NCBI RefSeq assembly: GCF_900105945.1
Contig: NZ_FNSO01000004.1
Location: 2,852,001 to 2,916,000 of the forward strand
Origin: Amycolatopsis tolypomycina
GTDB taxonomy: Bacteria; Actinomycetota; Actinomycetes; Mycobacteriales; Pseudonocardiaceae
Direction of reading: 5' to 3'
DNA: 64,000 nucleotides
The stretch's first letter is position 1. Every line of letters begins with the position of its first letter. Positions 1-64,000 of the stretch are shown in pieces. The notes below the pieces were generated by a model. It made no database searches, had not been told where the DNA came from, and worked only from the letters and a program-made list of their open reading frames with translations. The position numbers and the translations under genes are program-made.

Positions 1-40
1 GAGCCGCGGTGACGTCCCGGTCCTGGGCCTCGACGCCCAT
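1..40 (-). CDS. 5' fragment of an unidentified gene running off the window start
   Basis: An ATG at 40-38 on the minus strand follows an ACGGAGG ribosome binding site six bases away. The frame is open to the window edge and gives MGVEAQDRDVTAA. Thirteen residues are too few to name a family. The gene is divergent from the TetR regulator at 129, so it is a likely target of that regulator. The start is inferred from the binding site alone. Confidence 0.5.
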   Translation of the reverse strand, partial: MGVEAQDRDVTAA

Positions 41-128
41 GGCGGCCTCCGTAAAGTAGGGGGTACGCGCTGTACTAGCTACTTCGGCAGCGTACACCGC
101 CCGGCGGGTGCCTGAGTAGGCTTTCGCC
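41..128. promoter_or_regulatory. Divergent control region with candidate TetR operator
   Basis: This 88-bp gap separates the truncated minus-strand gene from the TetR gene. It holds an inverted repeat GTACGC (63-68) / GCGTAC (90-95). Centred between the arms is a second short dyad, GTACTAGCTAC (72-82). TetR proteins usually repress a divergent neighbour through such dyads. Assignment to this regulator is inference. Confidence 0.35.
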
Positions 129-791
129 GTGACCAAGGTCGACGGACGGGCGACGCGCTGGGCGGGCCAGCAGGAACGCCGGCGCGCGGAGTTCGTCGAC
201 GCGGCACTGGCGGCGATCGCCGAGCACGGCCCGGACGTCTCGACCGAGCAGATCGCCGAGCGCGCCGGCGTCGCCCGCACCCGCCTGTACCGGCACTTCT
301 CCGACGCGGCGGACCTCCGCCGGGCCATCGCCCGGCGGGCGGCCGAGCTGGTGACCGCGGACCTGGCGCCGCTCTGGCACCCTTCGGGATCGCCGAACGA
401 GATGATCTCCACGGTGATCGCGACGCACCTGCGCTGGCTGACCGAGCACGCCCACCTGCACCGCTACCTGGCCCGCGGCGTCCCGGACGGCCCCGACGTC
501 CGCGGCGCGATCGCCCGCCACCTCAGCACGCTGTTCAGCGGCTACCTGACGGCGTTCGGGCTGGATCCGGCCCCGGCCGACACGATCGCGTTCGGCCTGG
601 TGGGCTACGTCGAATCGGCGACGACCCGCTGGCTGGACCACCCGGGCGAGCTCACCCTGGCCCAGCTGACGGCCCAGCTGACGGGCACGATCTGGGCGAT
701 GCTGGACCACACGCTGCGCGCGGGCGGGGTCGAACTGGACCCGGACCGGCCGCTGCCGCTGCCGGAGGAGGTCTCCCGCGGCTCGTCGTGA
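129..791 (+). CDS. TetR family transcriptional regulator
   Basis: A 220-residue protein with an N-terminal TetR DNA-binding domain. The helix-turn-helix is at about residues 38-57 (TEQIAERAGVARTRLYRHF), followed by a diverse ligand-binding half. Length is normal for the family. The start is GTG at 129; no strong ribosome binding site is visible and the AGGCTTTCGCC upstream is weak. It is transcribed away from a truncated gene at the window edge, the usual arrangement for a TetR repressor and its target. The ligand cannot be predicted. Confidence 0.9.
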   Translation: MTKVDGRATRWAGQQERRRAEFVDAALAAIAEHGPDVSTEQIAERAGVARTRLYRHFSDAADLRRAIARRAAELVTADLAPLWHPSGSPNEMISTVIATHLRWLTEHAHLHRYLARGVPDGPDVRGAIARHLSTLFSGYLTAFGLDPAPADTIAFGLVGYVESATTRWLDHPGELTLAQLTAQLTGTIWAMLDHTLRAGGVELDPDRPLPLPEEVSRGSS

Positions 792-830
792 GTGGTAAGG
801 CGGGGTTCTAACCCGCCTTACCACTCACGA
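786..830. terminator. Bidirectional hairpin terminator between TetR and dinB2
   Basis: Perfect 19-bp arms (786-804 and 812-830) enclose a 7-base loop. The hairpin covers the stop codons of both convergent genes, so it can end transcription from either side. It is one of several long gene-end hairpins in this window. Confidence 0.75.
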
Positions 831-1853
831 CGGCTCTCGCGGGAACTCGGCCCGCACGCCCAGCAGCCGCACCGCGCGGGTCAGCTCGAACATGCCCAGC
901 ACCTCCTGCGCCGCCCGGTCGAGCTCCGTCGCGTCCGACGTCGGCTCCGGCAGCGTCACGCTGTGCGTGTGGGTCAGGAACGGCACGAACCGCACCTTGA
1001 CCGCCACCCGCGCGGCCGGACGGCCTTCCTCCAGGACGTCCTGGGCGACGCGCTTGGCCAGCGCCGAGACCTCGGCCGCCATCTCCGCCGGGTCCGTCAG
1101 GTCGCGCTGGAACGTCGTCTCGCGGCTGCGGGACCGGGCCACCCACGGGTTCGCGCTCACCTCGGCGTCGCTGATGCCGCCGCCGAGCAGGCGCAGCCAC
1201 GGGCCGGTCTTCGGGCCGAACCGGGCCGCCAGCTCCGCGGGATCGCCGCCCGCCAGGTCCAGCACGGTGGTGATCCCCAGGGAGGCGAGCTTCTTCGCCG
1301 TCTTGCCGCCGATGCCCCACAGCGCGTCGGTCGGGCGGGCGCCCATCACCGCCCACCAGTTCTCCTGCGTCAGCCGGAAGATCCCGCCCGGCTTGCCGAA
1401 CCCGGTGGCGAGCTTGGCCCGCAGCTTGTTGTCGCCGATCCCGACCGCGCACGACAGCCCCGTCTCGCGTGCCACCGCCTCCTGGATCGCGGCGGCCAGC
1501 GCCTCGGGGTCGTCCGTCTCGGCCCCGACGAACGCCTCGTCCCAGCCCAGCACCTCGACCACCACCGGCAGTTCGCGCACCGCGGCCATCACCCGCGCCG
1601 ACACCTCGAGGTAGGCGTCCGGGTCACTCGGCAGGAAGACGGCCTCCGGGCAGCGCCGGGCCGCGATCCGCAGCGGCATGCCGGACTGGACGCCGAACTC
1701 GCGGGCCTCGTACGACGCCGTCGCCACGACGGCGCGCTCGGTGGGGTCGCCGTTGCCGCCGACCACGACGGGCTTCCCGCGCAGCTCGGGGTGGCGGGCG
1801 ATCTCGACCGCGGCGATGAACTGGTCGAGGTCGACGTGCAGGACCCACTTCAC
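825..1853 (-). CDS. dinB2: Y-family DNA polymerase IV, DinB2 type with non-aromatic steric gate
   Basis: A 342-residue translesion polymerase. Metal-binding acidic residues are visible at D8 (HVDLDQF) and D105-E106 (GWDEAF), with palm, fingers, thumb and little-finger regions in order; length is normal. Alignment with E. coli DinB (HVDMDCFF) puts Ile13 where the aromatic steric gate Phe13 excludes ribonucleotides. The N-terminal pattern matches mycobacterial DinB2, which carries Leu there and is known to insert ribonucleotides. A similar relaxed sugar choice is inferred here. The start is GTG 1853; no strong ribosome binding site is seen. The gene is convergent with TetR. Confidence 0.92.
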   Translation of the reverse strand: MKWVLHVDLDQFIAAVEIARHPELRGKPVVVGGNGDPTERAVVATASYEAREFGVQSGMPLRIAARRCPEAVFLPSDPDAYLEVSARVMAAVRELPVVVEVLGWDEAFVGAETDDPEALAAAIQEAVARETGLSCAVGIGDNKLRAKLATGFGKPGGIFRLTQENWWAVMGARPTDALWGIGGKTAKKLASLGITTVLDLAGGDPAELAARFGPKTGPWLRLLGGGISDAEVSANPWVARSRSRETTFQRDLTDPAEMAAEVSALAKRVAQDVLEEGRPAARVAVKVRFVPFLTHTHSVTLPEPTSDATELDRAAQEVLGMFELTRAVRLLGVRAEFPREPS

Positions 1854-1890
1854 CCCGCCCAGTCTGCCTCAGATCCGGCGCCGCGCGACC

Positions 1891-2154
1891 TCAGATCCTG
1901 TGCCGCGCCACGTGGGTCCAGACGGTCGCGGTGAGGGCGAGGATCCCGCACAGCGTCACGCCGGGGTCGGGCAGGACCAGGCCCAGGACCAGCAGCGTCA
2001 CGGCGGTGATGTCGAAGACGATCAGGAGGGCGCTGCGGAGCGCGCGCGACTTCGGCCGGCGGCCGTCGCGCAGTGCGGCCGCCAGTTCCGGGTCGCTGAG
2101 CTCGAGGCTGCGCTCGATCTTCTCCAGCTCCGTGCGGTCGTGGTGACTGAGCAT
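1891..2154 (-). CDS. DUF3040 small membrane protein
   Basis: An 87-residue protein of the actinobacterial DUF3040 family. A charged N-terminal half (LEKIERSLELSDPELAAAL) is followed by two hydrophobic segments at about residues 41-59 and 63-80. GGAGG lies a few bases upstream of the ATG at 2154. A SigF-type promoter sits 45 bases further up, so it is probably a stress-induced envelope protein. A paralogue at 50889-51194 has the same architecture and promoter type. No biochemical function is known for the family. Confidence 0.85.
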   Translation of the reverse strand: MLSHHDRTELEKIERSLELSDPELAAALRDGRRPKSRALRSALLIVFDITAVTLLVLGLVLPDPGVTLCGILALTATVWTHVARHRI

Positions 2155-2196
2155 CGGGCCTCCTTCGGCGCCGAACCCGCCGTATCGCCGTAGCGA

Positions 2197-2221
2197 ATAC
2201 CCAATCGTCCTCCGAACGAAC
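2197..2221 (-). promoter_or_regulatory. SigF-type promoter of DUF3040 gene
   Basis: Read on the minus strand, GTTC (2221-2218), 15 bases, then GGGTAT (2202-2197). This fits the GNTT-N15-17-GGGTA form of actinobacterial SigB/SigF promoters and lies about 43 bases upstream of the ATG at 2154. Confidence 0.6.
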
Positions 2222-2279
2222 CGCCGAACGCCTTCTGAATTCGTGCTTTTCTCTGGGCCAACCGGGTGATCCGCGCTCC

Positions 2280-2417
2280 GTGATCGGCTTTCACCACGTT
2301 AAGTTGCCCTTCGAACGTGGCCGGTCACGCACCGGACGGCGGGTGGGGGCGGCCGGCAGGCCACGTCCTGCCGTCGTGCCGATGGCCGGTCAGGCCCTTC
2401 AAACAGCCGGAGGACTC
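2280..2417 (+). promoter_or_regulatory. Structured 5' leader of the MetE-like gene
   Basis: This 138-bp leader holds two mutually exclusive stems. ACGTGGCC (2315-2322) can pair with GGCCACGT (2359-2366); CGGCAGG (2354-2360) can pair with CCTGCCG (2367-2373), sharing bases 2359-2360. TGGCCGGTCA occurs twice (2318-2327 and 2383-2392). The CCTGCCG strand could also partly pair with the CGGAGGA ribosome binding site at 2408-2414. This looks like an attenuator or riboswitch-like switch, but no known riboswitch core was recognised. Confidence 0.4.
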
Positions 2418-3479
2418 ATGACCCTGCCCACCGAACCGATCGGCAGCATCCCGCGGCCCGCGTACCTCGTCGAGGGGCTCGGGGACTTCGCCGCCGGCCG
2501 GATCGACGCCGCCGCGCTCGCCGAGCTCGAGAGCCGCGCGCTGGCCGACACGATCCGCCGTTTCGAGGAGACCGGCTCACCGGTGCTGACCGACGGCGAG
2601 CAGGGCAAACCGAGCTTCGCGACCTACCCGCTGGCCGGGCTGGACGCGCTGGCGCCCGACGGCGTCGTCATCCCGTTCGCCGACGGCCACACCCGGCAGC
2701 TGCCGCGGCTCACCGCGGGGCCGTTCCGCTACGCGACGCACGCCGACTCGTACCTCACGCGCGCGAAGAAGCTCACCGACCGCCCGGTCAAGCAGGCGGT
2801 GATCGCCGCGTCCGCGCTGTCGCTGATCTACCCGGGCGACGGCATCGAGGGCTATTCGCAGGAGCAGTTCGTCGCCGACCTCGTCGACGCGGCCGAGGCC
2901 GACATCCGGGGCAGCCTCGAGGCGGGCGCGGACAGCGTGCAGATCGACTTCACCGAAGGGCGGCTGTCGCTGAAGCTCGACCCGTCCGGTGGGCTGCTGC
3001 GGCAGTTCGTCGAGCTCAACAACGCCGTGCTCGACCGGTTCACCGCCGAGGAACGCGCGAAGATCGGCGTCCACACCTGCCCGGGCGGCGACCAGGACTC
3101 GGTGCACAGCCTCGACGTCGACTACGCGGGCCTGCTGCCGGCGTTGTTCGACCTCAAGGCCGGCCGGTTCTTCGTCCAGCTGGCCAGCGAGGCCGACCCG
3201 GAGCGCGCGCTGCGGGTGATCGCCGACAACCTCAAGGCCGACCAGCGGGTGTTCGTCGGCGTCACCGACCCGATCGACCCGCGCGTGGAGACCGCCGAGG
3301 AGGTCAGGGACCGCGTCCTCACCGCGGCGAAGTACGTGCCGGCCGAGCGGCTCGGCACCTGCGACGACTGCGGGTTCTCGCCGTTCGCCGACGACACGTC
3401 GACCTCGCGCGACATCGCGTTCGCGAAGATCGCGGCCCGCGTGGAGGGCACCCGGCTGGCGTCGGAGAAGCTCGGCTGA
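2418..3479 (+). CDS. Cobalamin-independent methionine synthase-like methyltransferase (MetE C-terminal domain only)
   Basis: A 353-residue protein matching the C-terminal catalytic half of MetE, which transfers a methyl group to homocysteine. Zinc ligands of that fold are visible: H219 and C221 (VHTCPGGD) and C318 (CDDCGF). It lacks the N-terminal MetE half, so it belongs to the short MetE-like/core methyltransferase group, whose methyl donor often differs from methyl-tetrahydrofolate. The ATG at 2418 is chosen because GGAGGA precedes it and the frame upstream is leader. Exact substrate unknown. Confidence 0.8.
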   Translation: MTLPTEPIGSIPRPAYLVEGLGDFAAGRIDAAALAELESRALADTIRRFEETGSPVLTDGEQGKPSFATYPLAGLDALAPDGVVIPFADGHTRQLPRLTAGPFRYATHADSYLTRAKKLTDRPVKQAVIAASALSLIYPGDGIEGYSQEQFVADLVDAAEADIRGSLEAGADSVQIDFTEGRLSLKLDPSGGLLRQFVELNNAVLDRFTAEERAKIGVHTCPGGDQDSVHSLDVDYAGLLPALFDLKAGRFFVQLASEADPERALRVIADNLKADQRVFVGVTDPIDPRVETAEEVRDRVLTAAKYVPAERLGTCDDCGFSPFADDTSTSRDIAFAKIAARVEGTRLASEKLG

Positions 3480-3489
3480 GCCCGGCGGC

Positions 3490-3512
3490 GTGAGCCCCTT
3501 CGGCGGGCTCAC
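3490..3512. terminator. Convergent hairpin terminator
   Basis: GTGAGCCC (3490-3497) pairs perfectly with GGGCTCAC (3505-3512) across a CTTCGGC loop. It lies between the MetE-like gene and the LysE gene and overlaps the latter's stop codon. Confidence 0.65.
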
Positions 3513-4141
3513 GCCGTTTCGGCGGCGACCTTCAGCCCGAGGGCGACGAGCACGGTGCCCAGCACGGCGTCGAGGCCCCGGCGGACGCGGCCGGCGCTGA
3601 AGAACTTCTTCAGCGCCCCGACCACGACGGCGAGGGTGACGAACCACAGCACGGTGCCGGCGGTGGCGATCGCGGCGAGTTCGAGCGTCTGCAGCGTGGA
3701 GCCGTCGGCGGGCAGGAACTGGGGCAGCAGGGCCAGGAAGTAGACGGCGACCTTGGGGTTGAGCAGGTTCGTCACCAGCCCCTGCCGGAAGGCGGCCCCG
3801 GCTGTGAGCTGCCGGCCCCCGGTGCCTGCCGCGAGATCCCGGTACTCGCCGCGGCGCACGGCCAGCCAGGCCTTGACGCCGAGGAACACGAGGTAGGCGG
3901 CCCCGGCGAGCTTGACGACGGTGAAGGCGACGGCGGAGGCGGTGAGCACGGCGGCGACGCCCAGCGCGATCGCGACCACCCACGCGAAGACACCGAGCGC
4001 GATCCCGGCCCCGGCGGCGATCCCGGCCCGGCGGCCGCCCGAGAGCGAGGAGCGCGTCACGACGACGAAGTCGGGCCCGGGCGACATCGCCCCGAGCACG
4101 ACGACCAGCAGGAACGAGGCGGCGGTGGCACCGGGGATCAT
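3509..4141 (-). CDS. LysE/RhtB family amino acid exporter
   Basis: A 210-residue inner-membrane protein with about six hydrophobic segments and the family signature MSPGPDFVVVTR near the N terminus, then a small-residue-rich loop. LysE-type proteins export amino acids or small analogues. The ATG at 4141 places the PGPD motif about 21 residues in, as is usual. A GTG at 4168 would add nine residues but is less likely. The gene is divergent from the GTP cyclohydrolase II gene. Substrate unknown. Confidence 0.85.
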   Translation of the reverse strand: MIPGATAASFLLVVVLGAMSPGPDFVVVTRSSLSGGRRAGIAAGAGIALGVFAWVVAIALGVAAVLTASAVAFTVVKLAGAAYLVFLGVKAWLAVRRGEYRDLAAGTGGRQLTAGAAFRQGLVTNLLNPKVAVYFLALLPQFLPADGSTLQTLELAAIATAGTVLWFVTLAVVVGALKKFFSAGRVRRGLDAVLGTVLVALGLKVAAETA

Positions 4142-4182
4142 GGCCAGAGGATACGACCCGCCCGCCACGGGTTTTCGCGGAA

Positions 4183-4196
4183 GTTCGAATTTGAAC
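4183..4196. promoter_or_regulatory. Inverted repeat between lysE-like and ribA-like genes
   Basis: GTTCGAA/TTTGAAC forms a near-perfect dyad with one G-T mismatch in the 98-bp divergent gap. It could be an operator; the TTGAAC at 4191-4196 could also act as a -35 hexamer for ribA. No regulator is assigned. Confidence 0.3.
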
Positions 4197-4239
4197 CTCG
4201 TGTAGGGTCGATCTTGTGGGTGACTCCAGGGGCGCGGGC

Positions 4240-4851
4240 ATGACGGCTGAAGTGCGGACGCGGGTGCGGATCCCGCTGCGACTGGACGGCGGCGTCGCGG
4301 TCGACGCCGAAGCCGTCACCTTCCGCGGCCTGGCCGACGGCGGTGAGCACCTGGCGTTCGTCCTGGGCACGCCGGGCGAGGTGCCGCTGGTGCGGCCGCA
4401 CTCGGAATGCCTGACCGGCGACGTCTTCGGCTCGGCGCGCTGCGACTGCGGCCCGCAGCTGGCCGAGGCCGTCACGCGGATCTCCGAGGCCGGTGGGTAC
4501 CTGCTGTACCTGCGCCAGGAGGGCCGGGGGATCGGGCTGTACAACAAGCTGGACGCGTACGCCCTGCAGGACGGCGGCCTCGACACCTACGCCGCGAACG
4601 CCGCGCTCGGCCTGCCCGAGGACGCCCGCGACTACACGGTCGCCGCGCAGATGCTGGGTGCGCTCGGGGCCGGCCGGGTGGACCTGCTGTCGAACAACCC
4701 GGACAAGGCGGCCCAGCTGCGCGCGGCCGGGATCGCGGTGCGCGACCGCGTGCCGACCGGGGTGTTCGCGACGGAGAGCAACGTGCGGTACCTGCGGGCC
4801 AAGGCCGAGCAGACCGGGCACACGCTGAGGCTGCCCGGCTTGGCGAGCTGA
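4240..4851 (+). CDS. ribA: GTP cyclohydrolase II
   Basis: A 203-residue enzyme opening the GTP imidazole ring, the first step of riboflavin or deazaflavin-type synthesis. The zinc site is C57, C68 and C70 (spacing C-x10-C-x-C, in GSARCDCG), and the GTP-binding/catalytic stretch RQEGRGIGLYNK follows. There is no DHBP synthase domain, so this is the monofunctional form. The ATG at 4240 follows AGGGG; a GTG at 4216 is possible. It stands alone rather than in a rib operon, so it may serve a specialised pathway. Confidence 0.88.
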   Translation: MTAEVRTRVRIPLRLDGGVAVDAEAVTFRGLADGGEHLAFVLGTPGEVPLVRPHSECLTGDVFGSARCDCGPQLAEAVTRISEAGGYLLYLRQEGRGIGLYNKLDAYALQDGGLDTYAANAALGLPEDARDYTVAAQMLGALGAGRVDLLSNNPDKAAQLRAAGIAVRDRVPTGVFATESNVRYLRAKAEQTGHTLRLPGLAS

Positions 4852-4853
4852 CC

Positions 4854-4950
4854 CGGACGACACGCGTACCCGGGCGGACGACACGCGTGTCTGGAGGGTC
4901 GACACGCGTGCTCAGGCGGACGACACGTGTGATTGGGGGGTCGACACGCG
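4854..4950 (+). repeat. Five-copy 21-bp tandem repeat with palindromic ACACGCGTGT core
   Basis: CGACACGCGT-type cores start at 4858, 4879, 4900, 4921 and 4942, exactly 21 bases apart, or two helical turns. The fourth copy reads CGACACGTGT. The array begins right after the ribA stop and ends 13 bases before the convergent MarR gene. A longer 21-bp array with the same CACGCGT core follows the cebR stop (59009-59238). Confidence 0.9.
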
Positions 4951-4962
4951 GCCGGAGGGTGG

Positions 4963-5493
4963 TCAGGCCAGGCGCTGGGCCGCCGCGGCCGCCGGGCTTG
5001 TGGTCAGCTTCTCCAGCAGGCCGATCAGGGTGTTCTGTTCCGCCGGCGTGAGTGCCGCCGCCCAGGCCTGCTCGCGTGTGTTGTGCTCCTGGTAGGCGTC
5101 GGTCACCGCCGTGTGGCCCGCTTCGGTGAGCGCCAGCCGGACCGCGCGGCGGTCGTGGGGGACCGGGGTGCGCGTCACCAGGCCGTCCCGCTCCAGGGTT
5201 TTGACCAGTGCCGACACCGCCGCCCGGCTCATCCCCGCGAGCCGCGCCGCGTGGCGGGACTCCAAGGGGCCCGCCAGCCACAGCACGAACAACACGCGGA
5301 AGCCGCCCCAGCTCCAGCCGCGTGGGCGGTGGACCGTCGACTCCCAGTCGTAGACCAGCGCGCCGGCCAGCCGGTGCAGCGTCAGGCCGAGGCGCATCGC
5401 CACCGGGTCGGTGGCGGGCAGTTCGGCCTGCGTCTTCCCGATCGCGTAGTCGACGAACGAGAGGTAGTCGAGGTCGGCCGGTCGGTCGGTCAT
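4963..5493 (-). CDS. MarR family transcriptional regulator
   Basis: A 176-residue winged-helix regulator. The recognition region is at roughly residues 85-125 (ARLAGMSRAAVSALVKTLERDGLV), followed by the wing motif HDRRAVRLALTEAG, typical of MarR. The ATG at 5493 is used because it gives the normal length and faces the divergent metallo-beta-lactamase-fold gene. The longer frame upstream is antisense to that gene. It probably controls the MBL/monooxygenase pair through the dyad at 5558-5571. Confidence 0.9.
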   Translation of the reverse strand: MTDRPADLDYLSFVDYAIGKTQAELPATDPVAMRLGLTLHRLAGALVYDWESTVHRPRGWSWGGFRVLFVLWLAGPLESRHAARLAGMSRAAVSALVKTLERDGLVTRTPVPHDRRAVRLALTEAGHTAVTDAYQEHNTREQAWAAALTPAEQNTLIGLLEKLTTSPAAAAAQRLA

Positions 5494-5557
5494 GCGGCCC
5501 AGGTTAGGGGAGACGGGTTCCCCGCGGCGGCCCGGCGGGCTAGCCTGACCGCGGATG

Positions 5558-5571
5558 GTCAATCCTTTGAC
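5558..5571. promoter_or_regulatory. Candidate MarR operator
   Basis: GTCAA-TCCT-TTGAC is a perfect dyad lying between the divergent MarR gene and the GTG at 5590, just upstream of the AAGGAG ribosome binding site at 5576-5581. MarR proteins commonly bind such TCAA/TTGA dyads in the shared promoter. Binding is inferred. Confidence 0.5.
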
Positions 5572-5589
5572 GATCAAGGAGCGCTCGCC

Positions 5590-6552
5590 GTGACGAAGAA
5601 AGCCTTCGCCTCTTCGGCCGACCTGGCGGAGAAAGCGCAGACCCTGGAAGTCCTCGCGGACGGCGTCTACGCGCTCACCGCCGAAGGCGACCCGAACATC
5701 GGCGCGATCGAAGGCGAGGACTTCCTCGTCTGCTTCGAAGCGCTCGCCACGCCCGTCGCGGCGGGGGAGTGGCTCGCGAAACTGCGTGAGCACACCGACA
5801 AGCCGATCCGGTACCTGGTGCTCAGCCACTACCACGCCGTGCGCGTGCTGGGCGCGTCCGCGTTCGACGCCGACGTCATCGTCGCGCACGAGAACACCCG
5901 CGCCCTGGTCGCCGAGCGCGGCAAGGAGGACTGGGAAAGCGAGTTCGGCCGGATGCCGCGGCTGGCGAAGGGCGCGGAAACGGTGCCCGGGCTGACCTGG
6001 CCGACGCTGACTTTCTCCGACCGGCTCACGATCGACCTCGGCGGCGACCGCGGCGACCTCGTCCTGCAGTACTGCGGACGCGGCCACACCGAGGGCGACA
6101 TCGTCGCCTGGCTGCCCCGCGAAAAGGTCCTCTACGCCGGCGACCTCGTGGAAGCCGAAGCCGCGCTGTACACCGGTGACGCCTTCCACCGCGACTGGGC
6201 TTCGTCCACTTTGGACCGGGTGGCCGCGTTCGGGGCCGAGACCCTGATCGGCGGCCGCGGCGGGGTGAGCCGCGGCCGGGCAGCGGTCGAGGCCGCCATC
6301 GCGCAGACCCGGCACTTCCTCGACACGATGATCCGCGAGGTCGGGGCGGTCCGCGACGCCGGCGGCACGCTCAAGGAAGCCTTCGAGCGCACGTACGCCG
6401 CCCTGAACGACCGGTACGGCCACTGGCCGATCTTCGAGCACTGCCTGCCCTTCGACGTCTCGCGGCTGTGGGACGAGCTGGGCGGCGTCGAACGGCCGGT
6501 GGTGTGGACGGCCGAACGCGACCGCGAAGTCTGGGGCCGGCTGCAGGGATGA
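5590..6552 (+). CDS. Metallo-beta-lactamase-fold protein with degenerate metal site
   Basis: A 320-residue protein of the MBL superfamily. The HxHxDH motif is reduced to H80-Y-H82-A-V84-R85, so the Asp and third His are missing. The later ligands H166 (RGHTEGD) and D185 (YAGD) are kept. The final GxHG-type histidine is also absent (IGGRGG). One metal might still bind, or the protein may be catalytically altered. The GTG start has AAGGAG eight bases upstream. The stop overlaps the next gene's ATG (ATGA), implying co-translation with the monooxygenase. Function unknown. Confidence 0.8.
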   Translation: MTKKAFASSADLAEKAQTLEVLADGVYALTAEGDPNIGAIEGEDFLVCFEALATPVAAGEWLAKLREHTDKPIRYLVLSHYHAVRVLGASAFDADVIVAHENTRALVAERGKEDWESEFGRMPRLAKGAETVPGLTWPTLTFSDRLTIDLGGDRGDLVLQYCGRGHTEGDIVAWLPREKVLYAGDLVEAEAALYTGDAFHRDWASSTLDRVAAFGAETLIGGRGGVSRGRAAVEAAIAQTRHFLDTMIREVGAVRDAGGTLKEAFERTYAALNDRYGHWPIFEHCLPFDVSRLWDELGGVERPVVWTAERDREVWGRLQG

Positions 6553-8039
6553 CGGTCGCGGTCCTCGGCAGCGGCCCGGTCGGCCAGACGGCCGCGCTCC
6601 TGCTCGCGCGCCGGGGCGTGCCGGTGGTGCTCGTCGACGAGCACGCCCGACGCGAACACGTGGGCTCCAAGGCCATCTGCCACCAGCGCGACACCCTGGA
6701 CGTCTGGGCGTGGCTCGGCGCGGGGTGCCTCACCGAAGAAGGACTGACCTGGACGACCGCGCGGACGTTCCACCGCGACCGCGAGCTGTTCGCCCACCGG
6801 CTGCCGGACGCGGGGTCCGCGCTCCCGCCCTTCGTCAACCTCTCGCAAGCCCGCGTGGAGGAGGTCCTGGACGAGCTGATCGCGCGGCAGCCGCTGATCG
6901 ACGTCCGCCGCGGCCACCGCGTCACCGGGCTGAGCCAGCCGGGCTGCGTGGTGGTCGAGTGCGCCACGGCGGACGGACCTCGCCGGATCGAAGCGGACTA
7001 CGCGATCGCGTGCACCGGCGCCCGCGGCGACGTGGTGCGCCGCGCGGTGGGGGAGCACCTGGCCGGCGTCTCGTTCGCCGACCTCTTCCTCATCTGCGAC
7101 ATCCGCGCCGACCTCCCCGGCTGGGCGGCCGAGCGGCGGTTCTTCTTCGACCCGCCGTGGAACCCCGGCCGCCAGGTGCTGATCCACCCGTGCCCCGGCT
7201 CGCGGTTCCGGATCGACTGGCAGGTGCCCGACGGCTACGACCTCGCCGCCGAGGAGGGCGGCGGGGCACTGGACCGCCGGATCCGGGCGATCATCGGCGA
7301 CCGGCCGTACGAGGTCGGGTGGCGGTCGGTCTACCGCTTCCACACCCGGCTCGTCCGCCGGATGCGGGTGGGCCGCGTGCTGCTGGCCGGCGACTGCGCG
7401 CACCTGTTCGCGCCGTTCGGCGCCCGCGGGCTGAACTCGGGGGTCGCGGACGCGGAGAACGCCGCGTGGAAGCTGGCGTCCGTGCTGCGCGGCGAAGCCG
7501 GCGAAGGGCTGCTGGACAGCTACCACGCCGAGCGGCACGCGGCGGCCGTCGAGAACGCCGAGGTGACGTCGGCGACGATGGACTTCCTGGTCCCGCAGGA
7601 CGACAAGCAGCGACGGCACCGGGCCGACGTGCTGGCCAGGGCCGCGCGGGACCCCGCCGCGCACGCGGAAGTCGACTCGGGGCGGCTGGCCGAGCCGTTC
7701 TGGTACACCGGATCGCCGCTGACCACCCCGGACCCGGCCCGCCCGTTCGCCGGCCGCCCGCCCCGCGGAGCCTTGCCGCCACCCGCGCCCGGCATCCTGC
7801 TGCCGGACGTCACGGTCGCGGGCGGCCGCCTGCGTGACCTGGCACGACAGGGATTCCTGCTGCTGACGACGCCGGGCGCGCCGGCGGCGGGCGTGCGGTC
7901 GGTGGAGATCCCGGTGGGCGGGGCACTGGGCGCGCGGCCGGGCGAAGCGTGGCTGGTCCGCCCGGACGCGTACGTCGCCGCGGTGCTCCGGGACCCGGCG
8001 GCGGCCGGCCGCGCGCTGCGGCGCGCGACCGGTGGCTGA
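6549..8039 (+). CDS. FAD-dependent aromatic monooxygenase (PheA/TfdB type)
   Basis: A 496-residue flavoprotein hydroxylase. The N-terminal Rossmann motif GSGPVGQ starts at residue 8, and the second FAD/ribityl motif is LLAGDCAHLFAPFGARGLNSG near residue 280. A C-terminal thioredoxin-like extension of the phenol hydroxylase kind follows. These enzymes use NAD(P)H and O2 to hydroxylate aromatic or polyketide-like substrates. The coupling to the MBL-fold gene and the divergent MarR regulator suggests an aromatic catabolic or detoxification unit. Substrate cannot be told. Confidence 0.87.
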   Translation: MTVAVLGSGPVGQTAALLLARRGVPVVLVDEHARREHVGSKAICHQRDTLDVWAWLGAGCLTEEGLTWTTARTFHRDRELFAHRLPDAGSALPPFVNLSQARVEEVLDELIARQPLIDVRRGHRVTGLSQPGCVVVECATADGPRRIEADYAIACTGARGDVVRRAVGEHLAGVSFADLFLICDIRADLPGWAAERRFFFDPPWNPGRQVLIHPCPGSRFRIDWQVPDGYDLAAEEGGGALDRRIRAIIGDRPYEVGWRSVYRFHTRLVRRMRVGRVLLAGDCAHLFAPFGARGLNSGVADAENAAWKLASVLRGEAGEGLLDSYHAERHAAAVENAEVTSATMDFLVPQDDKQRRHRADVLARAARDPAAHAEVDSGRLAEPFWYTGSPLTTPDPARPFAGRPPRGALPPPAPGILLPDVTVAGGRLRDLARQGFLLLTTPGAPAAGVRSVEIPVGGALGARPGEAWLVRPDAYVAAVLRDPAAAGRALRRATGG

Positions 8040-8103
8040 CCGGCCACAGTGGACGGACGGCTAGTGCCGCGCGTCCGAGGTCCGTCGACAGCGGCCGGGC
8101 GAT

Positions 8104-8188
8104 GCGCCCCAATGTGGCGTTCGGTGCGTCAGACGCACCCAATGTGGCGTTCGGTGCGTCAGACGCAACCAACGCCACATTGGGGCGC
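8104..8188. repeat. Complex gene-end hairpin repeat (CCCAATGTGGCGTTCGG family), copy 1
   Basis: GCGCCCCAATGTGGCGTT (8104-8121) is the exact reverse complement of 8171-8188. Between them a unit with GTGCGTCAGACGCA is repeated in tandem (8108-8137 and 8138-8167). It lies between convergent genes, where it can act as a two-way terminator. A sister copy is at 53073-53161. Confidence 0.85.
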
Positions 8189-8243
8189 TCGGGTCACACG
8201 GCTTCGGCCACGCCGGACGGCAAACGACTTGCGACGCGCGACG

Positions 8244-9245
8244 CTAGGGCACCCGGGTCGACTCGCGGACCACCAAGGACGTCGGGACGATCAGCGGCTC
8301 GTCCGGCGGCGGGGCGCCGGCCAGGCGGTCCAGCAGCAGCCCGGCCGCCGTCTCGCCCATCTGCCGCAGCGGCTGGTGGATCGTGGTGAGCGGGGGCTGG
8401 GTGTGCGCGGCGAGCGGGATGTCGTCGAAGCCGACGACGGCGACGTCGCCGGGGACCGTGCGGCCGGCTCGGCGCAGCCCGGCCAGCACGCCCGCCGCCG
8501 TGAGGTCGTTGTGCGCGAAGACCGCGTCGAACTCCGGGCCCGTTTCGAGGAGTTGGAGGATCGCCGCCTCACCGCTTTCGCTCGTGAAGTCGCCTTCGAT
8601 GATGAGGCGCGGGTCGAGGGTCAGGCCCGCGTCGAGGACGACCTCGTTGAAGCCGTTGAGGCGGTCGGCGGTGCAGCCGAAGCCGTGCGGCCCGGTGACG
8701 GTGGCGAGCCGGGTGCGGCCGGTGTCCAGCAGGTGTCGGGCCGCGGCCGCGCCGCCGTGGCGGTTGTCCGTGCCCACCGACGGGAACGCCGGGCGGCGGC
8801 CGCGGTCGTCGATCACCACGACCGGCAGCCCCGAGTCGTGCAGCACGCGCAGGTGGCGCACGGCGTCCGGCGGTTCCACCAGCAGCAGCCCGTCGAACGC
8901 CTTCGCCGACACCTGGCGGGAGAACTCGCCGAGGGAGTCGGCGCCGCGGTTGGTGGTGGACAGCAGCAGGCCGTAGCCCTTCGACTCCACGACGTCGGCG
9001 ACGCCCTGCAGCACCTCGCCCATCCACGGCCAGGTCAGGCCCGGCACGAGCATCCCGACCGTGCGCGTCACGCCGCGGGCCAGCCCGACCGCGCCGGCGC
9101 TGGGGATGTACCCGGTCGCGGCGATCACCTCGCGCACCCGGATCGCGGTCGCGGCGTCGACGTCGGCCTTGTTGTTGAGCACCCGCGACACGGTCGTCTT
9201 GCTCACCCGCGCGCGGCGGGCGACCTCGGCGATCGTGACGCGCAT
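8244..9245 (-). CDS. LacI family transcriptional regulator
   Basis: A 333-residue repressor. The N-terminal LacI helix-turn-helix is TIAEVARRARVSKTTVSRVL (residues 4-23) with hinge near residue 50, followed by a periplasmic-binding-protein-like effector domain ending in the usual PPLTTIHQPLRQMG segment. The ATG at 9245 is chosen because it opens directly on the HTH; the frame continues upstream only as antisense. It is divergent from the TauE/SafE permease and may control it and the molybdenum hydroxylase genes behind it. Ligand unknown. Confidence 0.92.
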   Translation of the reverse strand: MRVTIAEVARRARVSKTTVSRVLNNKADVDAATAIRVREVIAATGYIPSAGAVGLARGVTRTVGMLVPGLTWPWMGEVLQGVADVVESKGYGLLLSTTNRGADSLGEFSRQVSAKAFDGLLLVEPPDAVRHLRVLHDSGLPVVVIDDRGRRPAFPSVGTDNRHGGAAAARHLLDTGRTRLATVTGPHGFGCTADRLNGFNEVVLDAGLTLDPRLIIEGDFTSESGEAAILQLLETGPEFDAVFAHNDLTAAGVLAGLRRAGRTVPGDVAVVGFDDIPLAAHTQPPLTTIHQPLRQMGETAAGLLLDRLAGAPPPDEPLIVPTSLVVRESTRVP

Positions 9246-9372
9246 CCGTCCTCCCGAGCGCGGGGTGGCGAGCCCTGTGGTGTCAAGGTACTCGCCCGCG
9301 GGCCCGCCGCGAGCCGTCCGAGATCGATCAAGTGCGGACGACATCCGCGCCGCCGCCCGCTCCGGTCCGATG

Positions 9373-9402
9373 TGGACAATGCAGTCGTATAACGGCCTAT
9401 AC
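9373..9402 (+). promoter_or_regulatory. Promoter with overlapping dyad upstream of the permease
   Basis: TGGACA (9373-9378), an 18-base spacer and CTATAC (9397-9402) resemble a housekeeping promoter. GTATA (9387-9391) and TATAC (9398-9402) form an inverted repeat overlapping the -10 element, a natural place for LacI-type repression. Both readings are pattern-based. Confidence 0.4.
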
Positions 9403-9443
9403 CCGCCGGCGAGGCTGCGCGGCCGGCGTGGTGAGATGACAAC

Positions 9444-10199
9444 GTGATCATCGACCCGTGGGTGCTGCTCCTGCTCGTGCTGGCCGGCGTCGGCGCCGGC
9501 CTGACCGGGGCCACCGCCGGGCTCGCGTCGCTGGTGTCCTACCCGGCCCTGCTCGCCGCGGGACTGCCGCCGGTGACCGCGAACGTCACCAACACCGTCG
9601 CCATGCTGGGCACCACCGCAGGCGCCGCGGCCGGGGCCCGGCCCGAGCTGGCCGGGCAGCGGCGCCGGCTCGTCCCGCTGTGCGCCATCACCACCGTCGG
9701 CGGCGCGTGCGGCGGCTTCGTGCTGCTGCTGACGCCGTCCGACGCGTTCACCGTCATCGTGCCGTGGCTGATCGGCGGGGCGTCGCTGGTGCTGATGGCC
9801 GGGCCGCGGCTGCGCCGGCTGGCCGAAGGCGCCGAGCACCACGGCCTCGGCCCGGCGACCGGCGTGGTCGCGTTCCTGATCGGCGTCTACGGCGGCTACT
9901 TCGGCGCCGCCGCGGGCGTGCTCATGCTCGCGCTGCTGGTCACCGTCTGGAGCCAGCCGCTGGCCCGGACGAACGCGGCGAAGAACCTGGTCACCGGCTC
10001 GGCGAACCTTCTCGCCGCGATCGTCTTCTCGGTCACCGGGAAGGTCGTGTGGCCGGCCGCGCTCGCGGTCTGCCTCGGCTCGCTCGGCGGTTCGTGGCTG
10101 GGGTCCGCGCTCGTGCGGCGGCTGCCGGCGACGCCGCTGCGCATCGGGATCGGGTTGGGCGGACTGGGCCTGGCGGTCGTCCTCGGCCTGCGGGCATGA
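9444..10199 (+). CDS. TauE/SafE family membrane permease
   Basis: A 251-residue protein of about eight hydrophobic helices. It has the family's duplicated pattern: GATAGLASLVSYPALLAAGLPPVTANVTNT near the N terminus and GVYGGYFGAAAGVL in the middle, followed by NAAKNLVTG. TauE/SafE proteins export sulfite or organosulfur anions. The start is GTG 9444. It ends 31 bases before the molybdenum hydroxylase large subunit and is likely co-transcribed. A role in moving the hydroxylase substrate or product is possible but unproven. Confidence 0.85.
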   Translation: MIIDPWVLLLLVLAGVGAGLTGATAGLASLVSYPALLAAGLPPVTANVTNTVAMLGTTAGAAAGARPELAGQRRRLVPLCAITTVGGACGGFVLLLTPSDAFTVIVPWLIGGASLVLMAGPRLRRLAEGAEHHGLGPATGVVAFLIGVYGGYFGAAAGVLMLALLVTVWSQPLARTNAAKNLVTGSANLLAAIVFSVTGKVVWPAALAVCLGSLGGSWLGSALVRRLPATPLRIGIGLGGLGLAVVLGLRA

Positions 10200-10230
10200 T
10201 CGGCGGGGTATTCGGCGAGCAGGAGACCAG

Positions 10231-12495
10231 ATGAGCATTGTCGGGACCAGGGTGGTCCGCCGGGAAGACCGGAACCTGATCACCGCGGGCGGCACCTACG
10301 TGGACGACTTGCGGTCGGAAGCGCTTTCCGGTGCCGCGCACGCGGTTTTCGTGCGAAGTCCGATCGCGCACGCGCGGATCGGCGGCATCGACGTGAGCGC
10401 GGCGAAGGAGGCGCCGGGCGTGCTCGGCGTGTTCACCGCCGCGGACCTCGGGCTCGACCCGCGCCCGTCGGGGCCGGTGCCGGAACCGTGGCTGGCCGGC
10501 GAGGTGGTGCGCTACGTCGGCGAACCGGTCGCGCTCGTCGTCACCGAAGAGCGCTACCAGCTGGCCGACGCCGCCGAGCTGGTCGACGTCGACTACGAGC
10601 CCCTCGAAGCCGTCGCGACGATCGACGCCGCACTGGCCGGTGAGACGCTGCTGTTCCCCGACCACGGCAGCAACATCGTGCAGGCCAAGGGGGCGGCGGA
10701 GTTCGACGACGCGATCTTCGAAGACTGCGAAGTCGTCGTCAGCACGACCATCCTCAACCAGCGCGTCGCGCCCGCGCCGCTCGAAGTGCGCGGCGCCGCC
10801 TGCGTGTGGGGCGAGGACGGCAGGCTCACGGCCTGGCTTTCCACCCAGAACGCCCAGATGGCGCGCGGCCAGCTGGCGGGGGCCCTCGGTGTCGGCGAAG
10901 AGTCGGTGCGGGTGATCGCGCCGGACGTCGGCGGCGGGTTCGGCGCGAAGATCGGCGCGGACCCCGAGGCGACCGTGCTCGGCTGGGCCGCCAAGCAGCT
11001 CGGCCGGGGCGTGCGCTGGGTCGAGTCGCGCAGCGAGAACCTCACGGCGATGACGCACGGCCGGGCGCAGCAGAACACCGTGACCATCGGCGGGAAGCGC
11101 GACGGCACGGTGCTGGCGTACCGCCTCGACGTCGTCCAGGACGCCGGTGCGTACCCGCGGATGCTGCTGCTGCCGACGCTGACCGAGCTGATGGCCGTCG
11201 GCGTCTACCGGTTCCCCAAGGTCGAGACGCGCAGCCGCGCGGTCGTCACCACCACGACGCCGATCGGGGCCTACCGCGGCGCCGGCCGCCCCGAGGCGAC
11301 GGCCGCCGTCGAACGGGCGATGGACCGCTTCGCCGCCGAGATCGGGCTGGACCCGGCCGAGGTCCGCCGGGTCAACTTCATCCGGCCGGAGGAGTTCCCG
11401 TACCAGACGCCGACCGGCGCGGTCTACGACACGGGCGAGTACGCGACGGCGCTGGACAAGGTCCTGGCCGCCGCCGGGTACGCCGAACTGCGCGCCGAGC
11501 AGCAGCGGCGGCGGGCCGCGGGCGACCCGGTCGAGCTGGGCCTGGGCATCGCCTCCTACGTCGAGATCACCGGCGGCGACGGCGCCGGCGAGAGCGGCCG
11601 CGTCGACGTCCACCCGGACGGCTCGGTCGTCGCCTGGACCGGCAGCTCGCCGCACGGGCAGGGCCTCGGCACGTCGCTGGCGATGCTGCTGGCCGACCGG
11701 CTCGGCGTGCCGCTGGACAAGATCACCGTCCGGCACGGCGACACCGACGAGGTGCCGCAGGCGGTCGGCACGTTCGGCTCCCGGTCGCTGCAGCTGGGCG
11801 GCTCGGCGATCCGGCAGGCGGCCGACGAGGTCGTCGCGCAGGCCCGGGAACTGGCCGCGGAACTGCTGGAAGCCGCGCCGGACGACCTCGAGCTGGACGT
11901 CGAGCGCGGCGTCTGGCAGGTCCGCGGCGCGCCGTCGAGCACGGTGCTGAGCTGGGCGCAGGCCGCCGAGCGGGCCGCCGGGGGCAAGCTGTCGGCCGAC
12001 GTCTGGTTCGGTGACGGGAAGCCGACCTTCCCCTTCGGCGCGCACCTCGCGGTGGTCGAGGTCGACACCGAGACCGGCAAGGTCGAGCTGCGCCGGATCG
12101 TCGCCGTCGACGACGCCGGCCCGATCGTCAACCCGCTGACCTTCCGCGGCCAGCGCCACGGCGGGCTTGGCCAGGGCGCGGCGCAGGCCCTGATGGAAGT
12201 CGTCACCTACGACGACGACGGCAACCCGACGACCGCGACGCTGGCGGACTACTCGTTCGTCACCGCCGCCGAGCTGCCGGACTTCGAGCTGGTCGACATG
12301 GCGACCCCGACCGACCGCAACCTGCTGGGGGTCAAGGGGATCGGCGAGGCGGCGACGATCGGCTCGACGCCGGCGGTGCACAACGCGGTGGTGGACGCCC
12401 TGTCCGCCCGCGGCGTGCACCACCTGGACATGCCCACCACGCCGATCCGCGTCTGGGCCGCACTTGAAGAAGCTCGGAAGGGAAGCGCGCAGTGA
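10231..12495 (+). CDS. Molybdenum hydroxylase large subunit, form II CO-dehydrogenase-like
   Basis: A 754-residue Mo-pterin subunit of the xanthine oxidase/CO dehydrogenase family. The active-site loop reads AYRGAGR (residues 347-353), the form II signature, not the CO-oxidising AYXCSFR of true form I CoxL. The conserved catalytic Glu is in KGIGEA near the C terminus. Form II enzymes probably oxidise other small aldehydes or heterocycles. AGGAG lies shortly upstream of the ATG. The stop overlaps the small-subunit GTG by four bases. The order is large-small-medium, unlike the usual orders. Confidence 0.88.
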
Positions 12496-12962
12496 AGGTC
12501 TCGATCGAGGTCAACGGACGGCCGGTGGCCGAGGAGGTGCCGGACCGGACGCTGCTGGTGCACTTCCTGCGCGACACGGCCGGGCTGACCGCCACGAACA
12601 TCGGCTGCGACACGACGTCCTGCGGCGCCTGCACGGTGCTGCTCGACGGCGAGTCGGTCAAGTCGTGCACGGTACTGGCCGCGCAGGTCGACGGCCACGC
12701 CGTCACGACGGTCGAAGGACTGTCCGCTTCGGACGGATCGTTGCACCCGGTGCAGCGGGCCTTCCAGGAGCAGCACGGCCTGCAGTGCGGGTTCTGCACG
12801 CCGGGCATGATCATGGCGTCGGTTTCGCTGCTGGCCGACAACCCGAAGCCGACGCGCGACGAGGTCCGCGCCAGGCTCGAGGGCAACCTGTGCCGCTGCA
12901 CGGGGTACCACAACATCGTCAGCGCCGTGATCGACGCGTCCGGGCAGGAGGTGGACCGGTGA
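12492..12962 (+). CDS. Molybdenum hydroxylase small [2Fe-2S] subunit
   Basis: A 156-residue electron-transfer subunit with both iron-sulfur clusters visible. C39, C44, C47 and C59 form the plant-ferredoxin-type site ([14 protein letters not shown]). C99, C102, C134 and C136 form the helical site (QCGFCTPGM and CRCTGYHNI). It passes electrons from the Mo centre to FAD. Its GTG start overlaps the preceding stop, and its stop overlaps the next start, so the three subunits are translationally coupled. Confidence 0.93.
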
Positions 12963-13771
12963 TCCCGGCTTCGTTCGAGTACCTTCGTGCGTCCACAGTG
13001 GACGAAGCGCTTTCGCTGCTCGCCGCGCACGGCGACGACGCGAAGGTGCTGGCGGGCGGGCATTCCCTGCTGCCGCTGATGAAGCTGCGCCTGGCCGCCC
13101 CGGAGTACCTGGTGGACATCGGCCCGCTCGACGAGCTGCGGTACGTCCGCCTGGAGGGCGACGAGGTCGTCATCGGCGCGTTGTCGCGCTACAGCGCGCT
13201 GGTGCAGGACCCCGTGCTGCTGGAGCACGCGCCCCTGCTGGCGCACGTGTCCGGCGAGGTGGGCGACCGCCAGGTCCGCCACCGCGGCACGATCGGCGGC
13301 TCGCTGGTCCACGCGGACGCGGCGGCCGACCTGCCGGCGGCGATCCTGGCCTCCGACGCGGTCCTGGTGGCCCGGGGGCCGTCGGGGGAGCGCCGCATCC
13401 CCGCGGCGGAGTTCTTCCTCGGCCCGTTCACGACGCCGTTGGAGCCGGCGGAGCTGCTGACGGAGATCCGCGTCCCGGCCCAGACGGGCCAGGGCTGGGG
13501 GTACCAGAAGTTCACCCGCCGCGCGATCGACTGGGCGATGGTCGGCGTGACGGTCGCCGGCGGCCGCGTCGGCCTGGTGAACATGGGCGGAGTACCGCTG
13601 CGCGCCACGGCCACGGAGGAGGCGCTGGCGGCAGGGGCGTCGATCGAGGAAGCGGCGGGGCTGGCGGCGTCGGGGACGAACCCGCCGGACGAGCCCCACG
13701 CCACGGCGGAGTACCGCCGTCACCTGGCCCGCGTGCTGACCCGGCGGGCGTTGACGCAGGCTCGCGGTTGA
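12959..13771 (+). CDS. Molybdenum hydroxylase medium FAD-binding subunit
   Basis: A 270-residue FAD subunit of the CoxM/XdhB type. The FAD-contacting loops AGGHSLLP (residues 36-43) and TIGGS are present, followed by the C-terminal CODH flavoprotein domain. The GTG at 12959 overlaps the small-subunit stop. A strong hairpin terminator follows at 13778, closing the operon. With the other two subunits this makes a complete cytoplasmic heterotrimer; no maturation factor (CoxF/XdhC type) is encoded nearby. Confidence 0.92.
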
Positions 13772-13777
13772 CTCCGA

Positions 13778-13801
13778 GGGGGCGGCATTCGTGCCGCCCC
13801 C
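13778..13801 (+). terminator. Intrinsic-type terminator of the molybdenum hydroxylase operon
   Basis: GGGGGCGGCA (13778-13787) pairs perfectly with TGCCGCCCCC (13792-13801) over a stable TTCG tetraloop, seven bases after the stop codon. Confidence 0.8.
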
Positions 13802-13862
13802 TTGATCGCGACGGCCGATTCCCGCCAGCGCGGGGTCCCTTGTGGACGGCAGGATCGACGGC

Positions 13863-14534
13863 GTGAAAACTGTTGCGCACACGGCCATCGAGCCGGGAAT
13901 CCTCTACTTCGGCACCCCGGTGGTCCTGATTTCCAGCACCAATGAGGACGGCACGGCGAACCTGGCCCCGATGTCGTCGGCGTTCTGGCTCGGCTGGCGG
14001 GCCGTTCTCGGTCTGGGGGTCCGGTCCCGGACGGCGCAGAACCTGTCCCGCACCGGCGAAGGCGTGTTGAACCTGCCTGCGGAGTCACTGGCCCCGGCGG
14101 TCGACCGGCTGGCGCTGACGACGGGCTCGGACCCGGTGCCCGAGGGGAAGCGCTCGCGCGGGTACTTCCACGTGGCGGACAAGTTCGGCCGGGCCGGGTT
14201 GACGCCGGTGGAGTCGTCGACGGTGGCCCCACCTCGGGTGGCGGAGTGCCCGGTGGCGATGGAGGTGGTCGTCGAGCGGGAGCACCCGGTGGGGGACGAC
14301 GGGGGCGTGGTGGCGTTCGAGGTCCGGGTCCAGCGGGTGTACGTGCACCCGTCGATCCGGATGCCGGGCAGCGAGGACCGTATCGACCCGGACGCCTGGC
14401 GGCCGTTGATCATGAGTTTCCAGAAGTTCTACGGGCTGTCTTCGCAGGTGCATCCGTCGGCGTTGGCGGGGATCCCGGAGCGGCTCTACCGGGGGCCGGA
14501 TATCGAACGGGCTCGGCGGGTGGCCGGGGTCTGA
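13863..14534 (+). CDS. Flavin reductase-like (FMN-binding split barrel) protein
   Basis: A protein of 223 residues. The split-barrel flavin reductase pattern appears as GTPVVLISSTNEDGTANLAPMSSAFW and later TAQNLSRTGEGVLNLP. Such proteins bind FMN and reduce it for two-component monooxygenases, or act as oxidoreductases in their own right. The GTG at 13863 is chosen over the in-frame GTG at 13842 because AGGATC lies near it and the homologous region starts there; either is possible. It stands alone after a terminator. Confidence 0.8.
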   Translation: MKTVAHTAIEPGILYFGTPVVLISSTNEDGTANLAPMSSAFWLGWRAVLGLGVRSRTAQNLSRTGEGVLNLPAESLAPAVDRLALTTGSDPVPEGKRSRGYFHVADKFGRAGLTPVESSTVAPPRVAECPVAMEVVVEREHPVGDDGGVVAFEVRVQRVYVHPSIRMPGSEDRIDPDAWRPLIMSFQKFYGLSSQVHPSALAGIPERLYRGPDIERARRVAGV

Positions 14535-14729
14535 CGCTCTTTACCTTGTGTTCTCACCTTTTCGTGTGATGTTTCGAGGCCGACGGCGGTGCGGCACCCC
14601 ACGCGGGCCGGCGAACGCGTCCCGTTTGCCCGCCTGATCCAGGCCGCCGTGGTCTTTCGGGCATCCGGGTGGCGGCGCCGACGCCCATCCCCGCCGCACT
14701 GCTAATCTTCCTCTCGGAACTTGCTTGAA

Positions 14730-14743
14730 GGTTTGATGAAACC
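14730..14743 (+). promoter_or_regulatory. Inverted repeat in the leader of the type VII effector operon
   Basis: GGTTT-GATG-AAACC is a perfect dyad just upstream of the GAGGGGA ribosome binding site and the ATG at 14752. It could be an operator or a small translation-control hairpin. The remaining 14535-14729 stretch shows nothing clear. Confidence 0.3.
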
Positions 14744-14751
14744 GAGGGGAA

Positions 14752-15594
14752 ATGGCGGAGCGGTTCGAGTTCGTCCTCGAGGTCTTCGAAGCGCTCGTCG
14801 TCGGGCGGGCGACCGGGGGCGATGTCCGGCGGTACCCGCTGCGGGCCGGGAACCTGCCCGCCGATCCCGTGCGTTTCGTCACCGTGGCGCGGCAGGTCTA
14901 CGACGCCCTCGAAGAACGGCGGCTGTCCGTCTCCGGTGAGCTGCACCCGGGCGTGCGGACCGCGTTCGAGCTGCTCGCCGAACCGCGGATCTCCGTCGCC
15001 GTCAGCGGGATCGACGGGCTGGGGGCCGATGTCGCCGTGCTCGTCGTCAGCGACGGGGCGCAGGCACTCGGCATCACCCAGGCCCCGGACACCGATGACC
15101 TGCTGTTCTCGCTGTTCGCCGACGAAGACCTCGTCGAGGTCGTCACCGGGGTGCTGCCGCCTGCCCCCGCCGCCACCACCGGGAAGCACGTCGTGCACCG
15201 GGCGGCCGGGCGTGAGGTGTCCGCCATGACCGCGAAGCGGATCGCCGACGCCGAGTTCGACGAAGAAGAGACCGACGCCTTCGGGATGATCGAGGTCAAG
15301 GCCGTCGTGCGGCCCGGGCGGCGGCCGCCGGCTCCGAAACCCGCCGATGTCGCCGTCCTCGAACGGGTGCTCGCCGAACCCCGGCTGGGAGGCGGGCACA
15401 TCGCCGTCAGTGCCCAGGGACGGCGCGGGGAACGGCTGGCCGGTGAGCCGCTGAGCTGGCTCGACACCGCCGACGGCCGGTACCTCGTGCACACCCGGAC
15501 CGGCGACGCCGGGGAACTCACCGCGGAATACGTGCCGGCCGGGCGGGCCGATCTCGCGCGCGCCATCCGCGACGCGATCGCGGCTGTCTACTGA
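14752..15594 (+). CDS. EspG-like type VII secretion chaperone
   Basis: A 280-residue cytoplasmic protein resembling the ESX secretion-associated EspG family, which binds PE-PPE/WXG-type effector pairs before export. The alternating strand-helix pattern, the early LEVFEALVVGR segment and the C-terminal DLARAIRDAIAA helix fit that fold, but there is no catalytic motif to confirm it. GAGGGGA precedes the ATG. It leads an operon of six closely spaced genes ending in an Rhs toxin, so it is most likely the dedicated chaperone for that export set. Confidence 0.7.
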   Translation: MAERFEFVLEVFEALVVGRATGGDVRRYPLRAGNLPADPVRFVTVARQVYDALEERRLSVSGELHPGVRTAFELLAEPRISVAVSGIDGLGADVAVLVVSDGAQALGITQAPDTDDLLFSLFADEDLVEVVTGVLPPAPAATTGKHVVHRAAGREVSAMTAKRIADAEFDEEETDAFGMIEVKAVVRPGRRPPAPKPADVAVLERVLAEPRLGGGHIAVSAQGRRGERLAGEPLSWLDTADGRYLVHTRTGDAGELTAEYVPAGRADLARAIRDAIAAVY

Positions 15595-15609
15595 TCGGGG
15601 GACTGACTG

Positions 15610-16083
15610 ATGACGACGGAAGAGACCGCCGCCGCGGCGGCCCAGGCCATCCAGGCCACCATGCAGCTGCAGGCCGCCGCCACGCCCGAGGCCAAGACGA
15701 TGGCCGCGGTGCGCGTCGGCCTCGCCGGGGCGCAGCTGAAGCGGCTCGCGCAGACCGGTGGCTTCGCGGTCGACGACACCACCGGCAACCAGCTGATCGA
15801 GGCGCTCGAAGGCGTGCTGGAGTCGCTCGAGCAGCGCTGGGCGAACCTGCAGCGGCTGCACGACGCGCCCGCGATGAGCCGCACCGCCACCGGGCAGTGG
15901 GTCTCCGCGCACATGGTCAGCACCGCCGCCGACGACGCCGGGCTGCTCACGCAGCTGCAGGCCGCGCGGCAGGAGTTCCCGACCTACATCGAGGCCATCA
16001 AGCTGGCGAAGAAGAACTACAAATCCCGGGAAGAGGACACGCGGAAGACGCTGACCTCGCTCCCGACCGCCGACCAGAGCTGA
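15610..16083 (+). CDS. Helical hypothetical protein of the type VII effector operon
   Basis: A 157-residue, alanine- and glutamine-rich, almost wholly helical protein with no signal peptide or membrane segment. It lies 15 bases after the EspG-like gene. Its repeated A-x-x-Q-L heptads suggest a coiled-coil partner for the neighbouring WXG or EspC-like proteins. I do not recognise a named family. Its position is the only functional clue. Confidence 0.75.
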   Translation: MTTEETAAAAAQAIQATMQLQAAATPEAKTMAAVRVGLAGAQLKRLAQTGGFAVDDTTGNQLIEALEGVLESLEQRWANLQRLHDAPAMSRTATGQWVSAHMVSTAADDAGLLTQLQAARQEFPTYIEAIKLAKKNYKSREEDTRKTLTSLPTADQS

Positions 16084-16091
16084 GGGAGACC

Positions 16092-18041
16092 GTGGCACCC
16101 ACCGCCGAGTCCGTGTCGGACCCGTCGTCCCCGGACTACAACCCGCGCAGCCCCCTCTACGACGTCACCGCCGACTCGTCGTCGAAGTACTACGTCGGGC
16201 CGCTGACCTCGGACAAGTCGCCGTCGGGCGACCAGATCCGCGAGATGGCCACCCGGCAGATCGACGACGAGATCCGGGCCGGCTGGCTCGGCCCGGTCGT
16301 CGACCCGGTGCTGCGCGACAAGAAGATCCAGGAGCTCTACCAGCAGCACCTCCACGACGCCAAGCACGGCCTCGACGAGGGCCTCGCCATGCGCGAGACC
16401 GGCGGGGCGCCGCGGACGCTGTGGAACAACGCCAGCCACGAGCAGATGAACGAAGCCATCACGCAGGACGCCAACTCGGCGACCGTCGCGGAGACTTCGG
16501 AAGAGTGGGTGCGCGTCGGCAACGACCTGGGCACCCACCAGAAGACCCTGGCCGGCGCGATCAACGCGAGCACGAACAACTGGCAGGGCGATGCCGGGGA
16601 CGCCGTCCGCGAGCACCTCGCCGGTGTCGGCAAGTGGCTCGGCGCGACCGCGCAGGGCGCGACGCTCGCCGGGCGCCAGCAGGAGATCCACTCCCAGGCC
16701 CTCAACGAGACCCAGCGGCAGATGGCCGCCAACCCGCCGGTGCAGTTCGACCTGCAGGCGACCAACCAGCGGCTGATGTCGATGACCGACCCGGTGCAGT
16801 ACGCCGCAGCCGCGGGCGAGGCCATGCAGACCTACCGGGCGCAGCAGGCCGCGCGCGAGCACGCCGCGCAGATCATGACGCAGTACGACGAGACCATCGG
16901 CGCTGCCGTCGCCACGCCGCGGTTCCCGGCCCCGCCGAAGCTGCCGACCGCCACGGCGACCCGGCAGAACGCGGTCGCCGGGGGCGGCGCCGGCGGGGGC
17001 GGGGTGCAGCCGCTGCTCGCGCAGAGCCGGCGGCTCCCCGATGCCGCGGGCACCCCGATCGACGCCAACGCGGCCGCCTTCGGTGGCGTGGGTGCGGGCG
17101 GTGGCGCGGGTGCGGGCGGCGCCGGCATCCCCGGTGACGGCACCGGCTCGGGCTTTTCCGGCAGTGGCATCCCGGGTGCCGGCTCGGGCTCCGGTGGCGC
17201 CGGCTTCTCCGGCCCCGGCATCCCCGGGAGCGGCGCCGGCGGCGGTGGCGTGGGCGGCGGTGCGGGTGGCGGTGCCGGGTTCACACCGCCGAACTTCGAG
17301 GTCCCCGACACGCCCGCCGGCGGCAACTTCAGCGGCGCCGGCATCCCCGGCTCGTCGCTGCCGCACTTCGACGACTCGACGACGTCGTCCGGCTTCTCGC
17401 CCTCGGGGATCGGCGGCGGGGGCACCGGCGGCAGCGGGTTCACGCCGCCGTCGATCCCGAACATCCCGGACGTCTCCGGCGGGGGCGGGGGGTCCGTCCG
17501 CGGCGGCAGCCCGATCCCCGGCTTCACCCCGCCCGGCATCGACCCGGTCACCGGCCTGCCCACCGGCACCGGTGGCCTCAACACCCCCGGCGGCGCCAAG
17601 CTGCCGACCATCGGCCGCGGCGGCGGGATCAACGGCGACAGCATCGCCAGCAGGCTGGGCGGCCTGAGCGGCGGCGGTGGCGGGGCGGGCGGCGGTTCCC
17701 TCGGCGGGATCGGCGGCGGCTCCGGGACCGGCGGGGCCGGCGCCGGTGGCGCGGGCCTGCGCGGGGCAGGCAACCTCAGCGGCGGTGCCGCCTCCGGCGC
17801 GGCCGCGGAAGCCGAAGCCGCGGCGGCGCGCAACGCGATGTCGGGCCGCGGTGCGGCCGGTGCGGCAGGCACCCCCGGCATGGGCGGCATGGGTGCCGGA
17901 GCGCGCGGCGGCAAGGGCGAAGACGACAAGGAACACAAGGCCGCCGACTACCTCGAAAGCGACGACCCGAACTTCTTCGCGGGCGAGCAGGTGGTCGCAC
18001 CCCCGGTGATCGGCGACTGGAAGAACCAGGATTGGAAGTGA
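16092..18041 (+). CDS. WXG-domain glycine-rich (PPE-like) type VII secretion protein
   Basis: A 649-residue protein. The first ~290 residues are helical with a WXG hairpin at about W164 (NNWQGDAGD). A very long Gly/Ser/Pro/Ala-rich tract with recurring GIPG and FTPP units spans about 295-610, ending in an acidic tail (KGEDDKEHKAADYLESDDP). This architecture resembles actinobacterial PPE or WXG-containing ESX substrates. The GTG at 16092 follows AGGGAG, eight bases after the previous stop. It is probably a structural or carrier partner of the Rhs toxin during export. Confidence 0.78.
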   Translation: MAPTAESVSDPSSPDYNPRSPLYDVTADSSSKYYVGPLTSDKSPSGDQIREMATRQIDDEIRAGWLGPVVDPVLRDKKIQELYQQHLHDAKHGLDEGLAMRETGGAPRTLWNNASHEQMNEAITQDANSATVAETSEEWVRVGNDLGTHQKTLAGAINASTNNWQGDAGDAVREHLAGVGKWLGATAQGATLAGRQQEIHSQALNETQRQMAANPPVQFDLQATNQRLMSMTDPVQYAAAAGEAMQTYRAQQAAREHAAQIMTQYDETIGAAVATPRFPAPPKLPTATATRQNAVAGGGAGGGGVQPLLAQSRRLPDAAGTPIDANAAAFGGVGAGGGAGAGGAGIPGDGTGSGFSGSGIPGAGSGSGGAGFSGPGIPGSGAGGGGVGGGAGGGAGFTPPNFEVPDTPAGGNFSGAGIPGSSLPHFDDSTTSSGFSPSGIGGGGTGGSGFTPPSIPNIPDVSGGGGGSVRGGSPIPGFTPPGIDPVTGLPTGTGGLNTPGGAKLPTIGRGGGINGDSIASRLGGLSGGGGGAGGGSLGGIGGGSGTGGAGAGGAGLRGAGNLSGGAASGAAAEAEAAAARNAMSGRGAAGAAGTPGMGGMGAGARGGKGEDDKEHKAADYLESDDPNFFAGEQVVAPPVIGDWKNQDWK

Positions 18042-18046
18042 CGCCC

Positions 18047-18391
18047 ATGTCGGCCCCCGGCTTCGAGGTCGAACCGGACGACCTGGTCGCGCACGCGAGT
18101 CACGTCGAGAGCCTGGTGGACCGGCTCAACACGGCGAGCTCGGCGGCCGACACGGCGATGTCGGACCACGCCTACGGGCTGCTGTGCGCGTTCCTCCCGC
18201 CGATCATCCGGCCGACGAACGAGCAGGCGAAGGACGCGCTGACCGCGTCCGGGGAAGGCGTGCGCGGGCTGGCGGACAACGTCAGGTCGGCCGCGCAGTC
18301 CTATCGCGAAGGTGAAGAGGGCAACGCGCAGCCGTTCGAGCGGCAGCTCGCGGCGTCGCCGCGCGCAGTGGAAGCGAGGACGAAGGCATGA
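18047..18391 (+). CDS. EspC-like type VII secretion target
   Basis: A 114-residue helical protein of the EspC/WXG-like superfamily. It opens with FEVEPDDLVAHASHVESLVDRL, the usual start of that family, and contains the helix pair with GVRGLADNVRSAAQSYREGE near the C terminus. The ATG at 18047 lies five bases past the preceding stop; a TTG at 18032 is less likely. Its end overlaps the YbaB-like gene by four bases. It probably pairs with another operon product as an export signal. Confidence 0.8.
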   Translation: MSAPGFEVEPDDLVAHASHVESLVDRLNTASSAADTAMSDHAYGLLCAFLPPIIRPTNEQAKDALTASGEGVRGLADNVRSAAQSYREGEEGNAQPFERQLAASPRAVEARTKA

Positions 18392-18927
18392 CGGGGCCGA
18401 ACGGCCTGGGGGACCTGATGCGGGACCCCGACGAGACGATCCGCCGGATGGACGACTGGGCGGCCGGGTTCGCGGCGAAGGCGCAGCGCTACCAGGCCGC
18501 GCAGGAGCAGACCGAACGGCTGCGGCTGACCGCGACCAGCTCCGACGGCGCGGTGAGCGTGACCGTCGGCGCGGACGGCACCGTCACCGACCTGACGTTC
18601 TCGAACAAGGTCAAGTCGTTCCCGCTGGAAGAGCTCTCGCGGCAGATCCTGACGACCATGCGGCGGGCGCAGGCCGGCATCGCCGACCGCGTCGCCGGGG
18701 TGATGGCCGAGCAGCTCGGCGACGAGGACCGCGAAACCCGCGGCCTGCTGCTGGACAACCTGCGCGGCCGGTTCCCCGACCCCGACGAGCCGGACGAGCA
18801 GCCGCCCGCCGCGCCCGGGCCGGTCCCGCCGGCCCCGGCCGGTGGCGCCGCGGCCCCGCCCGTGACCCCGCAACCGCCGTCACGACGGCCCGCCCCCACC
18901 GACGATGAGGACAACAACCCGTGGTGA
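18388..18927 (+). CDS. YbaB/EbfC-like protein with proline-rich tail
   Basis: A 179-residue protein. Residues ~20-115 match the YbaB/EbfC fold (coiled N-terminal helix, central SVTVGADGTVTDLTFSN strands, then a long helix), and a Pro/Ala-rich tail follows. YbaB proteins bind DNA as nucleoid-associated dimers, but copies inside ESX operons are recurrent and may be structural rather than DNA-binding. It overlaps both neighbours by stop-start fusion, so its amount is tied to that of the toxin. Confidence 0.8.
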   Translation: MTGPNGLGDLMRDPDETIRRMDDWAAGFAAKAQRYQAAQEQTERLRLTATSSDGAVSVTVGADGTVTDLTFSNKVKSFPLEELSRQILTTMRRAQAGIADRVAGVMAEQLGDEDRETRGLLLDNLRGRFPDPDEPDEQPPAAPGPVPPAPAGGAAAPPVTPQPPSRRPAPTDDEDNNPW

Positions 18928-21900
18928 ACCCGTTGGTCGCCGAGACCAAGGATTCCACGAAGGCGTATTCGGGTGTTTCGCTGCTGGAGTCGGCAGCCGA
19001 CCTGAAGTCCGCCATCGAAAGTGGCGACTGGGCGTCGGTGGCGCTCGGGGCGGTCGGGACGGCGCTGGATGCGTTGTCGATGGCGATGGACCCGTTCGGG
19101 GCGATCCTTGCCGCCGGGGTGGGGTGGTTGATCGAGCACGTCGGGCCGCTGAAGGAAGCGCTGAACGGGCTGACCGGCAACGCCGACGAGATCGCGGCGC
19201 AGTCGGAGACGTGGAAGAACATCGCGACCGAGCTGGGCAGCGTGGGTGCGGACCTGACCGGCATGGTCAAGGCCGACACGGTGTCGTGGACCGGGAATGC
19301 GGCGGACACCTACCGGCAGCGGGCGCAGGACACGGTGACGCTGCTGGAGACCGCGCAGAAGGGCTGTGAGGGCGCTTCCAGTGGTGTGAAGACCGCCGGT
19401 GAAGTGGTGGCTGCGGTCCGGGCGCTGGTGCGGGACATCATCGCGGAGCTGGTCGGGCATCTGATCAGCTGGGCGTTGCAGGTGGTGTTCACCCTCGGCA
19501 TCGGGATGACCTGGGTGGTGCCGCAGGTGATCAACGCGGTGGCGAAGACCGCGTCGAAGATCGCCGATCTGGTGAAGCGGCTGGTGACGGCGTTGAAGGC
19601 GTTGATGCCGTTGTTGAAGCGGGCCGGTGACCTGTTCGCGGACGCGGCGAAGGCGTTGCGGAACATCAAGCCGGGCAAGGCCGCGCCGCCGCCGAAGCAC
19701 GCCGAAATCAAGAGCGGGCCCAAGGACATCGGCGGCCCGAAGGGCGGCGGCAAGGGCGATCCGGACGCACCGCCACCCAAGACCGACCCGCCGCCCAAGA
19801 CCGACCCTCCGCCGAAGGGTGACGACAGCACCAGCGCGGCGGGCGCGAAGGCGGACCCGCCACCGAAGACCGATCCCCCGCCCAAGACGGACCCGCCGCC
19901 GAAGAGCGACCCGCCCGCCGACCCCCCGCCGCCCCCGGCGTCGAAGGGCCCGGACGGTGGCACCACGCCGTCCGGGGCGGGCAAGGGGCCGGACACGCCG
20001 CCGAAGCTCAAGGACAGCAACCCGAAACCGGACGAGCACACCACCCCCGCCGCGAACCGGTCGCTGTGCGGCGACCCGATCGACGTCGCCACCGGCGCCG
20101 TGCTGCTCGAGCAGACGGACGTCGAGCTGCCCGGTGCGCTGCCGCTGGAGTTCGGCCGGACGCACCTGTCGAGCTACCGCGCGGGCCGCAGCTTCGGTCC
20201 CACGTGGACGTCCACAGTGGACGAGCGGATCGAGGTGGAGCCGGACGGCCTGCACCTCGCGCTGGCCGACGGGACGATCCTGCGCTACCCGGTGCCCCGC
20301 GGCATCGAGCCGGTGCTGCCCGAGCACGGCCCGTACCTTGCCCTGCGCCGGGTGCGCCACGGCTTCGTCGTCGGTGCCCCGCAGCACGACCGGATGCGCT
20401 ACTTCGCCGCCAAGCCGGGGGAGACCACCTTGCCGCTGCGCGCGCTCGTCGACGGCGCGGGCAACCGGGTCGTCGTCCGGCACCGCGACGGCGTGCCCGT
20501 GGCGATCGAGCACTCCGGCGGGTACCACCTCGAGCTGGACTCGGCCGACGGGCTGATCACCGCCGTGCGCGTGGCCGGCGAGCCCGTGCCGCTGGCCGAA
20601 TACCGCTACGACGAGCGACGGCGGCTGGTCGAGGTCACCGACGCGGCCGGGACCCCGCAACGGTTCACCTACGACGCCGACGGCCGGATCGTCCGCTGGG
20701 AGGACGTCAACGGCCGCTGGTACGGCTATCAGTACGACTCCGAAGGCCGGTGCGTGCAGGCCCGTGGCGCCGAGGGCTACCTCGACGCCGGCCTCTCCTA
20801 CGAGCCGGGGCTGACCACGGTCACCGACTCGCTCGGCGCCGTCACCCGCTACCGCCTCGACGAGCGGCTCCGGGTGATCGGCCGGACCGACCCGCTCGGC
20901 GGCACCACCAGCACCGAACTGGACCGCTTCGGCCGGGAGATCGCGCGCACCGACGAGCTCGGGCACGTCACCCGCTGGGAGCGTGACGGGGCGGGCAACG
21001 TGACCACCGTGGTCCGCGCCGACGGCACCCGGATGGTCACCGAGTACGACGAGGGCGGCCGCCCCGCCTCGGTCACCGGGCCCGACGGCGCCGTCTGGCG
21101 CTACGAGCACGACGAGCGCGGCCGCCTGGTCCGCGACATCGACCCGACCGGGGCCGCGACGAGCTACACCTACGACGAGGCCACCGGCACGATGGCCACG
21201 GTGACCGACGCCCTCGGCGGCGTCACCCGGTTCGCGGCGAACGCGGCCGGGCTGCCGGTCGCGATCACCGCGCCGGACGGTGCGGTGACCCGCTACACCT
21301 ACGACTCCCTCGGCCGGCTCGCGAGCGTCACCGATCCCACCGGCGCGACGACCCGCACCGTCCACAACGCGGCAGGCGACCTGGTCGAGCAGGTGGACCC
21401 GGACGGCGCCGTGCACCGCTTCGGTTCGTCGGCGGTGGGCCACACCGACGAGCGGACCGACCCGCGCGGCGGCGTCAGCAGGATCGCCTACGCCCAGTTC
21501 GACCTGCCGGTCAGCGAGCAGCGGCCGGACGGCGGCGTCCTGCGCTACGGCTACGACACCGAGCTGCGGCTGACGTCGGTCACCAACGAGGCCGGGCTGG
21601 TCTGGCGCTACGAGTACGACCCGGCGGGCCGGCTCGTGCGCGAGGTCGACTACAACGGCCGGTCCCTGGACTACGCCTACGACGCCGCGGGACGGCTGGT
21701 CCTGCGCGGCAACGGCGCCGGGCAGACGATCGCGCTCGAACGGGACGCGCTCGGGCGGGTGGTCCGGCGCCGCAGCGGCGACGAGGTCGCCGAATACGCC
21801 TACGACGCGGCCGACCGCGTCGTCCTGGCCCGCAACGCGCACAGCGAGCTCCGGTTCGCCTACGACGCGCTGGGCCGGGTGGTCAGCGAGTCGGTGAACG

Positions 21901-23960
21901 GCCGGGCCGTGCTGTCGGCCTACGACGCGCTCGGCCGCCGGACCCACCGGCGCACCCCGACCGGCGCGGAAGCGGTGTTCGCCTACGACGCCCGCGGCCG
22001 CGCCACGTCACTGGCCACCGGCGGGCGCACGCTGCAGTTCGGCTACGACGCCGCCGGCCACGAGACCGCGCGCCGGCTGGTCACCCGCCACGGCGTGGCC
22101 GCCGAGCTCCACCAGGCGTGGACCCCGGCAGGCCAGCTCGCGGTCCAGACCGTGCGGCGCGGCGAGGCCATGGTGCAGCGCCGCGAATACGGCTACCTGC
22201 CCGACGGGTACCTGGCCACGGTCACCGACCTGATCTCCGGGCCGCGCAGCCTCGAGGTCGGTCCCGCCGGCCGGGTGCTGGCCGTCCGCGGTGCCCGCTG
22301 GCAGGAGAGCTACGGCTACGACGTGGCGGGCGCGATCACCGCGGCCGACTGGCCGGGCGCGCCGGAGGCGAGCGGCCCGCGCAGTTACCGGGGCACGCTG
22401 CTCACCGCCGCGGGCGCGACCCGCTACACCCACGACGCCGAAGGCCGTGTCGTGTCGCGGGAGCGGGGCGGCCGGCGCTGGGAGTACCGCTGGAGCGCGG
22501 AAAACCGGCTCACCGCCGTCCGCACGCCCGAGGGAGTGGTCTGGCAGTACCGGTACGACGCCGTGGGCCGCCGGATCGCCAAGCAGCGGCTGGACGCGAC
22601 CGGCGCGGTCGCCGAGCAGGTCGAGTTCTCCTGGGACGGCACCCTGCTCGCCGAACAGGTCCACGGCGTTCCCGGCGGGCCGCTCGTGGCCACCGTCTGG
22701 GACTGGGCGCCGGACGCCGAGCGCCCGCTGGCGCAGACCGAACGCGTGCTCGGCGACGGCACGGACCGGTTCCACGCCGTGCTGACCGACCTCGTCGGCT
22801 CGCCGGCGGAACTGCTGGACGAAACCGGTGCGCTGGCCGGGCACCAGCACACGGCCCTGTGGGGCGCGCTGGTCTCCGCGGGCGGCCACGCGGGCACGCC
22901 ACTGCGGTTCCCCGGCCAGTACCACGACGCGGAGACCGGGCTGCACTACAACCTGCACCGCTACTACGACCCGGAGACCGGGCGGTTCGTCTCGCACGAC
23001 CCGCTCGGGCTGGCCCCGGACCCGGACTCGCTGGCCTACGTCGGCAACCCGACGGCGTCGATCGACCCGCTCGGCCTCGGGAAGGTGACCCCGTGTGCCG
23101 CGTCCGGCTCGGGCGGCGGCGGGGGCGGCGGCAAGAAGCCGAACCACTTCCACCCGTACAGCAAGCCGAACGGGGCGCCGAACAAGGGCAAGCGCCGGGC
23201 GCACAAGTACCCGGAAGGCACCTACGGCGACAAGGACTTCGAGCGCAAGCGGCTCGAGGACAAGTTCGGCTCCAAGATCGACGGCAACAAGACCCACCAG
23301 TCCGAGCACACCGCGGGCTTCGACGTGCTGAACGACAACGGCGCCCCCGGCAAGGTGCCCCGCAAGGAGGGCCGGGACCTCGAGAACAACGCGTGGGCGT
23401 ACTACGAGGAACACGGTGCCCACCGCGCCCACCCGGGCACCGGCACCAGTCACGCCACGCACGATTCGGGCTGGAACGCGCCGACCTACCGGCACGACCA
23501 GCGGACCGCGATCGAGAACAACGACCCCAACACCGCGGTCCAGCTCAACCAGCTCGGGTACGCGCACCAGCCGGGCTTCCAGGGCAACCACCCGGATCCG
23601 GTGATCCGCAACCGGATGGACATGGCCGACGACTCGTACCACCGGATGGTGAACGACGTCCACGCCGGTGGCGAGGGGATGCGGTACAACCCGCAGCCGG
23701 GCGCGGCCGTGCCGGACGGGGGCGCGACGGTGCCGGGGACCGGCGGGCACGTGACGACCCGCCCGCTGAGCGACGCCGACGCCTTCGAGCTGCACGAAGC
23801 CCGCAACGCGGCGCGCACCGGCAACTGGCCCGGCGACGACGCCTGGCAGCGGTACTACCCGGACCCCACGCCGGAAGACTGGGCGCGGCTGGAACGGGGC
23901 GACTTCGATCCGCCGCAGCTGCCGCCGATCAAGCCGGGCAGCCCGATGAACCTCGACTGA
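18921..23960 (+). CDS. Rhs-repeat polymorphic toxin with WXG-type N terminus
   Basis: A 1679-residue predicted exported toxin. A helical N terminus carries a WXG motif at W123 (SWTGNAADTY), and two hydrophobic stretches (about 55-75 and 172-205) follow. A Pro-Lys linker of PPPKTDP repeats spans about 255-375, then a DUF6531-like prologue (GDPIDVATGAVLLEQTDVELPG), then many YD/Rhs repeats. The Rhs core ends at the conserved NPTASIDPLGL near residue 1380. The last ~295 residues after a Gly-rich hinge are the presumed toxin, with HQSEH near 1459 and EEHGAHRAHPGTG near 1497; family not recognised. The GTG overlaps the YbaB-like stop. No immunity gene follows. Confidence 0.9.
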   Translation: MVNPLVAETKDSTKAYSGVSLLESAADLKSAIESGDWASVALGAVGTALDALSMAMDPFGAILAAGVGWLIEHVGPLKEALNGLTGNADEIAAQSETWKNIATELGSVGADLTGMVKADTVSWTGNAADTYRQRAQDTVTLLETAQKGCEGASSGVKTAGEVVAAVRALVRDIIAELVGHLISWALQVVFTLGIGMTWVVPQVINAVAKTASKIADLVKRLVTALKALMPLLKRAGDLFADAAKALRNIKPGKAAPPPKHAEIKSGPKDIGGPKGGGKGDPDAPPPKTDPPPKTDPPPKGDDSTSAAGAKADPPPKTDPPPKTDPPPKSDPPADPPPPPASKGPDGGTTPSGAGKGPDTPPKLKDSNPKPDEHTTPAANRSLCGDPIDVATGAVLLEQTDVELPGALPLEFGRTHLSSYRAGRSFGPTWTSTVDERIEVEPDGLHLALADGTILRYPVPRGIEPVLPEHGPYLALRRVRHGFVVGAPQHDRMRYFAAKPGETTLPLRALVDGAGNRVVVRHRDGVPVAIEHSGGYHLELDSADGLITAVRVAGEPVPLAEYRYDERRRLVEVTDAAGTPQRFTYDADGRIVRWEDVNGRWYGYQYDSEGRCVQARGAEGYLDAGLSYEPGLTTVTDSLGAVTRYRLDERLRVIGRTDPLGGTTSTELDRFGREIARTDELGHVTRWERDGAGNVTTVVRADGTRMVTEYDEGGRPASVTGPDGAVWRYEHDERGRLVRDIDPTGAATSYTYDEATGTMATVTDALGGVTRFAANAAGLPVAITAPDGAVTRYTYDSLGRLASVTDPTGATTRTVHNAAGDLVEQVDPDGAVHRFGSSAVGHTDERTDPRGGVSRIAYAQFDLPVSEQRPDGGVLRYGYDTELRLTSVTNEAGLVWRYEYDPAGRLVREVDYNGRSLDYAYDAAGRLVLRGNGAGQTIALERDALGRVVRRRSGDEVAEYAYDAADRVVLARNAHSELRFAYDALGRVVSESVNGRAVLSAYDALGRRTHRRTPTGAEAVFAYDARGRATSLATGGRTLQFGYDAAGHETARRLVTRHGVAAELHQAWTPAGQLAVQTVRRGEAMVQRREYGYLPDGYLATVTDLISGPRSLEVGPAGRVLAVRGARWQESYGYDVAGAITAADWPGAPEASGPRSYRGTLLTAAGATRYTHDAEGRVVSRERGGRRWEYRWSAENRLTAVRTPEGVVWQYRYDAVGRRIAKQRLDATGAVAEQVEFSWDGTLLAEQVHGVPGGPLVATVWDWAPDAERPLAQTERVLGDGTDRFHAVLTDLVGSPAELLDETGALAGHQHTALWGALVSAGGHAGTPLRFPGQYHDAETGLHYNLHRYYDPETGRFVSHDPLGLAPDPDSLAYVGNPTASIDPLGLGKVTPCAASGSGGGGGGGKKPNHFHPYSKPNGAPNKGKRRAHKYPEGTYGDKDFERKRLEDKFGSKIDGNKTHQSEHTAGFDVLNDNGAPGKVPRKEGRDLENNAWAYYEEHGAHRAHPGTGTSHATHDSGWNAPTYRHDQRTAIENNDPNTAVQLNQLGYAHQPGFQGNHPDPVIRNRMDMADDSYHRMVNDVHAGGEGMRYNPQPGAAVPDGGATVPGTGGHVTTRPLSDADAFELHEARNAARTGNWPGDDAWQRYYPDPTPEDWARLERGDFDPPQLPPIKPGSPMNLD

Positions 23961-23967
23961 CCGCCCC

Positions 23968-24022
23968 GGCGCCCGCGTCGAGACTCCTGAGCAGTCCTTT
24001 CGGGGTCTCGACAGCGGGCGCC
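23968..24022 (+). terminator. Large hairpin after the Rhs toxin gene
   Basis: The left arm GGCGCCCGCGTCGAGAC (23968-23984) pairs with 24005-24022, with one bulged A at 24013. It begins seven bases after the toxin stop and ends before the GNAT gene, closing the six-gene operon. Confidence 0.7.
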
Positions 24023-24042
24023 GTGCGGGCGACACTGGGCCG

Positions 24043-24585
24043 ATGACCGGCCTGATCACCGGAAGCCGTGTCCGGCTGCGGCCAGCTGCCGCCCCGGACG
24101 CCGCCCGGTTCGAGGAGATCCTGTCGCACCCCGAAGTCGCCCGCTGGTGGGCCGACGCCGAGGAGCCGGTGGCCGCCCAGGTGTCCTATCTGCTGGACCC
24201 CGACGAAGGCACCACGACCTACGCCATCGAACACGAAGACACCGTCATCGGCATCGAGCTCGCCTTCGAGGAGGGCGACCCGCAGTACCGCCACGCCGGC
24301 ATCGACATCGCGGTGCACCCGGACTTCCAGGGGCAGGGCCTCGGCTCGGACGCCATCCGCACGCTGGCCGAGCACCTGTTCACGGTGCGCGGGCACCACC
24401 GGCTGGTGATCGACCCGGCGGCGGGCAACGAGGCGGCGATCCGGCTCTACCGGTCGCTGGGCTTCCGCCCGGTCGGCACGATGCGCTCCTACGAGCGCGG
24501 TCCCGACGGCAGCTGGCACGACGGGCTGCTGATGGACCTGCTCGTGGACGACCTGGTCCCGGCAGCCGCACTAGCCGGCTCGTGA
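24043..24585 (+). CDS. GNAT acetyltransferase, AAC(6')-like
   Basis: A 180-residue acetyltransferase. The acetyl-CoA loop is VHPDFQGQGLGSDAIRTL (about residues 93-110), and the GNAT motif B is DPAAGNEAAIRLYRSLGFRPVG. The N-terminal LRPAAAPDAARFEEILSHPEVARWW pattern resembles aminoglycoside 6'-N-acetyltransferases, but the substrate could be another amine. The ATG is at 24043 after the toxin terminator. Its stop overlaps the MFS start, so these two form a unit separate from the toxin operon. An immunity role is possible only by position. Confidence 0.85.
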   Translation: MTGLITGSRVRLRPAAAPDAARFEEILSHPEVARWWADAEEPVAAQVSYLLDPDEGTTTYAIEHEDTVIGIELAFEEGDPQYRHAGIDIAVHPDFQGQGLGSDAIRTLAEHLFTVRGHHRLVIDPAAGNEAAIRLYRSLGFRPVGTMRSYERGPDGSWHDGLLMDLLVDDLVPAAALAGS

Positions 24586-25889
24586 GGGGCCGCGCGGTCG
24601 CGGCCCGGCCCTTGCGGCGGGTTGCTGTGGCGAGCGCGGTGGGGACCACGATCGAGTGGTACGACTACTTCATCTACAGCACGGCGACGGCGCTGGTGTT
24701 CAACAAGGTGTTCTTCACGTCGCTGTCACCCGCTTCCGGCACCCTGGCCGCGTTCGCGACGCTCGGCGTCGGGTTCCTGGCCCGCCCCGTCGGCGGCATC
24801 CTCTGGGGTCACTTCGGCGACCGCGTCGGCCGCAAGGCGATGCTGGTGCTGTCGCTGCTGCTGATGGGCTTCGCGACCGTCGGCGTCGGCCTGCTGCCGA
24901 CGTACTCGGCGATCGGCGTCTGGGCGCCCATCCTGCTGCTGGTCCTGCGGCTGTTGCAGGGGCTGAGCGCGGGCGGCGAGTGGGGCGGCGCGGCGCTGAT
25001 GGCCGTCGAGCACGCGCCCGAGGACCGCCGCGGCCGGTACGGCGCGTTCTCGCAGATCGGCGTCCCGGCCGGGTTGATCCTGGCGCAGCTGGTGTTCTTC
25101 GTCCTCGGCCGCGCGCTGACCGACGCGCAGTTCGCGTCGTGGGGCTGGCGGGTGCCGTTCCTGGCGAGCATCGTGCTCGTCGGCGTCGGGCTGGTGATCC
25201 GGCTGCGGATCGAGGAGAGCCCGGTGTTCTCGCGGCTGCGGGAAGCCGAAGAACGCAGCAGCCGTCCGATGGTCGAGGTGCTGCGCGAGCGGCCGCGGGC
25301 GCTGCTGGTGGCGTCCGGCAGCTTCATCGCCAACACCGCGATCGGGTACATCTTCCTGGCGTACCTGCTGTCCTACGGCACGTCGGTGCTGAAGATCCCG
25401 CGCACCACGCTGCTGGTCGTCGTGATCGTCGGCAGCGTGACGTGGCTGGTGAGCATCCTCGCCGCGGCCGCCTGGTCCGACCACGTGGGCCGCAAACCGG
25501 TGTACCTGGCGGGATCGGTGCTCCTCGTGCTCTGGCCGATCCCGTTCTTCCTGCTCGTCGACACCAAGGCGACGGTGTGGCTGCTCGTGGCGGTGATCGT
25601 GCTCAACGTCGGCCTCGGCGCCACCTACGGGCCGCAGTCGGCGTTGTTCGCGGAGCTGTTCGAGCCGCGCTACCGCTACAGCGGCGCTTCGTTCTCCTAC
25701 GCCGTGGGCGCGGTGCTGGGTGGGGGCTTCGCGCCGTTGATCGCGACGGCGCTGCAGACCGCCACCGGCACCTCCCTTTCGGTGTCGCTCTACTTGGTGG
25801 CGGTCGCGCTGCTGAGCCTGGTCGCGGTCCTGTTCATCCCGCGGGATCAGAGCCGGTCGAGCCGGACGGCGGCGGCCATCCGCTCGTAG
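24582..25889 (+). CDS. MFS transporter, metabolite:H+ symporter (MHS/ShiA-like) family
   Basis: A 435-residue, 12-helix carrier. The family signature GTTIEWYDYFIYSTATALVF starts near residue 22, and the loop motif GHFGDRVGRKAML follows, with the RLLQGLSAGGEWGGA helix of MHS transporters. These import dicarboxylates, betaine, shikimate or similar with protons. The GTG at 24582 overlaps the GNAT stop. The 3' end overlaps the convergent SGNH hydrolase gene by 43 bp. Substrate unknown. Confidence 0.88.
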   Translation: MRGRAVAARPLRRVAVASAVGTTIEWYDYFIYSTATALVFNKVFFTSLSPASGTLAAFATLGVGFLARPVGGILWGHFGDRVGRKAMLVLSLLLMGFATVGVGLLPTYSAIGVWAPILLLVLRLLQGLSAGGEWGGAALMAVEHAPEDRRGRYGAFSQIGVPAGLILAQLVFFVLGRALTDAQFASWGWRVPFLASIVLVGVGLVIRLRIEESPVFSRLREAEERSSRPMVEVLRERPRALLVASGSFIANTAIGYIFLAYLLSYGTSVLKIPRTTLLVVVIVGSVTWLVSILAAAAWSDHVGRKPVYLAGSVLLVLWPIPFFLLVDTKATVWLLVAVIVLNVGLGATYGPQSALFAELFEPRYRYSGASFSYAVGAVLGGGFAPLIATALQTATGTSLSVSLYLVAVALLSLVAVLFIPRDQSRSSRTAAAIRS

Positions 25890-27082
25890 CCGGCGTCGCC
25901 GGGGTGGAGGTGGTCGCCGGAGTCGTAGGCCGGCAGCATCCGGAGCGGGTCGGCCGGGTCGCGGACCGCCGCGTCGAAGTCGACGACACCGTCGAAGACC
26001 CCGCCGGTGCGGATGAACGCGTTCACCGCCTGGCGGGTCGCTTCGAGGGTGTCGTCGTAGACGCGCCAGCCCTTGAACGGTGTCAGCGTGCCGCCGATGA
26101 CCCGGATGCCGCGCGCGTGCGCCTGCGCCACCAGCTGGCGGTACGCCGACGTGATCGCGTCCGGGTCGGTCTGGTGCGGCGTCTGCTGGATGTCGTTGAT
26201 GCCTTCCAGCACGATGATCGTCCGCACGCCGCCGACGCTCAGCACGTCGCGGTCGAAGCGGGAAAGCGCGTTCTGGCCGGCGCCGGAACCGGGCACGTCG
26301 AGCAGCAGCCGGTTGGCGCTGATGCCGGCGTTGAGCACGCCGAAGCGGCCGTGCAGGCGGTCGGCGAGGTAGTCCGGCCAGCGGCGGTTGGCGCCCGAGG
26401 TCGAGCCGACGCCGTCGGTGATCGAATCGCCGAGCGTCACGATCGAGGCTTCCGCACCGCCCTGGACGTCGACGCCGGAAACGTAGTGCCACACGGACGT
26501 CTGCTCGGTGTAGGGGGCACCGGACTCGCTGGCGGCGAAGTCGCCGTTGCGCGTGAAGTACGACGTCTGCGCCGCGGCCGGGTGATGGGTCACCGGCCCG
26601 GACTTCGCCGGCACGAACGTCGTCACGAGCAGGTTCGCGTCGGCGGGGATCCGCAGGTTCACCGGATCGCTCAAGGCCTCGGCACCGGCGGGCACGACGA
26701 CGCTCGGGGCGCCGCCGAAGGTCAGCGACCGCAGGGTGCCCGGCACGGCGTCCGGCCCCGTGCCCTGGACCGCGACGGTGACGTGCCCGAAGGTCAGGGG
26801 AGCGGCCCCAAAGGCGTTCGACAGGTGGACGCGGGCGCGGCCGCCGCCGGCGCTGGTGTGCACGACGTTGCGGATCGAGTAGCCCGGGTAGCCGTCCGGC
26901 GTGTTCGGGACGGCGGACGCGGGCGCCGCGGCCCACGTGCCGACCCAGCCGCCGATCGCGTGCTGCGGGAGGACTGGGACAGCACTTCTTGAATGCGCAC
27001 TGCCCGGGTTGGCGCTGCCCGGCGTCGTGAGGAGACCGATGCCCGCCAGGACGGCCGCGCTCACGGCCACGAAACGTCGCAT
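25847..27082 (-). CDS. Secreted SGNH/GDSL hydrolase
   Basis: A 411-residue esterase-like enzyme with an N-terminal signal peptide (MRRFVAVSAAVLAGIGLL, cleaved near GSANP). The SGNH blocks are visible: GDSITDGVG with the nucleophile Ser, GINDI, and the closing DHLHPGDAGYERMA with catalytic Asp and His. An N-terminal beta-rich module of ~190 residues precedes the catalytic domain. The ATG at 27082 opens on the signal peptide and is preceded by GGTGGGA. Likely deacetylates plant polysaccharides or cleaves lipids outside the cell. Confidence 0.88.
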   Translation of the reverse strand: MRRFVAVSAAVLAGIGLLTTPGSANPGSAHSRSAVPVLPQHAIGGWVGTWAAAPASAVPNTPDGYPGYSIRNVVHTSAGGGRARVHLSNAFGAAPLTFGHVTVAVQGTGPDAVPGTLRSLTFGGAPSVVVPAGAEALSDPVNLRIPADANLLVTTFVPAKSGPVTHHPAAAQTSYFTRNGDFAASESGAPYTEQTSVWHYVSGVDVQGGAEASIVTLGDSITDGVGSTSGANRRWPDYLADRLHGRFGVLNAGISANRLLLDVPGSGAGQNALSRFDRDVLSVGGVRTIIVLEGINDIQQTPHQTDPDAITSAYRQLVAQAHARGIRVIGGTLTPFKGWRVYDDTLEATRQAVNAFIRTGGVFDGVVDFDAAVRDPADPLRMLPAYDSGDHLHPGDAGYERMAAAVRLDRL

Positions 27083-27163
27083 GATCCCACCGTCGCGCGC
27101 GAGCCCGCGGAGTGGCGACCGCTGATCAGGTGAGGCGCCGGACAAGATCCGCGACAGCTGGGG

Positions 27164-27204
27164 GCGGGCCCGTCCGGGATTCTGGGGATGCCGGACGGGC
27201 CCGC
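27164..27204 (-). terminator. Perfect 14-bp hairpin
   Basis: GCGGGCCCGTCCGG (27164-27177) is the exact reverse complement of 27191-27204, with a 13-base loop. It is upstream of the SGNH hydrolase and could block read-through into it. Confidence 0.55.
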
Positions 27205-27400
27205 GCGAGGTGGCCGTTGCCGCGACGGCCGCTCGCCGGGGTACCCGGTCCCGATCGGGCGGAGGCTGGCCCGGATCGTTGCTTCGTGGTGAACCCCGGA
27301 GGGCGTGTGCGAGACGCCCTCACCCAAAGCACGGCCGCCGGTGCGGGGTGGTTCAGCGCAGTGCCGAAGTTTCTCGGCCCAGGTGCCCGCACCCGGAACG

Positions 27401-27443
27401 CCGTGAAGGCCACCTCCCGGATCGCGGGAGGCGGCCTTCACGG
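27401..27443 (-). terminator. Hairpin terminator of the small minus-strand gene
   Basis: CCGTGAAGGCC and CCTCCCG on the left (27401-27419) pair with 27425-27443; one A-C mismatch interrupts an otherwise perfect 18-bp stem. It starts 17 bases past the stop of the gene at 27460-27726. Confidence 0.7.
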
Positions 27444-27459
27444 TTTCCGAGCGGGAGGC

Positions 27460-27726
27460 TCAGGCTGCGGCGACGGGAAATCCGGTCAGGGCGCGGTGGC
27501 CGGCTTCGGTCAGTTCGGCGGGCGCCCACTGGCCGGGGGCGACGAGCCGGGTGGCTCTGACCAGTCCGGCGCGGGCGAGGTCGTGGGCGGTGCTCTGGTC
27601 GCAGCACGACAACCCGTCGACGCGGAGATCGGGTTCGCAGCTGCAGCGGAGCTCGGCGCGCCCGTCGGCGATCGCCTTGAGCATGGCGATCGCGCGGCGG
27701 CTCAGCGCGTTCGGGTCGGTGGACAT
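27460..27726 (-). CDS. Small hypothetical protein with clustered cysteines
   Basis: An 88-residue protein. A helix near the N terminus (ALSRRAIAMLKAIADG) is followed by a segment with C30, C32, C43 and C44 (LRCSCEPDLRVDGLSCCD), then a winged-helix-like tail (LTEAGHRALTGFPVA). It could be a small DNA- or metal-binding regulator, but no family is recognised. The ATG at 27726 has GAAAGG upstream. A SigF-type promoter is present at 27777-27801, so stress expression is likely. Confidence 0.7.
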   Translation of the reverse strand: MSTDPNALSRRAIAMLKAIADGRAELRCSCEPDLRVDGLSCCDQSTAHDLARAGLVRATRLVAPGQWAPAELTEAGHRALTGFPVAAA

Positions 27727-27776
27727 CGGTCTGGCCTTTCGTGCGGCTGGGTTCTGGCGGCGAGTGCTGCAGCTCG

Positions 27777-27801
27777 TTACCCAGTGATACGTGGCGAACA
27801 C
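27777..27801 (-). promoter_or_regulatory. SigF-type promoter of the small hypothetical gene
   Basis: On the minus strand GTGT (27801-27798), 15 bases, GGGTAA (27782-27777). The spacing is exact for the SigB/SigF class; the -35 GTGT also occurs in the rsbW-sigF promoter. About 50 bases upstream of the ATG. Confidence 0.5.
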
Positions 27802-27836
27802 GAGCACGGTTCACAACGATCGGACCACTTGGCCCC

Positions 27837-27881
27837 TTGACACGGCGGGGGCCAGCGAGCAGGGTCATTCATCGGATGAAT
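27837..27881 (+). promoter_or_regulatory. Promoter and operator-like dyad of the fucosidase gene
   Basis: TTGACA (27837-27842) is a consensus -35 element; the matching -10 near 27860 is weak. ATTCATC-G-GATGAAT (27867-27881) is a perfect dyad around the expected transcription start, so a repressor probably acts here. The regulator is not identified. Confidence 0.4.
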
Positions 27882-27963
27882 CAGTTCCGCCAGCGACAGG
27901 CGCGCCTTCTGTGGGTGAACTTTGTCGTAAATCCGCCGTAGTCATCCGATCCCTGGAGGTTCA

Positions 27964-30315
27964 GTGCCGACCTTCCCCCGCCGCCAAGCCCTGGGCATCG
28001 CCCTGGGTGGTGCCGTCGCGCTCACCGCCGCCGGCATGACACCCGTCGGCGCCGCCGTGCCGGTGGACGCCGCTGCCGACAACGCAGACACCCCGATCGT
28101 CCCGCCCCCGCCGCCCGTCCCGGTCGCCCTCGACACCTGGTTCGGCAACGACGGCATCGACAGCGCGTCCGCCACCGGCGGCGACTTCGACGGCTCCGGC
28201 TACACCTTCCCGGCCGAGCACATCCCGGCCGGGCAGACCGTCACCGCCGGCGGTGTCCCGTTCAAGCTCGGGTCCGCGGCCGCCGGAGCGAAGAACAACA
28301 TCGCCGCCACCGGCCAGCGGATCGACCTGCCGAAAGGCCGCTACTTCGTCGCCTACTTCCTGGTCGCCGCCAGCTACGGCGCCACCGGCGGCCCGGCGAC
28401 CGTGCACTACGCCGACGGCACCACGAGCACCGGTTCCCTGTCCGGCCCCGACTGGTACACCGGCAGCGGCGCGCTCGTCTCGCCGTTCCGCTACGCACCC
28501 GGCGGGGTCGTCGACGACAACCCGGTTTCCCTGGCCACCGGCCAGGTCTGGCTCGACCCGGCCCGCGAAGCCGTCGCCCTGACCCTGCCCACGACGGCGA
28601 ACCCGGCACCGAACGTCTCCAGCCTGCACGTCTTCGCACTGACCCTCCAGCCGGTCGCCGTCGGGCGATCGGCACTGGTCCTGGACGGCCGCTCGACGGC
28701 CAACCTGCTGACCGTCGGCGGCCCGCAGGCCGCCGAAGCGACCATCGTCAACGCCGGGACCGTGTGGCTCGGCGCGGGCGACCGGGTGAGCGTCACCGTC
28801 GACGTCCCCGGCGGCCGGACGACCGTGCCCGCGGCCCTCCGCGCGCTGGCGCCGGGAGAGCAGGCGACGGTCCGGCTCGGCCTGGCCCCGAACGCGTCCG
28901 TGCCGCCCGGCACCACGACGAACGGCCAGATCCGCGTCACCGCCGGCCGCGGCACCCTGGCCACCCAGCAGGTGCCGGTCACGCTCGGCATCCCGGATTT
29001 CCGCCCGGCCGACGCGTCGCTCTCGACGCACCGCGCGCCCTATTGGTTCAACGACGCCAAGTTCGGCATCTTCATCCACTGGGGCGTCTACGCCGTGCCC
29101 GCGTGGGCGCCGGTGGGGCAGCAGTACGCGGAGTGGTACTGGCAGAACCAGCAGGACCCGAACGGCGCGACCTACGCCTACCACAAGCAGAAGTACGGCG
29201 AGAACTTCGCCTACGACGACTTCATCCCGCTCTTCACCGCGGCGAAGTTCGACCCGCGCAGCTGGCTGAACCTGATCGCCGACGCGGGCGCGGAGTACTA
29301 CGTCCTGACGTCCAAGCACCACGATGGCTTCGCGTTGTGGGACACCAAGGTCAGCGACCGCAACTCCGTGAAGCTCGGGCCGAAGCGGAACATCATCGAC
29401 GAGCTCTTCACGGCGTCACGGAAGTACACCCCGCAACTGCGCAACGGCCTGTACTTCTCGCTGCCGGAATGGTTCAACCCGGACAACCCGTGGATGGGAC
29501 ACGCGCCGCGCAACCCCTACACGGGCGCGCCGCTGCCCTACACCGGCTACACCGCGGGGAAGGACTTCGTCCGCGACTACCAGGCACCGCAGGTCCTCGA
29601 GCTGATCCGCGAGTTCGACCCGGACGTCCTGTGGTTCGACATCGGCGGCGTCAACGACAGCCGGACCGTGCTCACCGAGTACTTCAACCGCGCGAAGAAC
29701 CGCAAGCGACCCAAGGACGTCACCTACAACGACCGCGGCGGCATCCCCGACCACGACTTCACGACGCCGGAGTACACGACGTACCCGAACACCGTGGTCG
29801 CGAAGTGGGAGGCGAGCCGCGGTCTCGACCCGTTCTCCTACGGCTACAACCGCGCGACCCCGGACGACCGCTACATGACGGCGGAGGAGGTCGTCCGCAC
29901 GCTCGTCGACATCGTCTCGAAGAACGGCAATTTCCTGCTCGACATCGGCCCGGACTTCGACGGCACGATCCCGGATGTCATGCAGCGGCACCTGCGGGAC
30001 GCGGGCGCGTGGCTGAAGGTCAACGGTGAAGCCATCTACGACACCACCTACTGGTCGCGGCTGGCCCAGCTCGGCGACCTGCGGTTCACGGTCAAGCAGA
30101 ACGAGGCGTTCTACGTGCACTCGCTGACCGCGCCCGGCAGCCGCCTGGTGGTCGACGCGCCGGTGCCGATCCGCCGTGGGGACCGGGTCACCATGCTCGG
30201 GTACCGCGGCAACCTGCACTGGAGCGTCGACAACGGTTCGCTGGTGATCGACGTCCCGGCCGCGGCCCGGCAGGCGGGCCGCTACGCGTGGGTGTTCAAG
30301 ATCGCCTGGAGCTAG
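27964..30315 (+). CDS. Tat-exported alpha-L-fucosidase (GH29)
   Basis: A 783-residue secreted glycosidase. A twin-arginine signal is visible (FPRRQALGIALGGAVAL). A galactose-binding-like (NPCBM-type) module and an Ig-like linker fill about residues 50-345, and the GH29 catalytic domain runs from about 355 on: GIFIHWGVYAVPAW, LTSKHHDGFALW, and the nucleophile Asp in DVLWFDIGG near 559. It removes terminal alpha-L-fucose from glycans. The GTG at 27964 has GGAGG five bases upstream. Its stop overlaps the convergent PobA-like gene by four bases. Confidence 0.9.
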   Translation: MPTFPRRQALGIALGGAVALTAAGMTPVGAAVPVDAAADNADTPIVPPPPPVPVALDTWFGNDGIDSASATGGDFDGSGYTFPAEHIPAGQTVTAGGVPFKLGSAAAGAKNNIAATGQRIDLPKGRYFVAYFLVAASYGATGGPATVHYADGTTSTGSLSGPDWYTGSGALVSPFRYAPGGVVDDNPVSLATGQVWLDPAREAVALTLPTTANPAPNVSSLHVFALTLQPVAVGRSALVLDGRSTANLLTVGGPQAAEATIVNAGTVWLGAGDRVSVTVDVPGGRTTVPAALRALAPGEQATVRLGLAPNASVPPGTTTNGQIRVTAGRGTLATQQVPVTLGIPDFRPADASLSTHRAPYWFNDAKFGIFIHWGVYAVPAWAPVGQQYAEWYWQNQQDPNGATYAYHKQKYGENFAYDDFIPLFTAAKFDPRSWLNLIADAGAEYYVLTSKHHDGFALWDTKVSDRNSVKLGPKRNIIDELFTASRKYTPQLRNGLYFSLPEWFNPDNPWMGHAPRNPYTGAPLPYTGYTAGKDFVRDYQAPQVLELIREFDPDVLWFDIGGVNDSRTVLTEYFNRAKNRKRPKDVTYNDRGGIPDHDFTTPEYTTYPNTVVAKWEASRGLDPFSYGYNRATPDDRYMTAEEVVRTLVDIVSKNGNFLLDIGPDFDGTIPDVMQRHLRDAGAWLKVNGEAIYDTTYWSRLAQLGDLRFTVKQNEAFYVHSLTAPGSRLVVDAPVPIRRGDRVTMLGYRGNLHWSVDNGSLVIDVPAAARQAGRYAWVFKIAWS

Positions 30316-31496
30316 AAGTTCGCGTTCTTGCCGATGTACAGCTCCGCGAACGCCGCCGCGGCCGCGGGCGAACCGAGCAGGCGGCGCATCCGGGCCTCCG
30401 CGATGCGCGCCGCGAAGGGGTTGTCGCCCGCGGCCGCCGTGTGGTGGAAGATGTCCGACAGCCACAGCGAAAACTCCTGATACTGCCACACCAGCGGCAG
30501 GCACGCGGCCGAATAGCCGGCCAGCGGCGCGCTGTCGCCCGCATAGTACGCCTGGAGCGCGTCGGTGAGCAGGAACGCGTCGTGCAGGGCGAGGTTCATG
30601 CCCTTCGCCGCGATCGGCGCGACCAGGTGCGCGGATTCGCCCGCGAGGTGCAGGCGGCCGTGGGACATCGGCTCCACGACGTAGTTGTGCATGTCGAGGA
30701 TCCGCTTCTCGAACAGCCTGCCCTCGATGATCTCGCCGCCGGGCACGGTGAGCCGCGCGTGCAGCTCCCGCCACACGCGCTCGTCGGGCCAGTCCGCTTC
30801 GGTCTCGCCGGGTGCGGTCTGCAGGTAGAACCGCGTCACCTGCGGCGTGCGGGCCATGTGCGCGGCGAACCCGCGCGGGTGGATGCCGAACAGCACGCCG
30901 TCGGCGGACGGCGGGGCCTCGGCGAGCAGGGCCAGCCAGCCGATTCCGTAGTCGTGATGGGCTTTCACCGTCGAATCCGCCGGCAGGTACCCCTGGCAGA
31001 CGCCGCGGGCGCCGTCGCAGCCGGCCACGAAGTCGCAGTCGATGCGGTGCTCGTCGCCGCCGGCCCGGAACGTGACGGCGGGGGAGTCCGACGTCAGGTC
31101 GTGCAGCTCGACGTCCGAGACCTCGAAGACCGCGTCACCGCCGGCGTCGGTGTACTGCGCGACCAGGTCGGTCACCAGAAACTGTTGCGGGTAAACGAAA
31201 TGCCGCTGCCCGGTGACGTCGCCGTAGCGGAAGACGTGCCGCTGCCCGGCGAACCGGAACTCGAACTTCTCGTGCTGCGGGGCCTTCGCGACGAGCTGCT
31301 CGCCGAGACCGCGCCGTTCGAGCCCGCGGACCGCCCACTCCTCGATGAACCCGGCCCGCGGCCGCTGCTCGATGAACGCCCGGCTCTGCGCCTCCAGCAG
31401 CACGCAGCCGATTCCCGCGCGCCGCAGGAGGTTCGCCACCGTGAGTCCGGCCGGGCCCGCCCCCACCACGGCCACCGCCGTGCGCCTCGCCACCAT
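30312..31496 (-). CDS. pobA: 4-hydroxybenzoate 3-monooxygenase (PobA-like)
   Basis: A 394-residue FAD aromatic hydroxylase with GAGPAGL at residues 12-18 and the second FAD motif reading GESAHLVAPIAAKGMNLAL. Both length and C-terminal helices fit 4-hydroxybenzoate hydroxylase, which makes protocatechuate using NAD(P)H. The ATG is at 31496. It sits 24 bases after the GT39-like gene on the same strand and may be co-transcribed. No protocatechuate pathway genes are nearby, so the substrate is inferred from family likeness only. Confidence 0.85.
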   Translation of the reverse strand: MVARRTAVAVVGAGPAGLTVANLLRRAGIGCVLLEAQSRAFIEQRPRAGFIEEWAVRGLERRGLGEQLVAKAPQHEKFEFRFAGQRHVFRYGDVTGQRHFVYPQQFLVTDLVAQYTDAGGDAVFEVSDVELHDLTSDSPAVTFRAGGDEHRIDCDFVAGCDGARGVCQGYLPADSTVKAHHDYGIGWLALLAEAPPSADGVLFGIHPRGFAAHMARTPQVTRFYLQTAPGETEADWPDERVWRELHARLTVPGGEIIEGRLFEKRILDMHNYVVEPMSHGRLHLAGESAHLVAPIAAKGMNLALHDAFLLTDALQAYYAGDSAPLAGYSAACLPLVWQYQEFSLWLSDIFHHTAAAGDNPFAARIAEARMRRLLGSPAAAAAFAELYIGKNANF

Positions 31497-31520
31497 GGGC
31501 CCGAGGGTAGCGCGAATCGC

Positions 31521-33041
31521 TCAGTAGTAATGCCGGAGCTGGGGCCACGCCACCGACCACGGCCGCGTCAGCGTGCACAGGGACAGCGGGACGCCTTCCT
31601 CCTCGTTGTCGACGCCCGCGGCGTTGTGGTGCTTCGCGACCGCGCGGCAGCCGGTGATCAGGTGGGCCGCGGGTGAGCCGGGCTGGATCCGCCCGATGAG
31701 CAGCACCGGGCCGACCAGCCGGTCCGGTGGCGGCCCCCAGTCCGCGTAGGACATGTGCGGCGAGTACGCCGGCGGCAGCCCGTACTCGGGCCCGTAGCGT
31801 TCGAGCGCCCCGGCCTCGCCGTAGTTGCCGGCGAGGATGACCGCGGTGTCGCGCTCGGCGTCCGGGATCCGCCGCCAGGCGCCCGCGACGCTGCCGGCGA
31901 AGTCCGGCCAGCCGACCTGCTCGCCCGGTTCCTTGTTCATCGCCAGCAGCGGGCCGTTCAGCGCCGTCGCCGGTACGACCGGGAGTCCGATGAGGACGGA
32001 CACCACCACGCACACCGCGGCGGTGACGCCGGTGAGCGCTCGCCGGAGGGTCCCGGCCCGGCCGAGCCATCGCAGCACCGGTTCCGCGCCCAGCGCCACC
32101 AGCGGCAGCAGCAGCGGCACCGAGTAGTACGGCTTGCCGCCGACGACCAGCAGCTCGGCGCAGACCACGGGGTAGGCGACGGCCGGCGCGCGGGCCCAGC
32201 GCAGGCCGGGTTCGCGCCACGGCCGCACGAGGCCGGCCACCCACACCGGCGCCAGGACCGGGGACAGCAGGACCAGCTGCATCGGCACGAACAGGAGGCG
32301 GTTCTCGGCGCCGTCGCCGGAGCTGATCCCGCCGGCCACGGTGAGCATCGGCCAGCCGTGCGCCGCCTGCCAGAGCAGCACGGGCGCGGCCAGGACGACG
32401 GCGATCCCGACGCCGGCCGCGAGCCACCAGGTCCGCAGCACCCGGCGTGGCCCGGCGACGGCGACCCCGATGCCGAGCCCGGACAGCAGGAGCAGGACGA
32501 GCCACTTGTTCGCCAGGCCGAGCCCGGCGGCGGCGCCGACGGCGAGCCACCACCGGCCGTCGCCGGTGCGCAGCAGCCGCAGGCCGAAGAGCGCGATCAG
32601 CGACCACAGCAGCACGTCCGCGGAGTTGGTCGCCAGCATGTGCGACACGACCAGGACGTAGGACGACAGAGCCGTCGCCAGCGCCGTGAACAGCTGGACC
32701 CCGCGGCCGCCGCCGAACTCGCGGGCGATCAGCGCGACGACCACGACGGTCGCCATGCCCAGCAGGGTCGCGACCACCCGCAGCCCCGACGGTGTCTCGC
32801 CGAACAACGCGGTCGACGCGCGGGCGAGCCACGGCGTGATCGGCGGATTGTCGACGTATCCCCAATCCGGACGGCGGCCCGCGGCGACGAAGTACAGCTC
32901 GTCGCGGTGGAAGCCGTAACGCCCCGATAGGGCGGTCAGCACGACGGCTTGTACGGCGACGACGATCCCGACAGGCAACGCGGCAAACCGCGGCAGCTCT
33001 CGACCATCCCCCATGGCCGGGCATCGTACGCGGCCGATCAC
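31521..33041 (-). CDS. GT39-like (ArnT/PMT-type) membrane glycosyltransferase
   Basis: A polytopic membrane protein of about 506 residues with roughly 10-11 hydrophobic helices. The first loop carries the acidic FHRDELYFVAAGRRPDWGYVD motif expected for the polyprenyl-phosphate-sugar-dependent GT-C fold, and NPP follows. Such enzymes move a sugar from a lipid carrier to an acceptor outside the membrane. The GTG at 33041 overlaps the preceding decarboxylase stop (GTGA), favouring it; an ATG at 33014 is the alternative. Acceptor unknown. Confidence 0.82.
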   Translation of the reverse strand: MIGRVRCPAMGDGRELPRFAALPVGIVVAVQAVVLTALSGRYGFHRDELYFVAAGRRPDWGYVDNPPITPWLARASTALFGETPSGLRVVATLLGMATVVVVALIAREFGGGRGVQLFTALATALSSYVLVVSHMLATNSADVLLWSLIALFGLRLLRTGDGRWWLAVGAAAGLGLANKWLVLLLLSGLGIGVAVAGPRRVLRTWWLAAGVGIAVVLAAPVLLWQAAHGWPMLTVAGGISSGDGAENRLLFVPMQLVLLSPVLAPVWVAGLVRPWREPGLRWARAPAVAYPVVCAELLVVGGKPYYSVPLLLPLVALGAEPVLRWLGRAGTLRRALTGVTAAVCVVVSVLIGLPVVPATALNGPLLAMNKEPGEQVGWPDFAGSVAGAWRRIPDAERDTAVILAGNYGEAGALERYGPEYGLPPAYSPHMSYADWGPPPDRLVGPVLLIGRIQPGSPAAHLITGCRAVAKHHNAAGVDNEEEGVPLSLCTLTRPWSVAWPQLRHYY

Positions 33042-34360
33042 CCTTCCGGGAGCGCTCCGAGGAATTCGCTCCCGGCGTCGGCGACCAGTTCGGCGAGGGT
33101 CTGCGCGCGACGCAGCGGCGTGAACTCGACGTCACCGGTCGGCGACACGGTGAACCCGTACACGGCCGGGCGCGGCAGCGTGTTGTAGGCGTAGTGCGCG
33201 CCGAAGTAGTACGCGCCGGTGTCGTGGGCGACGACGAGGTCCCCCGGTTCCAGCAGCGGCAGCGGCCGCTCGCGGGCGAGGAGGTCGCCCGCGAAACACA
33301 GCGGGCCCGCGATGTCCTGCGGCACTTCGGGTCCCGTCTTCGGCGTACCGGTGGCGTCGAACGCGCCGACCCGCAGCGGCCAGTGCTCCGGCTGGAGCAC
33401 CGTGCGCGCCGCCACCTGGCCGCCCGCGTGCGTCACGGCGATGTGCCGTCCGCCCGCGACCTTCGTGTACTCCACCGTGCTGACGAGGAAGCCGCTCTTC
33501 GCCAGCAGAGAGCGGCCGAACTCGGTGACGAAGGCGTAGCGCCCGTCGGCGAGGGCCGGGACGCGGTTCAGCAGTGTCGCGACGTAGCCGGCGTAGGTCG
33601 GTCCGGGCTCGTCTGAGGTGAAGTCGACCGGCAGCCCGCCGCCGAGGTCGAGGCTGGTCACCTGCCGGTAGCCGGCTTCGGCGTTGATCTCTTCGGCGAG
33701 TTCGTGCACCGCGGCGACGCCGTCGGCCATCAGCTCCGGCGGGCAGCCCTGCGAGCCGACGTGGACGTGCAGCCGCGTCAGCCACGGCCGGCGTGCGAAC
33801 GCCTCCCGCAGCAGTGCCCGGTTTCCGTTGTCCCGCAAGGGGATGCCGAACTTGGACGCCGCGGTGGCCGTGCTCGTGTCGCCGATCCGGCCGGCCCCGA
33901 CCTGCGGGTTGATCCGCAGGCCCAGCACCGACCGCGGCGGCGTCGGGCCGACCAGCGCGTCGAGCCGGGCGAGTTCCTGGAAGTTGTCGGCGTTGACCGC
34001 CGTCCCCTCGGCCAGGGCGTGCGCGAGCTCGGCGGTCGTCTTGGCGGGGGAGTCGAGCACGAGCCGCGGGCCGCGCAGGCCGGCGGCTTCCGCGACCGCC
34101 GTCTCGCCCGGGCTCGCGACCTCGGCGTCGATCCCGAGGCCGCCGAGGAACCGCAGCAGGGGCGCGAGACCGCACGCCTTGGCGGCGACCGTGTGCTGCA
34201 CGCGCCCGAGCGGCGCGAACGCCGTCGTCAGGTCTTCGACGGCTTCCCGGACGGCGTCGAGGTCGACGAACCCGGCCATCGGGTCGGCGAGCCGCCGCCC
34301 GGCCACGACGGCGAGCAGCTTGCGGTCGGTGCGGGTCAGGGGTGCGCTGGTGGTCGTCAC
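33038..34360 (-). CDS. PLP-dependent fold-III amino acid decarboxylase (diaminopimelate/ornithine type)
   Basis: A decarboxylase of about 440 residues. The PLP lysine lies in HTVAAKAC, the phosphate-binding glycine loop is SLDLGGGLPVDF, and the barrel-end motif is GAYYFGAHYAYN. It resembles LysA-like enzymes but shows no full DAP-specific signature, so the substrate could be another basic amino acid. I place the start at GTG 34360: an ATG at 34420 would leave 22 bp to the divergent LysR gene and overlap its promoter dyad. Its stop overlaps the GT39 start. Confidence 0.8.
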   Translation of the reverse strand: MTTTSAPLTRTDRKLLAVVAGRRLADPMAGFVDLDAVREAVEDLTTAFAPLGRVQHTVAAKACGLAPLLRFLGGLGIDAEVASPGETAVAEAAGLRGPRLVLDSPAKTTAELAHALAEGTAVNADNFQELARLDALVGPTPPRSVLGLRINPQVGAGRIGDTSTATAASKFGIPLRDNGNRALLREAFARRPWLTRLHVHVGSQGCPPELMADGVAAVHELAEEINAEAGYRQVTSLDLGGGLPVDFTSDEPGPTYAGYVATLLNRVPALADGRYAFVTEFGRSLLAKSGFLVSTVEYTKVAGGRHIAVTHAGGQVAARTVLQPEHWPLRVGAFDATGTPKTGPEVPQDIAGPLCFAGDLLARERPLPLLEPGDLVVAHDTGAYYFGAHYAYNTLPRPAVYGFTVSPTGDVEFTPLRRAQTLAELVADAGSEFLGALPEG

Positions 34361-34418
34361 GGGACCCAGGACAGCAGCGGGTGGCGCGTCCGGTCCAAGA
34401 CTTCGTCCCGATGAGGTC

Positions 34419-34436
34419 ATAGGAACGTCCTATAAT
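34419..34436 (+). promoter_or_regulatory. LysR promoter with overlapping dyad
   Basis: ATAGGA-ACG-TCCTAT (34419-34433) is a perfect dyad overlapping a consensus TATAAT -10 hexamer at 34431-34436. Only six bases separate TATAAT from the LysR GTG at 34443, so the transcript should be leaderless. The dyad lies in the divergent gap and probably binds LysR for self-control and for control of the decarboxylase operon. Confidence 0.5.
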
Positions 34437-34442
34437 CGCCGG

Positions 34443-35333
34443 GTGGACCTGCGCCGATGGCACTACTTCGCCGTGCTCGCCGAGGAGATGCACTTCACGA
34501 AGGCGGCCGCTCGGCTGTTCGTGTCCCAGCCGTCGCTGAGCCAGCAGATCCGCGCTTTCGAGGCGGACCTCGGCGTGGCGCTGCTCGACCGCACGGGGCC
34601 GCGCTTCGCGTTGACCGACGCCGGCCGGGTGGCGGCGGCGGAGGCCCGTGACCTGCTCGACCGGCTGGACCGCGCCCGCGGCGCGGTGGCGGCGGCGGGC
34701 CGGGGCGACGCGGGGCGGCTGCGGATCGCCTACACGCGCTCGGCACCGGGCCCGCAGGCCGGCGACCTGGTGGCGGCGTACCGCGAGCGGCACCCGGACG
34801 TCGAGCTGGCGTTGGAGACGGGTTGGACGAGCCTCAACCTGGCCCGGTTGCAGGCGGGCGAGATCGACATCGGCTTCGTCCGGCCCCCGGTGGCGGCGGC
34901 GGGCATCGAGGTGGCGGTGATCGGTTCGGAGGAGGTCCTGCTGGCCCTGCCGTCGGGCCATCCGCTGGCCCACCGCCGCGGCCGCGTGTCCCGCGCCGCG
35001 ATCGCCGCCGAGCCGGTGGTGTTCTGGCCACGCGAGAACGGCCCCGGCCAGTACGACGCCATCAGCGGCCAGGTCTGGCCGGGCGGGCTGCCGCCGATCG
35101 TCCGCGAGGAGCCGGAGGACGAGCAGCTGATGCGCGCGGTGGCCGAGGGAGCGGGCGTGGCGGCGGTCCCGGAGCACCGGGCCCGGGCGTTGCGGAGGCG
35201 TGGAGTGGTGTTGCGGCGGCTGGCGGCCCCGGCGCCGCGGATCGACCTGGGGCTGGCCTGGCGGGCGGGACCGGCGTCCGCGGTGGTCCGGGGATTCGTG
35301 GAGCTGGCCGGCAGCCGGGTTCGAACGTCATGA
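34443..35333 (+). CDS. LysR family transcriptional regulator
   Basis: A 296-residue regulator. The N-terminal winged HTH is textbook (HYFAVLAEEMHFTKAAARLF, then QPSLSQQIRAFEADLGVALLDR), followed by a two-lobed effector domain with GRLRIAYTRSAPG. The GTG at 34443 starts right at the conserved MDLRRWHYF. It is divergent from the decarboxylase-GT39-PobA genes, its likely targets. Its stop codon lies inside a 21-bp hairpin terminator. Confidence 0.93.
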   Translation: MDLRRWHYFAVLAEEMHFTKAAARLFVSQPSLSQQIRAFEADLGVALLDRTGPRFALTDAGRVAAAEARDLLDRLDRARGAVAAAGRGDAGRLRIAYTRSAPGPQAGDLVAAYRERHPDVELALETGWTSLNLARLQAGEIDIGFVRPPVAAAGIEVAVIGSEEVLLALPSGHPLAHRRGRVSRAAIAAEPVVFWPRENGPGQYDAISGQVWPGGLPPIVREEPEDEQLMRAVAEGAGVAAVPEHRARALRRRGVVLRRLAAPAPRIDLGLAWRAGPASAVVRGFVELAGSRVRTS

Positions 35334-35379
35334 ACGACTCTTTCCTGACGTCAGACGCCAGGAAAGAGTCGTTCATGAC
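35327..35379. terminator. Long perfect hairpin at the LysR gene end
   Basis: The arms 35327-35347 and 35359-35379 are exact complements over 21 bp (centre sequence GAACGACTCTTTCCTG), with loop ACGTCAGACGC. It lies between convergent genes. The loop's GTCAGACGC also occurs in the hairpin repeat at 8104-8188. Confidence 0.85.
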
Positions 35380-35392
35380 ACCGGGTGGGCCG

Positions 35393-35947
35393 CTAAGCCG
35401 CCTCCAATGCCGCGCGCACCGCCGTCACCACCTCCGGGTGGCCCAGCGGCAACGGCGGGGGCACCCGGTCCGCCAGGCTCTCCCTGCTCGACGCCACCAC
35501 CCGCACCTCCGTGCCCGCCTCGCGCAGCTTCGCCACCACGTCCTCGTGCTCGGCCAGCCACGCCTCGTTGGCCGCCGCGGCGTCGCCCGAGGACAGGAAG
35601 GCGTCCGAGGCCGGGTCGACCAGCAACAGGTGCTTCGCCGCTCCCGGGTGGCGCTCGGCCAGCTGGAGGGCCTCCGCCGCGAACGGGCCGCTCGCCACCA
35701 CCGCTATCTCGGGGTCGCCAGGGCCCGCGTCGCCGAGGAGGTCGTCGGCTTCGGTCAAGGCTCCGCCGGCGGGGACCCGGCACCAGAACACCGCGCGGGT
35801 CTCGGTCAGCGGCCGCCAGGTGGCCGGGAGCTCGTCGTGCTTGGCGGCGCCCGCCGGGTCGAGGACGATCACCTTGGGGCCCGAGGGGTCGCCGGCGGTC
35901 ACCACCGCGGGGCCTTCGGAACGGACGGGTTCGGGTTCGGCGGGCAT
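35393..35947 (-). CDS. Hypothetical protein, possible alpha/beta-hydrolase-like fold without active site
   Basis: A 184-residue protein. The alternating hydrophobic strands (VIVLDPAG, AVFWCRVP, EIAVVASGPFAAEAL, HLLLVDPAS) and final helix LGHPEVVTAVRAAL look like an alpha/beta hydrolase, but there is no GxSxG nucleophile (ASGPF stands in its place). AAAGGA lies just upstream of the ATG at 35947. It is 25 bases downstream of the NDH-2 gene on the same strand, so it is probably in its stress operon. Function unknown. Confidence 0.7.
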   Translation of the reverse strand: MPAEPEPVRSEGPAVVTAGDPSGPKVIVLDPAGAAKHDELPATWRPLTETRAVFWCRVPAGGALTEADDLLGDAGPGDPEIAVVASGPFAAEALQLAERHPGAAKHLLLVDPASDAFLSSGDAAAANEAWLAEHEDVVAKLREAGTEVRVVASSRESLADRVPPPLPLGHPEVVTAVRAALEAA

Positions 35948-35972
35948 CGGCGTTCCTTTCACGAAAACGACG

Positions 35973-37262
35973 TCAGCGACGGGGAAGTTCGGGACTGTCG
36001 GTGTCGAGCGGCACCGCCCCGGACCGGACCAGTCCCAATTGGACGGTCTGGCGGCCGGTCAGCGCCTCCAGGGCCCAGTCGGCGGCCGTGCGCACGCGGT
36101 TGCCCGGCATCGCCATGAGGTGGTAGCCGCGCGTCACGGCCTTCGCCGGGCGGCCGGACAGCGGGATGTGCAACGGGTTCGCCGCCGCCGCTCCGGCGCC
36201 GAGGTCGACGACGAAGCCGAGGTCGTGGTGCCGGTAGGTCCCCGGGCGGCCGTAGCCGAGGGAGGCCGCCACGTTGCGGCCGGCGAGCCTGCCCTGCCGC
36301 TCGGCGTGCTGGGCGGTCATCGCCGTGTACTGGCCGGGGCGGGTGAGGTCGGGCACCGCGGCCGCGTCGCCGCAGGCGAACACGTCGTCGCGGCCCGGCA
36401 CGTTCAGCCGCTCGGTCACCACGAGCCTGCCCTTCGCCGTCTCGAGGCCGAGGCCGGCCACCAGCGGGTCCGGCCGCACGCCCACGCACCACACGAGGGT
36501 GCGGGTGGGGACGGCGTCGCCGTTCGTCAGGGTGACGCCCTTGGCGTCGGCGTGGTCCACCGAGGTCTTCATGAGCACCTCGACCCCACGGGCGCGCAGC
36601 ACCTCGTCGGCGGTGCGGCCGAGCCGCTTGTCGAGCTCGGGCAGCACCCGCTCGGCGACGTCCAGCAGCAGCCAGCGGATCTGCTGCCCGGCCAGCTCGG
36701 GGTGACGCGCGGCGAGCGCCGCGGTGAACGCGGGACCCTGGGCGGCGACCTCGGTGCCGGTGTAGCCGGCGCCGACCACCACGAACGTGCAGCGGGCTTC
36801 GCGCTCGGCCGGGTCGTCGGCCGCGGCGGCCAGCTCGATCTGCCGGGTGATGTGGTCGCGCAGGTACAGCGCTTCCGGCACCCCGCGGAACCCGTGCGCG
36901 TACTCCGGCACGCCCGGGATCGGCAACAGCTTGTTGACGCTGCCCGCGGCGAGCACCAGCCGGTCGTACCCGATCCGGTGGTCGTTGTCCTCGGGATCGG
37001 TGTACGTGACGTGGCGGGCGTCGAAGTCCACGCCGGTCGCCACGCCGAGCACGAGCCGCACCCCGCGCAGCGTCTCGGGGATCGAAACCGCGACCCGCCG
37101 CGGGTCCAGGATCCCGGCCGCCACTTCGGGCAGCAACGGCAGGTACAGGAAGTAATCGGTCGGGTTCAGCACGACGACTTCGACATCCTCGCCGGCTTCC
37201 TTCCGCAGGCTCTTCGCCGCGTGGTATCCGGCGAAACCGCCGCCGACGATCACGACACGCAT
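35973..37262 (-). CDS. ndh: Type II NADH dehydrogenase
   Basis: A 429-residue non-proton-pumping NADH:quinone oxidoreductase on the inner membrane face. The FAD Rossmann motif GGGFAG starts at residue 7 and the NADH motif GAGYTGTEVA is near 165. The second FAD-contact motif reads VFACGDAAAVPD, and QHAERQG follows, a quinone-site-like stretch of NDH-2. The C-terminal amphipathic region is short. The ATG at 37262 lies downstream of a near-perfect SigF-type promoter, so this copy is likely the stress-induced one. Confidence 0.88.
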   Translation of the reverse strand: MRVVIVGGGFAGYHAAKSLRKEAGEDVEVVVLNPTDYFLYLPLLPEVAAGILDPRRVAVSIPETLRGVRLVLGVATGVDFDARHVTYTDPEDNDHRIGYDRLVLAAGSVNKLLPIPGVPEYAHGFRGVPEALYLRDHITRQIELAAAADDPAEREARCTFVVVGAGYTGTEVAAQGPAFTAALAARHPELAGQQIRWLLLDVAERVLPELDKRLGRTADEVLRARGVEVLMKTSVDHADAKGVTLTNGDAVPTRTLVWCVGVRPDPLVAGLGLETAKGRLVVTERLNVPGRDDVFACGDAAAVPDLTRPGQYTAMTAQHAERQGRLAGRNVAASLGYGRPGTYRHHDLGFVVDLGAGAAAANPLHIPLSGRPAKAVTRGYHLMAMPGNRVRTAADWALEALTGRQTVQLGLVRSGAVPLDTDSPELPRR

Positions 37263-37301
37263 GGATCTCCTTCCCGGGCGCGGATATCGGTCCCGAACGG
37301 A

Positions 37302-37326
37302 TTACCCGAGGTCGGAGCCGGGAAAC
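37302..37326 (-). promoter_or_regulatory. SigF-type promoter of ndh
   Basis: Minus strand: GTTT (37326-37323), 15 bases, GGGTAA (37307-37302). One of the best matches in the window; the leader to the ATG at 37262 is about 33 bases. Confidence 0.7.
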
Positions 37327-37333
37327 CCGCGGG

Positions 37334-37359
37334 GTTGACCTCCCGGCTCAGGGGCGTAC
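37334..37359 (+). promoter_or_regulatory. Weak SigF-type promoter of STAS gene
   Basis: GTTG (37334-37337), 16 bases, GCGTAC (37354-37359), one base off the GGGTAC form. It faces the opposite way to the ndh promoter and lies about 75 bases before the STAS gene. Confidence 0.35.
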
Positions 37360-37433
37360 GGTCAGGGGTGTTGGCTGTTGTTCAGACACGTGCTCCGGTC
37401 AGCGCCCCTGCAACGCTGGAACAAGGGAGCGCC

Positions 37434-37802
37434 ATGTACGACTGTTTCCGCACGATCTACGAACCGTCCGGCCTCACCGTCACCTCGACCGAACGCCCGG
37501 GCGGGATCACCGTCCTCACCCTGGTGGGCGACATCGACGCCGCCACGGTCGGCACGCTCGACGAAGCCCTCGCCACCGGCGAACGGCTGGTCGTCGACCT
37601 GAGCCGGGTGGCGTTCCTCAGCTGCGCCGGCGTCCGGTCGCTGCTGCAGGCGAACGACCGCACCGAACTCGCCGTCGTGCTCGGCGGCCACGCGGTCACC
37701 CGTTCGCTCGAAGCCACCGGCGCCGACCTGGTGCTGAAGGTCCACCCCGGCGTCGGCGCCGCGCTCGCCGGCCTCGGTCCCGAGCCCGGCCGGGAGGCGT
37801 GA
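37434..37802 (+). CDS. STAS-domain anti-sigma factor antagonist-like protein
   Basis: A 122-residue single STAS domain (GGITVLTLVGDIDAATVGTLDEAL through AGLGP). In the standard antagonist the phosphorylated serine sits in a DSSG-type loop; here the loop is FLSCAGVRSLL, giving Cys-Ala where Ser-Ser/Ala would be, with a Ser one position earlier. It may not be switched by phosphorylation in the usual way. AAGGGAG precedes the ATG. It probably binds the RsbW-type kinase of the SigF system in this region. Confidence 0.85.
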   Translation: MYDCFRTIYEPSGLTVTSTERPGGITVLTLVGDIDAATVGTLDEALATGERLVVDLSRVAFLSCAGVRSLLQANDRTELAVVLGGHAVTRSLEATGADLVLKVHPGVGAALAGLGPEPGREA

Positions 37803-37859
37803 CCGCTCGCGCGGACCACGCCTCCCGCCGTCCACTGTGGACATCCAAGACGGCGATAT

Positions 37860-38126
37860 TCAGTCGTCGCCCGGCCAGTCGCCGGTGGCCTTGCGGTAGC
37901 CGACCGCACCGGCCCGCTCGGTGGCGGCCTTGACGGCACCGAAGATCGCCCCCTGCACCGCCGCCGCGACGACCACCTGCCGCCAGGTGTAGTCGCGGTC
38001 AGTGGCGTCGGGGGCGTCGTCCTCCCCGGCCACGCGGCTCCAGACCTGCTTGAAGACCTGGCCGGCGAGGATGCCGCCCAGCGCACCCACGACCCAGCTC
38101 AGCGGCTTGTAGAGCGCTTTGTTCAC
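37860..38126 (-). CDS. DUF4235 membrane protein
   Basis: An 88-residue protein of the DUF4235 family, with hydrophobic segments at about residues 8-26 and 48-66 separated by an acidic loop with GEDDAPDATDRDYTWRQ. It is the last gene of a three-gene operon (holin-like, DUF3618, DUF4235) joined by ATGA overlaps. A common role in envelope stress is inferred from the promoter upstream of the first gene. Confidence 0.85.
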   Translation of the reverse strand: MNKALYKPLSWVVGALGGILAGQVFKQVWSRVAGEDDAPDATDRDYTWRQVVVAAAVQGAIFGAVKAATERAGAVGYRKATGDWPGDD

Positions 38127-38431
38127 GAGTTGTTCCTCCGTCGCAGGATCAGGCGGATCACGATCAGCAGGCCCAGCACGCCGGCGAAGACCGGCAGCGG
38201 GTTGGCGCGGACGGCGTCGGCGCCCTGGCGGAACTTCACCGCGGTCGGCTCGTTCGTCACGTCGGCGACCTTCGCGGTCGCCTGGTCGAGCTTCTCGTCG
38301 ACGTTCTCCTTGACCCTCGTCTTGACGTCGAGCTTCTGCCCGAGCGCCGTGAGGGTCTCGGTGAGTTCCTCCCGGGTGGTGTCCCGGTCGAGCCGCGCCT
38401 CCTCGGCGTTCTTCGGGAAGTCCCCGCTCAT
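38123..38431 (-). CDS. DUF3618 protein
   Basis: A 102-residue protein. The DUF3618 pattern is at the start (RLDRDTTREELTETLTALGQKLDVKTRVKENVDEKL), a long amphipathic helix, followed by one C-terminal transmembrane segment (LPVFAGVLGLLIVIRLILRRR). The family always travels with the holin-like and DUF4235 genes, as here. Its ATG overlaps the holin-like stop and its stop overlaps the DUF4235 start. Function unknown. Confidence 0.88.
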   Translation of the reverse strand: MSGDFPKNAEEARLDRDTTREELTETLTALGQKLDVKTRVKENVDEKLDQATAKVADVTNEPTAVKFRQGADAVRANPLPVFAGVLGLLIVIRLILRRRNNS

Positions 38432-38841
38432 GTCCGCACTCCCTGCTTCACGGTGTCCACGTCCTCGCGGACGCCGCTGATGGCTTCCTCGGGCACCGGT
38501 GGCACCCCTTGCGTCACTTCCTTCTTGCCCACCAGCGCCGCGATCCCGGCGACGACGAACAGCGCGACCGCGACGATCACCGCGGCCAGCCAGCCCGGCA
38601 CGACCAGCGCGAGCGCCAGCACGGCGGCCGCGACCAGCGTGCCGGCGCCGAGGAACGCGAACAGGCCCGCCGCGCCGAACAACCCGGCGCCAAGACCCAT
38701 CTTCTTGCCCTTGCGCTGCAGTTCGAAGACCGCGAGCCGCATCTCGTCCCGGACGAGCCGCTTGACCTCGTCGGTCAGGTCCGTCACCAGCTCGCCGACC
38801 GAACGGTCGGCCGCCGGTTTCCTGTTTGCCTCTTCGATCAC
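38428..38841 (-). CDS. Actinobacterial holin-like (DUF1469) membrane protein
   Basis: A 137-residue phage-holin-superfamily protein with a charged N-terminal helix (SVGELVTDLTDEVKRLVRDEMRLAVFELQRKGKK) and two transmembrane helices (about 57-77 and 86-106). The GTG at 38841 is chosen over a longer frame because AAAGGAGGTG lies right before it. It opens a three-gene operon behind a SigF-type promoter. Not a lysis gene in this setting; it is an envelope stress component by association. Confidence 0.88.
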   Translation of the reverse strand: MIEEANRKPAADRSVGELVTDLTDEVKRLVRDEMRLAVFELQRKGKKMGLGAGLFGAAGLFAFLGAGTLVAAAVLALALVVPGWLAAVIVAVALFVVAGIAALVGKKEVTQGVPPVPEEAISGVREDVDTVKQGVRT

Positions 38842-38868
38842 CGAACACCTCCTTTGCCTGGGCGGCGA

Positions 38869-38893
38869 GTACCCGGGCCCGGCACCGGTCAAC
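38869..38893 (-). promoter_or_regulatory. SigF-type promoter of the holin-like operon
   Basis: Minus strand: GTTG (38893-38890), 15 bases, GGGTAC (38874-38869), about 28 bases upstream of the GTG. It is back to back with the promoter at 38902. Confidence 0.7.
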
Positions 38894-38901
38894 CGCGCCG
38901 G

Positions 38902-38926
38902 GTTTGACCGCCGGTGCACCGGGTAG
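38902..38926 (+). promoter_or_regulatory. SigF-type promoter of the SRPBCC gene
   Basis: GTTT (38902-38905), 15 bases, GGGTAG (38921-38926), 35 bases before the ATG at 38961. Only eight bases separate its -35 from the divergent one, so both genes should respond together. Confidence 0.72.
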
Positions 38927-38960
38927 CCGAATTGCACCGACCATCGACCAGGAGGAGTGC

Positions 38961-39422
38961 ATGAGCACGATCACCGAAATCGTGGACGTGGAAGTCCCCG
39001 TTTCCACCGCGTACAACCAGTGGACGCAGTTCGAGGAATTCCCGAAGTTCATGGAGGGCGTCGAGGAAATCCGCCAGGTGGACGCCACCCACACCCACTG
39101 GGTGACGCGGTTCGGTGGCGTGACGCGCGAATTCGACGCGACGATCACCGAGCAGCACCCCGACGAGCGGGTCGCCTGGACGTCGGACTCCGGGCCGGAC
39201 CACGCCGGCGTGATCACCTTTCACCGGCTGGACGACTCGCACACCCGGGTGACCGCCCAGATGGACATCGACCCGGAGGGCTTCGCCGAGAACGTCGCCG
39301 ACAAGCTCGGCGTCCTCGACCGCCGGGTGAAGGGCGATCTCAAGCGGTTCAAGGAATACATCGAGCAGCGCGGCCGGGAGACCGGCGGCTGGCGGGGTGA
39401 CGTGGACCGCCCGGGGCAGTAG
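38961..39422 (+). CDS. SRPBCC (START/polyketide-cyclase-like) protein
   Basis: A 153-residue helix-grip-fold protein. It starts with STITEIVDVEVPVSTAYNQWTQFEEFPKFM and contains the typical WVTRFGGVTREFDATITEQHPDERVAW segment and a long C-terminal helix. These bind lipids or other hydrophobic ligands in a central cavity; no catalytic residue is evident. GGAGGAG lies before the ATG. The promoter class puts it in the general stress response. Confidence 0.87.
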   Translation: MSTITEIVDVEVPVSTAYNQWTQFEEFPKFMEGVEEIRQVDATHTHWVTRFGGVTREFDATITEQHPDERVAWTSDSGPDHAGVITFHRLDDSHTRVTAQMDIDPEGFAENVADKLGVLDRRVKGDLKRFKEYIEQRGRETGGWRGDVDRPGQ

Positions 39423-39487
39423 TTCTCGCCAGGTCACCCGTTCGGGGTGAGTTGTCGCGGCGGGGCGGGGATCACCCGCCCCGCCGC

Positions 39488-39514
39488 GTTTCACGTCCGG
39501 GGAACGCCGGGTAG
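39488..39514 (+). promoter_or_regulatory. SigF-type promoter of the aldo-keto reductase gene
   Basis: GTTT (39488-39491), 17 bases, GGGTAG (39509-39514). The ATG follows ten bases later, so the transcript is nearly or fully leaderless. Confidence 0.6.
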
Positions 39515-39523
39515 GCCGTACCC

Positions 39524-40363
39524 ATGACGACCACCACTGCCGGCGTTCCGGTCCTCGAACTGAACAACGGCGTGCGCATCCCGCAGCTGGGGTTCGGCGT
39601 GTTCCAGATCCCGCCGGAGGAGACCGCGCAAGCCGTGCGGACGGCCCTCGAAGCGGGGTACCGCCATGTCGACACCGCGCAGATGTACCGCAACGAAGCC
39701 GGCGTCGCCGCCGGGATCGCGGAAGCGGGCGTGGCCCGTGAAGACGTGTTCGTCACGACGAAGCTGGCGAACGACGCGCACGGGCACGACAACGCGATCA
39801 CCGCGCTCGAAGGCAGCCTGCGCCGGCTCGGCTTCGACTACGTCGACCTCTACCTGATCCACTGGCCGCTGCCGGCCAAGGACAACTACGTCCGCACCTG
39901 GCTGGGCTTCGAGGACATCCTGCGGGCGGGCAAGGCCCGCGCGGTCGGCGTGTCGAACTTCCAGCCCGCCCACCTCGACCGGCTCGCCGCGGAGACGTCC
40001 CTGGTGCCCGCGGTCAACCAGATCGAGCTGCACCCGGCGCTGCAGCAGCCGGGGCTGCGCGAGTACCACCGGGCGCACGGGATCGCCACCGAGGCGTGGA
40101 GCCCGCTGGCCCAGGCCGAGGTCCTCGGCGACCCGGTGCTCACCGGCCTGGCGGAGAAACACGGGCGGACCCCGGCGCAGGTCGTCCTCCGCTGGCACGT
40201 CCAGCTCGGCAACATCGTCTTCCCGAAGTCCGCCTCGCCCGGGCGGATGCGCGAGAACCTCGACGTGTTCGGTTTCGAGCTCGACGACGAGGACCTGGCG
40301 GCGATCGGCAGGCTCGACGAAGGCCGCCGCACCGGGCCGGACCCGGACAGCTTCGCCGGGTGA
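39524..40363 (+). CDS. Aldo-keto reductase
   Basis: A 279-residue (beta/alpha)8 NADPH oxidoreductase. The catalytic tetrad positions are visible: Asp in YRHVDTAQ, Tyr in AQMYRNE, Lys in TTKLAND and His in IHWPLP. The NADPH phosphate site FPKSASPGRMREN is near the C terminus. It reduces reactive aldehydes and ketones, fitting the stress promoter. The start at 39524 is supported by the promoter, not by a ribosome binding site. Confidence 0.92.
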   Translation: MTTTTAGVPVLELNNGVRIPQLGFGVFQIPPEETAQAVRTALEAGYRHVDTAQMYRNEAGVAAGIAEAGVAREDVFVTTKLANDAHGHDNAITALEGSLRRLGFDYVDLYLIHWPLPAKDNYVRTWLGFEDILRAGKARAVGVSNFQPAHLDRLAAETSLVPAVNQIELHPALQQPGLREYHRAHGIATEAWSPLAQAEVLGDPVLTGLAEKHGRTPAQVVLRWHVQLGNIVFPKSASPGRMRENLDVFGFELDDEDLAAIGRLDEGRRTGPDPDSFAG

Positions 40364-40387
40364 CGGTGTTCACCGCGTGACGGGGGC

Positions 40388-40413
40388 GTTTCCCTGCGCG
40401 ACCTGCCGGGTAT
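40388..40413 (+). promoter_or_regulatory. SigF-type promoter of the small membrane protein gene
   Basis: GTTT (40388-40391), 16 bases, GGGTAT (40408-40413), 36 bases upstream of the ATG at 40450. Confidence 0.68.
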
Positions 40414-40449
40414 TCCTCCGGCAAGGTCCCCCAGGAAGGAGCGTCCGGC

Positions 40450-40914
40450 ATGACCACGAACGCGTACCTGTCGTTCCTCGCGATCGGCGTTGCGCTGGTC
40501 CTGATAGACGGGCAGATCATCTACCGCAGCGGCCGCCGGTACCTGGAGAACTCCTACGGCGACCCGGCGGCGGGCGCGTCGATGACGCGCCTGGTCACGG
40601 TGCTGTTCCACCTCGCCACGCTGGGTGTGCTGGCCCTGATCTCGACCATCGACATGGGCGGCAGCGACCTGCCCGGCGTCGTCGGGCGGATCGGTGTGCT
40701 GCTGCTGATCCTCGCACTGGCCCACGCGATCACCCTCGGCGTCCTGGCCCGCATCCGCGGTGAGCAGGAGGTGGAGGCGGTCGTCCAGCGCGGCCCCCGC
40801 CCGCGGGTGGAGGCTGACCAGGGCCCGACGGTCACCCCGGTGCCGGGCCAGGACGGTCGTTACCCGGCCGCCAGCCCGTCGCTGGAGAACCGGGCCCCCT
40901 ATTCGGCCCAGTGA
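40450..40914 (+). CDS. Hypothetical small membrane protein
   Basis: A 154-residue protein with three predicted transmembrane helices: about residues 5-23 (YLSFLAIGVALVLIDGQII), 46-66 and 78-98. A hydrophilic, Pro-rich tail ends in SLENRAPYSAQ. No family is recognised. GAAGGAG lies close to the ATG. The SigF-type promoter and neighbourhood indicate a stress-induced envelope protein. A perfect hairpin terminator follows the stop. Confidence 0.8.
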   Translation: MTTNAYLSFLAIGVALVLIDGQIIYRSGRRYLENSYGDPAAGASMTRLVTVLFHLATLGVLALISTIDMGGSDLPGVVGRIGVLLLILALAHAITLGVLARIRGEQEVEAVVQRGPRPRVEADQGPTVTPVPGQDGRYPAASPSLENRAPYSAQ

Positions 40915-40920
40915 CCACCA

Positions 40921-40958
40921 CCGAAAGGGGCACTTTCACGAGAAAGTGCCCCTTTCGG
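40921..40958. terminator. Perfect 17-bp hairpin between convergent genes
   Basis: CCGAAAGGGGCACTTTC (40921-40937) pairs exactly with 40942-40958 over an ACGA loop. Its GGCACTTTCACG core is shared with the palindrome inside the GH5 gene at 62604-62627. Confidence 0.85.
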
Positions 40959-40962
40959 CGTG

Positions 40963-41766
40963 TCAGCCTTCGGCGGCCGGCGGCAGGTCCACCTCGGTGT
41001 GCCGCGCGGCCAGGGTCCGCGCCAGGTCGGCGAGCTTGACGTTGAGGTCCTGGGACGCGCGGCGCAGCACGTCGAAGGCCTCGTCGGCGCTGATGCCGCG
41101 GCGCTGCATCAGGATGCCCTTCGCCTGGCCGATGACGTCCCGGCTGTCCACCGCGCGGCGCAGGTGCGCCGCCTCCAGCTCCGCGGTGGCCACGGCCTCG
41201 CTGTGGGAGAGGGCCAGTGACGCGTGCGTCGCCAGCAGCAGCGCGATGTCGATCGCCCGCGCGTCGAACGCCCCCGGGGTGCGCGAATAGATGTTGAGCG
41301 CGCCGGAAAGCCGGGGTGGGCGGGCGTCCGGGAGCAGCGCGGTGGCCAGCACCGAGTGGTAGCCGTGGCGGGCGGCGGCCGGGCCGAACACCGGCCAGCG
41401 CGGGTCCCGGCCCAGGTCCTGCGACCAGCCGACGGCCGGGCCGTCCGGGCGGGCCGACTCGACGCACGGGCCTTCGCCGTGGTCGTACTGCACCTGGTCG
41501 AGCCGCTCGGCGACGGCGTCCGTTTCGATCGGGGTGTGGAACCGGCCGTCGGCGTCCCGCAGGGTGACGCTGACCAGGTCGGCGCCCGGCACGAGCGCGG
41601 TCGCGCCGCCGACGACGAGCTTGAGCACACCGCCGACGGTCGGTGTCGCGTCGAGCAGGGTGCGGGTGAGGTCGGCGAACTGCCCGGCCAGCAGCCCCGG
41701 CGCCGGGGCACCGTCCTGTCCGAACCCGGCCCGTTCCCGGGCCCACTCCTCTTCGCCGACGCTCAT
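40963..41766 (-). CDS. GAF-ANTAR antitermination regulator
   Basis: A 267-residue protein. An N-terminal GAF sensor domain (about 30-190, with TLRDADGRFHTPIETDAVAERLDQVQYDHGEGPCVES) is joined to a C-terminal ANTAR RNA-binding domain (HLRRAVDSRDVIGQAKGILMQRRGISADEAFDVLRRAS). ANTAR proteins bind paired hexaloop hairpins in mRNA to prevent termination. GAGGATCC lies before the ATG. It follows the hemerythrin-like gene by 38 bp on the same strand and may share its promoter. Confidence 0.9.
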   Translation of the reverse strand: MSVGEEEWARERAGFGQDGAPAPGLLAGQFADLTRTLLDATPTVGGVLKLVVGGATALVPGADLVSVTLRDADGRFHTPIETDAVAERLDQVQYDHGEGPCVESARPDGPAVGWSQDLGRDPRWPVFGPAAARHGYHSVLATALLPDARPPRLSGALNIYSRTPGAFDARAIDIALLLATHASLALSHSEAVATAELEAAHLRRAVDSRDVIGQAKGILMQRRGISADEAFDVLRRASQDLNVKLADLARTLAARHTEVDLPPAAEG

Positions 41767-41806
41767 GGATCCTCACTGTCCTCGGTACGGGTGGCCGACC
41801 TCCCAT

Positions 41807-42328
41807 TCAACCCGATGCCGGGGTGCGCAGCGCGGCACGGGCCCGGTCGACGAACCCCGGCCCCGGCCACAGCTGGTCGGCCTGCGGCACCCGGTCGGCC
41901 AGATCCGGGTGGGGGAGCGTCGGCGCGGCCTCGCGGCTTTCGACGACGGCTCTGCCGAGTTCGGCCTGCCGTTCGGCGGAGCAGGTGCGCCGGATCTCCC
42001 GCTCGGCCGCGGGCCCTTCCTCGCGCACGTGCCGCCGGACGGCGCGGATCAGCCCGCCCAGCAGGCGCTCGAACCGCGGCTCCTGCGGTCCGACGCCTTC
42101 GAGCTGCCGCATCAGGCCGTCCGCCTCGGCGAGCTCGCCGTCGCCGTCGAGGAAGGGTTCTTCGGCGACGGCGTGCCGGACCAGCTCCGCGATCAGGTGA
42201 TCGGCGAGGTCCTTGCGGTTCTCCGGGCTGCCCTGGCCGAGCTCGAGCTCGGTGCAGAGCCGGTCGAGCTCGCGGTGGTCGCCGGCGAGGACGGTCGTCA
42301 GGTCGGTTGCGGGCTGGTTGCCGTTCAT
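41807..42328 (-). CDS. Hemerythrin HHE-domain protein
   Basis: A 173-residue four-helix protein. HHE-type ligands are seen in LAGDHRELDRL, HLIAELVRHAVAEEPFL and RRHVREEGP. Such proteins bind di-iron and sense or scavenge O2, NO or peroxide. The ATG at 42328 has AGGAGA upstream and is preferred to the longer frame. A SigF-type promoter is present 38 bases further up, divergent from that of the CYTH-CHAD gene. Confidence 0.85.
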   Translation of the reverse strand: MNGNQPATDLTTVLAGDHRELDRLCTELELGQGSPENRKDLADHLIAELVRHAVAEEPFLDGDGELAEADGLMRQLEGVGPQEPRFERLLGGLIRAVRRHVREEGPAAEREIRRTCSAERQAELGRAVVESREAAPTLPHPDLADRVPQADQLWPGPGFVDRARAALRTPASG

Positions 42329-42365
42329 GCACTCTCCTGGTCCGGGCTCGGGTTCGCAGAAGGGG

Positions 42366-42390
42366 ATACCCGCTGTTCCGGCGCCGAATC
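42366..42390 (-). promoter_or_regulatory. SigF-type promoter of the hemerythrin gene
   Basis: Minus strand: GATT (42390-42387), 15 bases, GGGTAT (42371-42366). The -10 is exact; the -35 matches GNTT. Confidence 0.5.
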
Positions 42391-42392
42391 CC

Positions 42393-42418
42393 GTGTCGGC
42401 CACGGCCTGCTCGGGTAT
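42393..42418 (+). promoter_or_regulatory. SigF-type promoter of the CYTH-CHAD gene
   Basis: GTGT (42393-42396), 16 bases, GGGTAT (42413-42418), 35 bases before the ATG at 42454, back to back with the hemerythrin promoter. Confidence 0.5.
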
Positions 42419-42453
42419 TCCTACGACAAACCGGGCCCCAGGGAGGACGAACC

Positions 42454-43962
42454 ATGGCAGCGCCGTCCGCGGTGATCGAGCGCGAACGCAAGTACGAGAT
42501 CGTCGCGGGCAGCGGCGTACCCCGCCTGATCGGCGTCGCCGGCGTCGAAACCCAGGACGATCCGGTCGAGCACGTCCTCGACGCGTCGTACTACGACACG
42601 AAGACGTTCCGCCTGGCCCGCGGCGGCATCACGCTGCGGCGGCGGGTCGGCGGGCCGGACGCGGGCTGGCACCTGAAGCTGCCGGTATCGGCCGACGAGC
42701 GGCAGGAGCTGCAGCTCCCCCTGGGCGGTGATCCCCACAAGGTGCCCGGCCGCCTGCGCAGGCTGGTGCGGGCGTACACACTGGGGGAGAAGCTGGTACC
42801 GATAGCCCGCTTGCGCACGGACAGGTTCGCCCACCGCCTCACCGACGCGACCGGCGCCACGATAGCGACGCTGACCGACGACCACGTGACGGGCGAGGTC
42901 GGCGGCGAAACAGTCCACATCGACTCGTGGCGCGAGCTGGAACTCGAGCTGGATCCGGCGGCCGACCCCGGCCTCCTCGACGAGTTCGACCGAGCCCTGA
43001 TCGCCGCGGGCGCCTCGGCATCCCCATGGTCATCAAAGCTACGGCGGCTCATCGGCGACCGGGTCCCGAAGCAGGCCGGGCTGCCGAAGAAGCCAACCGC
43101 GGGCGACGTGGTGGTGGCGGCATTGCGAGAGCAGCACGGCCGGCTGCGGCGGGCGGACGTAGGAGTCCGGCTGGACGTCGACGATTCCGTGCACCAGATG
43201 CGGGTGGCGATCCGGAAGCTGCGGAGCACGCTTCGCACCTTCGGCAGCCTGATCGACCCGGGCCCGGTGGTGACGGAGCTGCAGTGGCTGGGCCGCGAGC
43301 TGTCCCCGTCTCGAGACACGGAAGTCACCGAGGCCCGCCTCCGAGCGCGCCTCGACGACCTGCCATCGGAGCTGGTGTTCGGCCCCCTGCGCCAGTTCCT
43401 GACCCGCTACTTCGCCCGTGAGGCCGAGGAGGGCCGCACTCGCGCGCTGGCAGCACTGGCGTCCAAGCGCTACCTGCGGTTGCAGCGTGCGCTGGATGCG
43501 TTGCTGGAGAAGCCGCCATTGACCGCGAAGGCACGAAAGCCCGCGAAGGCCGGGCTGCAGAAGCCCCTGCGGAAGGCCGCATCGAAGCTGAGCCGCGCCG
43601 AGGCCACAGCGCGAAGGTCGACGGGCGACGAGCGAGAGAAGGCACTACACGACGTCCGGAAGAAGGCGAAGCGAGCCCGATACGCGGCCGACGTCGCGAA
43701 GCCGGTGTACGGCAAGAAGCTGCGGAAGTGGCGCAAGAACGTCAAGGCGGTACAGGGAACACTGGGCGAGCACCAGGACACGGTCGTCGGCCGCGAGGTA
43801 CTGCGGCACCTCGCAGTGGCGGGCCACGGCGAGGGCCAGAACACCTTCACCTTCGGGATGCTCCACGCCCGGGACGCCGGCCGGGCCGAAGAGCTGCGGG
43901 AGAGGTTCTCGCAAGAGTGGCGCCGGGTCCGGAAGGGCACGCGCCCCGGTTGGCTGGGCTGA
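42454..43962 (+). CDS. CYTH and CHAD domain protein (polyphosphate-associated)
   Basis: A 502-residue protein. The N-terminal CYTH triphosphate tunnel domain starts with the ExExK signature (IERERKYEI) and has strand-ordered acidic and basic residues to about 200. The C-terminal CHAD domain (about 215-500) is rich in conserved His, Arg and Lys (HQMRVAIRKLRSTLRTF, then HDVRKKAKRARYAADV). CHAD domains bind polyphosphate granules, and CYTH enzymes hydrolyse triphosphates. GGGAGGA precedes the ATG. Confidence 0.92.
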   Translation: MAAPSAVIERERKYEIVAGSGVPRLIGVAGVETQDDPVEHVLDASYYDTKTFRLARGGITLRRRVGGPDAGWHLKLPVSADERQELQLPLGGDPHKVPGRLRRLVRAYTLGEKLVPIARLRTDRFAHRLTDATGATIATLTDDHVTGEVGGETVHIDSWRELELELDPAADPGLLDEFDRALIAAGASASPWSSKLRRLIGDRVPKQAGLPKKPTAGDVVVAALREQHGRLRRADVGVRLDVDDSVHQMRVAIRKLRSTLRTFGSLIDPGPVVTELQWLGRELSPSRDTEVTEARLRARLDDLPSELVFGPLRQFLTRYFAREAEEGRTRALAALASKRYLRLQRALDALLEKPPLTAKARKPAKAGLQKPLRKAASKLSRAEATARRSTGDEREKALHDVRKKAKRARYAADVAKPVYGKKLRKWRKNVKAVQGTLGEHQDTVVGREVLRHLAVAGHGEGQNTFTFGMLHARDAGRAEELRERFSQEWRRVRKGTRPGWLG

Positions 43963-43988
43963 GCTCTGCCGGGGCCGACCCGAACGCG

Positions 43989-44035
43989 CTGAAGGGCACC
44001 TTCCTCCCATCGGATGCGAGGAAGGTGCCCTTCAG
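43989..44035. terminator. Perfect 18-bp hairpin between CYTH-CHAD and sigF
   Basis: CTGAAGGGCACCTTCCTC (43989-44006) pairs exactly with 44018-44035, loop CCATCGGATGC. It covers the sigF stop codon and lies after the convergent CYTH-CHAD gene. Confidence 0.85.
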
Positions 44036-44823
44036 CCTTCGCCGGTGAGCTTCCCCCGCAACTGTTCCAAGGTCTGAGACAACAACCGAGACACATGCAT
44101 CTGCGAGATCCCGACCCGATCGGCGATCTGAGTCTGCGTCAACCCCCCGAAGAACCGCATGACCAAAATAGCCCGTTCCCGCTTCGGCAGCTCCTGCAGC
44201 AGCGGCTGAAGCGCCTCGTGGTTCTCGACCATGGCCATCTCGTGGTCGGGTTCTCCCATGGTGTCCGCCAGCGACAACGCCTCCGCGTCGTCGTGCACCG
44301 GCTTGTCCACCGACAGCGCCTGGTACGCGTTCCCCGCCAGCAGGCCCTCACGGACCTCGTCGACGTCCAGGTTCAGGTGCTCCGCCAGCTCCGTCGGCGT
44401 CGGCGCACGGCCCAGGCGCTGCGACAGCACCGCAGAGCCCTGGCTGAGCGAGAGGTGCAGCTCCTTGAGCCGGCGGGGGACCCGCACCGACCAGCCGGTG
44501 TCGCGGAAGTGCCTGCGGACCTCGCCCATGATCGTCGGGACCGCGAAGGACAGGAAGTCGTGGCCGCGGGTGGGGTCGAACCGGTCGACCGCGTTGATCA
44601 GGCCGATCCGGGCCACCTGGACCAGGTCCTCACGCGGCTCGCCGCGGCCGGAGAACCGGGTGGCGATGTGCTCGGCCAGCGGGAGGAGCTCGGTGACGAG
44701 CTTGCTGCGGACGACCTCGCGCCGCGGGTCACCGGCCTCGAGGGTGCCCAGTTCCTCGAACAGCGGCTCGCAGTGGGCATATTCGTCGGGGCGGTGGAGG
44801 AGGGTTTTTCGCTCGCTGCTCAC
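44032..44823 (-). CDS. sigF: SigB/SigF-family stress sigma factor
   Basis: A 263-residue group-3 sigma factor. Region 2 is LAEHIATRFSGRGEPREDLVQVARIGLINAVDRFDPTRG with the core-binding and -10-reading FLSFAVPTIMGEVRRHFRDTGW. Region 3 is RRLKELHLSLSQGSAVL, and region 4 is ILVMRFFGGLTQTQIADRVGISQMHVSRLLSQTLEQLR. The GTG at 44823 overlaps the anti-sigma stop (GTGA), so both are made together. The surrounding GGGTA promoters match this family's known recognition sequence, and its own operon has one. Confidence 0.9.
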   Translation of the reverse strand: MSSERKTLLHRPDEYAHCEPLFEELGTLEAGDPRREVVRSKLVTELLPLAEHIATRFSGRGEPREDLVQVARIGLINAVDRFDPTRGHDFLSFAVPTIMGEVRRHFRDTGWSVRVPRRLKELHLSLSQGSAVLSQRLGRAPTPTELAEHLNLDVDEVREGLLAGNAYQALSVDKPVHDDAEALSLADTMGEPDHEMAMVENHEALQPLLQELPKRERAILVMRFFGGLTQTQIADRVGISQMHVSRLLSQTLEQLRGKLTGEG

Positions 44824-45269
44824 GCGCTCGTTCCCGGGTTGAGCACCAGCTCGATCGTCACGATGCCCGCACCTCCACCGGGCAGCACGTCGCAGTGGGC
44901 CGTCACGGACCGGCTCAGGGTCGTCAGCACGTGCCAGCCGAACGTGCGGTCGCTCGGCGGCCTCGGGTCGGTCGAGCGGGTCGACACGATCACGTGCAGG
45001 CCGTCCGGGGCCAGGCGGAAGCGGCACTGCAGCTGGGAGCCGAGCTCGGCCAGCTGGACGAGCTGGGCGCACGCCTCGTCGACGGCCATCTTGGCGTCGG
45101 CGATGGCGTCCAGGCCGAAGTCCGCGCGCGAGACCACGCCGTGCGTGAGCATCCGGACCAGCGGGATCTGCTCCGCCATGGCGGGCAGGCGCAGCTCGAC
45201 GAGTTCGTCGAGCAGCTCGTCGACGGTCGGCTTGCCGCCGAACGAGCTGTCGCTTCGAGTTTCTTCCAT
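44820..45269 (-). CDS. rsbW: RsbW-type anti-sigma factor (HATPase)
   Basis: A 149-residue serine kinase/anti-sigma factor. The N box is DAKMAVDEACAQLVQLA, and the ATP-lid region is shortened near GWHVLTTLSRSV; length fits the family. It should hold SigF inactive until a STAS antagonist displaces it. I choose the ATG at 45269 because the SigF-type -10 lies only ten bases upstream, giving a leaderless mRNA. The longer frame would place that promoter inside the gene. Its stop overlaps the sigF GTG. Confidence 0.85.
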   Translation of the reverse strand: MEETRSDSSFGGKPTVDELLDELVELRLPAMAEQIPLVRMLTHGVVSRADFGLDAIADAKMAVDEACAQLVQLAELGSQLQCRFRLAPDGLHVIVSTRSTDPRPPSDRTFGWHVLTTLSRSVTAHCDVLPGGGAGIVTIELVLNPGTSA

Positions 45270-45279
45270 GCGGGAGGTA

Positions 45280-45305
45280 CTACCCATCCGGTGTAATGGC
45301 GACAC
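45280..45305 (-). promoter_or_regulatory. Autoregulatory SigF-type promoter of rsbW-sigF
   Basis: Minus strand: GTGT (45305-45302), 16 bases, GGGTAG (45285-45280). Transcription should start near the ATG at 45269, so the message is leaderless and the operon is self-amplifying. Confidence 0.6.
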
Positions 45306-45331
45306 TTCGTGATCAGGGATTTCGGGTTTGG

Positions 45332-45661
45332 TCACCGGCCCAGCGCCTGTTCGAGTTCCTTCTTGGTCATCTTCGAGCGGCCGTCGATGTTCTTCTTCTT
45401 CGCTTCGTTGTAGAGCTGGTCCTTTGTCAGGCCGCCGGGGCCCTTGCGGTTGCCGGACCGCTCGCCGCCGCGCTGCTGGGGCGACTTACCCTTGAGCGAG
45501 GTCTTGCTCGCCTGCCGGGACTCACCCGATCGGGCGCGGTTCTTGTTCACCGTCCGGGCCGCGATCTCCTTGGCCCGTTCGCTGCTCGCCCCGCGGTCCT
45601 CGGCCGAGTCCTTGATGTGCTCGTACTGGCGTTCGCGTTTGCCGCTCCACGACTGAGGCAT
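45332..45661 (-). CDS. Small basic stress protein with HeH/SAP-like C-terminal motif
   Basis: A 109-residue highly charged protein. The N-terminal part (SWSGKRERQYEHIKDSAEDRG, then SERAKEIAARTVNKNRARSGE) is of the kind often called plasmid stabilisation protein in actinobacteria. The last ~30 residues (KKKNIDGRSKMTKKELEQAL) closely match the C-terminal tail of Ku in this window. That motif resembles HeH/SAP-type DNA-binding helices. AAGGGAG precedes the ATG and a near-perfect SigF-type promoter lies upstream. Probably binds DNA under stress. Confidence 0.8.
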   Translation of the reverse strand: MPQSWSGKRERQYEHIKDSAEDRGASSERAKEIAARTVNKNRARSGESRQASKTSLKGKSPQQRGGERSGNRKGPGGLTKDQLYNEAKKKNIDGRSKMTKKELEQALGR

Positions 45662-45694
45662 GCCCGCTCCCTTCGTCCTCGTCTCGCGGGGTGG

Positions 45695-45719
45695 GTACCC
45701 GCTTGATCGCGCGGCAAAC
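45695..45719 (-). promoter_or_regulatory. SigF-type promoter of the small basic protein gene
   Basis: Minus strand: GTTT (45719-45716), 15 bases, GGGTAC (45700-45695), 34 bases upstream of the ATG at 45661. Confidence 0.7.
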
Positions 45720-45735
45720 GTCCGGGTCGTGGTGG

Positions 45736-45760
45736 GTTACCCGCTGCTCGCGGGGGGTAA
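45736..45760 (+). promoter_or_regulatory. SigF-type promoter of the F420 oxidoreductase gene
   Basis: GTTA (45736-45739), 15 bases, GGGTAA (45755-45760), 28 bases before the ATG at 45789. Divergent from the preceding promoter. Confidence 0.5.
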
Positions 45761-45788
45761 GCGGGGGGTTGACCGAGAGGAGGCGCCG

Positions 45789-46754
45789 ATGCGGATCGGC
45801 TACACCCTGATGACCGAGCAGGCAGGCCCGGACGACCTGGTCCGGTACGCCGCCGGCGCGGAACGGGCCGGCTTCGACTTCGAGGTCATGAGCGACCACT
45901 ACTCGCCCTGGCTGGACGAACAGGGGCACGCGCCCTACGCCTGGAGCGTGCTGGGCGCGGTCACGCAGGTGACCGAACGAGCCGAGCTGATGACCTACGT
46001 GACCTGCCCGACCATGCGCTACCACCCGGCGGTCGTGGCGCAGAAGGCCGCAACCATCCAGGCGCTCTCGGGCGGCCGGTTCACCCTCGGCCTCGGGGCG
46101 GGGGAGAACCTCAACGAGCACGTCATCGGCCAGGGCTGGCCGCCGGCCAACGTCCGGCACGAGATGCTGGCCGAGGCCGTGCAGATCATCGGCGGCCTGT
46201 TCGACGGCGGCTACTTCGACTACGAGGGCAAGCACTTCCGCGTCGACTCGGCGAAGCTGTGGGACCTGCCGGAAAAGCGGACGCCGATCGGCGTCGCGGT
46301 GTCCGGTTCGCAGTCGGTCCGGAAGTTCGCCCCGGTCGCCGACGTGATGATCGCCGTCGAGCCGAAGGTGGAGCTGTCCCAGGAGTGGGACGCGACGAAG
46401 CTGGGTGGCGCGCCGAGCCGCAAGGTCGGGCAGCTGCCGGTGTCGTGGGGCACCGACCGCGACGCCGCCGTCCAGCGCGCGCACGAGCAGTTCCGCTGGT
46501 TCGCCGGCGGCTGGAAGGTCAACGCCGAGCTCCCGGGCCCGGCCGGGTTCGCCGGGGCGACGCAGTTCGTCCGCGAGGAGGACGTCGCCGGGTCGATCCC
46601 GTGCGGCCCGGACGTCGAGCCGATCGCCGAGGCGGTGCGGGAGTTCGAAAAGGCGGGCTTCACCGACGTGGCGCTGGTCCAGATCGGCGGTGACCAGCAG
46701 GAGGGCTTCCTCGACTTCGCCGAGAAGGAACTGCTGCCGGCCCTGCGCGGGTAG
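45789..46754 (+). CDS. LLM-class F420-dependent oxidoreductase (G6PDH-like subfamily)
   Basis: A 321-residue (beta/alpha)8 luciferase-like enzyme using coenzyme F420. The opening MRIGYTLMTEQAGPDDLVRYA, the cofactor loop GGRFTLGLGAGENLNEHVIG and SDHYSPWLDEQGHAP match the F420-dependent glucose-6-phosphate-dehydrogenase-like group. The true substrate may be another alcohol or aldehyde. AGAGGAGG lies close to the ATG. Stress promoter as noted at 45736. Confidence 0.9.
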   Translation: MRIGYTLMTEQAGPDDLVRYAAGAERAGFDFEVMSDHYSPWLDEQGHAPYAWSVLGAVTQVTERAELMTYVTCPTMRYHPAVVAQKAATIQALSGGRFTLGLGAGENLNEHVIGQGWPPANVRHEMLAEAVQIIGGLFDGGYFDYEGKHFRVDSAKLWDLPEKRTPIGVAVSGSQSVRKFAPVADVMIAVEPKVELSQEWDATKLGGAPSRKVGQLPVSWGTDRDAAVQRAHEQFRWFAGGWKVNAELPGPAGFAGATQFVREEDVAGSIPCGPDVEPIAEAVREFEKAGFTDVALVQIGGDQQEGFLDFAEKELLPALRG

Positions 46755-46759
46755 GCGGC

Positions 46760-47113
46760 TCAGGCGGGTGCGGGGGCGGGCCGGTGCGCGGTCAAGGCGA
46801 GGCGCTGGTCCGCCCCGGTGACCTGCAGGGCTCGCCGGACCATCGGGTTGGTCCCGGTGACGACGAGCAGCTCGGTGCCGCCCGACCCGGCCTGCAGCGC
46901 CGCGTGCAGCAGCACCCGGATCCCGGCCACGCCGAGGAAGTCCACTTCGGACAGATCGACGACCAGCCGGTCCGGTGTCGCCCACAGGCGGTCGGAGAGC
47001 AGCGCGGCCAGGTCGCCTGCCGTCGCGCTGTCGAGGTCGCCGCGCGCGGTCACCAGTACCGCGTGCGGGGCGGGCCACGCCGTGCGCAGCCGCAGGCTGG
47101 AGTGAGAGCTCAT
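46760..47113 (-). CDS. STAS-domain protein lacking the phosphorylatable serine
   Basis: A 117-residue single STAS domain (VLVTARGDLDSATAGDLAALL onward). The switch loop reads VDFLGVAGIRVLL: Gly-Val-Ala-Gly replaces the DSSG/DSAG-type phosphoacceptor, so this antagonist cannot be inactivated by the usual serine phosphorylation. It may be constantly active or bind another partner. It is convergent with the F420 oxidoreductase gene, five bases apart. No SigF-type promoter was seen. Confidence 0.83.
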   Translation of the reverse strand: MSSHSSLRLRTAWPAPHAVLVTARGDLDSATAGDLAALLSDRLWATPDRLVVDLSEVDFLGVAGIRVLLHAALQAGSGGTELLVVTGTNPMVRRALQVTGADQRLALTAHRPAPAPA

Positions 47114-47403
47114 GCCGGTTCGCCACCGTCCTGGTGCGGCGCGGCCGCGGCCGCGCTCGGGGGGAGTCGGAGCGGCTGCTGGTTGAACCGTGCAACCGAG
47201 ACTAACTCCGCGCTCCCGGCGCGCAACCGACGTTGCTCCGAACGGGCGTGCGGCGCGCCGCGGTGGTGACCGCTCGTGCCCGGGCTGATCGCGATGCAGT
47301 AATCTCGCGCTGGACCCGTTAAAGCGCTAGCGGCCCACTAGTGGCGCGCGCCCGGGTCCCCCCTGGTTGAGAGCGCCCTGTCAGAAGGAGGGGCGTCACC
47401 AGG
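47114..47403. other. Divergent gap with two CTAG-centred palindromes
   Basis: No gene in 290 bases. CGCTAGCG (47325-47332) and CCACTAGTGG (47335-47344) are palindromes whose CTAG centres are 11 bp apart, one helical turn, upstream of the GAF-ANTAR gene. CTAG is otherwise rare in such DNA. No GGGTA-type promoter was found here. Confidence 0.4.
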
Positions 47404-48135
47404 ATGACGGGCGGCCATGAGCAGCTCACCGCGCGGCTGGACGAAGTCACGCTCGCGATGGAGTCGCTGACCGCGATGCTGGACAGCGAGCTCGACCTCG
47501 GCCAGATGCTGCAGGCGGTGTGCGACCACGCCGTGCAGGTGGTGCCCGGGGCCGACATGGCCAGCATCACCCTGGTGCGCGACGGGGTGCCGGAGACGGT
47601 GGCCAGCACCGACCAGCGGGCGGTGAACTTCGACCGCGAGCAGTACCGGATCGGGGACGGACCGTGCCTGCGCGCGGCGGAGACGGGCCAGCCGGTCCGC
47701 GTCGGCGTCGGCGCGGTCGGGGACCTGTGGCCGCAGTTCGTCTCCTCGGCCGGGCAACTGGGCGTGGCGAGCTTCCTCGCCGCACCGCTGACGGTGGACG
47801 AGGACATGTCCGGCGCGGTGAACCTGTTCGGCTTCGGCGAGCACGGCTTCAGCGAGCTGGGCACCAAGATCCTCGAGCTCTACACGGCCACGGTGGTGTT
47901 CGGCCTCCGCAGCGCGCGGCGTTACTTCGCGGCCCGCGAGCTGGTCGACCAGCTCAACCGGGCCCTGGAAACCCGTGCGGTGATCGACCAGGCCAAGGGA
48001 ATCCTGATGGCCGCCCACCGCATCACGGCGGAGGAAGCCTTCCAGCGGCTGGTGAAGCGTTCCCAGGACGGCAACCGGAAGCTCCACGAGGTGGCGGCGG
48101 AGTTCGTGACCGCGGTGGCGACGACGACCGCGTGA
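47404..48135 (+). CDS. GAF-ANTAR antitermination regulator
   Basis: A 243-residue GAF sensor (about 20-175) with C-terminal ANTAR domain (LNRALETRAVIDQAKGILMAAHRITAEEAFQRLVKRS). It is a paralogue of the protein at 40963-41766; both keep the DQAKGILM-type core for RNA-hairpin binding. AAGGAGG (47385-47391) lies 12 bases before the ATG. The RNA targets are not apparent in this window. Confidence 0.9.
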   Translation: MTGGHEQLTARLDEVTLAMESLTAMLDSELDLGQMLQAVCDHAVQVVPGADMASITLVRDGVPETVASTDQRAVNFDREQYRIGDGPCLRAAETGQPVRVGVGAVGDLWPQFVSSAGQLGVASFLAAPLTVDEDMSGAVNLFGFGEHGFSELGTKILELYTATVVFGLRSARRYFAARELVDQLNRALETRAVIDQAKGILMAAHRITAEEAFQRLVKRSQDGNRKLHEVAAEFVTAVATTTA

Positions 48136-48158
48136 GCGGGCGGTCCGACTCGGCAGGG

Positions 48159-48371
48159 TCAGCCGGCCGGGACCTCGTCCGGGGGTGCCTCGGACTCGAC
48201 CGGGGCCGGGTCCTGGCGGGGCTTGCTGCGCTGGCAGGTCGTGCAGACCAGGGTGCGGCCGAGCACCGTGCCGTCGTCGGCGACCACCTGGGCCACGTGC
48301 ATCGTCGGGAAGCCGCAGACCTCGCACGGCAGTGAGCCGTCTTCGCGGCTGATGCGGAGCTGGGTGCCCAT
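48159..48371 (-). CDS. Small zinc-ribbon-like protein
   Basis: A 70-residue protein with two CxxC pairs (LPCEVCGF and LVCTTCQR) about 28 residues apart, the layout of a small zinc ribbon, then an acidic Pro-rich tail. The ATG at 48371 is chosen because AGGAGG lies just upstream; a longer frame is unsupported. It is convergent with the GAF-ANTAR gene. Function unknown; a transcription- or repair-associated role is possible. Confidence 0.72.
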   Translation of the reverse strand: MGTQLRISREDGSLPCEVCGFPTMHVAQVVADDGTVLGRTLVCTTCQRSKPRQDPAPVESEAPPDEVPAG

Positions 48372-48478
48372 CCGGCCTCCTGCTGTGACGTGGGTCTCAC
48401 CACCTTGCCTGTCTCCGGTGCCGGACCCGGGTGAATTCACTCGTTCGGCCTAGCCGCACCGGATCTTCGGGGCTTGCC

Positions 48479-48504
48479 GTGTCGCCTGGCGGGATCCTGG
48501 GTAA
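48479..48504 (+). promoter_or_regulatory. SigF-type promoter of the small-protein/Ku operon
   Basis: GTGT (48479-48482), 16 bases, GGGTAA (48499-48504), 36 bases before the ATG at 48541. Confidence 0.5.
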
Positions 48505-48540
48505 CCCGCGGGCGAACGAACTGCCGGAGGGGAGCGAAAG

Positions 48541-48735
48541 ATGCGAGACAAGCGCAACGATCTGCGGCCGGTGGCGGACCTGCTGGTCGACGGGGACTCA
48601 CCCGAGCTGGAGCGCACGCGCCACAAGGCGGCGCTGGCCGTGGCCGCCCGGGCGAAGGACCCCGAAGACTGCGCGCGGCTGCTGGACATGCTGGGGCTGC
48701 ACCGCGGCGGCCGCCGCGCCAGCGACGTCGCCTGA
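48541..48735 (+). CDS. Small hypothetical protein upstream of Ku
   Basis: A 64-residue, charged, helical protein (RHKAALAVAARAKDPEDCARLLDMLGL) with no recognised domain. GGAGGGGAG lies before its ATG and the Ku start follows 28 bases after its stop, so it is probably co-transcribed with Ku from the SigF-type promoter. Confidence 0.65.
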   Translation: MRDKRNDLRPVADLLVDGDSPELERTRHKAALAVAARAKDPEDCARLLDMLGLHRGGRRASDVA

Positions 48736-48763
48736 TAGCCGTCGCGGAAAGCAGGAGGACGAC

Positions 48764-49690
48764 ATGGCCCGGCCCGTCTGGAGCGGCGCACTGAGCCTGG
48801 GACTGGTCACCGTGCCGGTGGAGCTGTACCCGGCGGTGGCGGACCACACGATCCACTTCCACCAGTTCGAACGCGGGACGTCGGACCGCATCCGCAACCG
48901 GCGGGTCAACGAGCGGACCGGCGAAGAGGTCACCCAGGACGAAATCGTCAAGGGCTACGACCTCGGCGGCGGCGACCACGTGCTCGTCGAACCGGACGAA
49001 CTGGACGAGATCGCGCCCGAGCGGTCGCGCCGGATCGACATCGAGCAGTTCGTCGAGCTCGACGAGATCGACCCGTGGTTCTTCGACAAGACGTACTGGC
49101 TCAAGCCGGCGAAGGAGGACTTCGCCAAGGCGTACGGCCTGCTGCTGCAGGCGATGGACCGCAGCGAGAAGGCCGGTATCGCCAAATTCGTACTGCGCGG
49201 CAAGGAGTACCTCGCGGCCGTCCGCGCCGGCGAGGACGTGATGGTGCTCAACACCCTGCACTTCGTCGCCGACCTGCGGAAGCCGAAGGACGTCATGGGC
49301 AAGCTGCCGCAGCTGCCGAAACCGCGGCCCAAGGAGCTCGACATGGCGCTCGCGCTGGTCGACGAGATGACCGCGCCCTGGAAACCCGAGGACTACCGCG
49401 ACGAATACTCCAAGCGCGTCGAAGAGCTGATCAAGGCGAAGGAAGCAGGCAAGGAGATCACCCACGAGGAGGAGCCGGAGCCCTCGGCCGACGTCGTCGA
49501 CCTGTTCGAGGCGTTGTCGCGCAGCGTGAAGAACCGCAAGGGCGGCGGCAAGGAGCCGAAGAAGAAGGCCGGGAAGAAACTGTCCGAGCTGTCGAAGTCC
49601 GATTTGGACAAGCTGGCTCGCGAGCAGGGCGTGAAGGGCCGCTCGAAGATGACGCGGGCCGAGCTCGAGAAGGCCCTGAAAGCATCGTGA
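48764..49690 (+). CDS. ku: Ku protein of bacterial non-homologous end joining
   Basis: A 308-residue homodimeric DNA-end-binding protein. The Ku core starts with RPVWSGALSLGLVTVPVELY and runs to about 250 (DWFF-type WFFDKTYWLKPAK, and VLNTLHFVADLR). The extension ends in a HeH/SAP-like tail (KLAREQGVKGRSKMTRAELE) nearly the same as that of the small protein at 45332. AGGAGG lies before the ATG. No LigD partner is encoded in the window. Expression in stress or stationary phase is predicted from the upstream promoter. Confidence 0.95.
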   Translation: MARPVWSGALSLGLVTVPVELYPAVADHTIHFHQFERGTSDRIRNRRVNERTGEEVTQDEIVKGYDLGGGDHVLVEPDELDEIAPERSRRIDIEQFVELDEIDPWFFDKTYWLKPAKEDFAKAYGLLLQAMDRSEKAGIAKFVLRGKEYLAAVRAGEDVMVLNTLHFVADLRKPKDVMGKLPQLPKPRPKELDMALALVDEMTAPWKPEDYRDEYSKRVEELIKAKEAGKEITHEEEPEPSADVVDLFEALSRSVKNRKGGGKEPKKKAGKKLSELSKSDLDKLAREQGVKGRSKMTRAELEKALKAS

Positions 49691-49691
49691 C

Positions 49692-50318
49692 TCAGCCGAG
49701 CAGCTTCGCCGCCGCACGCAGATCGGCGACGAAGGCCGCGTAGGCGTCGTCGCGGTCCGGGGCCCGCAGCACCGCCGACGGGTGGACCGTGGCCAGCGCC
49801 GACGGCACCAGGTCGGCGACGTCCGCCGGTGCTTCCACCGGCTCGCCGCGGTGGGCGGTGAGCCGGAACTTCGGGCCCAGCAACGACTGAGCGGCCGTCG
49901 CGCCCAGCAACAGCACCAGCTCCGGGCGCACCGCGCGCAGCTCGGCCAGCAGCCACGGGCGGCACGCGACCACCTCGGTGCGGCCCGGCTTCTGGTGGAT
50001 GCGGCGCTTCCCCTCGCGCTTGAACTTGAAGTGCTTGACCGCGTTGGTGACGTACAACGACCGCCGGTCGAAGCCGGCTTCCTCGAAGGCGCGGTCCAGC
50101 AGTTTCCCGGCCGGTCCCACGAACGGCTCACCCGCGAGGTCTTCCTTGTCGCCGGGCTGCTCGCCGACGACGAGGACCTGCGCCCCGGCGTCGCCTTCGC
50201 CGAAGACGGTCTGCGTGGCGTCCTGGTAGAGCGGGCAACCCCGGCAACCGGACGCCGCCGACCGCAACCGGTCGAGGTCGGTGGTGTCCGGTGGCTCGGC
50301 ACCGCGGGAATCCGGCAT
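49692..50318 (-). CDS. udgX: UdgX-type uracil-DNA glycosylase
   Basis: A 208-residue enzyme of the family-4-like UDG group. The insertion KRRIHQK (K104-K110) is the UdgX hallmark; its histidine (H108 here) forms a covalent bond with the abasic site in the mycobacterial enzyme. Motif A reads GEQPGDKED and motif B is HPSAVLRAP. Cysteines C25, C28 and C119 fit the iron-sulfur site. The ATG at 50318 gives the normal length. A near-consensus SigF-type promoter is just upstream. Confidence 0.92.
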   Translation of the reverse strand: MPDSRGAEPPDTTDLDRLRSAASGCRGCPLYQDATQTVFGEGDAGAQVLVVGEQPGDKEDLAGEPFVGPAGKLLDRAFEEAGFDRRSLYVTNAVKHFKFKREGKRRIHQKPGRTEVVACRPWLLAELRAVRPELVLLLGATAAQSLLGPKFRLTAHRGEPVEAPADVADLVPSALATVHPSAVLRAPDRDDAYAAFVADLRAAAKLLG

Positions 50319-50328
50319 GCCCCCGGAA

Positions 50329-50354
50329 ATTCCCCGGCCACGGCGCGGGTAAAC
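50329..50354 (-). promoter_or_regulatory. Near-consensus SigF-type promoter of udgX
   Basis: Minus strand: GTTT (50354-50351), 16 bases, GGGAAT (50334-50329), one base from GGGTAT. Start of transcription would fall almost at the ATG. Confidence 0.38.
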
Positions 50355-50371
50355 GTGCCCGGCCCGGGTAG
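50347..50371 (+). promoter_or_regulatory. SigF-type promoter of the CBS gene
   Basis: GGGT (50347-50350), 15 bases, GGGTAG (50366-50371), 35 bases before the ATG at 50406. It overlaps the divergent udgX -35 element. Confidence 0.5.
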
Positions 50372-50405
50372 CCGAGACGCAACCGCCCAGAGAAAGGAGT
50401 TCACG

Positions 50406-50822
50406 ATGACCACCGCACGCGACATCATGACGTCGGACGCGACCTGCGCCCGGGAGTCCGACACCGTGCACGACGCCGCGGTCACCATGGCCCAGAAGAG
50501 TGTCGGCGCGCTGCCGATCTGCGGTGAGGACAACCGGCTCAAGGGCATGATCACCGACCGCGACATCGTGGTGAAGGTGCTGGCCGAGGGCAAGGACCCG
50601 CGCGCGGTCCACGTCGGCGAACTCGCCCAGGGCGAGGTCGTCACGATCGGCGCGGACGACGACGCCCAGGAGATCCTGCGCACGATGTCCGAGCACCGCG
50701 TCCGCCGGCTGCCGGTGATCGACGGGCACGACCTCGTCGGGATCGTCGCCCAGGCCGACGTGGCCCGCGCGCTGTCGAACCCCAGCGCCGGCGAGCTGGT
50801 CGAGGCGCTGTCCTACGACTGA
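50406..50822 (+). CDS. Paired CBS-domain protein
   Basis: A 138-residue Bateman module: CBS1 at about 5-60 (DIMTSDATCARESDTVHDAAV to ITDRDIVVKVL) and CBS2 at about 70-128 (VTIGADDDAQEILRTMSEHRVRRLPVI). Such stand-alone modules bind adenine nucleotides and act as energy sensors; homologues in mycobacteria are called hypoxic response protein 1. GAAAGGAG precedes the ATG. A perfect terminator follows. Confidence 0.93.
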   Translation: MTTARDIMTSDATCARESDTVHDAAVTMAQKSVGALPICGEDNRLKGMITDRDIVVKVLAEGKDPRAVHVGELAQGEVVTIGADDDAQEILRTMSEHRVRRLPVIDGHDLVGIVAQADVARALSNPSAGELVEALSYD

Positions 50823-50836
50823 GTGACCCCTCGACC

Positions 50837-50878
50837 CACTACGGCCGCCCCCGGCACGTTCCGGGGGCGGCCGTAGTG
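50837..50878. terminator. Perfect 18-bp hairpin terminator
   Basis: CACTACGGCCGCCCCCGG (50837-50854) pairs exactly with 50861-50878 over loop CACGTT, between the convergent CBS and DUF3040 genes. Confidence 0.82.
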
Positions 50879-50888
50879 CGCTGGCACG

Positions 50889-51194
50889 TCAGCGGGAACC
50901 GGTGGCGGCGGTACCGTCCTCAGTGGACTCGCGGATGGCCTCGGCGCGGGCGATGTGCCAGGCCACCAGTGCGCCCGCGCTCACCGTGCCCCACAGCACG
51001 AGCGCGGCGTCGCGGGCGAACAGGCCCACGAGCAGCATCGTCACCGCCGTGATGTCGCACAGCAGGAGCAACAGGCTCCACCGCCTGGGCGCGCGCAGCG
51101 AGCGGCCGCTGAGGGCGGCGGCGAACGCGGGATCACTCGCGCGCAGCTCCGCCTCGATTTCGCGCAGGGCGTGGCGTTCTCGATCCGGGAGCAT
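50889..51194 (-). CDS. DUF3040 small membrane protein (second copy)
   Basis: A 101-residue paralogue of the protein at 1891-2154: a charged amphipathic start (ERHALREIEAELRASDPAFAAAL) and two transmembrane segments at about 40-58 and 63-83. GGAGG lies before the ATG at 51194, with a SigF-type promoter further up. The family function is unknown. Confidence 0.86.
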   Translation of the reverse strand: MLPDRERHALREIEAELRASDPAFAAALSGRSLRAPRRWSLLLLLCDITAVTMLLVGLFARDAALVLWGTVSAGALVAWHIARAEAIRESTEDGTAATGSR

Positions 51195-51226
51195 GGGGGG
51201 CCTCCTCGCCTCGGCTACCGGGCTGG

Positions 51227-51252
51227 ATACCCGTTTTCCCCGCTTCCGAAGC
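51227..51252 (-). promoter_or_regulatory. SigF-type promoter of the second DUF3040 gene
   Basis: Minus strand: GCTT (51252-51249), 16 bases, GGGTAT (51232-51227), 33 bases upstream of the ATG. Confidence 0.52.
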
Positions 51253-51259
51253 GAGAAAC

Positions 51260-53026
51260 TCAGTGGTTGTCGCGGGGAATGCCCTTCGTCGCGGCGATGC
51301 GCTGGTACGCGACGGCCGGGCGCAGCACCATGCCGTCACACAGCTGGTCGACCATCGACCGCTGGATCTGCTGCCACGGCGTCTGCGACTCGGGCACGGG
51401 GTAGCCGCCCGCCTCGGCCAGCTCCCGGTGGCGCCGGGCGAGTTCCTCGTCGGAGACGAGGACGTCCGCGGTGCCGGCGCCGAGGTCGATCCGGACCCGG
51501 TCCCCGGTGCGCAGCACGGCGAGACCGCCGCCGGCCGCGGCTTCGGGCGAGGCGTTGAGGATCGACGGCGAGCCGGAGGTGCCCGACTGGCGGCCGTCGC
51601 CGAGGCAGGGCAGCTCGTGCACGCCCCGCTTGATCAGCTCCGCCGGCGGCCGCATGTTCACCACCTCCGCGGAGCCCGGGTAGCCGAGCGGGCCGGTGCC
51701 GCGCATGACCAGCAGCGAGTGCTCGTCGACGCCGAGGTCCGCCTCGTCGATGCGGGCGTGGTAGTCCTCCGGGCCGTCGAACACGACCGCGGTGCCTTCG
51801 TAGACGCCCCCGGCCAGGTACCGCCGCCGGAACTCCGGCGAGATCACGCTGGACTTCATGATCGCCGCGTCGAAGAGGTTGCCCTTGAGCACCAGGAACC
51901 CGGCGTCGGGGGTGAGGGCGGTGTCGAAGGTCCGGATGACGTCCCGGTCGCCGGCCTCGGCGTCCCGGCAGTTGTCGCCGAGGGTGCGACCGTTGACCGT
52001 CGGCGCGTCCTCGTGGACCAGCCCGTGCCGCATCAGCTCGTGCACCACGGCCGGGACCCCGCCCGCGCGGTGGAACTCCTCGCCGAGGTACTTGCCGGCG
52101 GGCTGCAGGTCGACCAGCAGCGGGACGCCGTGACCGAGCCGCTGCCAGTCGTCCAGGGGCAGGTCGACGCCGATGTGCCGGGCGATCGCGCCGATGTGGA
52201 TGGGCGCGTTGGTCGAGCCGCCGATCGCGGAGCTCACCACGATGGCGTTCTCGAACGCCTCGCGCGTCAGGATGTCCGACGGCTTGAGGTCTTCGCGGAC
52301 CATGTCGACGATCCGCAGCCCGGTCCGGTAGGCCATCCGCGCCCGGTCGCGGTGCGGGGCCGGGATGGCCGCGCAGCCAGGGAGGCTCATGCCGAGGGCT
52401 TCGGCGAGGGCGTTCATCGTGGACGCCGTGCCCATCGTGTTGCAGTGCCCGGGGGAGGGGGCCGAGGACGCGACGAGCTCCATGAACCCGGCGTCGTCGA
52501 TCTCGCCGGCCGCGAGCAGCTCCCGCGCCTTCCAGATGATCGTGCCCGAGCCGGTGCGCTTGCCGTCGTACCAGCCGTTGAGCATCGGGCCGCCGGACAG
52601 CACGATCGCCGGGATGTCGACGGTCGCGGCGGCCATCAGGCACGCCGGGGTGGTCTTGTCGCAGCCGGTGGTGAGCACGACGCCGTCGATCGGGTAGCCG
52701 TAGAGCGTCTCGACCAGGCCGAGGTAGGCGAGGTTGCGGTCGAGCGCGGCGGTCGGGCGTTTGCCGGTCTCTTGAATGGGGTGGACCGGGAACTCGATGG
52801 CGATGCCGCCGGCCTCGCGGATGCCTTCGCGCGTGCGGTCGGCCAGCTGCAGGTGGTGGCGGTTGCAGGGGGTGAGGTCGGAGCCGGTCTGCGCGATCCC
52901 GATGATCGGCTTGCCGGACTGCAGCTCCTCCCGGGTCAGGCCCCAGTTCTGGTACCGCTCGAGGTAGAGCGCGGTCATCCCGGGGTCGGCGGGGTTGTTG
53001 AACCAAGCTTCGCTGCGCAGTCCCAT
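51260..53026 (-). CDS. IlvD/Edd-family dehydratase, probably for sugar acids
   Basis: A 588-residue iron-sulfur dehydratase. Cluster cysteines are visible in [19 protein letters not shown] and [10 protein letters not shown], and a C-terminal swivel domain follows. Its opening ([20 protein letters not shown]) and length are closer to L-arabinonate/xylonate dehydratases than to branched-chain IlvD. It likely makes 2-keto-3-deoxy sugar acids, in keeping with the neighbouring plant-polysaccharide genes. The ATG at 53026 is used; a longer frame would translate the repeat element upstream. Confidence 0.88.
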
Positions 53027-53072
53027 ACCGGCCAGTCTGGCAACGGCGGTCCCGGATTGCACGCCCCGGCTC

Positions 53073-53161
53073 AAGCGCCCCAATGTGGCGTTCGGTGCGT
53101 TGGACGCACCGAACGCCACATTGGGTGCGTTGGACGCAACCAACGCCACATTGGGGCGCTT
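53073..53161. repeat. Complex hairpin repeat (CCCAATGTGGCGTTCGG family), copy 2
   Basis: The outer arms 53073-53092 and 53142-53161 are exact 20-bp complements beginning AAGCGCCCCAATG. Inside, 53079-53100 pairs perfectly with 53104-53125. It shares the CCCAATGTGGCGTTCGGTGC unit with the element at 8104-8188. It starts four bases past the beta-glucosidase stop, suiting a terminator between that operon and the dehydratase gene. Confidence 0.88.
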
Positions 53162-53164
53162 GGG

Positions 53165-54571
53165 TCAGCCGAGCCCGTTGAGGCCGATCACCCGGGAGTA
53201 CCAGTGGGCGCTCTGCTTCGGCGTCCGCCGCTGCGTGTCGTAGTCGACGTGGACCAGGCCGAACCGCTTCGCGTAGCCCTCGGCCCACTCGAAGTTGTCC
53301 AGCAGCGACCAGTAGAAGTACCCGCGCAGGTCGACGCCGGCCTGGATCGCGTCGTGGCAGGCCCGCAGGTGGGAGTCGAGGAACGCCACGCGGTCGGTGT
53401 CGACGATGTCACCGCCGTCGGAGACGACGTCGGGGTAGGCCGCGCCGTTCTCCGTGATGTACAGCGGCAGCTGCCGGTAGCCGCGGTGCACCTGCAGCAG
53501 GGACTCGGTCAGCCCGGCCGGCTGGACCTCCCACCCGGAGTCCGTGCGGGGCGCCGCCGGGTCCGGGACGAAGTGCACGTCACCCGCGCCGACCCACTCG
53601 GGGCCCGCCGGCTCGCTGCCCGGCACCGGGCGGCCCGCGACGCGGTAGTCGCGGTAGTAGTTCACGCCCAGCCAGTCGACGTGCGCGGCGATGATCGCGG
53701 CGTCCTCGTCGCGCACGACCGAGCCCAGGCCGAACGGCTCGAGGTCGGTGACCAGGTCGTCCGGGTAGCCGCCGCGCAGCACCGGGTCGAGGAACAGCCG
53801 GTTCTGCAGGCCGTCGATCCGCCGGGCCGCGGAGACGTCGGAGACGTTCGCCGGGTCGTGCGGGGCGACCGGGTACAGGTTCAGCGTGATGCCGGCCGGG
53901 ACGTCCCGGGCGTGCCGCCGGATGATGTCCATGGCCAGGCCGTGGCCCAGCAGCAGGTGGTGCGTGGCGGCCACCGCCGCCGGGTGGTCGGTGCGGCCGG
54001 GCGCGTGGATGCCGCCCGCGTAGCCGAGCATCGCCGCGCACCAGGGCTCGTTGAGCGTCGACCAGCTGGCGACGCGGTCACCCAGCCGCTCCAGCACGGT
54101 CTCGGCGTATTCGGCGAACCGGTAGGCGGTGTCCCGGTTGGTCCAGCCGCCCTTCTCCTCCAGGGCCTGCGGCAGGTCCCAGTGGTACAGCGTCGCCCAC
54201 GGCTGGATCCCGGACTCGAGCAGGCAGTCGACCAGCCGGTCGTAGAAGCCGAGCCCGGCGGCGTTCGGCGCGCCGCCGTCCGGCCGCACCCGCGGCCACG
54301 CCAGCGAGAAGCGGTAGGCGCCGAGGTTGAGCCGGCGCATCAGCCCGACGTCTTCGGAGTACCGCCGGTAGTGGTCGGCCGCCGGTTCGCCGTTGTCGCC
54401 GCCCCGGACCGCACCCGGGCGGCGGGCGAAGACGTCCCAGACCGAGTCGGTGCGCCCGTCGGCCGTCGTGGCTCCTTCCACCTGGAACGACGCGGTGGCG
54501 GCGCCCCAGACGAAGCCAGGCGGGAACATCAACGCGGTCTCCGCCCGAACGCTGTCGGGATGTACGGACAT
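53165..54571 (-). CDS. bglC: GH1 beta-glucosidase of the cello-oligosaccharide operon
   Basis: A 468-residue cytoplasmic GH1 enzyme. The acid/base Glu is in TLNEPWC (about residue 174) and the nucleophile Glu in YITENG (about 375); FVWGAATASFQVEG is at the N terminus. No signal peptide, so it splits imported cellobiose and short cello-oligosaccharides to glucose. The ATG at 54571 lies two bases past the cebG stop. Its place at the end of cebEFG matches the Streptomyces ceb operon. Confidence 0.93.
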   Translation of the reverse strand: MSVHPDSVRAETALMFPPGFVWGAATASFQVEGATTADGRTDSVWDVFARRPGAVRGGDNGEPAADHYRRYSEDVGLMRRLNLGAYRFSLAWPRVRPDGGAPNAAGLGFYDRLVDCLLESGIQPWATLYHWDLPQALEEKGGWTNRDTAYRFAEYAETVLERLGDRVASWSTLNEPWCAAMLGYAGGIHAPGRTDHPAAVAATHHLLLGHGLAMDIIRRHARDVPAGITLNLYPVAPHDPANVSDVSAARRIDGLQNRLFLDPVLRGGYPDDLVTDLEPFGLGSVVRDEDAAIIAAHVDWLGVNYYRDYRVAGRPVPGSEPAGPEWVGAGDVHFVPDPAAPRTDSGWEVQPAGLTESLLQVHRGYRQLPLYITENGAAYPDVVSDGGDIVDTDRVAFLDSHLRACHDAIQAGVDLRGYFYWSLLDNFEWAEGYAKRFGLVHVDYDTQRRTPKQSAHWYSRVIGLNGLG

Positions 54572-54573
54572 GT

Positions 54574-55455
54574 TCACCCTTTCACGGCACCTTGCATGAT
54601 CCCGGCCACGATCTGGCGGCCGAGGAGGACGAAGACGATGAGGATGGGAATCGTGGCCAGGGTCGTGCCGGCCAGGACGAGGGAATAGTCGACGTAGTAG
54701 CCGCTCTGCAGCTTTTCCAGGGCCACCTGGACGGTGGGGTTGCCGGCGTCCAGCACGACGAGCGGCCACAGGAAGTCGTTCCAGGACATCATGAACGTGA
54801 ACATCGCGAGGATCGCCGCGGCCGGGCGCACGGCGGGCAGGCAGACGTTCCAGAAGACCCGGATCATGCTGCAGCCGTCGACGCGCGCGGCCTCGATGAG
54901 CTCGTACGGCAGAGCGTCCACTGTGTACTGCCGCATCCAGAACACGCCGAACGCGGTGACCAGGTTGGGCACGATCACCGCCGTCAGGCTGCCCGTCCAG
55001 CCCAGTTCGGACATCGCGATGAACAGCGGGATGATGCCCAGCTGGGTGGGCACCGCGAGCGTGACGACGATGAAGACGAACAGCTTGTTGCTCCCGCGGA
55101 ACCGCAGTTTCGCGAAGGCGAACCCGGCCAGCGCCGAGAACAGCACCGTCGTCAGCGTCACCGTGCCGGACACGATGACGCTGTTGGCAAGCGCTTTCCA
55201 GAACGGCACGGTGTCGAACACCCGCGACGCGTTCGCGAAGAAGTTGCCGCCGGGCACGAACGGCGGGATGCGCTCGGTGAGCATCCCGTTGTCGCGGCTG
55301 GCCACCAGGAACGACCAGTAGAACGGGAACAGCGAGCCGAGCACGAAGATCGCCAGCACGATGTAGGTCGCCTTGCGGGGCTTGCCGAGCGTGGCGACCT
55401 TCTGCCGGATCCCCGGTTTGCTTCCGGTGGGGATGTCACTCTGGAGTGTGGTCAT
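54574..55455 (-). CDS. cebG: Cello-oligosaccharide ABC transporter permease CebG
   Basis: A 293-residue MalG-like inner-membrane permease with six predicted helices and the EAA loop ELIEAARVDGCSMIRVFWNV, which contacts the ATPase. The ATG at 55455 overlaps the cebF stop. No ATPase gene is in the operon, as in ceb systems that use the shared MsiK ATPase encoded elsewhere. Named from operon order and the CebR operator. Confidence 0.87.
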   Translation of the reverse strand: MTTLQSDIPTGSKPGIRQKVATLGKPRKATYIVLAIFVLGSLFPFYWSFLVASRDNGMLTERIPPFVPGGNFFANASRVFDTVPFWKALANSVIVSGTVTLTTVLFSALAGFAFAKLRFRGSNKLFVFIVVTLAVPTQLGIIPLFIAMSELGWTGSLTAVIVPNLVTAFGVFWMRQYTVDALPYELIEAARVDGCSMIRVFWNVCLPAVRPAAAILAMFTFMMSWNDFLWPLVVLDAGNPTVQVALEKLQSGYYVDYSLVLAGTTLATIPILIVFVLLGRQIVAGIMQGAVKG

Positions 55456-56447
55456 TTCTTCTTCACCTTCACCGCCGGGGTGCTGGCGATCCGGCTGGTG
55501 ATGAAGAAGTTCGCCAGCGCGATGAGCACGATGATCAGGAACAGCACCCAGGCGATCGCCGAGGCGTAGCCGAGGTCGGCGTTCTGGAACGCCGTCTGGT
55601 AGAGGTACAGCGTCACGGTCTGGAACTGGTTGGTCGAACCGCCGTTGTTCGACCCCGGCATGGCGTCGAACAGCTTCGGCTCGGTGAAGATCTGCAGGCC
55701 GCCGATCGTCGAGGTGATCGTGATGAAGATCAGCGTCGGCCGCAGCAGCGGCAGGGTGACGTTCCAGAAGCGGCGCCACGTGCCCGCGCCGTCGATCACG
55801 GCGGCCTCGTGCAGTTCCTTGGGGATGGCCTGCATGGCCGCCAGTACGATCAGGGCGTTGTAGCCGGTCCAGCGCCAGTTCACCATGATCGCGATCGCGA
55901 CGTGGCTGCCGAACCGGTTGGCCTGCCAGTCGACCGGGTCGAGGCCGATGGTCTGCAGCACGCCGTTGATCAGCCCGTACTTCGGGCCGAACAGGTTGGC
56001 GAAGATGATGCCGATCGCGACGAGGCTGGCCGCGTACGGCAGCAGGATGCCGACGCGCCAGCCGGTCGCGCCGCGCAGCCGGGCCCCGAGCAGCGCCGCC
56101 AGCATGACCGCGATGATGAGCTGCGGGACGCTGGACAGCAGGAAGATGCTGATCGTGTTCGTCAGCGCGTTCCAGAACTGCGTGTCGGCGAAGAGCTCCT
56201 TGAAGTTGTCGAGGCCGATGAAGTCGGGGTCGTCGCTCCCGGCTTCCCACTTGAACAGCGAGACGTAGGCGGTGTAGAGCAGCGGGAACAGCCCGACGAT
56301 CCCGAAGAGGATGAAGAACGGCGCGATGTAGAGGTACGGCGAGACCTTGACGTCCCACCGGCTCAACCGGTGACGGAAGGTGGGCCGGGGAGACACGCGC
56401 TCCCCGGCCTTACTCCCTTCTGGCGCGACCTTGTCGAGGACGGTCAT
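55452..56447 (-). CDS. cebF: Cello-oligosaccharide ABC transporter permease CebF
   Basis: A 331-residue MalF-like permease. A cytoplasmic N terminus precedes the first helix (LYIAPFFILFGIVGLFPLLY); six helices follow and the EAA loop reads ELHEAAVIDGAGTWRRFWNV. It forms the membrane channel with CebG. It begins four bases after the binding-protein stop and overlaps cebG. Family membership is certain; sugar specificity comes from context. Confidence 0.87.
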   Translation of the reverse strand: MTVLDKVAPEGSKAGERVSPRPTFRHRLSRWDVKVSPYLYIAPFFILFGIVGLFPLLYTAYVSLFKWEAGSDDPDFIGLDNFKELFADTQFWNALTNTISIFLLSSVPQLIIAVMLAALLGARLRGATGWRVGILLPYAASLVAIGIIFANLFGPKYGLINGVLQTIGLDPVDWQANRFGSHVAIAIMVNWRWTGYNALIVLAAMQAIPKELHEAAVIDGAGTWRRFWNVTLPLLRPTLIFITITSTIGGLQIFTEPKLFDAMPGSNNGGSTNQFQTVTLYLYQTAFQNADLGYASAIAWVLFLIIVLIALANFFITSRIASTPAVKVKKK

Positions 56448-56451
56448 CGGT

Positions 56452-57756
56452 TCAGCGCGTGATCTTCTTCGCGGCTTCGACCATCTGGTTCCAGCCGTCC
56501 GCCGCCGACTTGCCCTGCTCGACCGCCTGCAGTGCCGGGCTGGACGCGTTCTCCTGGATCTGGCCGTCGCCGGGGCCCTTGTACTGCGGCTTCTGCACCT
56601 TCTTGGCCTGCTCGGCGAACAGCGCGCCGACCTTCGTGTCGCCGAAGTAGTCGTTGGTGTAGCTCAGCAGCGCCGGGTCCGAGAGCGCCTTGACCTGGCT
56701 GGGGAAGGTGCCCTTGGCCTGGAACGCCTTGATCTGCTGCTCCGGGGCGGTCAGCCAGGCCGCGAGCTCGGCGGCCTCCTTCGGGTGCTTGGACTGCGTC
56801 GGGACGGTCAGGTACGAACCACCCCAGTTGCCGCCGCCGCCGGGGAAGGCCGCGGTGACGGCCCACTTGCCGGCGTTCTCCGGGCCGGCCTGCTCCTTGA
56901 TCACGCCGAGCATCCAGGCGGGGCACACCTTCGTGGCGAACGCGCCCTGCTTGAAGCCGGTGTTCCACTCGTTGCTGAACGCGGTGAGCTTGGCCGACTC
57001 GCCCTTGGCGACCGCGTCGGTGACCTTGGCCCAGGCGTCCTTGATGCCCTGGTTGGTCTCGACGGCGAGCTTGTCGTCGGTGTTGATGTAGCCCTGGGGG
57101 AGCTGGTTGACCATCGCGTTGAAGTTCTGTGCGGCCGAGTCGAACCAGGCCTTGCCGTTGCTCTTCTTGACGAAGTCCGCGCCGGCGGCGAAGTAGCTGT
57201 CCCAGGTGGCGAACAGGGGCTTCACGGCCTCGGGGTCGTCCGGCAGGCCGGCGGCCTTGAACATGTCCTTGCGGTAGCACATGGCGAGCGGCCCGATGTC
57301 GGTGCCGTAGCCGATGAGCTTGCCGTCCTTGGTCTTGGCGGCGTCGTACTTCCAGGGCAGCCAGCGGTCGGCGGAGGCGTCGGCCGGGCCGATCTTGCTC
57401 AGGTCGTTGAACTTGGAGCCCTTGTCGAGGAAGTCGGAAAGGTGGCCCTCCTCGAGCGCCGTCACGTCGGCCAGGCCCGAGCCCGCGGCCAGCTTCGTGA
57501 CGAGTTCCTCGTGGTAGGGGCCGCCCTGGCCGGTCTTGCGGTGGGTGATCTTGATGTTGGGGTGCAGCCGCTCGTACTCCGGGATGAGGGCCTCGTAACC
57601 GAACTCGGTGAACGTCGCCAGCGTCAGGTCGACCTTCTCGTTCGGGTTCGCGGCCGCCGGCGTGTTGGTGTCACCGCCTCCGCTGCAGGCCGAGGCGCCG
57701 AGCGCCGTCATCGTGATACCCAGTGCCAGGACCAGGCCGTTCCGGATCGTTCTCAC
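56452..57756 (-). CDS. cebE: Cello-oligosaccharide-binding lipoprotein CebE
   Basis: A 434-residue extracellular solute-binding lipoprotein. A signal peptide (IRNGLVLALGITMTALG) ends in the lipobox ASAC with the lipidated Cys at 24; a two-lobed sugar-binding domain follows (EALIPEYERLHPNIKITH near the start). The GTG at 57756 is chosen because AAGGTGG precedes it and the signal peptide then has normal length; a GTG at 57795 is the alternative. The exact CebR box is 55 bases upstream. Confidence 0.88.
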   Translation of the reverse strand: MRTIRNGLVLALGITMTALGASACSGGGDTNTPAAANPNEKVDLTLATFTEFGYEALIPEYERLHPNIKITHRKTGQGGPYHEELVTKLAAGSGLADVTALEEGHLSDFLDKGSKFNDLSKIGPADASADRWLPWKYDAAKTKDGKLIGYGTDIGPLAMCYRKDMFKAAGLPDDPEAVKPLFATWDSYFAAGADFVKKSNGKAWFDSAAQNFNAMVNQLPQGYINTDDKLAVETNQGIKDAWAKVTDAVAKGESAKLTAFSNEWNTGFKQGAFATKVCPAWMLGVIKEQAGPENAGKWAVTAAFPGGGGNWGGSYLTVPTQSKHPKEAAELAAWLTAPEQQIKAFQAKGTFPSQVKALSDPALLSYTNDYFGDTKVGALFAEQAKKVQKPQYKGPGDGQIQENASSPALQAVEQGKSAADGWNQMVEAAKKITR

Positions 57757-57782
57757 GTGTCCAACCACCTTGTTGACGGGAA

Positions 57783-57796
57783 TGAGCGCTCTCACT
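57783..57796. promoter_or_regulatory. Degenerate CebR-like half site
   Basis: The minus strand reads TGAGAGCGCTCATT, sharing the GAGCGCTC centre with the exact CebR box 15 bases away. It may give cooperative binding, or be chance. Confidence 0.3.
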
Positions 57797-57810
57797 GCTG
57801 GGAGCCGATC

Positions 57811-57824
57811 TGGGAGCGCTCCCA
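57811..57824. promoter_or_regulatory. Exact CebR operator
   Basis: TGGGAGCGCTCCCA is the perfect 14-bp palindrome known as the CebR box in Streptomyces. It lies between divergent cebE and cebR and should repress the uptake operon until cello-oligosaccharides release CebR. Confidence 0.9.
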
Positions 57825-57889
57825 GGTGTGGCAGAGTCTGGTGGGGGCGTTCACCGGTGTCAAGGGGTTGTAACCGGAGCGTTTCCTGC

Positions 57890-57903
57890 GAGGAGCGCTC
57901 CCG
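57890..57903. promoter_or_regulatory. Imperfect CebR box before cebR
   Basis: GAGGAGCGCTCCCG keeps the central GGAGCGCTCC and differs from the CebR box at three outer positions. It is close to the cebR start and could provide autoregulation. Confidence 0.45.
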
Positions 57904-57967
57904 GACGCAGCGGAGCGTGAACGTTAAGCTGAGGCGGTCAGAGTTGCAGAGGGTGAGCGAGGGCGGT

Positions 57968-59002
57968 GCCGTGGGGCCTCGAGCAGGCGATGAAGAACGG
58001 CCGACACTGGAGGACGTCGCGGCGTTCGCCGGCGTGTCGCGGTCGACGGCGTCGCGCGCGTTGAACGACGACGCGTACGTCAGCGCGGCGGCGCGCGAGA
58101 AGGTGCTCTCCGCCGCCCGTGACCTGGGCTATTCGCCGAACCAGGCGGCCCGGTCGCTGGTCACGCGCCGCACCGGGGCGGTCGCGGTGGTGCTGTCGGA
58201 GCCGGAGTCCCGGCTGCTCGACGACCCGTACCGCGCCGCCGTCATGCGGGCCGGCTACCGGGAGCTCGCCGACGTCGGGCGGCAGATGGTGCTGATCTTC
58301 AGTGACATCCGCGAGGACCTGAGCCGGACGGTCCGGTTCCTCGAGGGCGGCCACGTCGACGGCGCGCTGGTGTTCGCGCCGCACCGCGCCGACCCGCTGC
58401 CCAAGGCGCTGCGGCTGCTGCGCATCCCGGTGGTGTTCGGCGGCCAGGCGGCCGGCATCCGCCGCGGCGTGCACGTCGTCGACTTCGACAACGAAGGCGG
58501 CGCCCGGCTGGCGGTCCAGCACCTGGTCGCGGCCGGACGGCGGCGGATCGCCACGATCGCCGGCCCCCAGGACCAGAGCGCCCCGATCGACCGCCTGGCC
58601 GGCTGGCGCAAGACCCTCCTCGACGCCGGGCTCGACCCCGCCGACCTGGCCGAAGAAGCCGATTTCACCCTTTCGGGCGGCGCGAACGCCATGTCCGCCC
58701 TGCTGGCGAGGCACCCGGACATCGACGCGGTGTTCGTCGCCAGCGACATGATGGCGGTGGGCGCCCTGCGCACCCTCGGCGGCGCGGGCCGCCGCGTCCC
58801 GGACGACGTCGCGATGGTCAGCTTCGACGACAACGTGACACTGGCCCCGGCCATGGACCCGCCCCTGACGTCGGTCCACCAGGACCCGCGCGAGCAGGTC
58901 CACGCCATGGTCGAGACCCTGATGCGCCTGCTCGACGACCACAACCTCAAGCCGCGCCAGCACATCCTCCCGGTCTCGCTGGCGGTCCGCGCCTCGAGCT
59001 GA
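57968..59002 (+). CDS. cebR: LacI family repressor CebR
   Basis: A 344-residue LacI-type repressor of cellulose utilisation. The HTH is PTLEDVAAFAGVSRSTASRA, and a sugar-binding domain ends in DPPLTSVHQDPREQ. In-frame GTGs at 57917, 57953 and 57968 are possible; I take 57968 because GAGGG lies seven bases before it. It is divergent from cebEFG-bglC across an exact CebR operator, which supports the name. Effector predicted to be cellobiose or cellotriose. Confidence 0.9.
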   Translation, partial: AVGPRAGDEERPTLEDVAAFAGVSRSTASRALNDDAYVSAAAREKVLSAARDLGYSPNQAARSLVTRRTGAVAVVLSEPESRLLDDPYRAAVMRAGYRELADVGRQMVLIFSDIREDLSRTVRFLEGGHVDGALVFAPHRADPLPKALRLLRIPVVFGGQAAGIRRGVHVVDFDNEGGARLAVQHLVAAGRRRIATIAGPQDQSAPIDRLAGWRKTLLDAGLDPADLAEEADFTLSGGANAMSALLARHPDIDAVFVASDMMAVGALRTLGGAGRRVPDDVAMVSFDDNVTLAPAMDPPLTSVHQDPREQVHAMVETLMRLLDDHNLKPRQHILPVSLAVRASS

Positions 59003-59008
59003 GCCTTC

Positions 59009-59238
59009 GATGCCCCGCGAATCACGCGTGATGCCTGCCGGCGCACGCGTGATGCCCGGCCGCGCGCGTGATGCCCCGCCGGAGCGCGCGTGGCGCCTCG
59101 TCGCGCGCTCGATGCCCCGCGAATCACGCTTGATGCCCGCCGGCGCACCCGTGATGCCTCGTCGCGCGCGCGTGATGCCCGGCGAATCACGCGTGATGCC
59201 CCGCCGTGCGCGCGTGATGCCCGGCGCCGCACGCGCGT
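59009..59238 (+). repeat. About eleven copies of a 21-bp tandem repeat with ATCACGCGTGAT core
   Basis: GATGCC boundaries occur at 59010, 59031, 59052, 59071, (59092), 59112, 59133, 59154, 59175, 59196 and 59217, mostly 21 bp apart. The best unit carries the palindrome ATCACGCGTGAT followed by GCCCCGC; others are worn. It starts six bases after the cebR stop and shares period and CACGCGT core with the array at 4854-4950. Confidence 0.85.
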
Positions 59239-59587
59239 TTCCGGTGTGAAACGTTTTCACCCACCTTCGGAGATATGTCCGCGTTACGGGTGCCCCGGTA
59301 GGTGGGAGTGTTCCCGTTCAGGTGTACGCGTTTGGCGCTAAACGGCGTTTTCTCGACACTCCGGGTAAACAGGTCGCTGGGCTGAACGGGTGACGGGACG
59401 ACGTTCGGGTGCGGCTGTTCAGGAGCGTTCAGTGGTCCGGTGTTCGCCGGGTGCGCAGATGTGACGTTCGGGCTCCCGGTGTCCTTCTGACTCGATTCTT
59501 TACATCCAGGTTTCCGGCTGGCTACCGTCTGCGCCTGGAAGCGCTCCCAGATCGCTGGCTCCCTACGGACAAAGGAGTTCCGCAGCC
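59239..59587 (+). promoter_or_regulatory. Upstream region of the cellulase operon
   Basis: No gene is seen here. It contains GTGAAA-CGT-TTTCAC (59246-59260), a LacI-type dyad; TGGGAGTGTTCCCG (59303-59316), three bases from the CebR box; and the strong CebR box at 59536-59549. A ribosome binding site AAAGGAG is at 59571-59577. Confidence 0.5.
59536..59549. promoter_or_regulatory. CebR box of the cellulase operon
   Basis: TGGAAGCGCTCCCA differs from the exact operator by one base and lies 38 bases before the GH48 start, where a repressor would block transcription. Confidence 0.78.
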
Positions 59588-62506
59588 ATGCGTTCCTCTC
59601 CCCGAAAGCGCGTCCGTGCGCTGGCACTGGCCTCGGCCGTGCTGGCGGTCACGGGCGCGGTGGTCGCCCCACCACCGGCGCTCGGCGCCGACATCGCCTG
59701 TTCCGTCACCTACACGACCAATGACTGGGACACCGGGTTCACCGCCAACGTGTCGCTGCGCAACGACGGAGCTCCGTTCGACAGCTGGAAGGTCGGCTGG
59801 ACGTTCCTCGACGGCCAGAAGGTCCAGCAGGGCTGGAGCGCCACGTTCGCCCAGTCCGGCGCCGCGGTCACCGCGACGAACATGTCGTACAACGGCCACC
59901 TCGACACCGGGGCGAGCACGTCGTTCGGGTTCAACGGCTCGAAGGGCTCGGCCAACCGGCCGCCCACCGACTTCTCGGTGAACGGCACCGCGTGCACCGG
60001 TGCGAACAAGGCACCGACGGTCACCCTCACCTCGCCGAGTTCAACCGGCACCTACTACGCCCCGGCCACGATCCCGCTGGCCGCGACGGCCGCCGACAGT
60101 GACGGCACCGTCAGCAAGGTCGAGTTCTACGCCGGCGACACGCTGCTGGCCACCGACACGGCCGCGCCGTTCGAAGGCAGCTGGGGCAACGTCCCGGCCG
60201 GGACCTACTCGATCACGGCGAAGGCCTACGACAACAAGAACGCGTCGACCACGTCCAGCCCGGTCAGCGTGAAGGTCCTCTCCGGGCCGACGATCGTCGC
60301 CGCGCCGGCGACCGCGCAGGTCAAGCAGGGCGGCACGACGACGTTCGCCGTCTCGCTCGCCGGTGCTCCGTCGGGTTCGGTCACCGTCGCGGTGGCGCGG
60401 ACGGCCGGCAGCACCGACCTCACCGCGAGCCCCACGAGCCTGACCTTCACCGCGGCGAACTGGAACGTGCCGCAGAACGTCACGGTCGCCAGTGCCGACA
60501 ACGGCGGTGCGCTGGGCAGCGCGACCTTCACCGCGAGCAGCAGCGGCTACACCGCGGCCACGGTGGCGGTCAACGAGATCTCGTCGTCCACTTCGGACTA
60601 CCAGCTCGCGTTCCTGACCCAGTACAACAAGATCAAGGACCCGAACAACGGCTACTTCCGCAAGTTCGGGAACATCCTGGTGCCCTACCACTCGATCGAG
60701 ACGCTGATCGTCGAGGCGCCGGACCACGGGCACGAGACGACGTCGGAGGCGTTCAGCTACTACCTGTGGCTGGAAGCGTCCTACGGCCGGATCACCGGTG
60801 ACTGGACGCCGTTCAACCAGGCGTGGACGTCGATCGAGACGTACGCGATCCCGTCGGCGGCCGACCAGCCGGGCAACTCCGGCTACAACGCCAGCAAGCC
60901 GGCGACCTACGCGGCGGAGTACCCGAGCCCGAAGCAGTACCCGTCGCAGCTGCAGAGCAACGTCTCGGTCGGGGCCGACCCGATCGCGGCGGAGCTGAAG
61001 GCCGCCTACGGCAACCCGGACGTCTACGGCATGCACTGGCTGCTGGACGTGGACAACATCTACGGCTTCGGCCACTGCGAGGACGGCACCAACACCGCGC
61101 CGGCGTTCATCAACACCTTCCAGCGCGGCTCGCAGGAATCGGTGTGGGAGACGGTCACGCAGCCCAGCTGCGACGTCCTGAAGTTCGGCGGCAAGAACGG
61201 GTACCTCGACCTGTTCACCGGTGACTCCTCCTACGCCAAGCAGTGGAAGTACACCAACGCCCCCGACGCGGACGCCCGTGTCGTGCAGGTGGCCTTCCAG
61301 GCCGAGAAGTGGGCCCAGGCCCAAGGCAAGAGCTCGGACATCGCGGCCGTCGTCAAGAAGGCCTCGAAGATGGGTGACTACCTGCGGTACTCGCTGTTCG
61401 ACAAGTACTTCAAGAAGATCGGCAACTGCGTCGGCGCGTCGGCCTGCCCGGCAGGCACCGGCAAGAACAGCGAGCACTACCTCATCAGCTGGTACTACGC
61501 CTGGGGCGGCTCGATGGACCCGTCCAGCGCCTGGGCGTGGCGCATCGGTGACGGCGCGGCGCACCAGGGTTACCAGAACCCCCTGGCGGCCTACGCGCTG
61601 TCGGCGGACCCGGGCCTGAAGGTCACCTCGGCGACCGGTGCCACGGACTGGGCGACCAGCCTGAACCGGCAGCTGGAGTTCCTGCAGTGGCTGCAGTCGT
61701 CCGAAGGCGGCCTCGCCGGCGGCGCGACCAACAGCTGGGACGGCCAGTACGGCACCCCGCCGTCCGGCACGCCGACCTTCTACGGGATGTTCTACGACTG
61801 GCAGCCGGTCTGGCACGACCCGCCGAGCAACCAGTGGTTCGGCTTCCAGACCTGGGGCATGGAACGGATCGCCGAGTACTACCAGGCGACCGGTGACGCC
61901 CGGGCGAAGAAGATCCTCGACAAGTGGGTCCCGTGGGCCATCGCGAACACCACGGTCGGGGCGGGCGGCAGCTTCCAGATCCCGGCCGACCTCACCTGGA
62001 CCGGCGCGCCGGACACCTGGAACGCCACCAGCCCGGGCGCGAACAACGGCCTGCACGTCGCGGTGAAGAACTTCAACAACGACGTCGGGGTCGCGGCTTC
62101 CCTGGCCAAGACGCTGTTGTACTACGCGGCCCGCTCGACCAACGCCCAGGCGAAGACGGTCGGGGAGCAGCTGCTCACCGCGCTGTCGGCGAACACCGAC
62201 AGCAAGGGCATCGCGGTGCCGGAGACCCGGAAGGACTACGACCGGTTCGACGACACCTACAACGCCTCCACCGACCAGGGGCTGTACATCCCCTCGGGCT
62301 GGACGGGCACCATGCCGAACGGCGACCCGATCAACGCGAACTCCACGTTCCTGTCGATCCGCTCGTTCTACAAGAGCGACCCGCAATGGCCGCAGGTCCA
62401 GTCCTACCTGAACGGCGGCGCCGCGCCGACGTTCACCTACCACCGGTTCTGGGCGCAGACGGAGATCGCCACGGCGTTCGCCGCGCACGTGGACCTGTTC
62501 GGCTGA
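59588..62506 (+). CDS. Secreted GH48 exocellulase with N-terminal CBM2
   Basis: A 972-residue processive cellulase. In order: signal peptide (to about 33, ALGADI), a family 2 cellulose-binding module (about 34-138, CSVTYTTNDWDTGFTANVSL), an Ig-like domain (about 143-232), a second beta domain (about 236-332), and the GH48 catalytic domain from about 337, with the acid Glu in HGHETTSEAF near 385. It releases cellobiose from chain ends. AAAGGAG precedes the ATG. The CebR box upstream links it to the ceb operon; the GH5 gene follows 18 bases on. Confidence 0.94.
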   Translation: MRSSPRKRVRALALASAVLAVTGAVVAPPPALGADIACSVTYTTNDWDTGFTANVSLRNDGAPFDSWKVGWTFLDGQKVQQGWSATFAQSGAAVTATNMSYNGHLDTGASTSFGFNGSKGSANRPPTDFSVNGTACTGANKAPTVTLTSPSSTGTYYAPATIPLAATAADSDGTVSKVEFYAGDTLLATDTAAPFEGSWGNVPAGTYSITAKAYDNKNASTTSSPVSVKVLSGPTIVAAPATAQVKQGGTTTFAVSLAGAPSGSVTVAVARTAGSTDLTASPTSLTFTAANWNVPQNVTVASADNGGALGSATFTASSSGYTAATVAVNEISSSTSDYQLAFLTQYNKIKDPNNGYFRKFGNILVPYHSIETLIVEAPDHGHETTSEAFSYYLWLEASYGRITGDWTPFNQAWTSIETYAIPSAADQPGNSGYNASKPATYAAEYPSPKQYPSQLQSNVSVGADPIAAELKAAYGNPDVYGMHWLLDVDNIYGFGHCEDGTNTAPAFINTFQRGSQESVWETVTQPSCDVLKFGGKNGYLDLFTGDSSYAKQWKYTNAPDADARVVQVAFQAEKWAQAQGKSSDIAAVVKKASKMGDYLRYSLFDKYFKKIGNCVGASACPAGTGKNSEHYLISWYYAWGGSMDPSSAWAWRIGDGAAHQGYQNPLAAYALSADPGLKVTSATGATDWATSLNRQLEFLQWLQSSEGGLAGGATNSWDGQYGTPPSGTPTFYGMFYDWQPVWHDPPSNQWFGFQTWGMERIAEYYQATGDARAKKILDKWVPWAIANTTVGAGGSFQIPADLTWTGAPDTWNATSPGANNGLHVAVKNFNNDVGVAASLAKTLLYYAARSTNAQAKTVGEQLLTALSANTDSKGIAVPETRKDYDRFDDTYNASTDQGLYIPSGWTGTMPNGDPINANSTFLSIRSFYKSDPQWPQVQSYLNGGAAPTFTYHRFWAQTEIATAFAAHVDLFG

Positions 62507-64000
<1,494 letters not shown>

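Follow-up and report, generated by a model that had tools for sequence, protein, structure and literature searches.

We have found a cluster of promoter-like sites around the sigF gene of Amycolatopsis tolypomycina that very probably marks one island, the one next to sigF, of a general-stress regulon under SigF. It occupies positions 37302-51252 of the window, by which we mean the whole 64-kb stretch of DNA that was analysed. This reading is favoured because the class of the sigma factor, its operon partner, the motif, the position and density of the sites and their conservation in relatives all agree. Gene families, motif positions, density, conservation and a fixed promoter geometry were read directly from the sequence, and from them we infer recognition of the sites by SigF, partner switching, feedback and competition. 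The regulon extends beyond the sigF island. A second island, the back-to-back geometry of divergent promoters and STAS proteins without a phospho-serine are new here.

Amycolatopsis makes important antibiotics. Our literature search, which covered few subscription journals, found no study of an Amycolatopsis SigF regulon, none of SigF promoter pairs or back-to-back alternative-sigma promoters, and none linking heptose genes with SigF.

Results

The sigma factor and its regulators

The regulatory features of the island are as follows.

44032..44823, minus strand: sigF, SigF/SigB-family sigma factor of 263 aa (NF005514, TIGR02980; regions 2, 3 and 4 present)
44820..45269, minus strand: rsbW-type anti-sigma gene (HATPase_c_2 just above cut-off; PDB matches)
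45281..45305, minus strand: GTGT-N16-GGGTA before rsbW-sigF, 12 nt ahead of the start
37434..37802, plus strand: STAS protein with SCA in place of the GSV of RsfB; upstream region without a strong motif
46760..47113, minus strand: STAS protein whose phospho-site reads GVA; upstream region without a strong motif
47404..48135, plus strand: second GAF-ANTAR protein; upstream region without a strong motif

The sigF product passes the curated SigF model NF005514 (382.2 bits, cut-off 372) and the SigBFG model TIGR02980 (296.8 bits, cut-off 234.35). The earlier note had placed this sigma in the class that reads such promoters and had called it the only one in the window; the SigBFG model indeed matches the window in one place. 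The rsbW-type gene lies upstream of sigF with a 4-base overlap (44820-44823), which qualifies the two as an operon. Its product, searched from a longer start at 45335, fell below the cut-offs of the RsbW models and just over that of HATPase_c_2; its PDB matches, 8ih8 and 8jzt, are the anti-sigma-F factor RsbW. The N-box reads DEACAQL and lacks the Asn of kinase-active RsbW, a residue found there in none of 124 aligned rows (which include duplicate loci and are not all proven sigF neighbours). A kinase-active RsbW is thus unlikely, and the RsbW of the sigF operon probably lacks kinase activity. No second RsbW-like gene was found in the window, which has one HATPase_c_2 match. The GTGT site before rsbW-sigF has a middling matrix score of 13.6, lower than most, which counts against the regulon reading; through this site the operon may regulate itself.

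The regulatory proteins of the island all fall in known families. The phospho-serine is missing from the three island STAS proteins, in a reading across 28 loci that gave no result for 6 and picked an incorrect stretch in at least 3 others. A strong motif is absent ahead of two STAS genes of the island and of one GAF-ANTAR gene, which also counts against the regulon reading.

Promoter-like sites and the genes behind them

Motif sites and the units that they precede are listed below, with two outlying sites at the end.

37303..37326, minus strand: GTTT-N15-GGGTA before a Pyr_redox_2 (NDH-2-like) gene, 35973-37262
38870..38894, minus strand: GGTT-N16-GGGTA before 38428-38841, 38123-38431 and 37860-38126 (holin-X, DUF3618, DUF4235)
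38902..38925, plus strand: GTTT-N15-GGGTA before an SRPBCC (Polyketide_cyc) gene, 38961-39422
39488..39513, plus strand: GTTT-N17-GGGTA before an aldo/keto reductase gene, 39524-40363
40388..40412, plus strand: GTTT-N16-GGGTA before the gene of a 154-aa membrane-like protein without a Pfam match, 40450-40914
42367..42390, minus strand: GATT-N15-GGGTA before hemerythrin (41807-42328) and GAF-ANTAR (40963-41766) genes
42393..42417, plus strand: GTGT-N16-GGGTA before a CYTH-CHAD gene, 42454-43962
45696..45719, minus strand: GTTT-N15-GGGTA before a 109-aa gene, 45332-45661 (Ku-like C-terminal tail; no Pfam or NCBIfam match)
45738-45762, minus strand: second site before the 109-aa gene, from the motif scan
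45735..45759, plus strand: GGTT-N16-GGGTA before a TIGR03557 F420-dependent oxidoreductase gene, 45789-46754
48479..48503, plus strand: GTGT-N16-GGGTA before 48541-48735 and Ku, 48764-49690
50347..50370, plus strand: GGGT-N15-GGGTA before a CBS gene, 50406-50822
50331-50354, minus strand: weaker GTTT-N15-GGGGA before a UDG-family gene, 49692-50318, overlapping the CBS-gene site
51228..51252, minus strand: GCTT-N16-GGGTA before a DUF3040 gene, 50889-51194
2198..2222, minus strand: outlying GGTT-N16-GGGTA; a DUF3040 gene, 1891-2154, begins 44 nt further on
27778..27801, minus strand: outlying GTGT-N15-GGGTA; a possible ORF of 88 codons, 27460-27726, begins 52 nt further on (not predicted by the gene caller; no Pfam match)

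A pattern scan of the 64 kb for GNKT-N14-18-GGGTA gave 22 distinct -10 positions. Fifteen lie in 37302-51252, where an even spread would give 4.8 (binomial P 4e-6), and the remaining 50 kb holds seven, three of them non-coding. Fourteen of the 15 island sites are non-coding, though 87.5% of the island is coding by our own gene calls; the exception, 48827 (minus strand), lies within the Ku gene. The non-coding sites stand 11, 12, 29, 30, 34, 35, 36, 36, 37, 38, 38, 39, 41 and 77 nt from their starts and serve 13 units, the 109-aa gene having two.

These counts bear out the earlier note in its claim of motifs before at least eleven genes or operons, and in that of several divergent pairs: 38870/38925 and 42367/42417 abut, and 45696/45759 is looser. 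Both of its outlying sites are present too, one base from where it had put them.

Across the two regions scanned, 17 of 32 sites (one of the 32 coding) carry an exact GTTT and 30 of 32 a spacer of N15-17, in keeping with the mycobacterial GTTT-N14-19-GGGTA. The base compositions of the -35 and -10 boxes in the matrix follow from the pattern used in the search and test nothing. C or T directly follows GGGTA in 12 of 31 sites, which departs from the mycobacterial GGGTAY and counts against the regulon reading; C is frequent at the second (18/31) and third (27/31) base past GGGTA.

Chance and the genome-wide count

It is scarcely credible that base composition produced the sites by chance. The reversed GNKT pattern occurs three times across the window, once in the island, and a matrix scan of the window gave 61 overlapping matches against 26-32 in five shuffles, with a matrix trained on sites of these same islands. 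Genome-wide, GTTT-N14-18-GGGTA was found 89 times against 12 for its reversal, GGTT 131 against 43, and GTGT-N14-18-GGGTA only 129 against 78, so that GTTT is the strong -35 element and a GTGT by itself says little. The GTGT count speaks for chance, as does the fact that three of the 89 GTTT matches are one repeated 25-mer, which we take to be 16S rRNA. So does position outside the islands, where 27 of 46 sites have a gene start no more than 120 nt ahead of them, against 6 of 12 reversed controls (46 of 72 non-island sites were examined, and the controls include repeated copies). Within 60 nt the figures are 19/46 and 1/12 (P 0.04), in a band picked after seeing the data. Position evidence for motif function outside the islands is thus weak; the genome-wide intergenic enrichment that the earlier note looked for appears in number (89 vs 12) and is no clearer than the control in position. 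Against chance stand the GTTT excess, the placing of 14 of 15 island sites in its non-coding eighth, and conservation of the motifs in relatives. The reversed-pattern counts rule out a chance origin for the island as a whole; individual GTGT, GCTT or GGGT sites could be chance matches.

The second island, C4:3979258-4022390, lies 1.1 Mb from the first and holds 12 GTTT sites. It is longer than the sigF island, has about 18 promoter-bearing units, and further sites occur elsewhere in the genome. Cluster P-values are 1.5e-8 for the sigF island and 1e-14 for the second, as plain Poisson values with a rate that includes the islands and only a rough factor as scan correction. A SigF regulon clustered at its own sigma gene, as first proposed, is supported locally, with more of the regulon held by the second island.

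A second sigma factor

The genome has two matches above the TIGR02980 cut-off, and reading of the promoters by the window SigF alone is not established because the other, C3:717751 (252 bits), is also of the SigB/F/G family. It is possible, if doubtful, that this sigma reads the promoters mainly or jointly, with the window SigF as one of two readers. It has an RsbW-like gene of its own: after the sigma gene comes a GATT-N16-GGGTA, 40 nt ahead of a gene that overlaps the HATPase_c_2 match C3:717257, and a STAS gene, C3:719681, is close by. In S. coelicolor, SigB homologues cross-recognise promoters (PMC8346170). However, its 3.65-kb locus has one relaxed site and no motif cluster, and there is no GTTT site within 26 kb. 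The cluster and the possible autoregulatory promoter sit at the window sigF, which favours SigF of the window as reader.

Conservation in relatives

In 20 relatives, 20 kb around each sigF together held 156 motifs against 23 reversed. Eight of the 20 have 11-15 motifs, six have 5-8 and six have 1-2, the last with SigF proteins 74-83% identical; given these twelve, the regulon does not require its sites to gather at sigF, which counts against the island reading. A quick tree, the sole basis of this statement, places the window-type Amycolatopsis SigFs in one clade (26 rows, SH-aLRT 98); the A. bullii type and the two island paralogues of G033 fall outside it.

The second island carries a heptose-glycan block and TopIB, relatives of which are found next to sigF in some mycobacteria and some 50 kb away from it in two Amycolatopsis. 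The nearness of the heptose-glycan block to sigF hints that the SigF stress response has long included surface remodelling. Nine relatives retain the NodU gene of a candidate ancestral island, and in seven of them that island is split. We put forward, tentatively and as rather unlikely in its entirety, that Mycobacteriales SigF regulons combine back-to-back elements for one holoenzyme, dividing limiting sigma in a set ratio, with a heptose-glycan core and an ancestral sigF island later split in many Amycolatopsis.

Back-to-back divergent promoters

The divergent SigF-type start signals are unusually regular in their back-to-back arrangement, as judged from sequence. The -35 boxes are central and nearly touch, about 0-8 bp apart, and the -10 boxes are outermost. 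The distance from -10 to -10 is 56 bp for 38870-38894 (minus) with 38902-38925 (plus), and 51 bp for 42367-42390 (minus) with 42393-42417 (plus), the hemerythrin/CHAD pair, which keeps 51 bp in 8 of 8 cases. It is 49-57 bp in 48 of 60 divergent pairs. The half-pair pattern occurs 391 times in 40 genomes of the genus against 47 reversed; the binomial P computed there is too small, since orthologous pairs were treated as independent against a flat null. Helical phasing of pairs (52, 62-64 and 73 bp), seen by eye only in too few independent cases, was dropped.

Whether the spacing is mere compaction, two promoters fitted into as little intergenic DNA as they can share and without regulatory significance, is evenly balanced in our judgement. 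A span of 49-57 bp barely exceeds the 48-50 bp that two promoters need if they are not to overlap, and the intergenic median is 123 (n=59) where motifs point both ways against 178 (n=138) for other divergent pairs. On the other hand, spacers diverge between species while -10, -35 and pair length stay, and 51-53 bp is again the commonest value among the few pairs listed from the order's other families (5 of at least 7). That the central AAAC-n-GTTT palindrome is instead the operator of a dimeric regulator is improbable: the middle of the pair is in part a palindrome and hardly varies in some families, but the arms also stand singly at non-divergent genes before the same N15-17-GGGTA, and the gap between them varies. 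The hemerythrin/CHAD arms, GATT and GTGT, are both within the -35 range reported for SigF, GTGT being among the M. smegmatis -35 elements in Table 1 of PMC4694148 and GATT among the S. coelicolor promoters in PMC8346170. Two -35 boxes remain the preferred account of the palindrome.

Discussion

We propose that SigF would be held inactive by its co-transcribed, probably kinase-less RsbW until, under stress, STAS anti-anti-sigma proteins take RsbW from it. Freed SigF with RNA polymerase would start at GTTT-like-N15-17-GGGTA sites in the 13 units of the sigF island, about 18 of the second and scattered genes; the switch would feed itself if rsbW-sigF is under its own SigF-type promoter. Dependence of the island promoters on SigF is likewise predicted from sequence features. 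Several divergent units would be served by two back-to-back promoters, and because the -35 boxes are about 0-8 bp apart, two polymerases would not sit together on a pair and the sigma pool would be split both ways. Between them the islands offer about 30 units with such a promoter, all testable in one deletion strain, and the fixed geometry offers a clean natural system for polymerase sharing of one site.

Comparison with known systems

Clustering of SigF-type promoters around sigF is already known from M. smegmatis, where many SigF-dependent genes lie between MSMEG_1758 and MSMEG_1804 around sigF and lose expression in a sigF deletion (PMC4694148); the stress island of the earlier note is thus real as a local cluster and familiar in kind. 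As in that species, GTTT-N14-19-GGGTA-like promoters are present and clustered beside rsbW-sigF, as in a mycobacterial-type SigF regulon. Also in common with the M. smegmatis genes are a topoisomerase of type I, an RsbW and numerous conserved hypothetical proteins (PMC4694148). The Amycolatopsis sites differ in occupying two islands 1.1 Mb apart with other gene content, in a base after GGGTA that is mostly not Y, where the mycobacterial consensus is GGWWT-N16-17-GGGTAY (PMC7693655), and in belonging to a regulon predicted from sequence.

In M. smegmatis, RsbW1, without kinase activity, adjoins sigF and a SigF-driven booster, RsbW3, has been proposed (PMC7693655). An apparently kinase-less RsbW next to sigF is shared, and the booster resembles the role that we propose for SigF-driven STAS genes; unlike M. 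smegmatis, the window has no second RsbW-like gene, and the island STAS proteins appear to lack the phospho-Ser. S. coelicolor has nine SigB homologues that read each other's promoters (PMC8346170); the promoter class and the presence of several family members per genome are alike, with two over the TIGR02980 cut-off in A. tolypomycina against nine homologues. At E. coli bidirectional promoters, starts are commonly 10-23 bp apart, -10 DNA is common to both and polymerase competition has been demonstrated (PMC12825309). Here too one segment would serve both directions, but in place of a shared -10 the -35 boxes abut centrally and the -10 boxes lie 49-57 bp apart.

Results

SigF-type promoters cluster around sigF

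Sites of the form GNKT-N14-18-GGGTA occur at 22 distinct positions in the window (C4:2852001-2916000), 15 of which fall in the island at 37302-51252 around rsbW-sigF (sigF, 44032-44823, minus strand), where 4.8 were expected (P 4e-6). Fourteen of these 15 are non-coding and lie 11-77 nt 5' of a start, in an island that is 12.5% non-coding. Gene calls came from a codon-usage script, and gene starts are estimates. The sigF product scored above cut-off for the profile models NF005514 and TIGR02980, and is 98% identical to that of Amycolatopsis sp. MtRt-6 and 97% to that of A. iheyensis, which places the organism in Amycolatopsis. The promoter clustering described in the earlier note is real, and its count of at least eleven units with such promoters rises to 13. 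The UDG-superfamily gene (49692-50318) has a GGGGA variant only. Of the STAS and GAF-ANTAR genes in the island, two and one, respectively, lack a strong site.

Units of the sigF island with a GGGTA site upstream
1: NDH-2-like Pyr_redox_2
2: holin-X/DUF3618/DUF4235
3: SRPBCC
4: AKR
5: 154-aa membrane-like protein
6: hemerythrin + GAF-ANTAR
7: CYTH-CHAD
8: rsbW-sigF (weaker matrix score, 13.6)
9: 45332-45661, minus strand, 109-aa protein
10: TIGR03557 F420 enzyme (weaker matrix score, 14.6)
11: small gene + Ku (Ku 48764-49690, plus strand)
12: CBS
13: DUF3040

A promoter matrix trained on 31 sites from this and a second island gave 61 overlapping matches in the window, versus 26-32 in five shuffled windows, and every island match of at least 16 bits was intergenic and upstream of a start. 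The -35 box was exactly GTTT in 17 of 32 scanned sites and the spacer 15-17 in 30 of 32; C was the second base after GGGTA in 18 of 31 sites and the third in 27. Across the genome (10.36 Mb in 4 contigs), forward and reversed-pattern counts were 89 vs 12 for GTTT-type, 129 vs 78 for GTGT-type and 131 vs 43 for GGTT-type sites, the last set overlapping the first. The genome-wide enrichment that the earlier note asked for holds in number for GTTT sites, but not clearly in position: among the 46 of 72 GTTT sites inspected outside the islands, 27 had a start within 120 nt downstream, versus 6 of 12 reversed-control sites. Within 60 nt the figures were 19 of 46 and 1 of 12. Sequence comparison gives good support to reading the region as an island of the SigF regulon.

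The C-terminal tails of Ku and the 109-aa protein resemble each other closely (LSKSDLDKLAREQGVKGRSKMTRAELEKALKAS and LTKDQLYNEAKKKNIDGRSKMTKKELEQALGR, respectively) and may be a DNA-binding module common to two proteins with the same type of promoter.

A second island and its history

A second island, about 1.1 Mb from sigF (contig C4:3979258-4022390), holds 12 GTTT sites (P 1e-14). A relaxed scan of the three loci covering it (L001-L003) found 18 sites versus 2 reversed, 15 of them within 60 nt of a start and the others at 70, 104 and 143. None of the 19 SigBFG-model matches in the genome lies there.

Genes of the second island
Hemerythrin, two GCS2, haem-oxygenase-like, methyltransferase, SDR, TopIB, epimerase
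Pyruvyltransferase-like, NodU-type carbamoyltransferase, GmhA-like, HldE-like, GT9 heptosyltransferase-like
Nucleotide-sugar dehydrogenase, ALDH, glycosyltransferase with HAD-IIIA (GmhB-like) domain, DUF2795, DUF4383

The heptose-enzyme names rest on NCBIfam matches below cut-off; matches to the subfamily models for the sugar dehydrogenase and for HAD-IIIA exceeded it. Each island encodes one small CxxC...CxxC protein (window 48159-48371, minus strand; locus L003:8161-8325, plus strand); the two are alike in sequence and neither has a Pfam match. In one relative, G049, the two kinds match at 50%.

We surveyed sigF neighbourhoods in the best 80 of 587 loci (up to 10 kb per side, some shorter; 27 mycobacterial). 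Near sigF were TopIB homologues in 10 loci, all mycobacterial, GmhA in 7 (six mycobacterial and Goodfellowiella) and NodU in 5 (four mycobacterial and Prescottella equi). Among 20 Amycolatopsis genomes, nine have the NodU gene at 79% identity or more and 11 lack it at that identity. In G014 and G019 a motif-poor stretch of about 50 kb separates it from sigF, and its matches there carry one in-frame TGA. The distance is 0.27-0.64 Mb in G046, G049 and G033, and 1.1-1.3 Mb in G025, G039, G059 and G012, similar to the 1.11 Mb of the window's genome. The second island of G033 (L160-L161, C1 2.55-2.58 Mb) encodes its own pair of SigF paralogues (66% and 63%) together with Ku, GAF-ANTAR and 109-aa homologues. 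We infer a single ancestral island that was split later; movement the opposite way is a conceivable alternative.

Around sigF itself, 20 kb from each of 20 genomes contained 156 motifs versus 23 reversed: 11-15 per genome in eight, 5-8 in six and 1-2 in six. The last six (G049, G009, G027, G051, G012, G033) form one clade in a quick SigF tree. Dense motif clustering around sigF therefore characterises part of the genus. Glycomyces arizonensis has a like island in another family, with nine SigF-type sites in 10.7 kb next to sigF, one of which is within the gene, and hemerythrin, UDG, CBS, holin-X and 109-aa homologues. In MtRt-6 the sigF region occurs on two contigs (17.3 kb, 99.9% identity), which reflects either recent duplication or the assembly itself.

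Back-to-back promoters

The two islands, together with 29 regions of relatives, contain 60 divergent pairs in which neither promoter is more than 150 nt from a start. Linkage of flanking proteins gave 19 gene-pair families, a few with a partner in common, and one intergenic region was counted twice. The -10 to -10 distance was 49-57 in 48 pairs, where the -35 boxes are central and the -10 boxes outermost, and 22, 30, 36 (twice), 62 (three times), 63, 64, 97, 135 and 179 in the others. In the hemerythrin/CHAD pair it was 51 in all eight cases, with a constant centre and diverged spacers. Forty non-island loci of the window's genome yielded a single, overlapping pair at 21 bp.

The half-pair pattern TACCC-N14-17-AAAC-N0-30-GTTT matched 391 times versus 47 reversed in 40 genomes of the genus, 38 of them above control. 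Among the matches listed, from 15 of the 40, at least 23 pairs were reciprocal, some being orthologues (18 at 49-58 bp, the rest at 65-74). In 77 other genomes of the order the counts were 152 vs 54, with 39 genomes above control, 30 equal and 8 below, so enrichment is weaker outside the genus; some matches there lie in a repeated segment, presumably 16S rRNA. At least seven reciprocal pairs were among those matches listed (51, 51, 51, 53, 53, 59 and 74 bp).

Control of SigF

The N-box of the window RsbW reads DEACAQ, versus SEACTN in 6m36, an RsbW of the B. subtilis type that is annotated as a serine-protein kinase, and none of 124 aligned RsbW rows, duplicate loci and some unproven sigF neighbours included, has Asn at that position. 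In M. smegmatis, according to PMC7693655, RsbW2 alone of three RsbW homologues phosphorylated RsfB; the sigF-linked RsbW1 did not. Of 28 STAS matches in the genome, the three island proteins have SCA, GVA and, as judged by eye, GAA at the GSV position of RsfB, and so are without the acceptor Ser. Three further STAS genes outside the islands have a SigF-type site upstream and read ASI, with Ser, or GLA and GVT, without it. Such proteins could provide a SigF-fed, kinase-independent boost.

At C3:717257-719938, a second SigB/F/G-family sigma factor, 49% identical to SigF, has RsbW-like and STAS genes close by. Several RsbW-like ATPase and STAS matches are grouped at C4:5107098-5126559, possibly an additional partner-switching hub. 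Remote from both islands, a paralogous module at C4:1859287-1863865 has SRPBCC and holin-X/DUF3618-like genes (by eye) and two GTTT-type SigF sites.

Discussion

Three features merit follow-up: the pair of islands, the conservation of the back-to-back promoter geometry, and the link with a heptose-glycan block. We found no published description of this geometry in the literature searched, which covers a minority of subscription journals. The kind of system is already known from M. smegmatis, where the RsbW3 proposal resembles the boost suggested here. The bidirectional promoters described in E. coli differ in geometry from the Amycolatopsis pairs.
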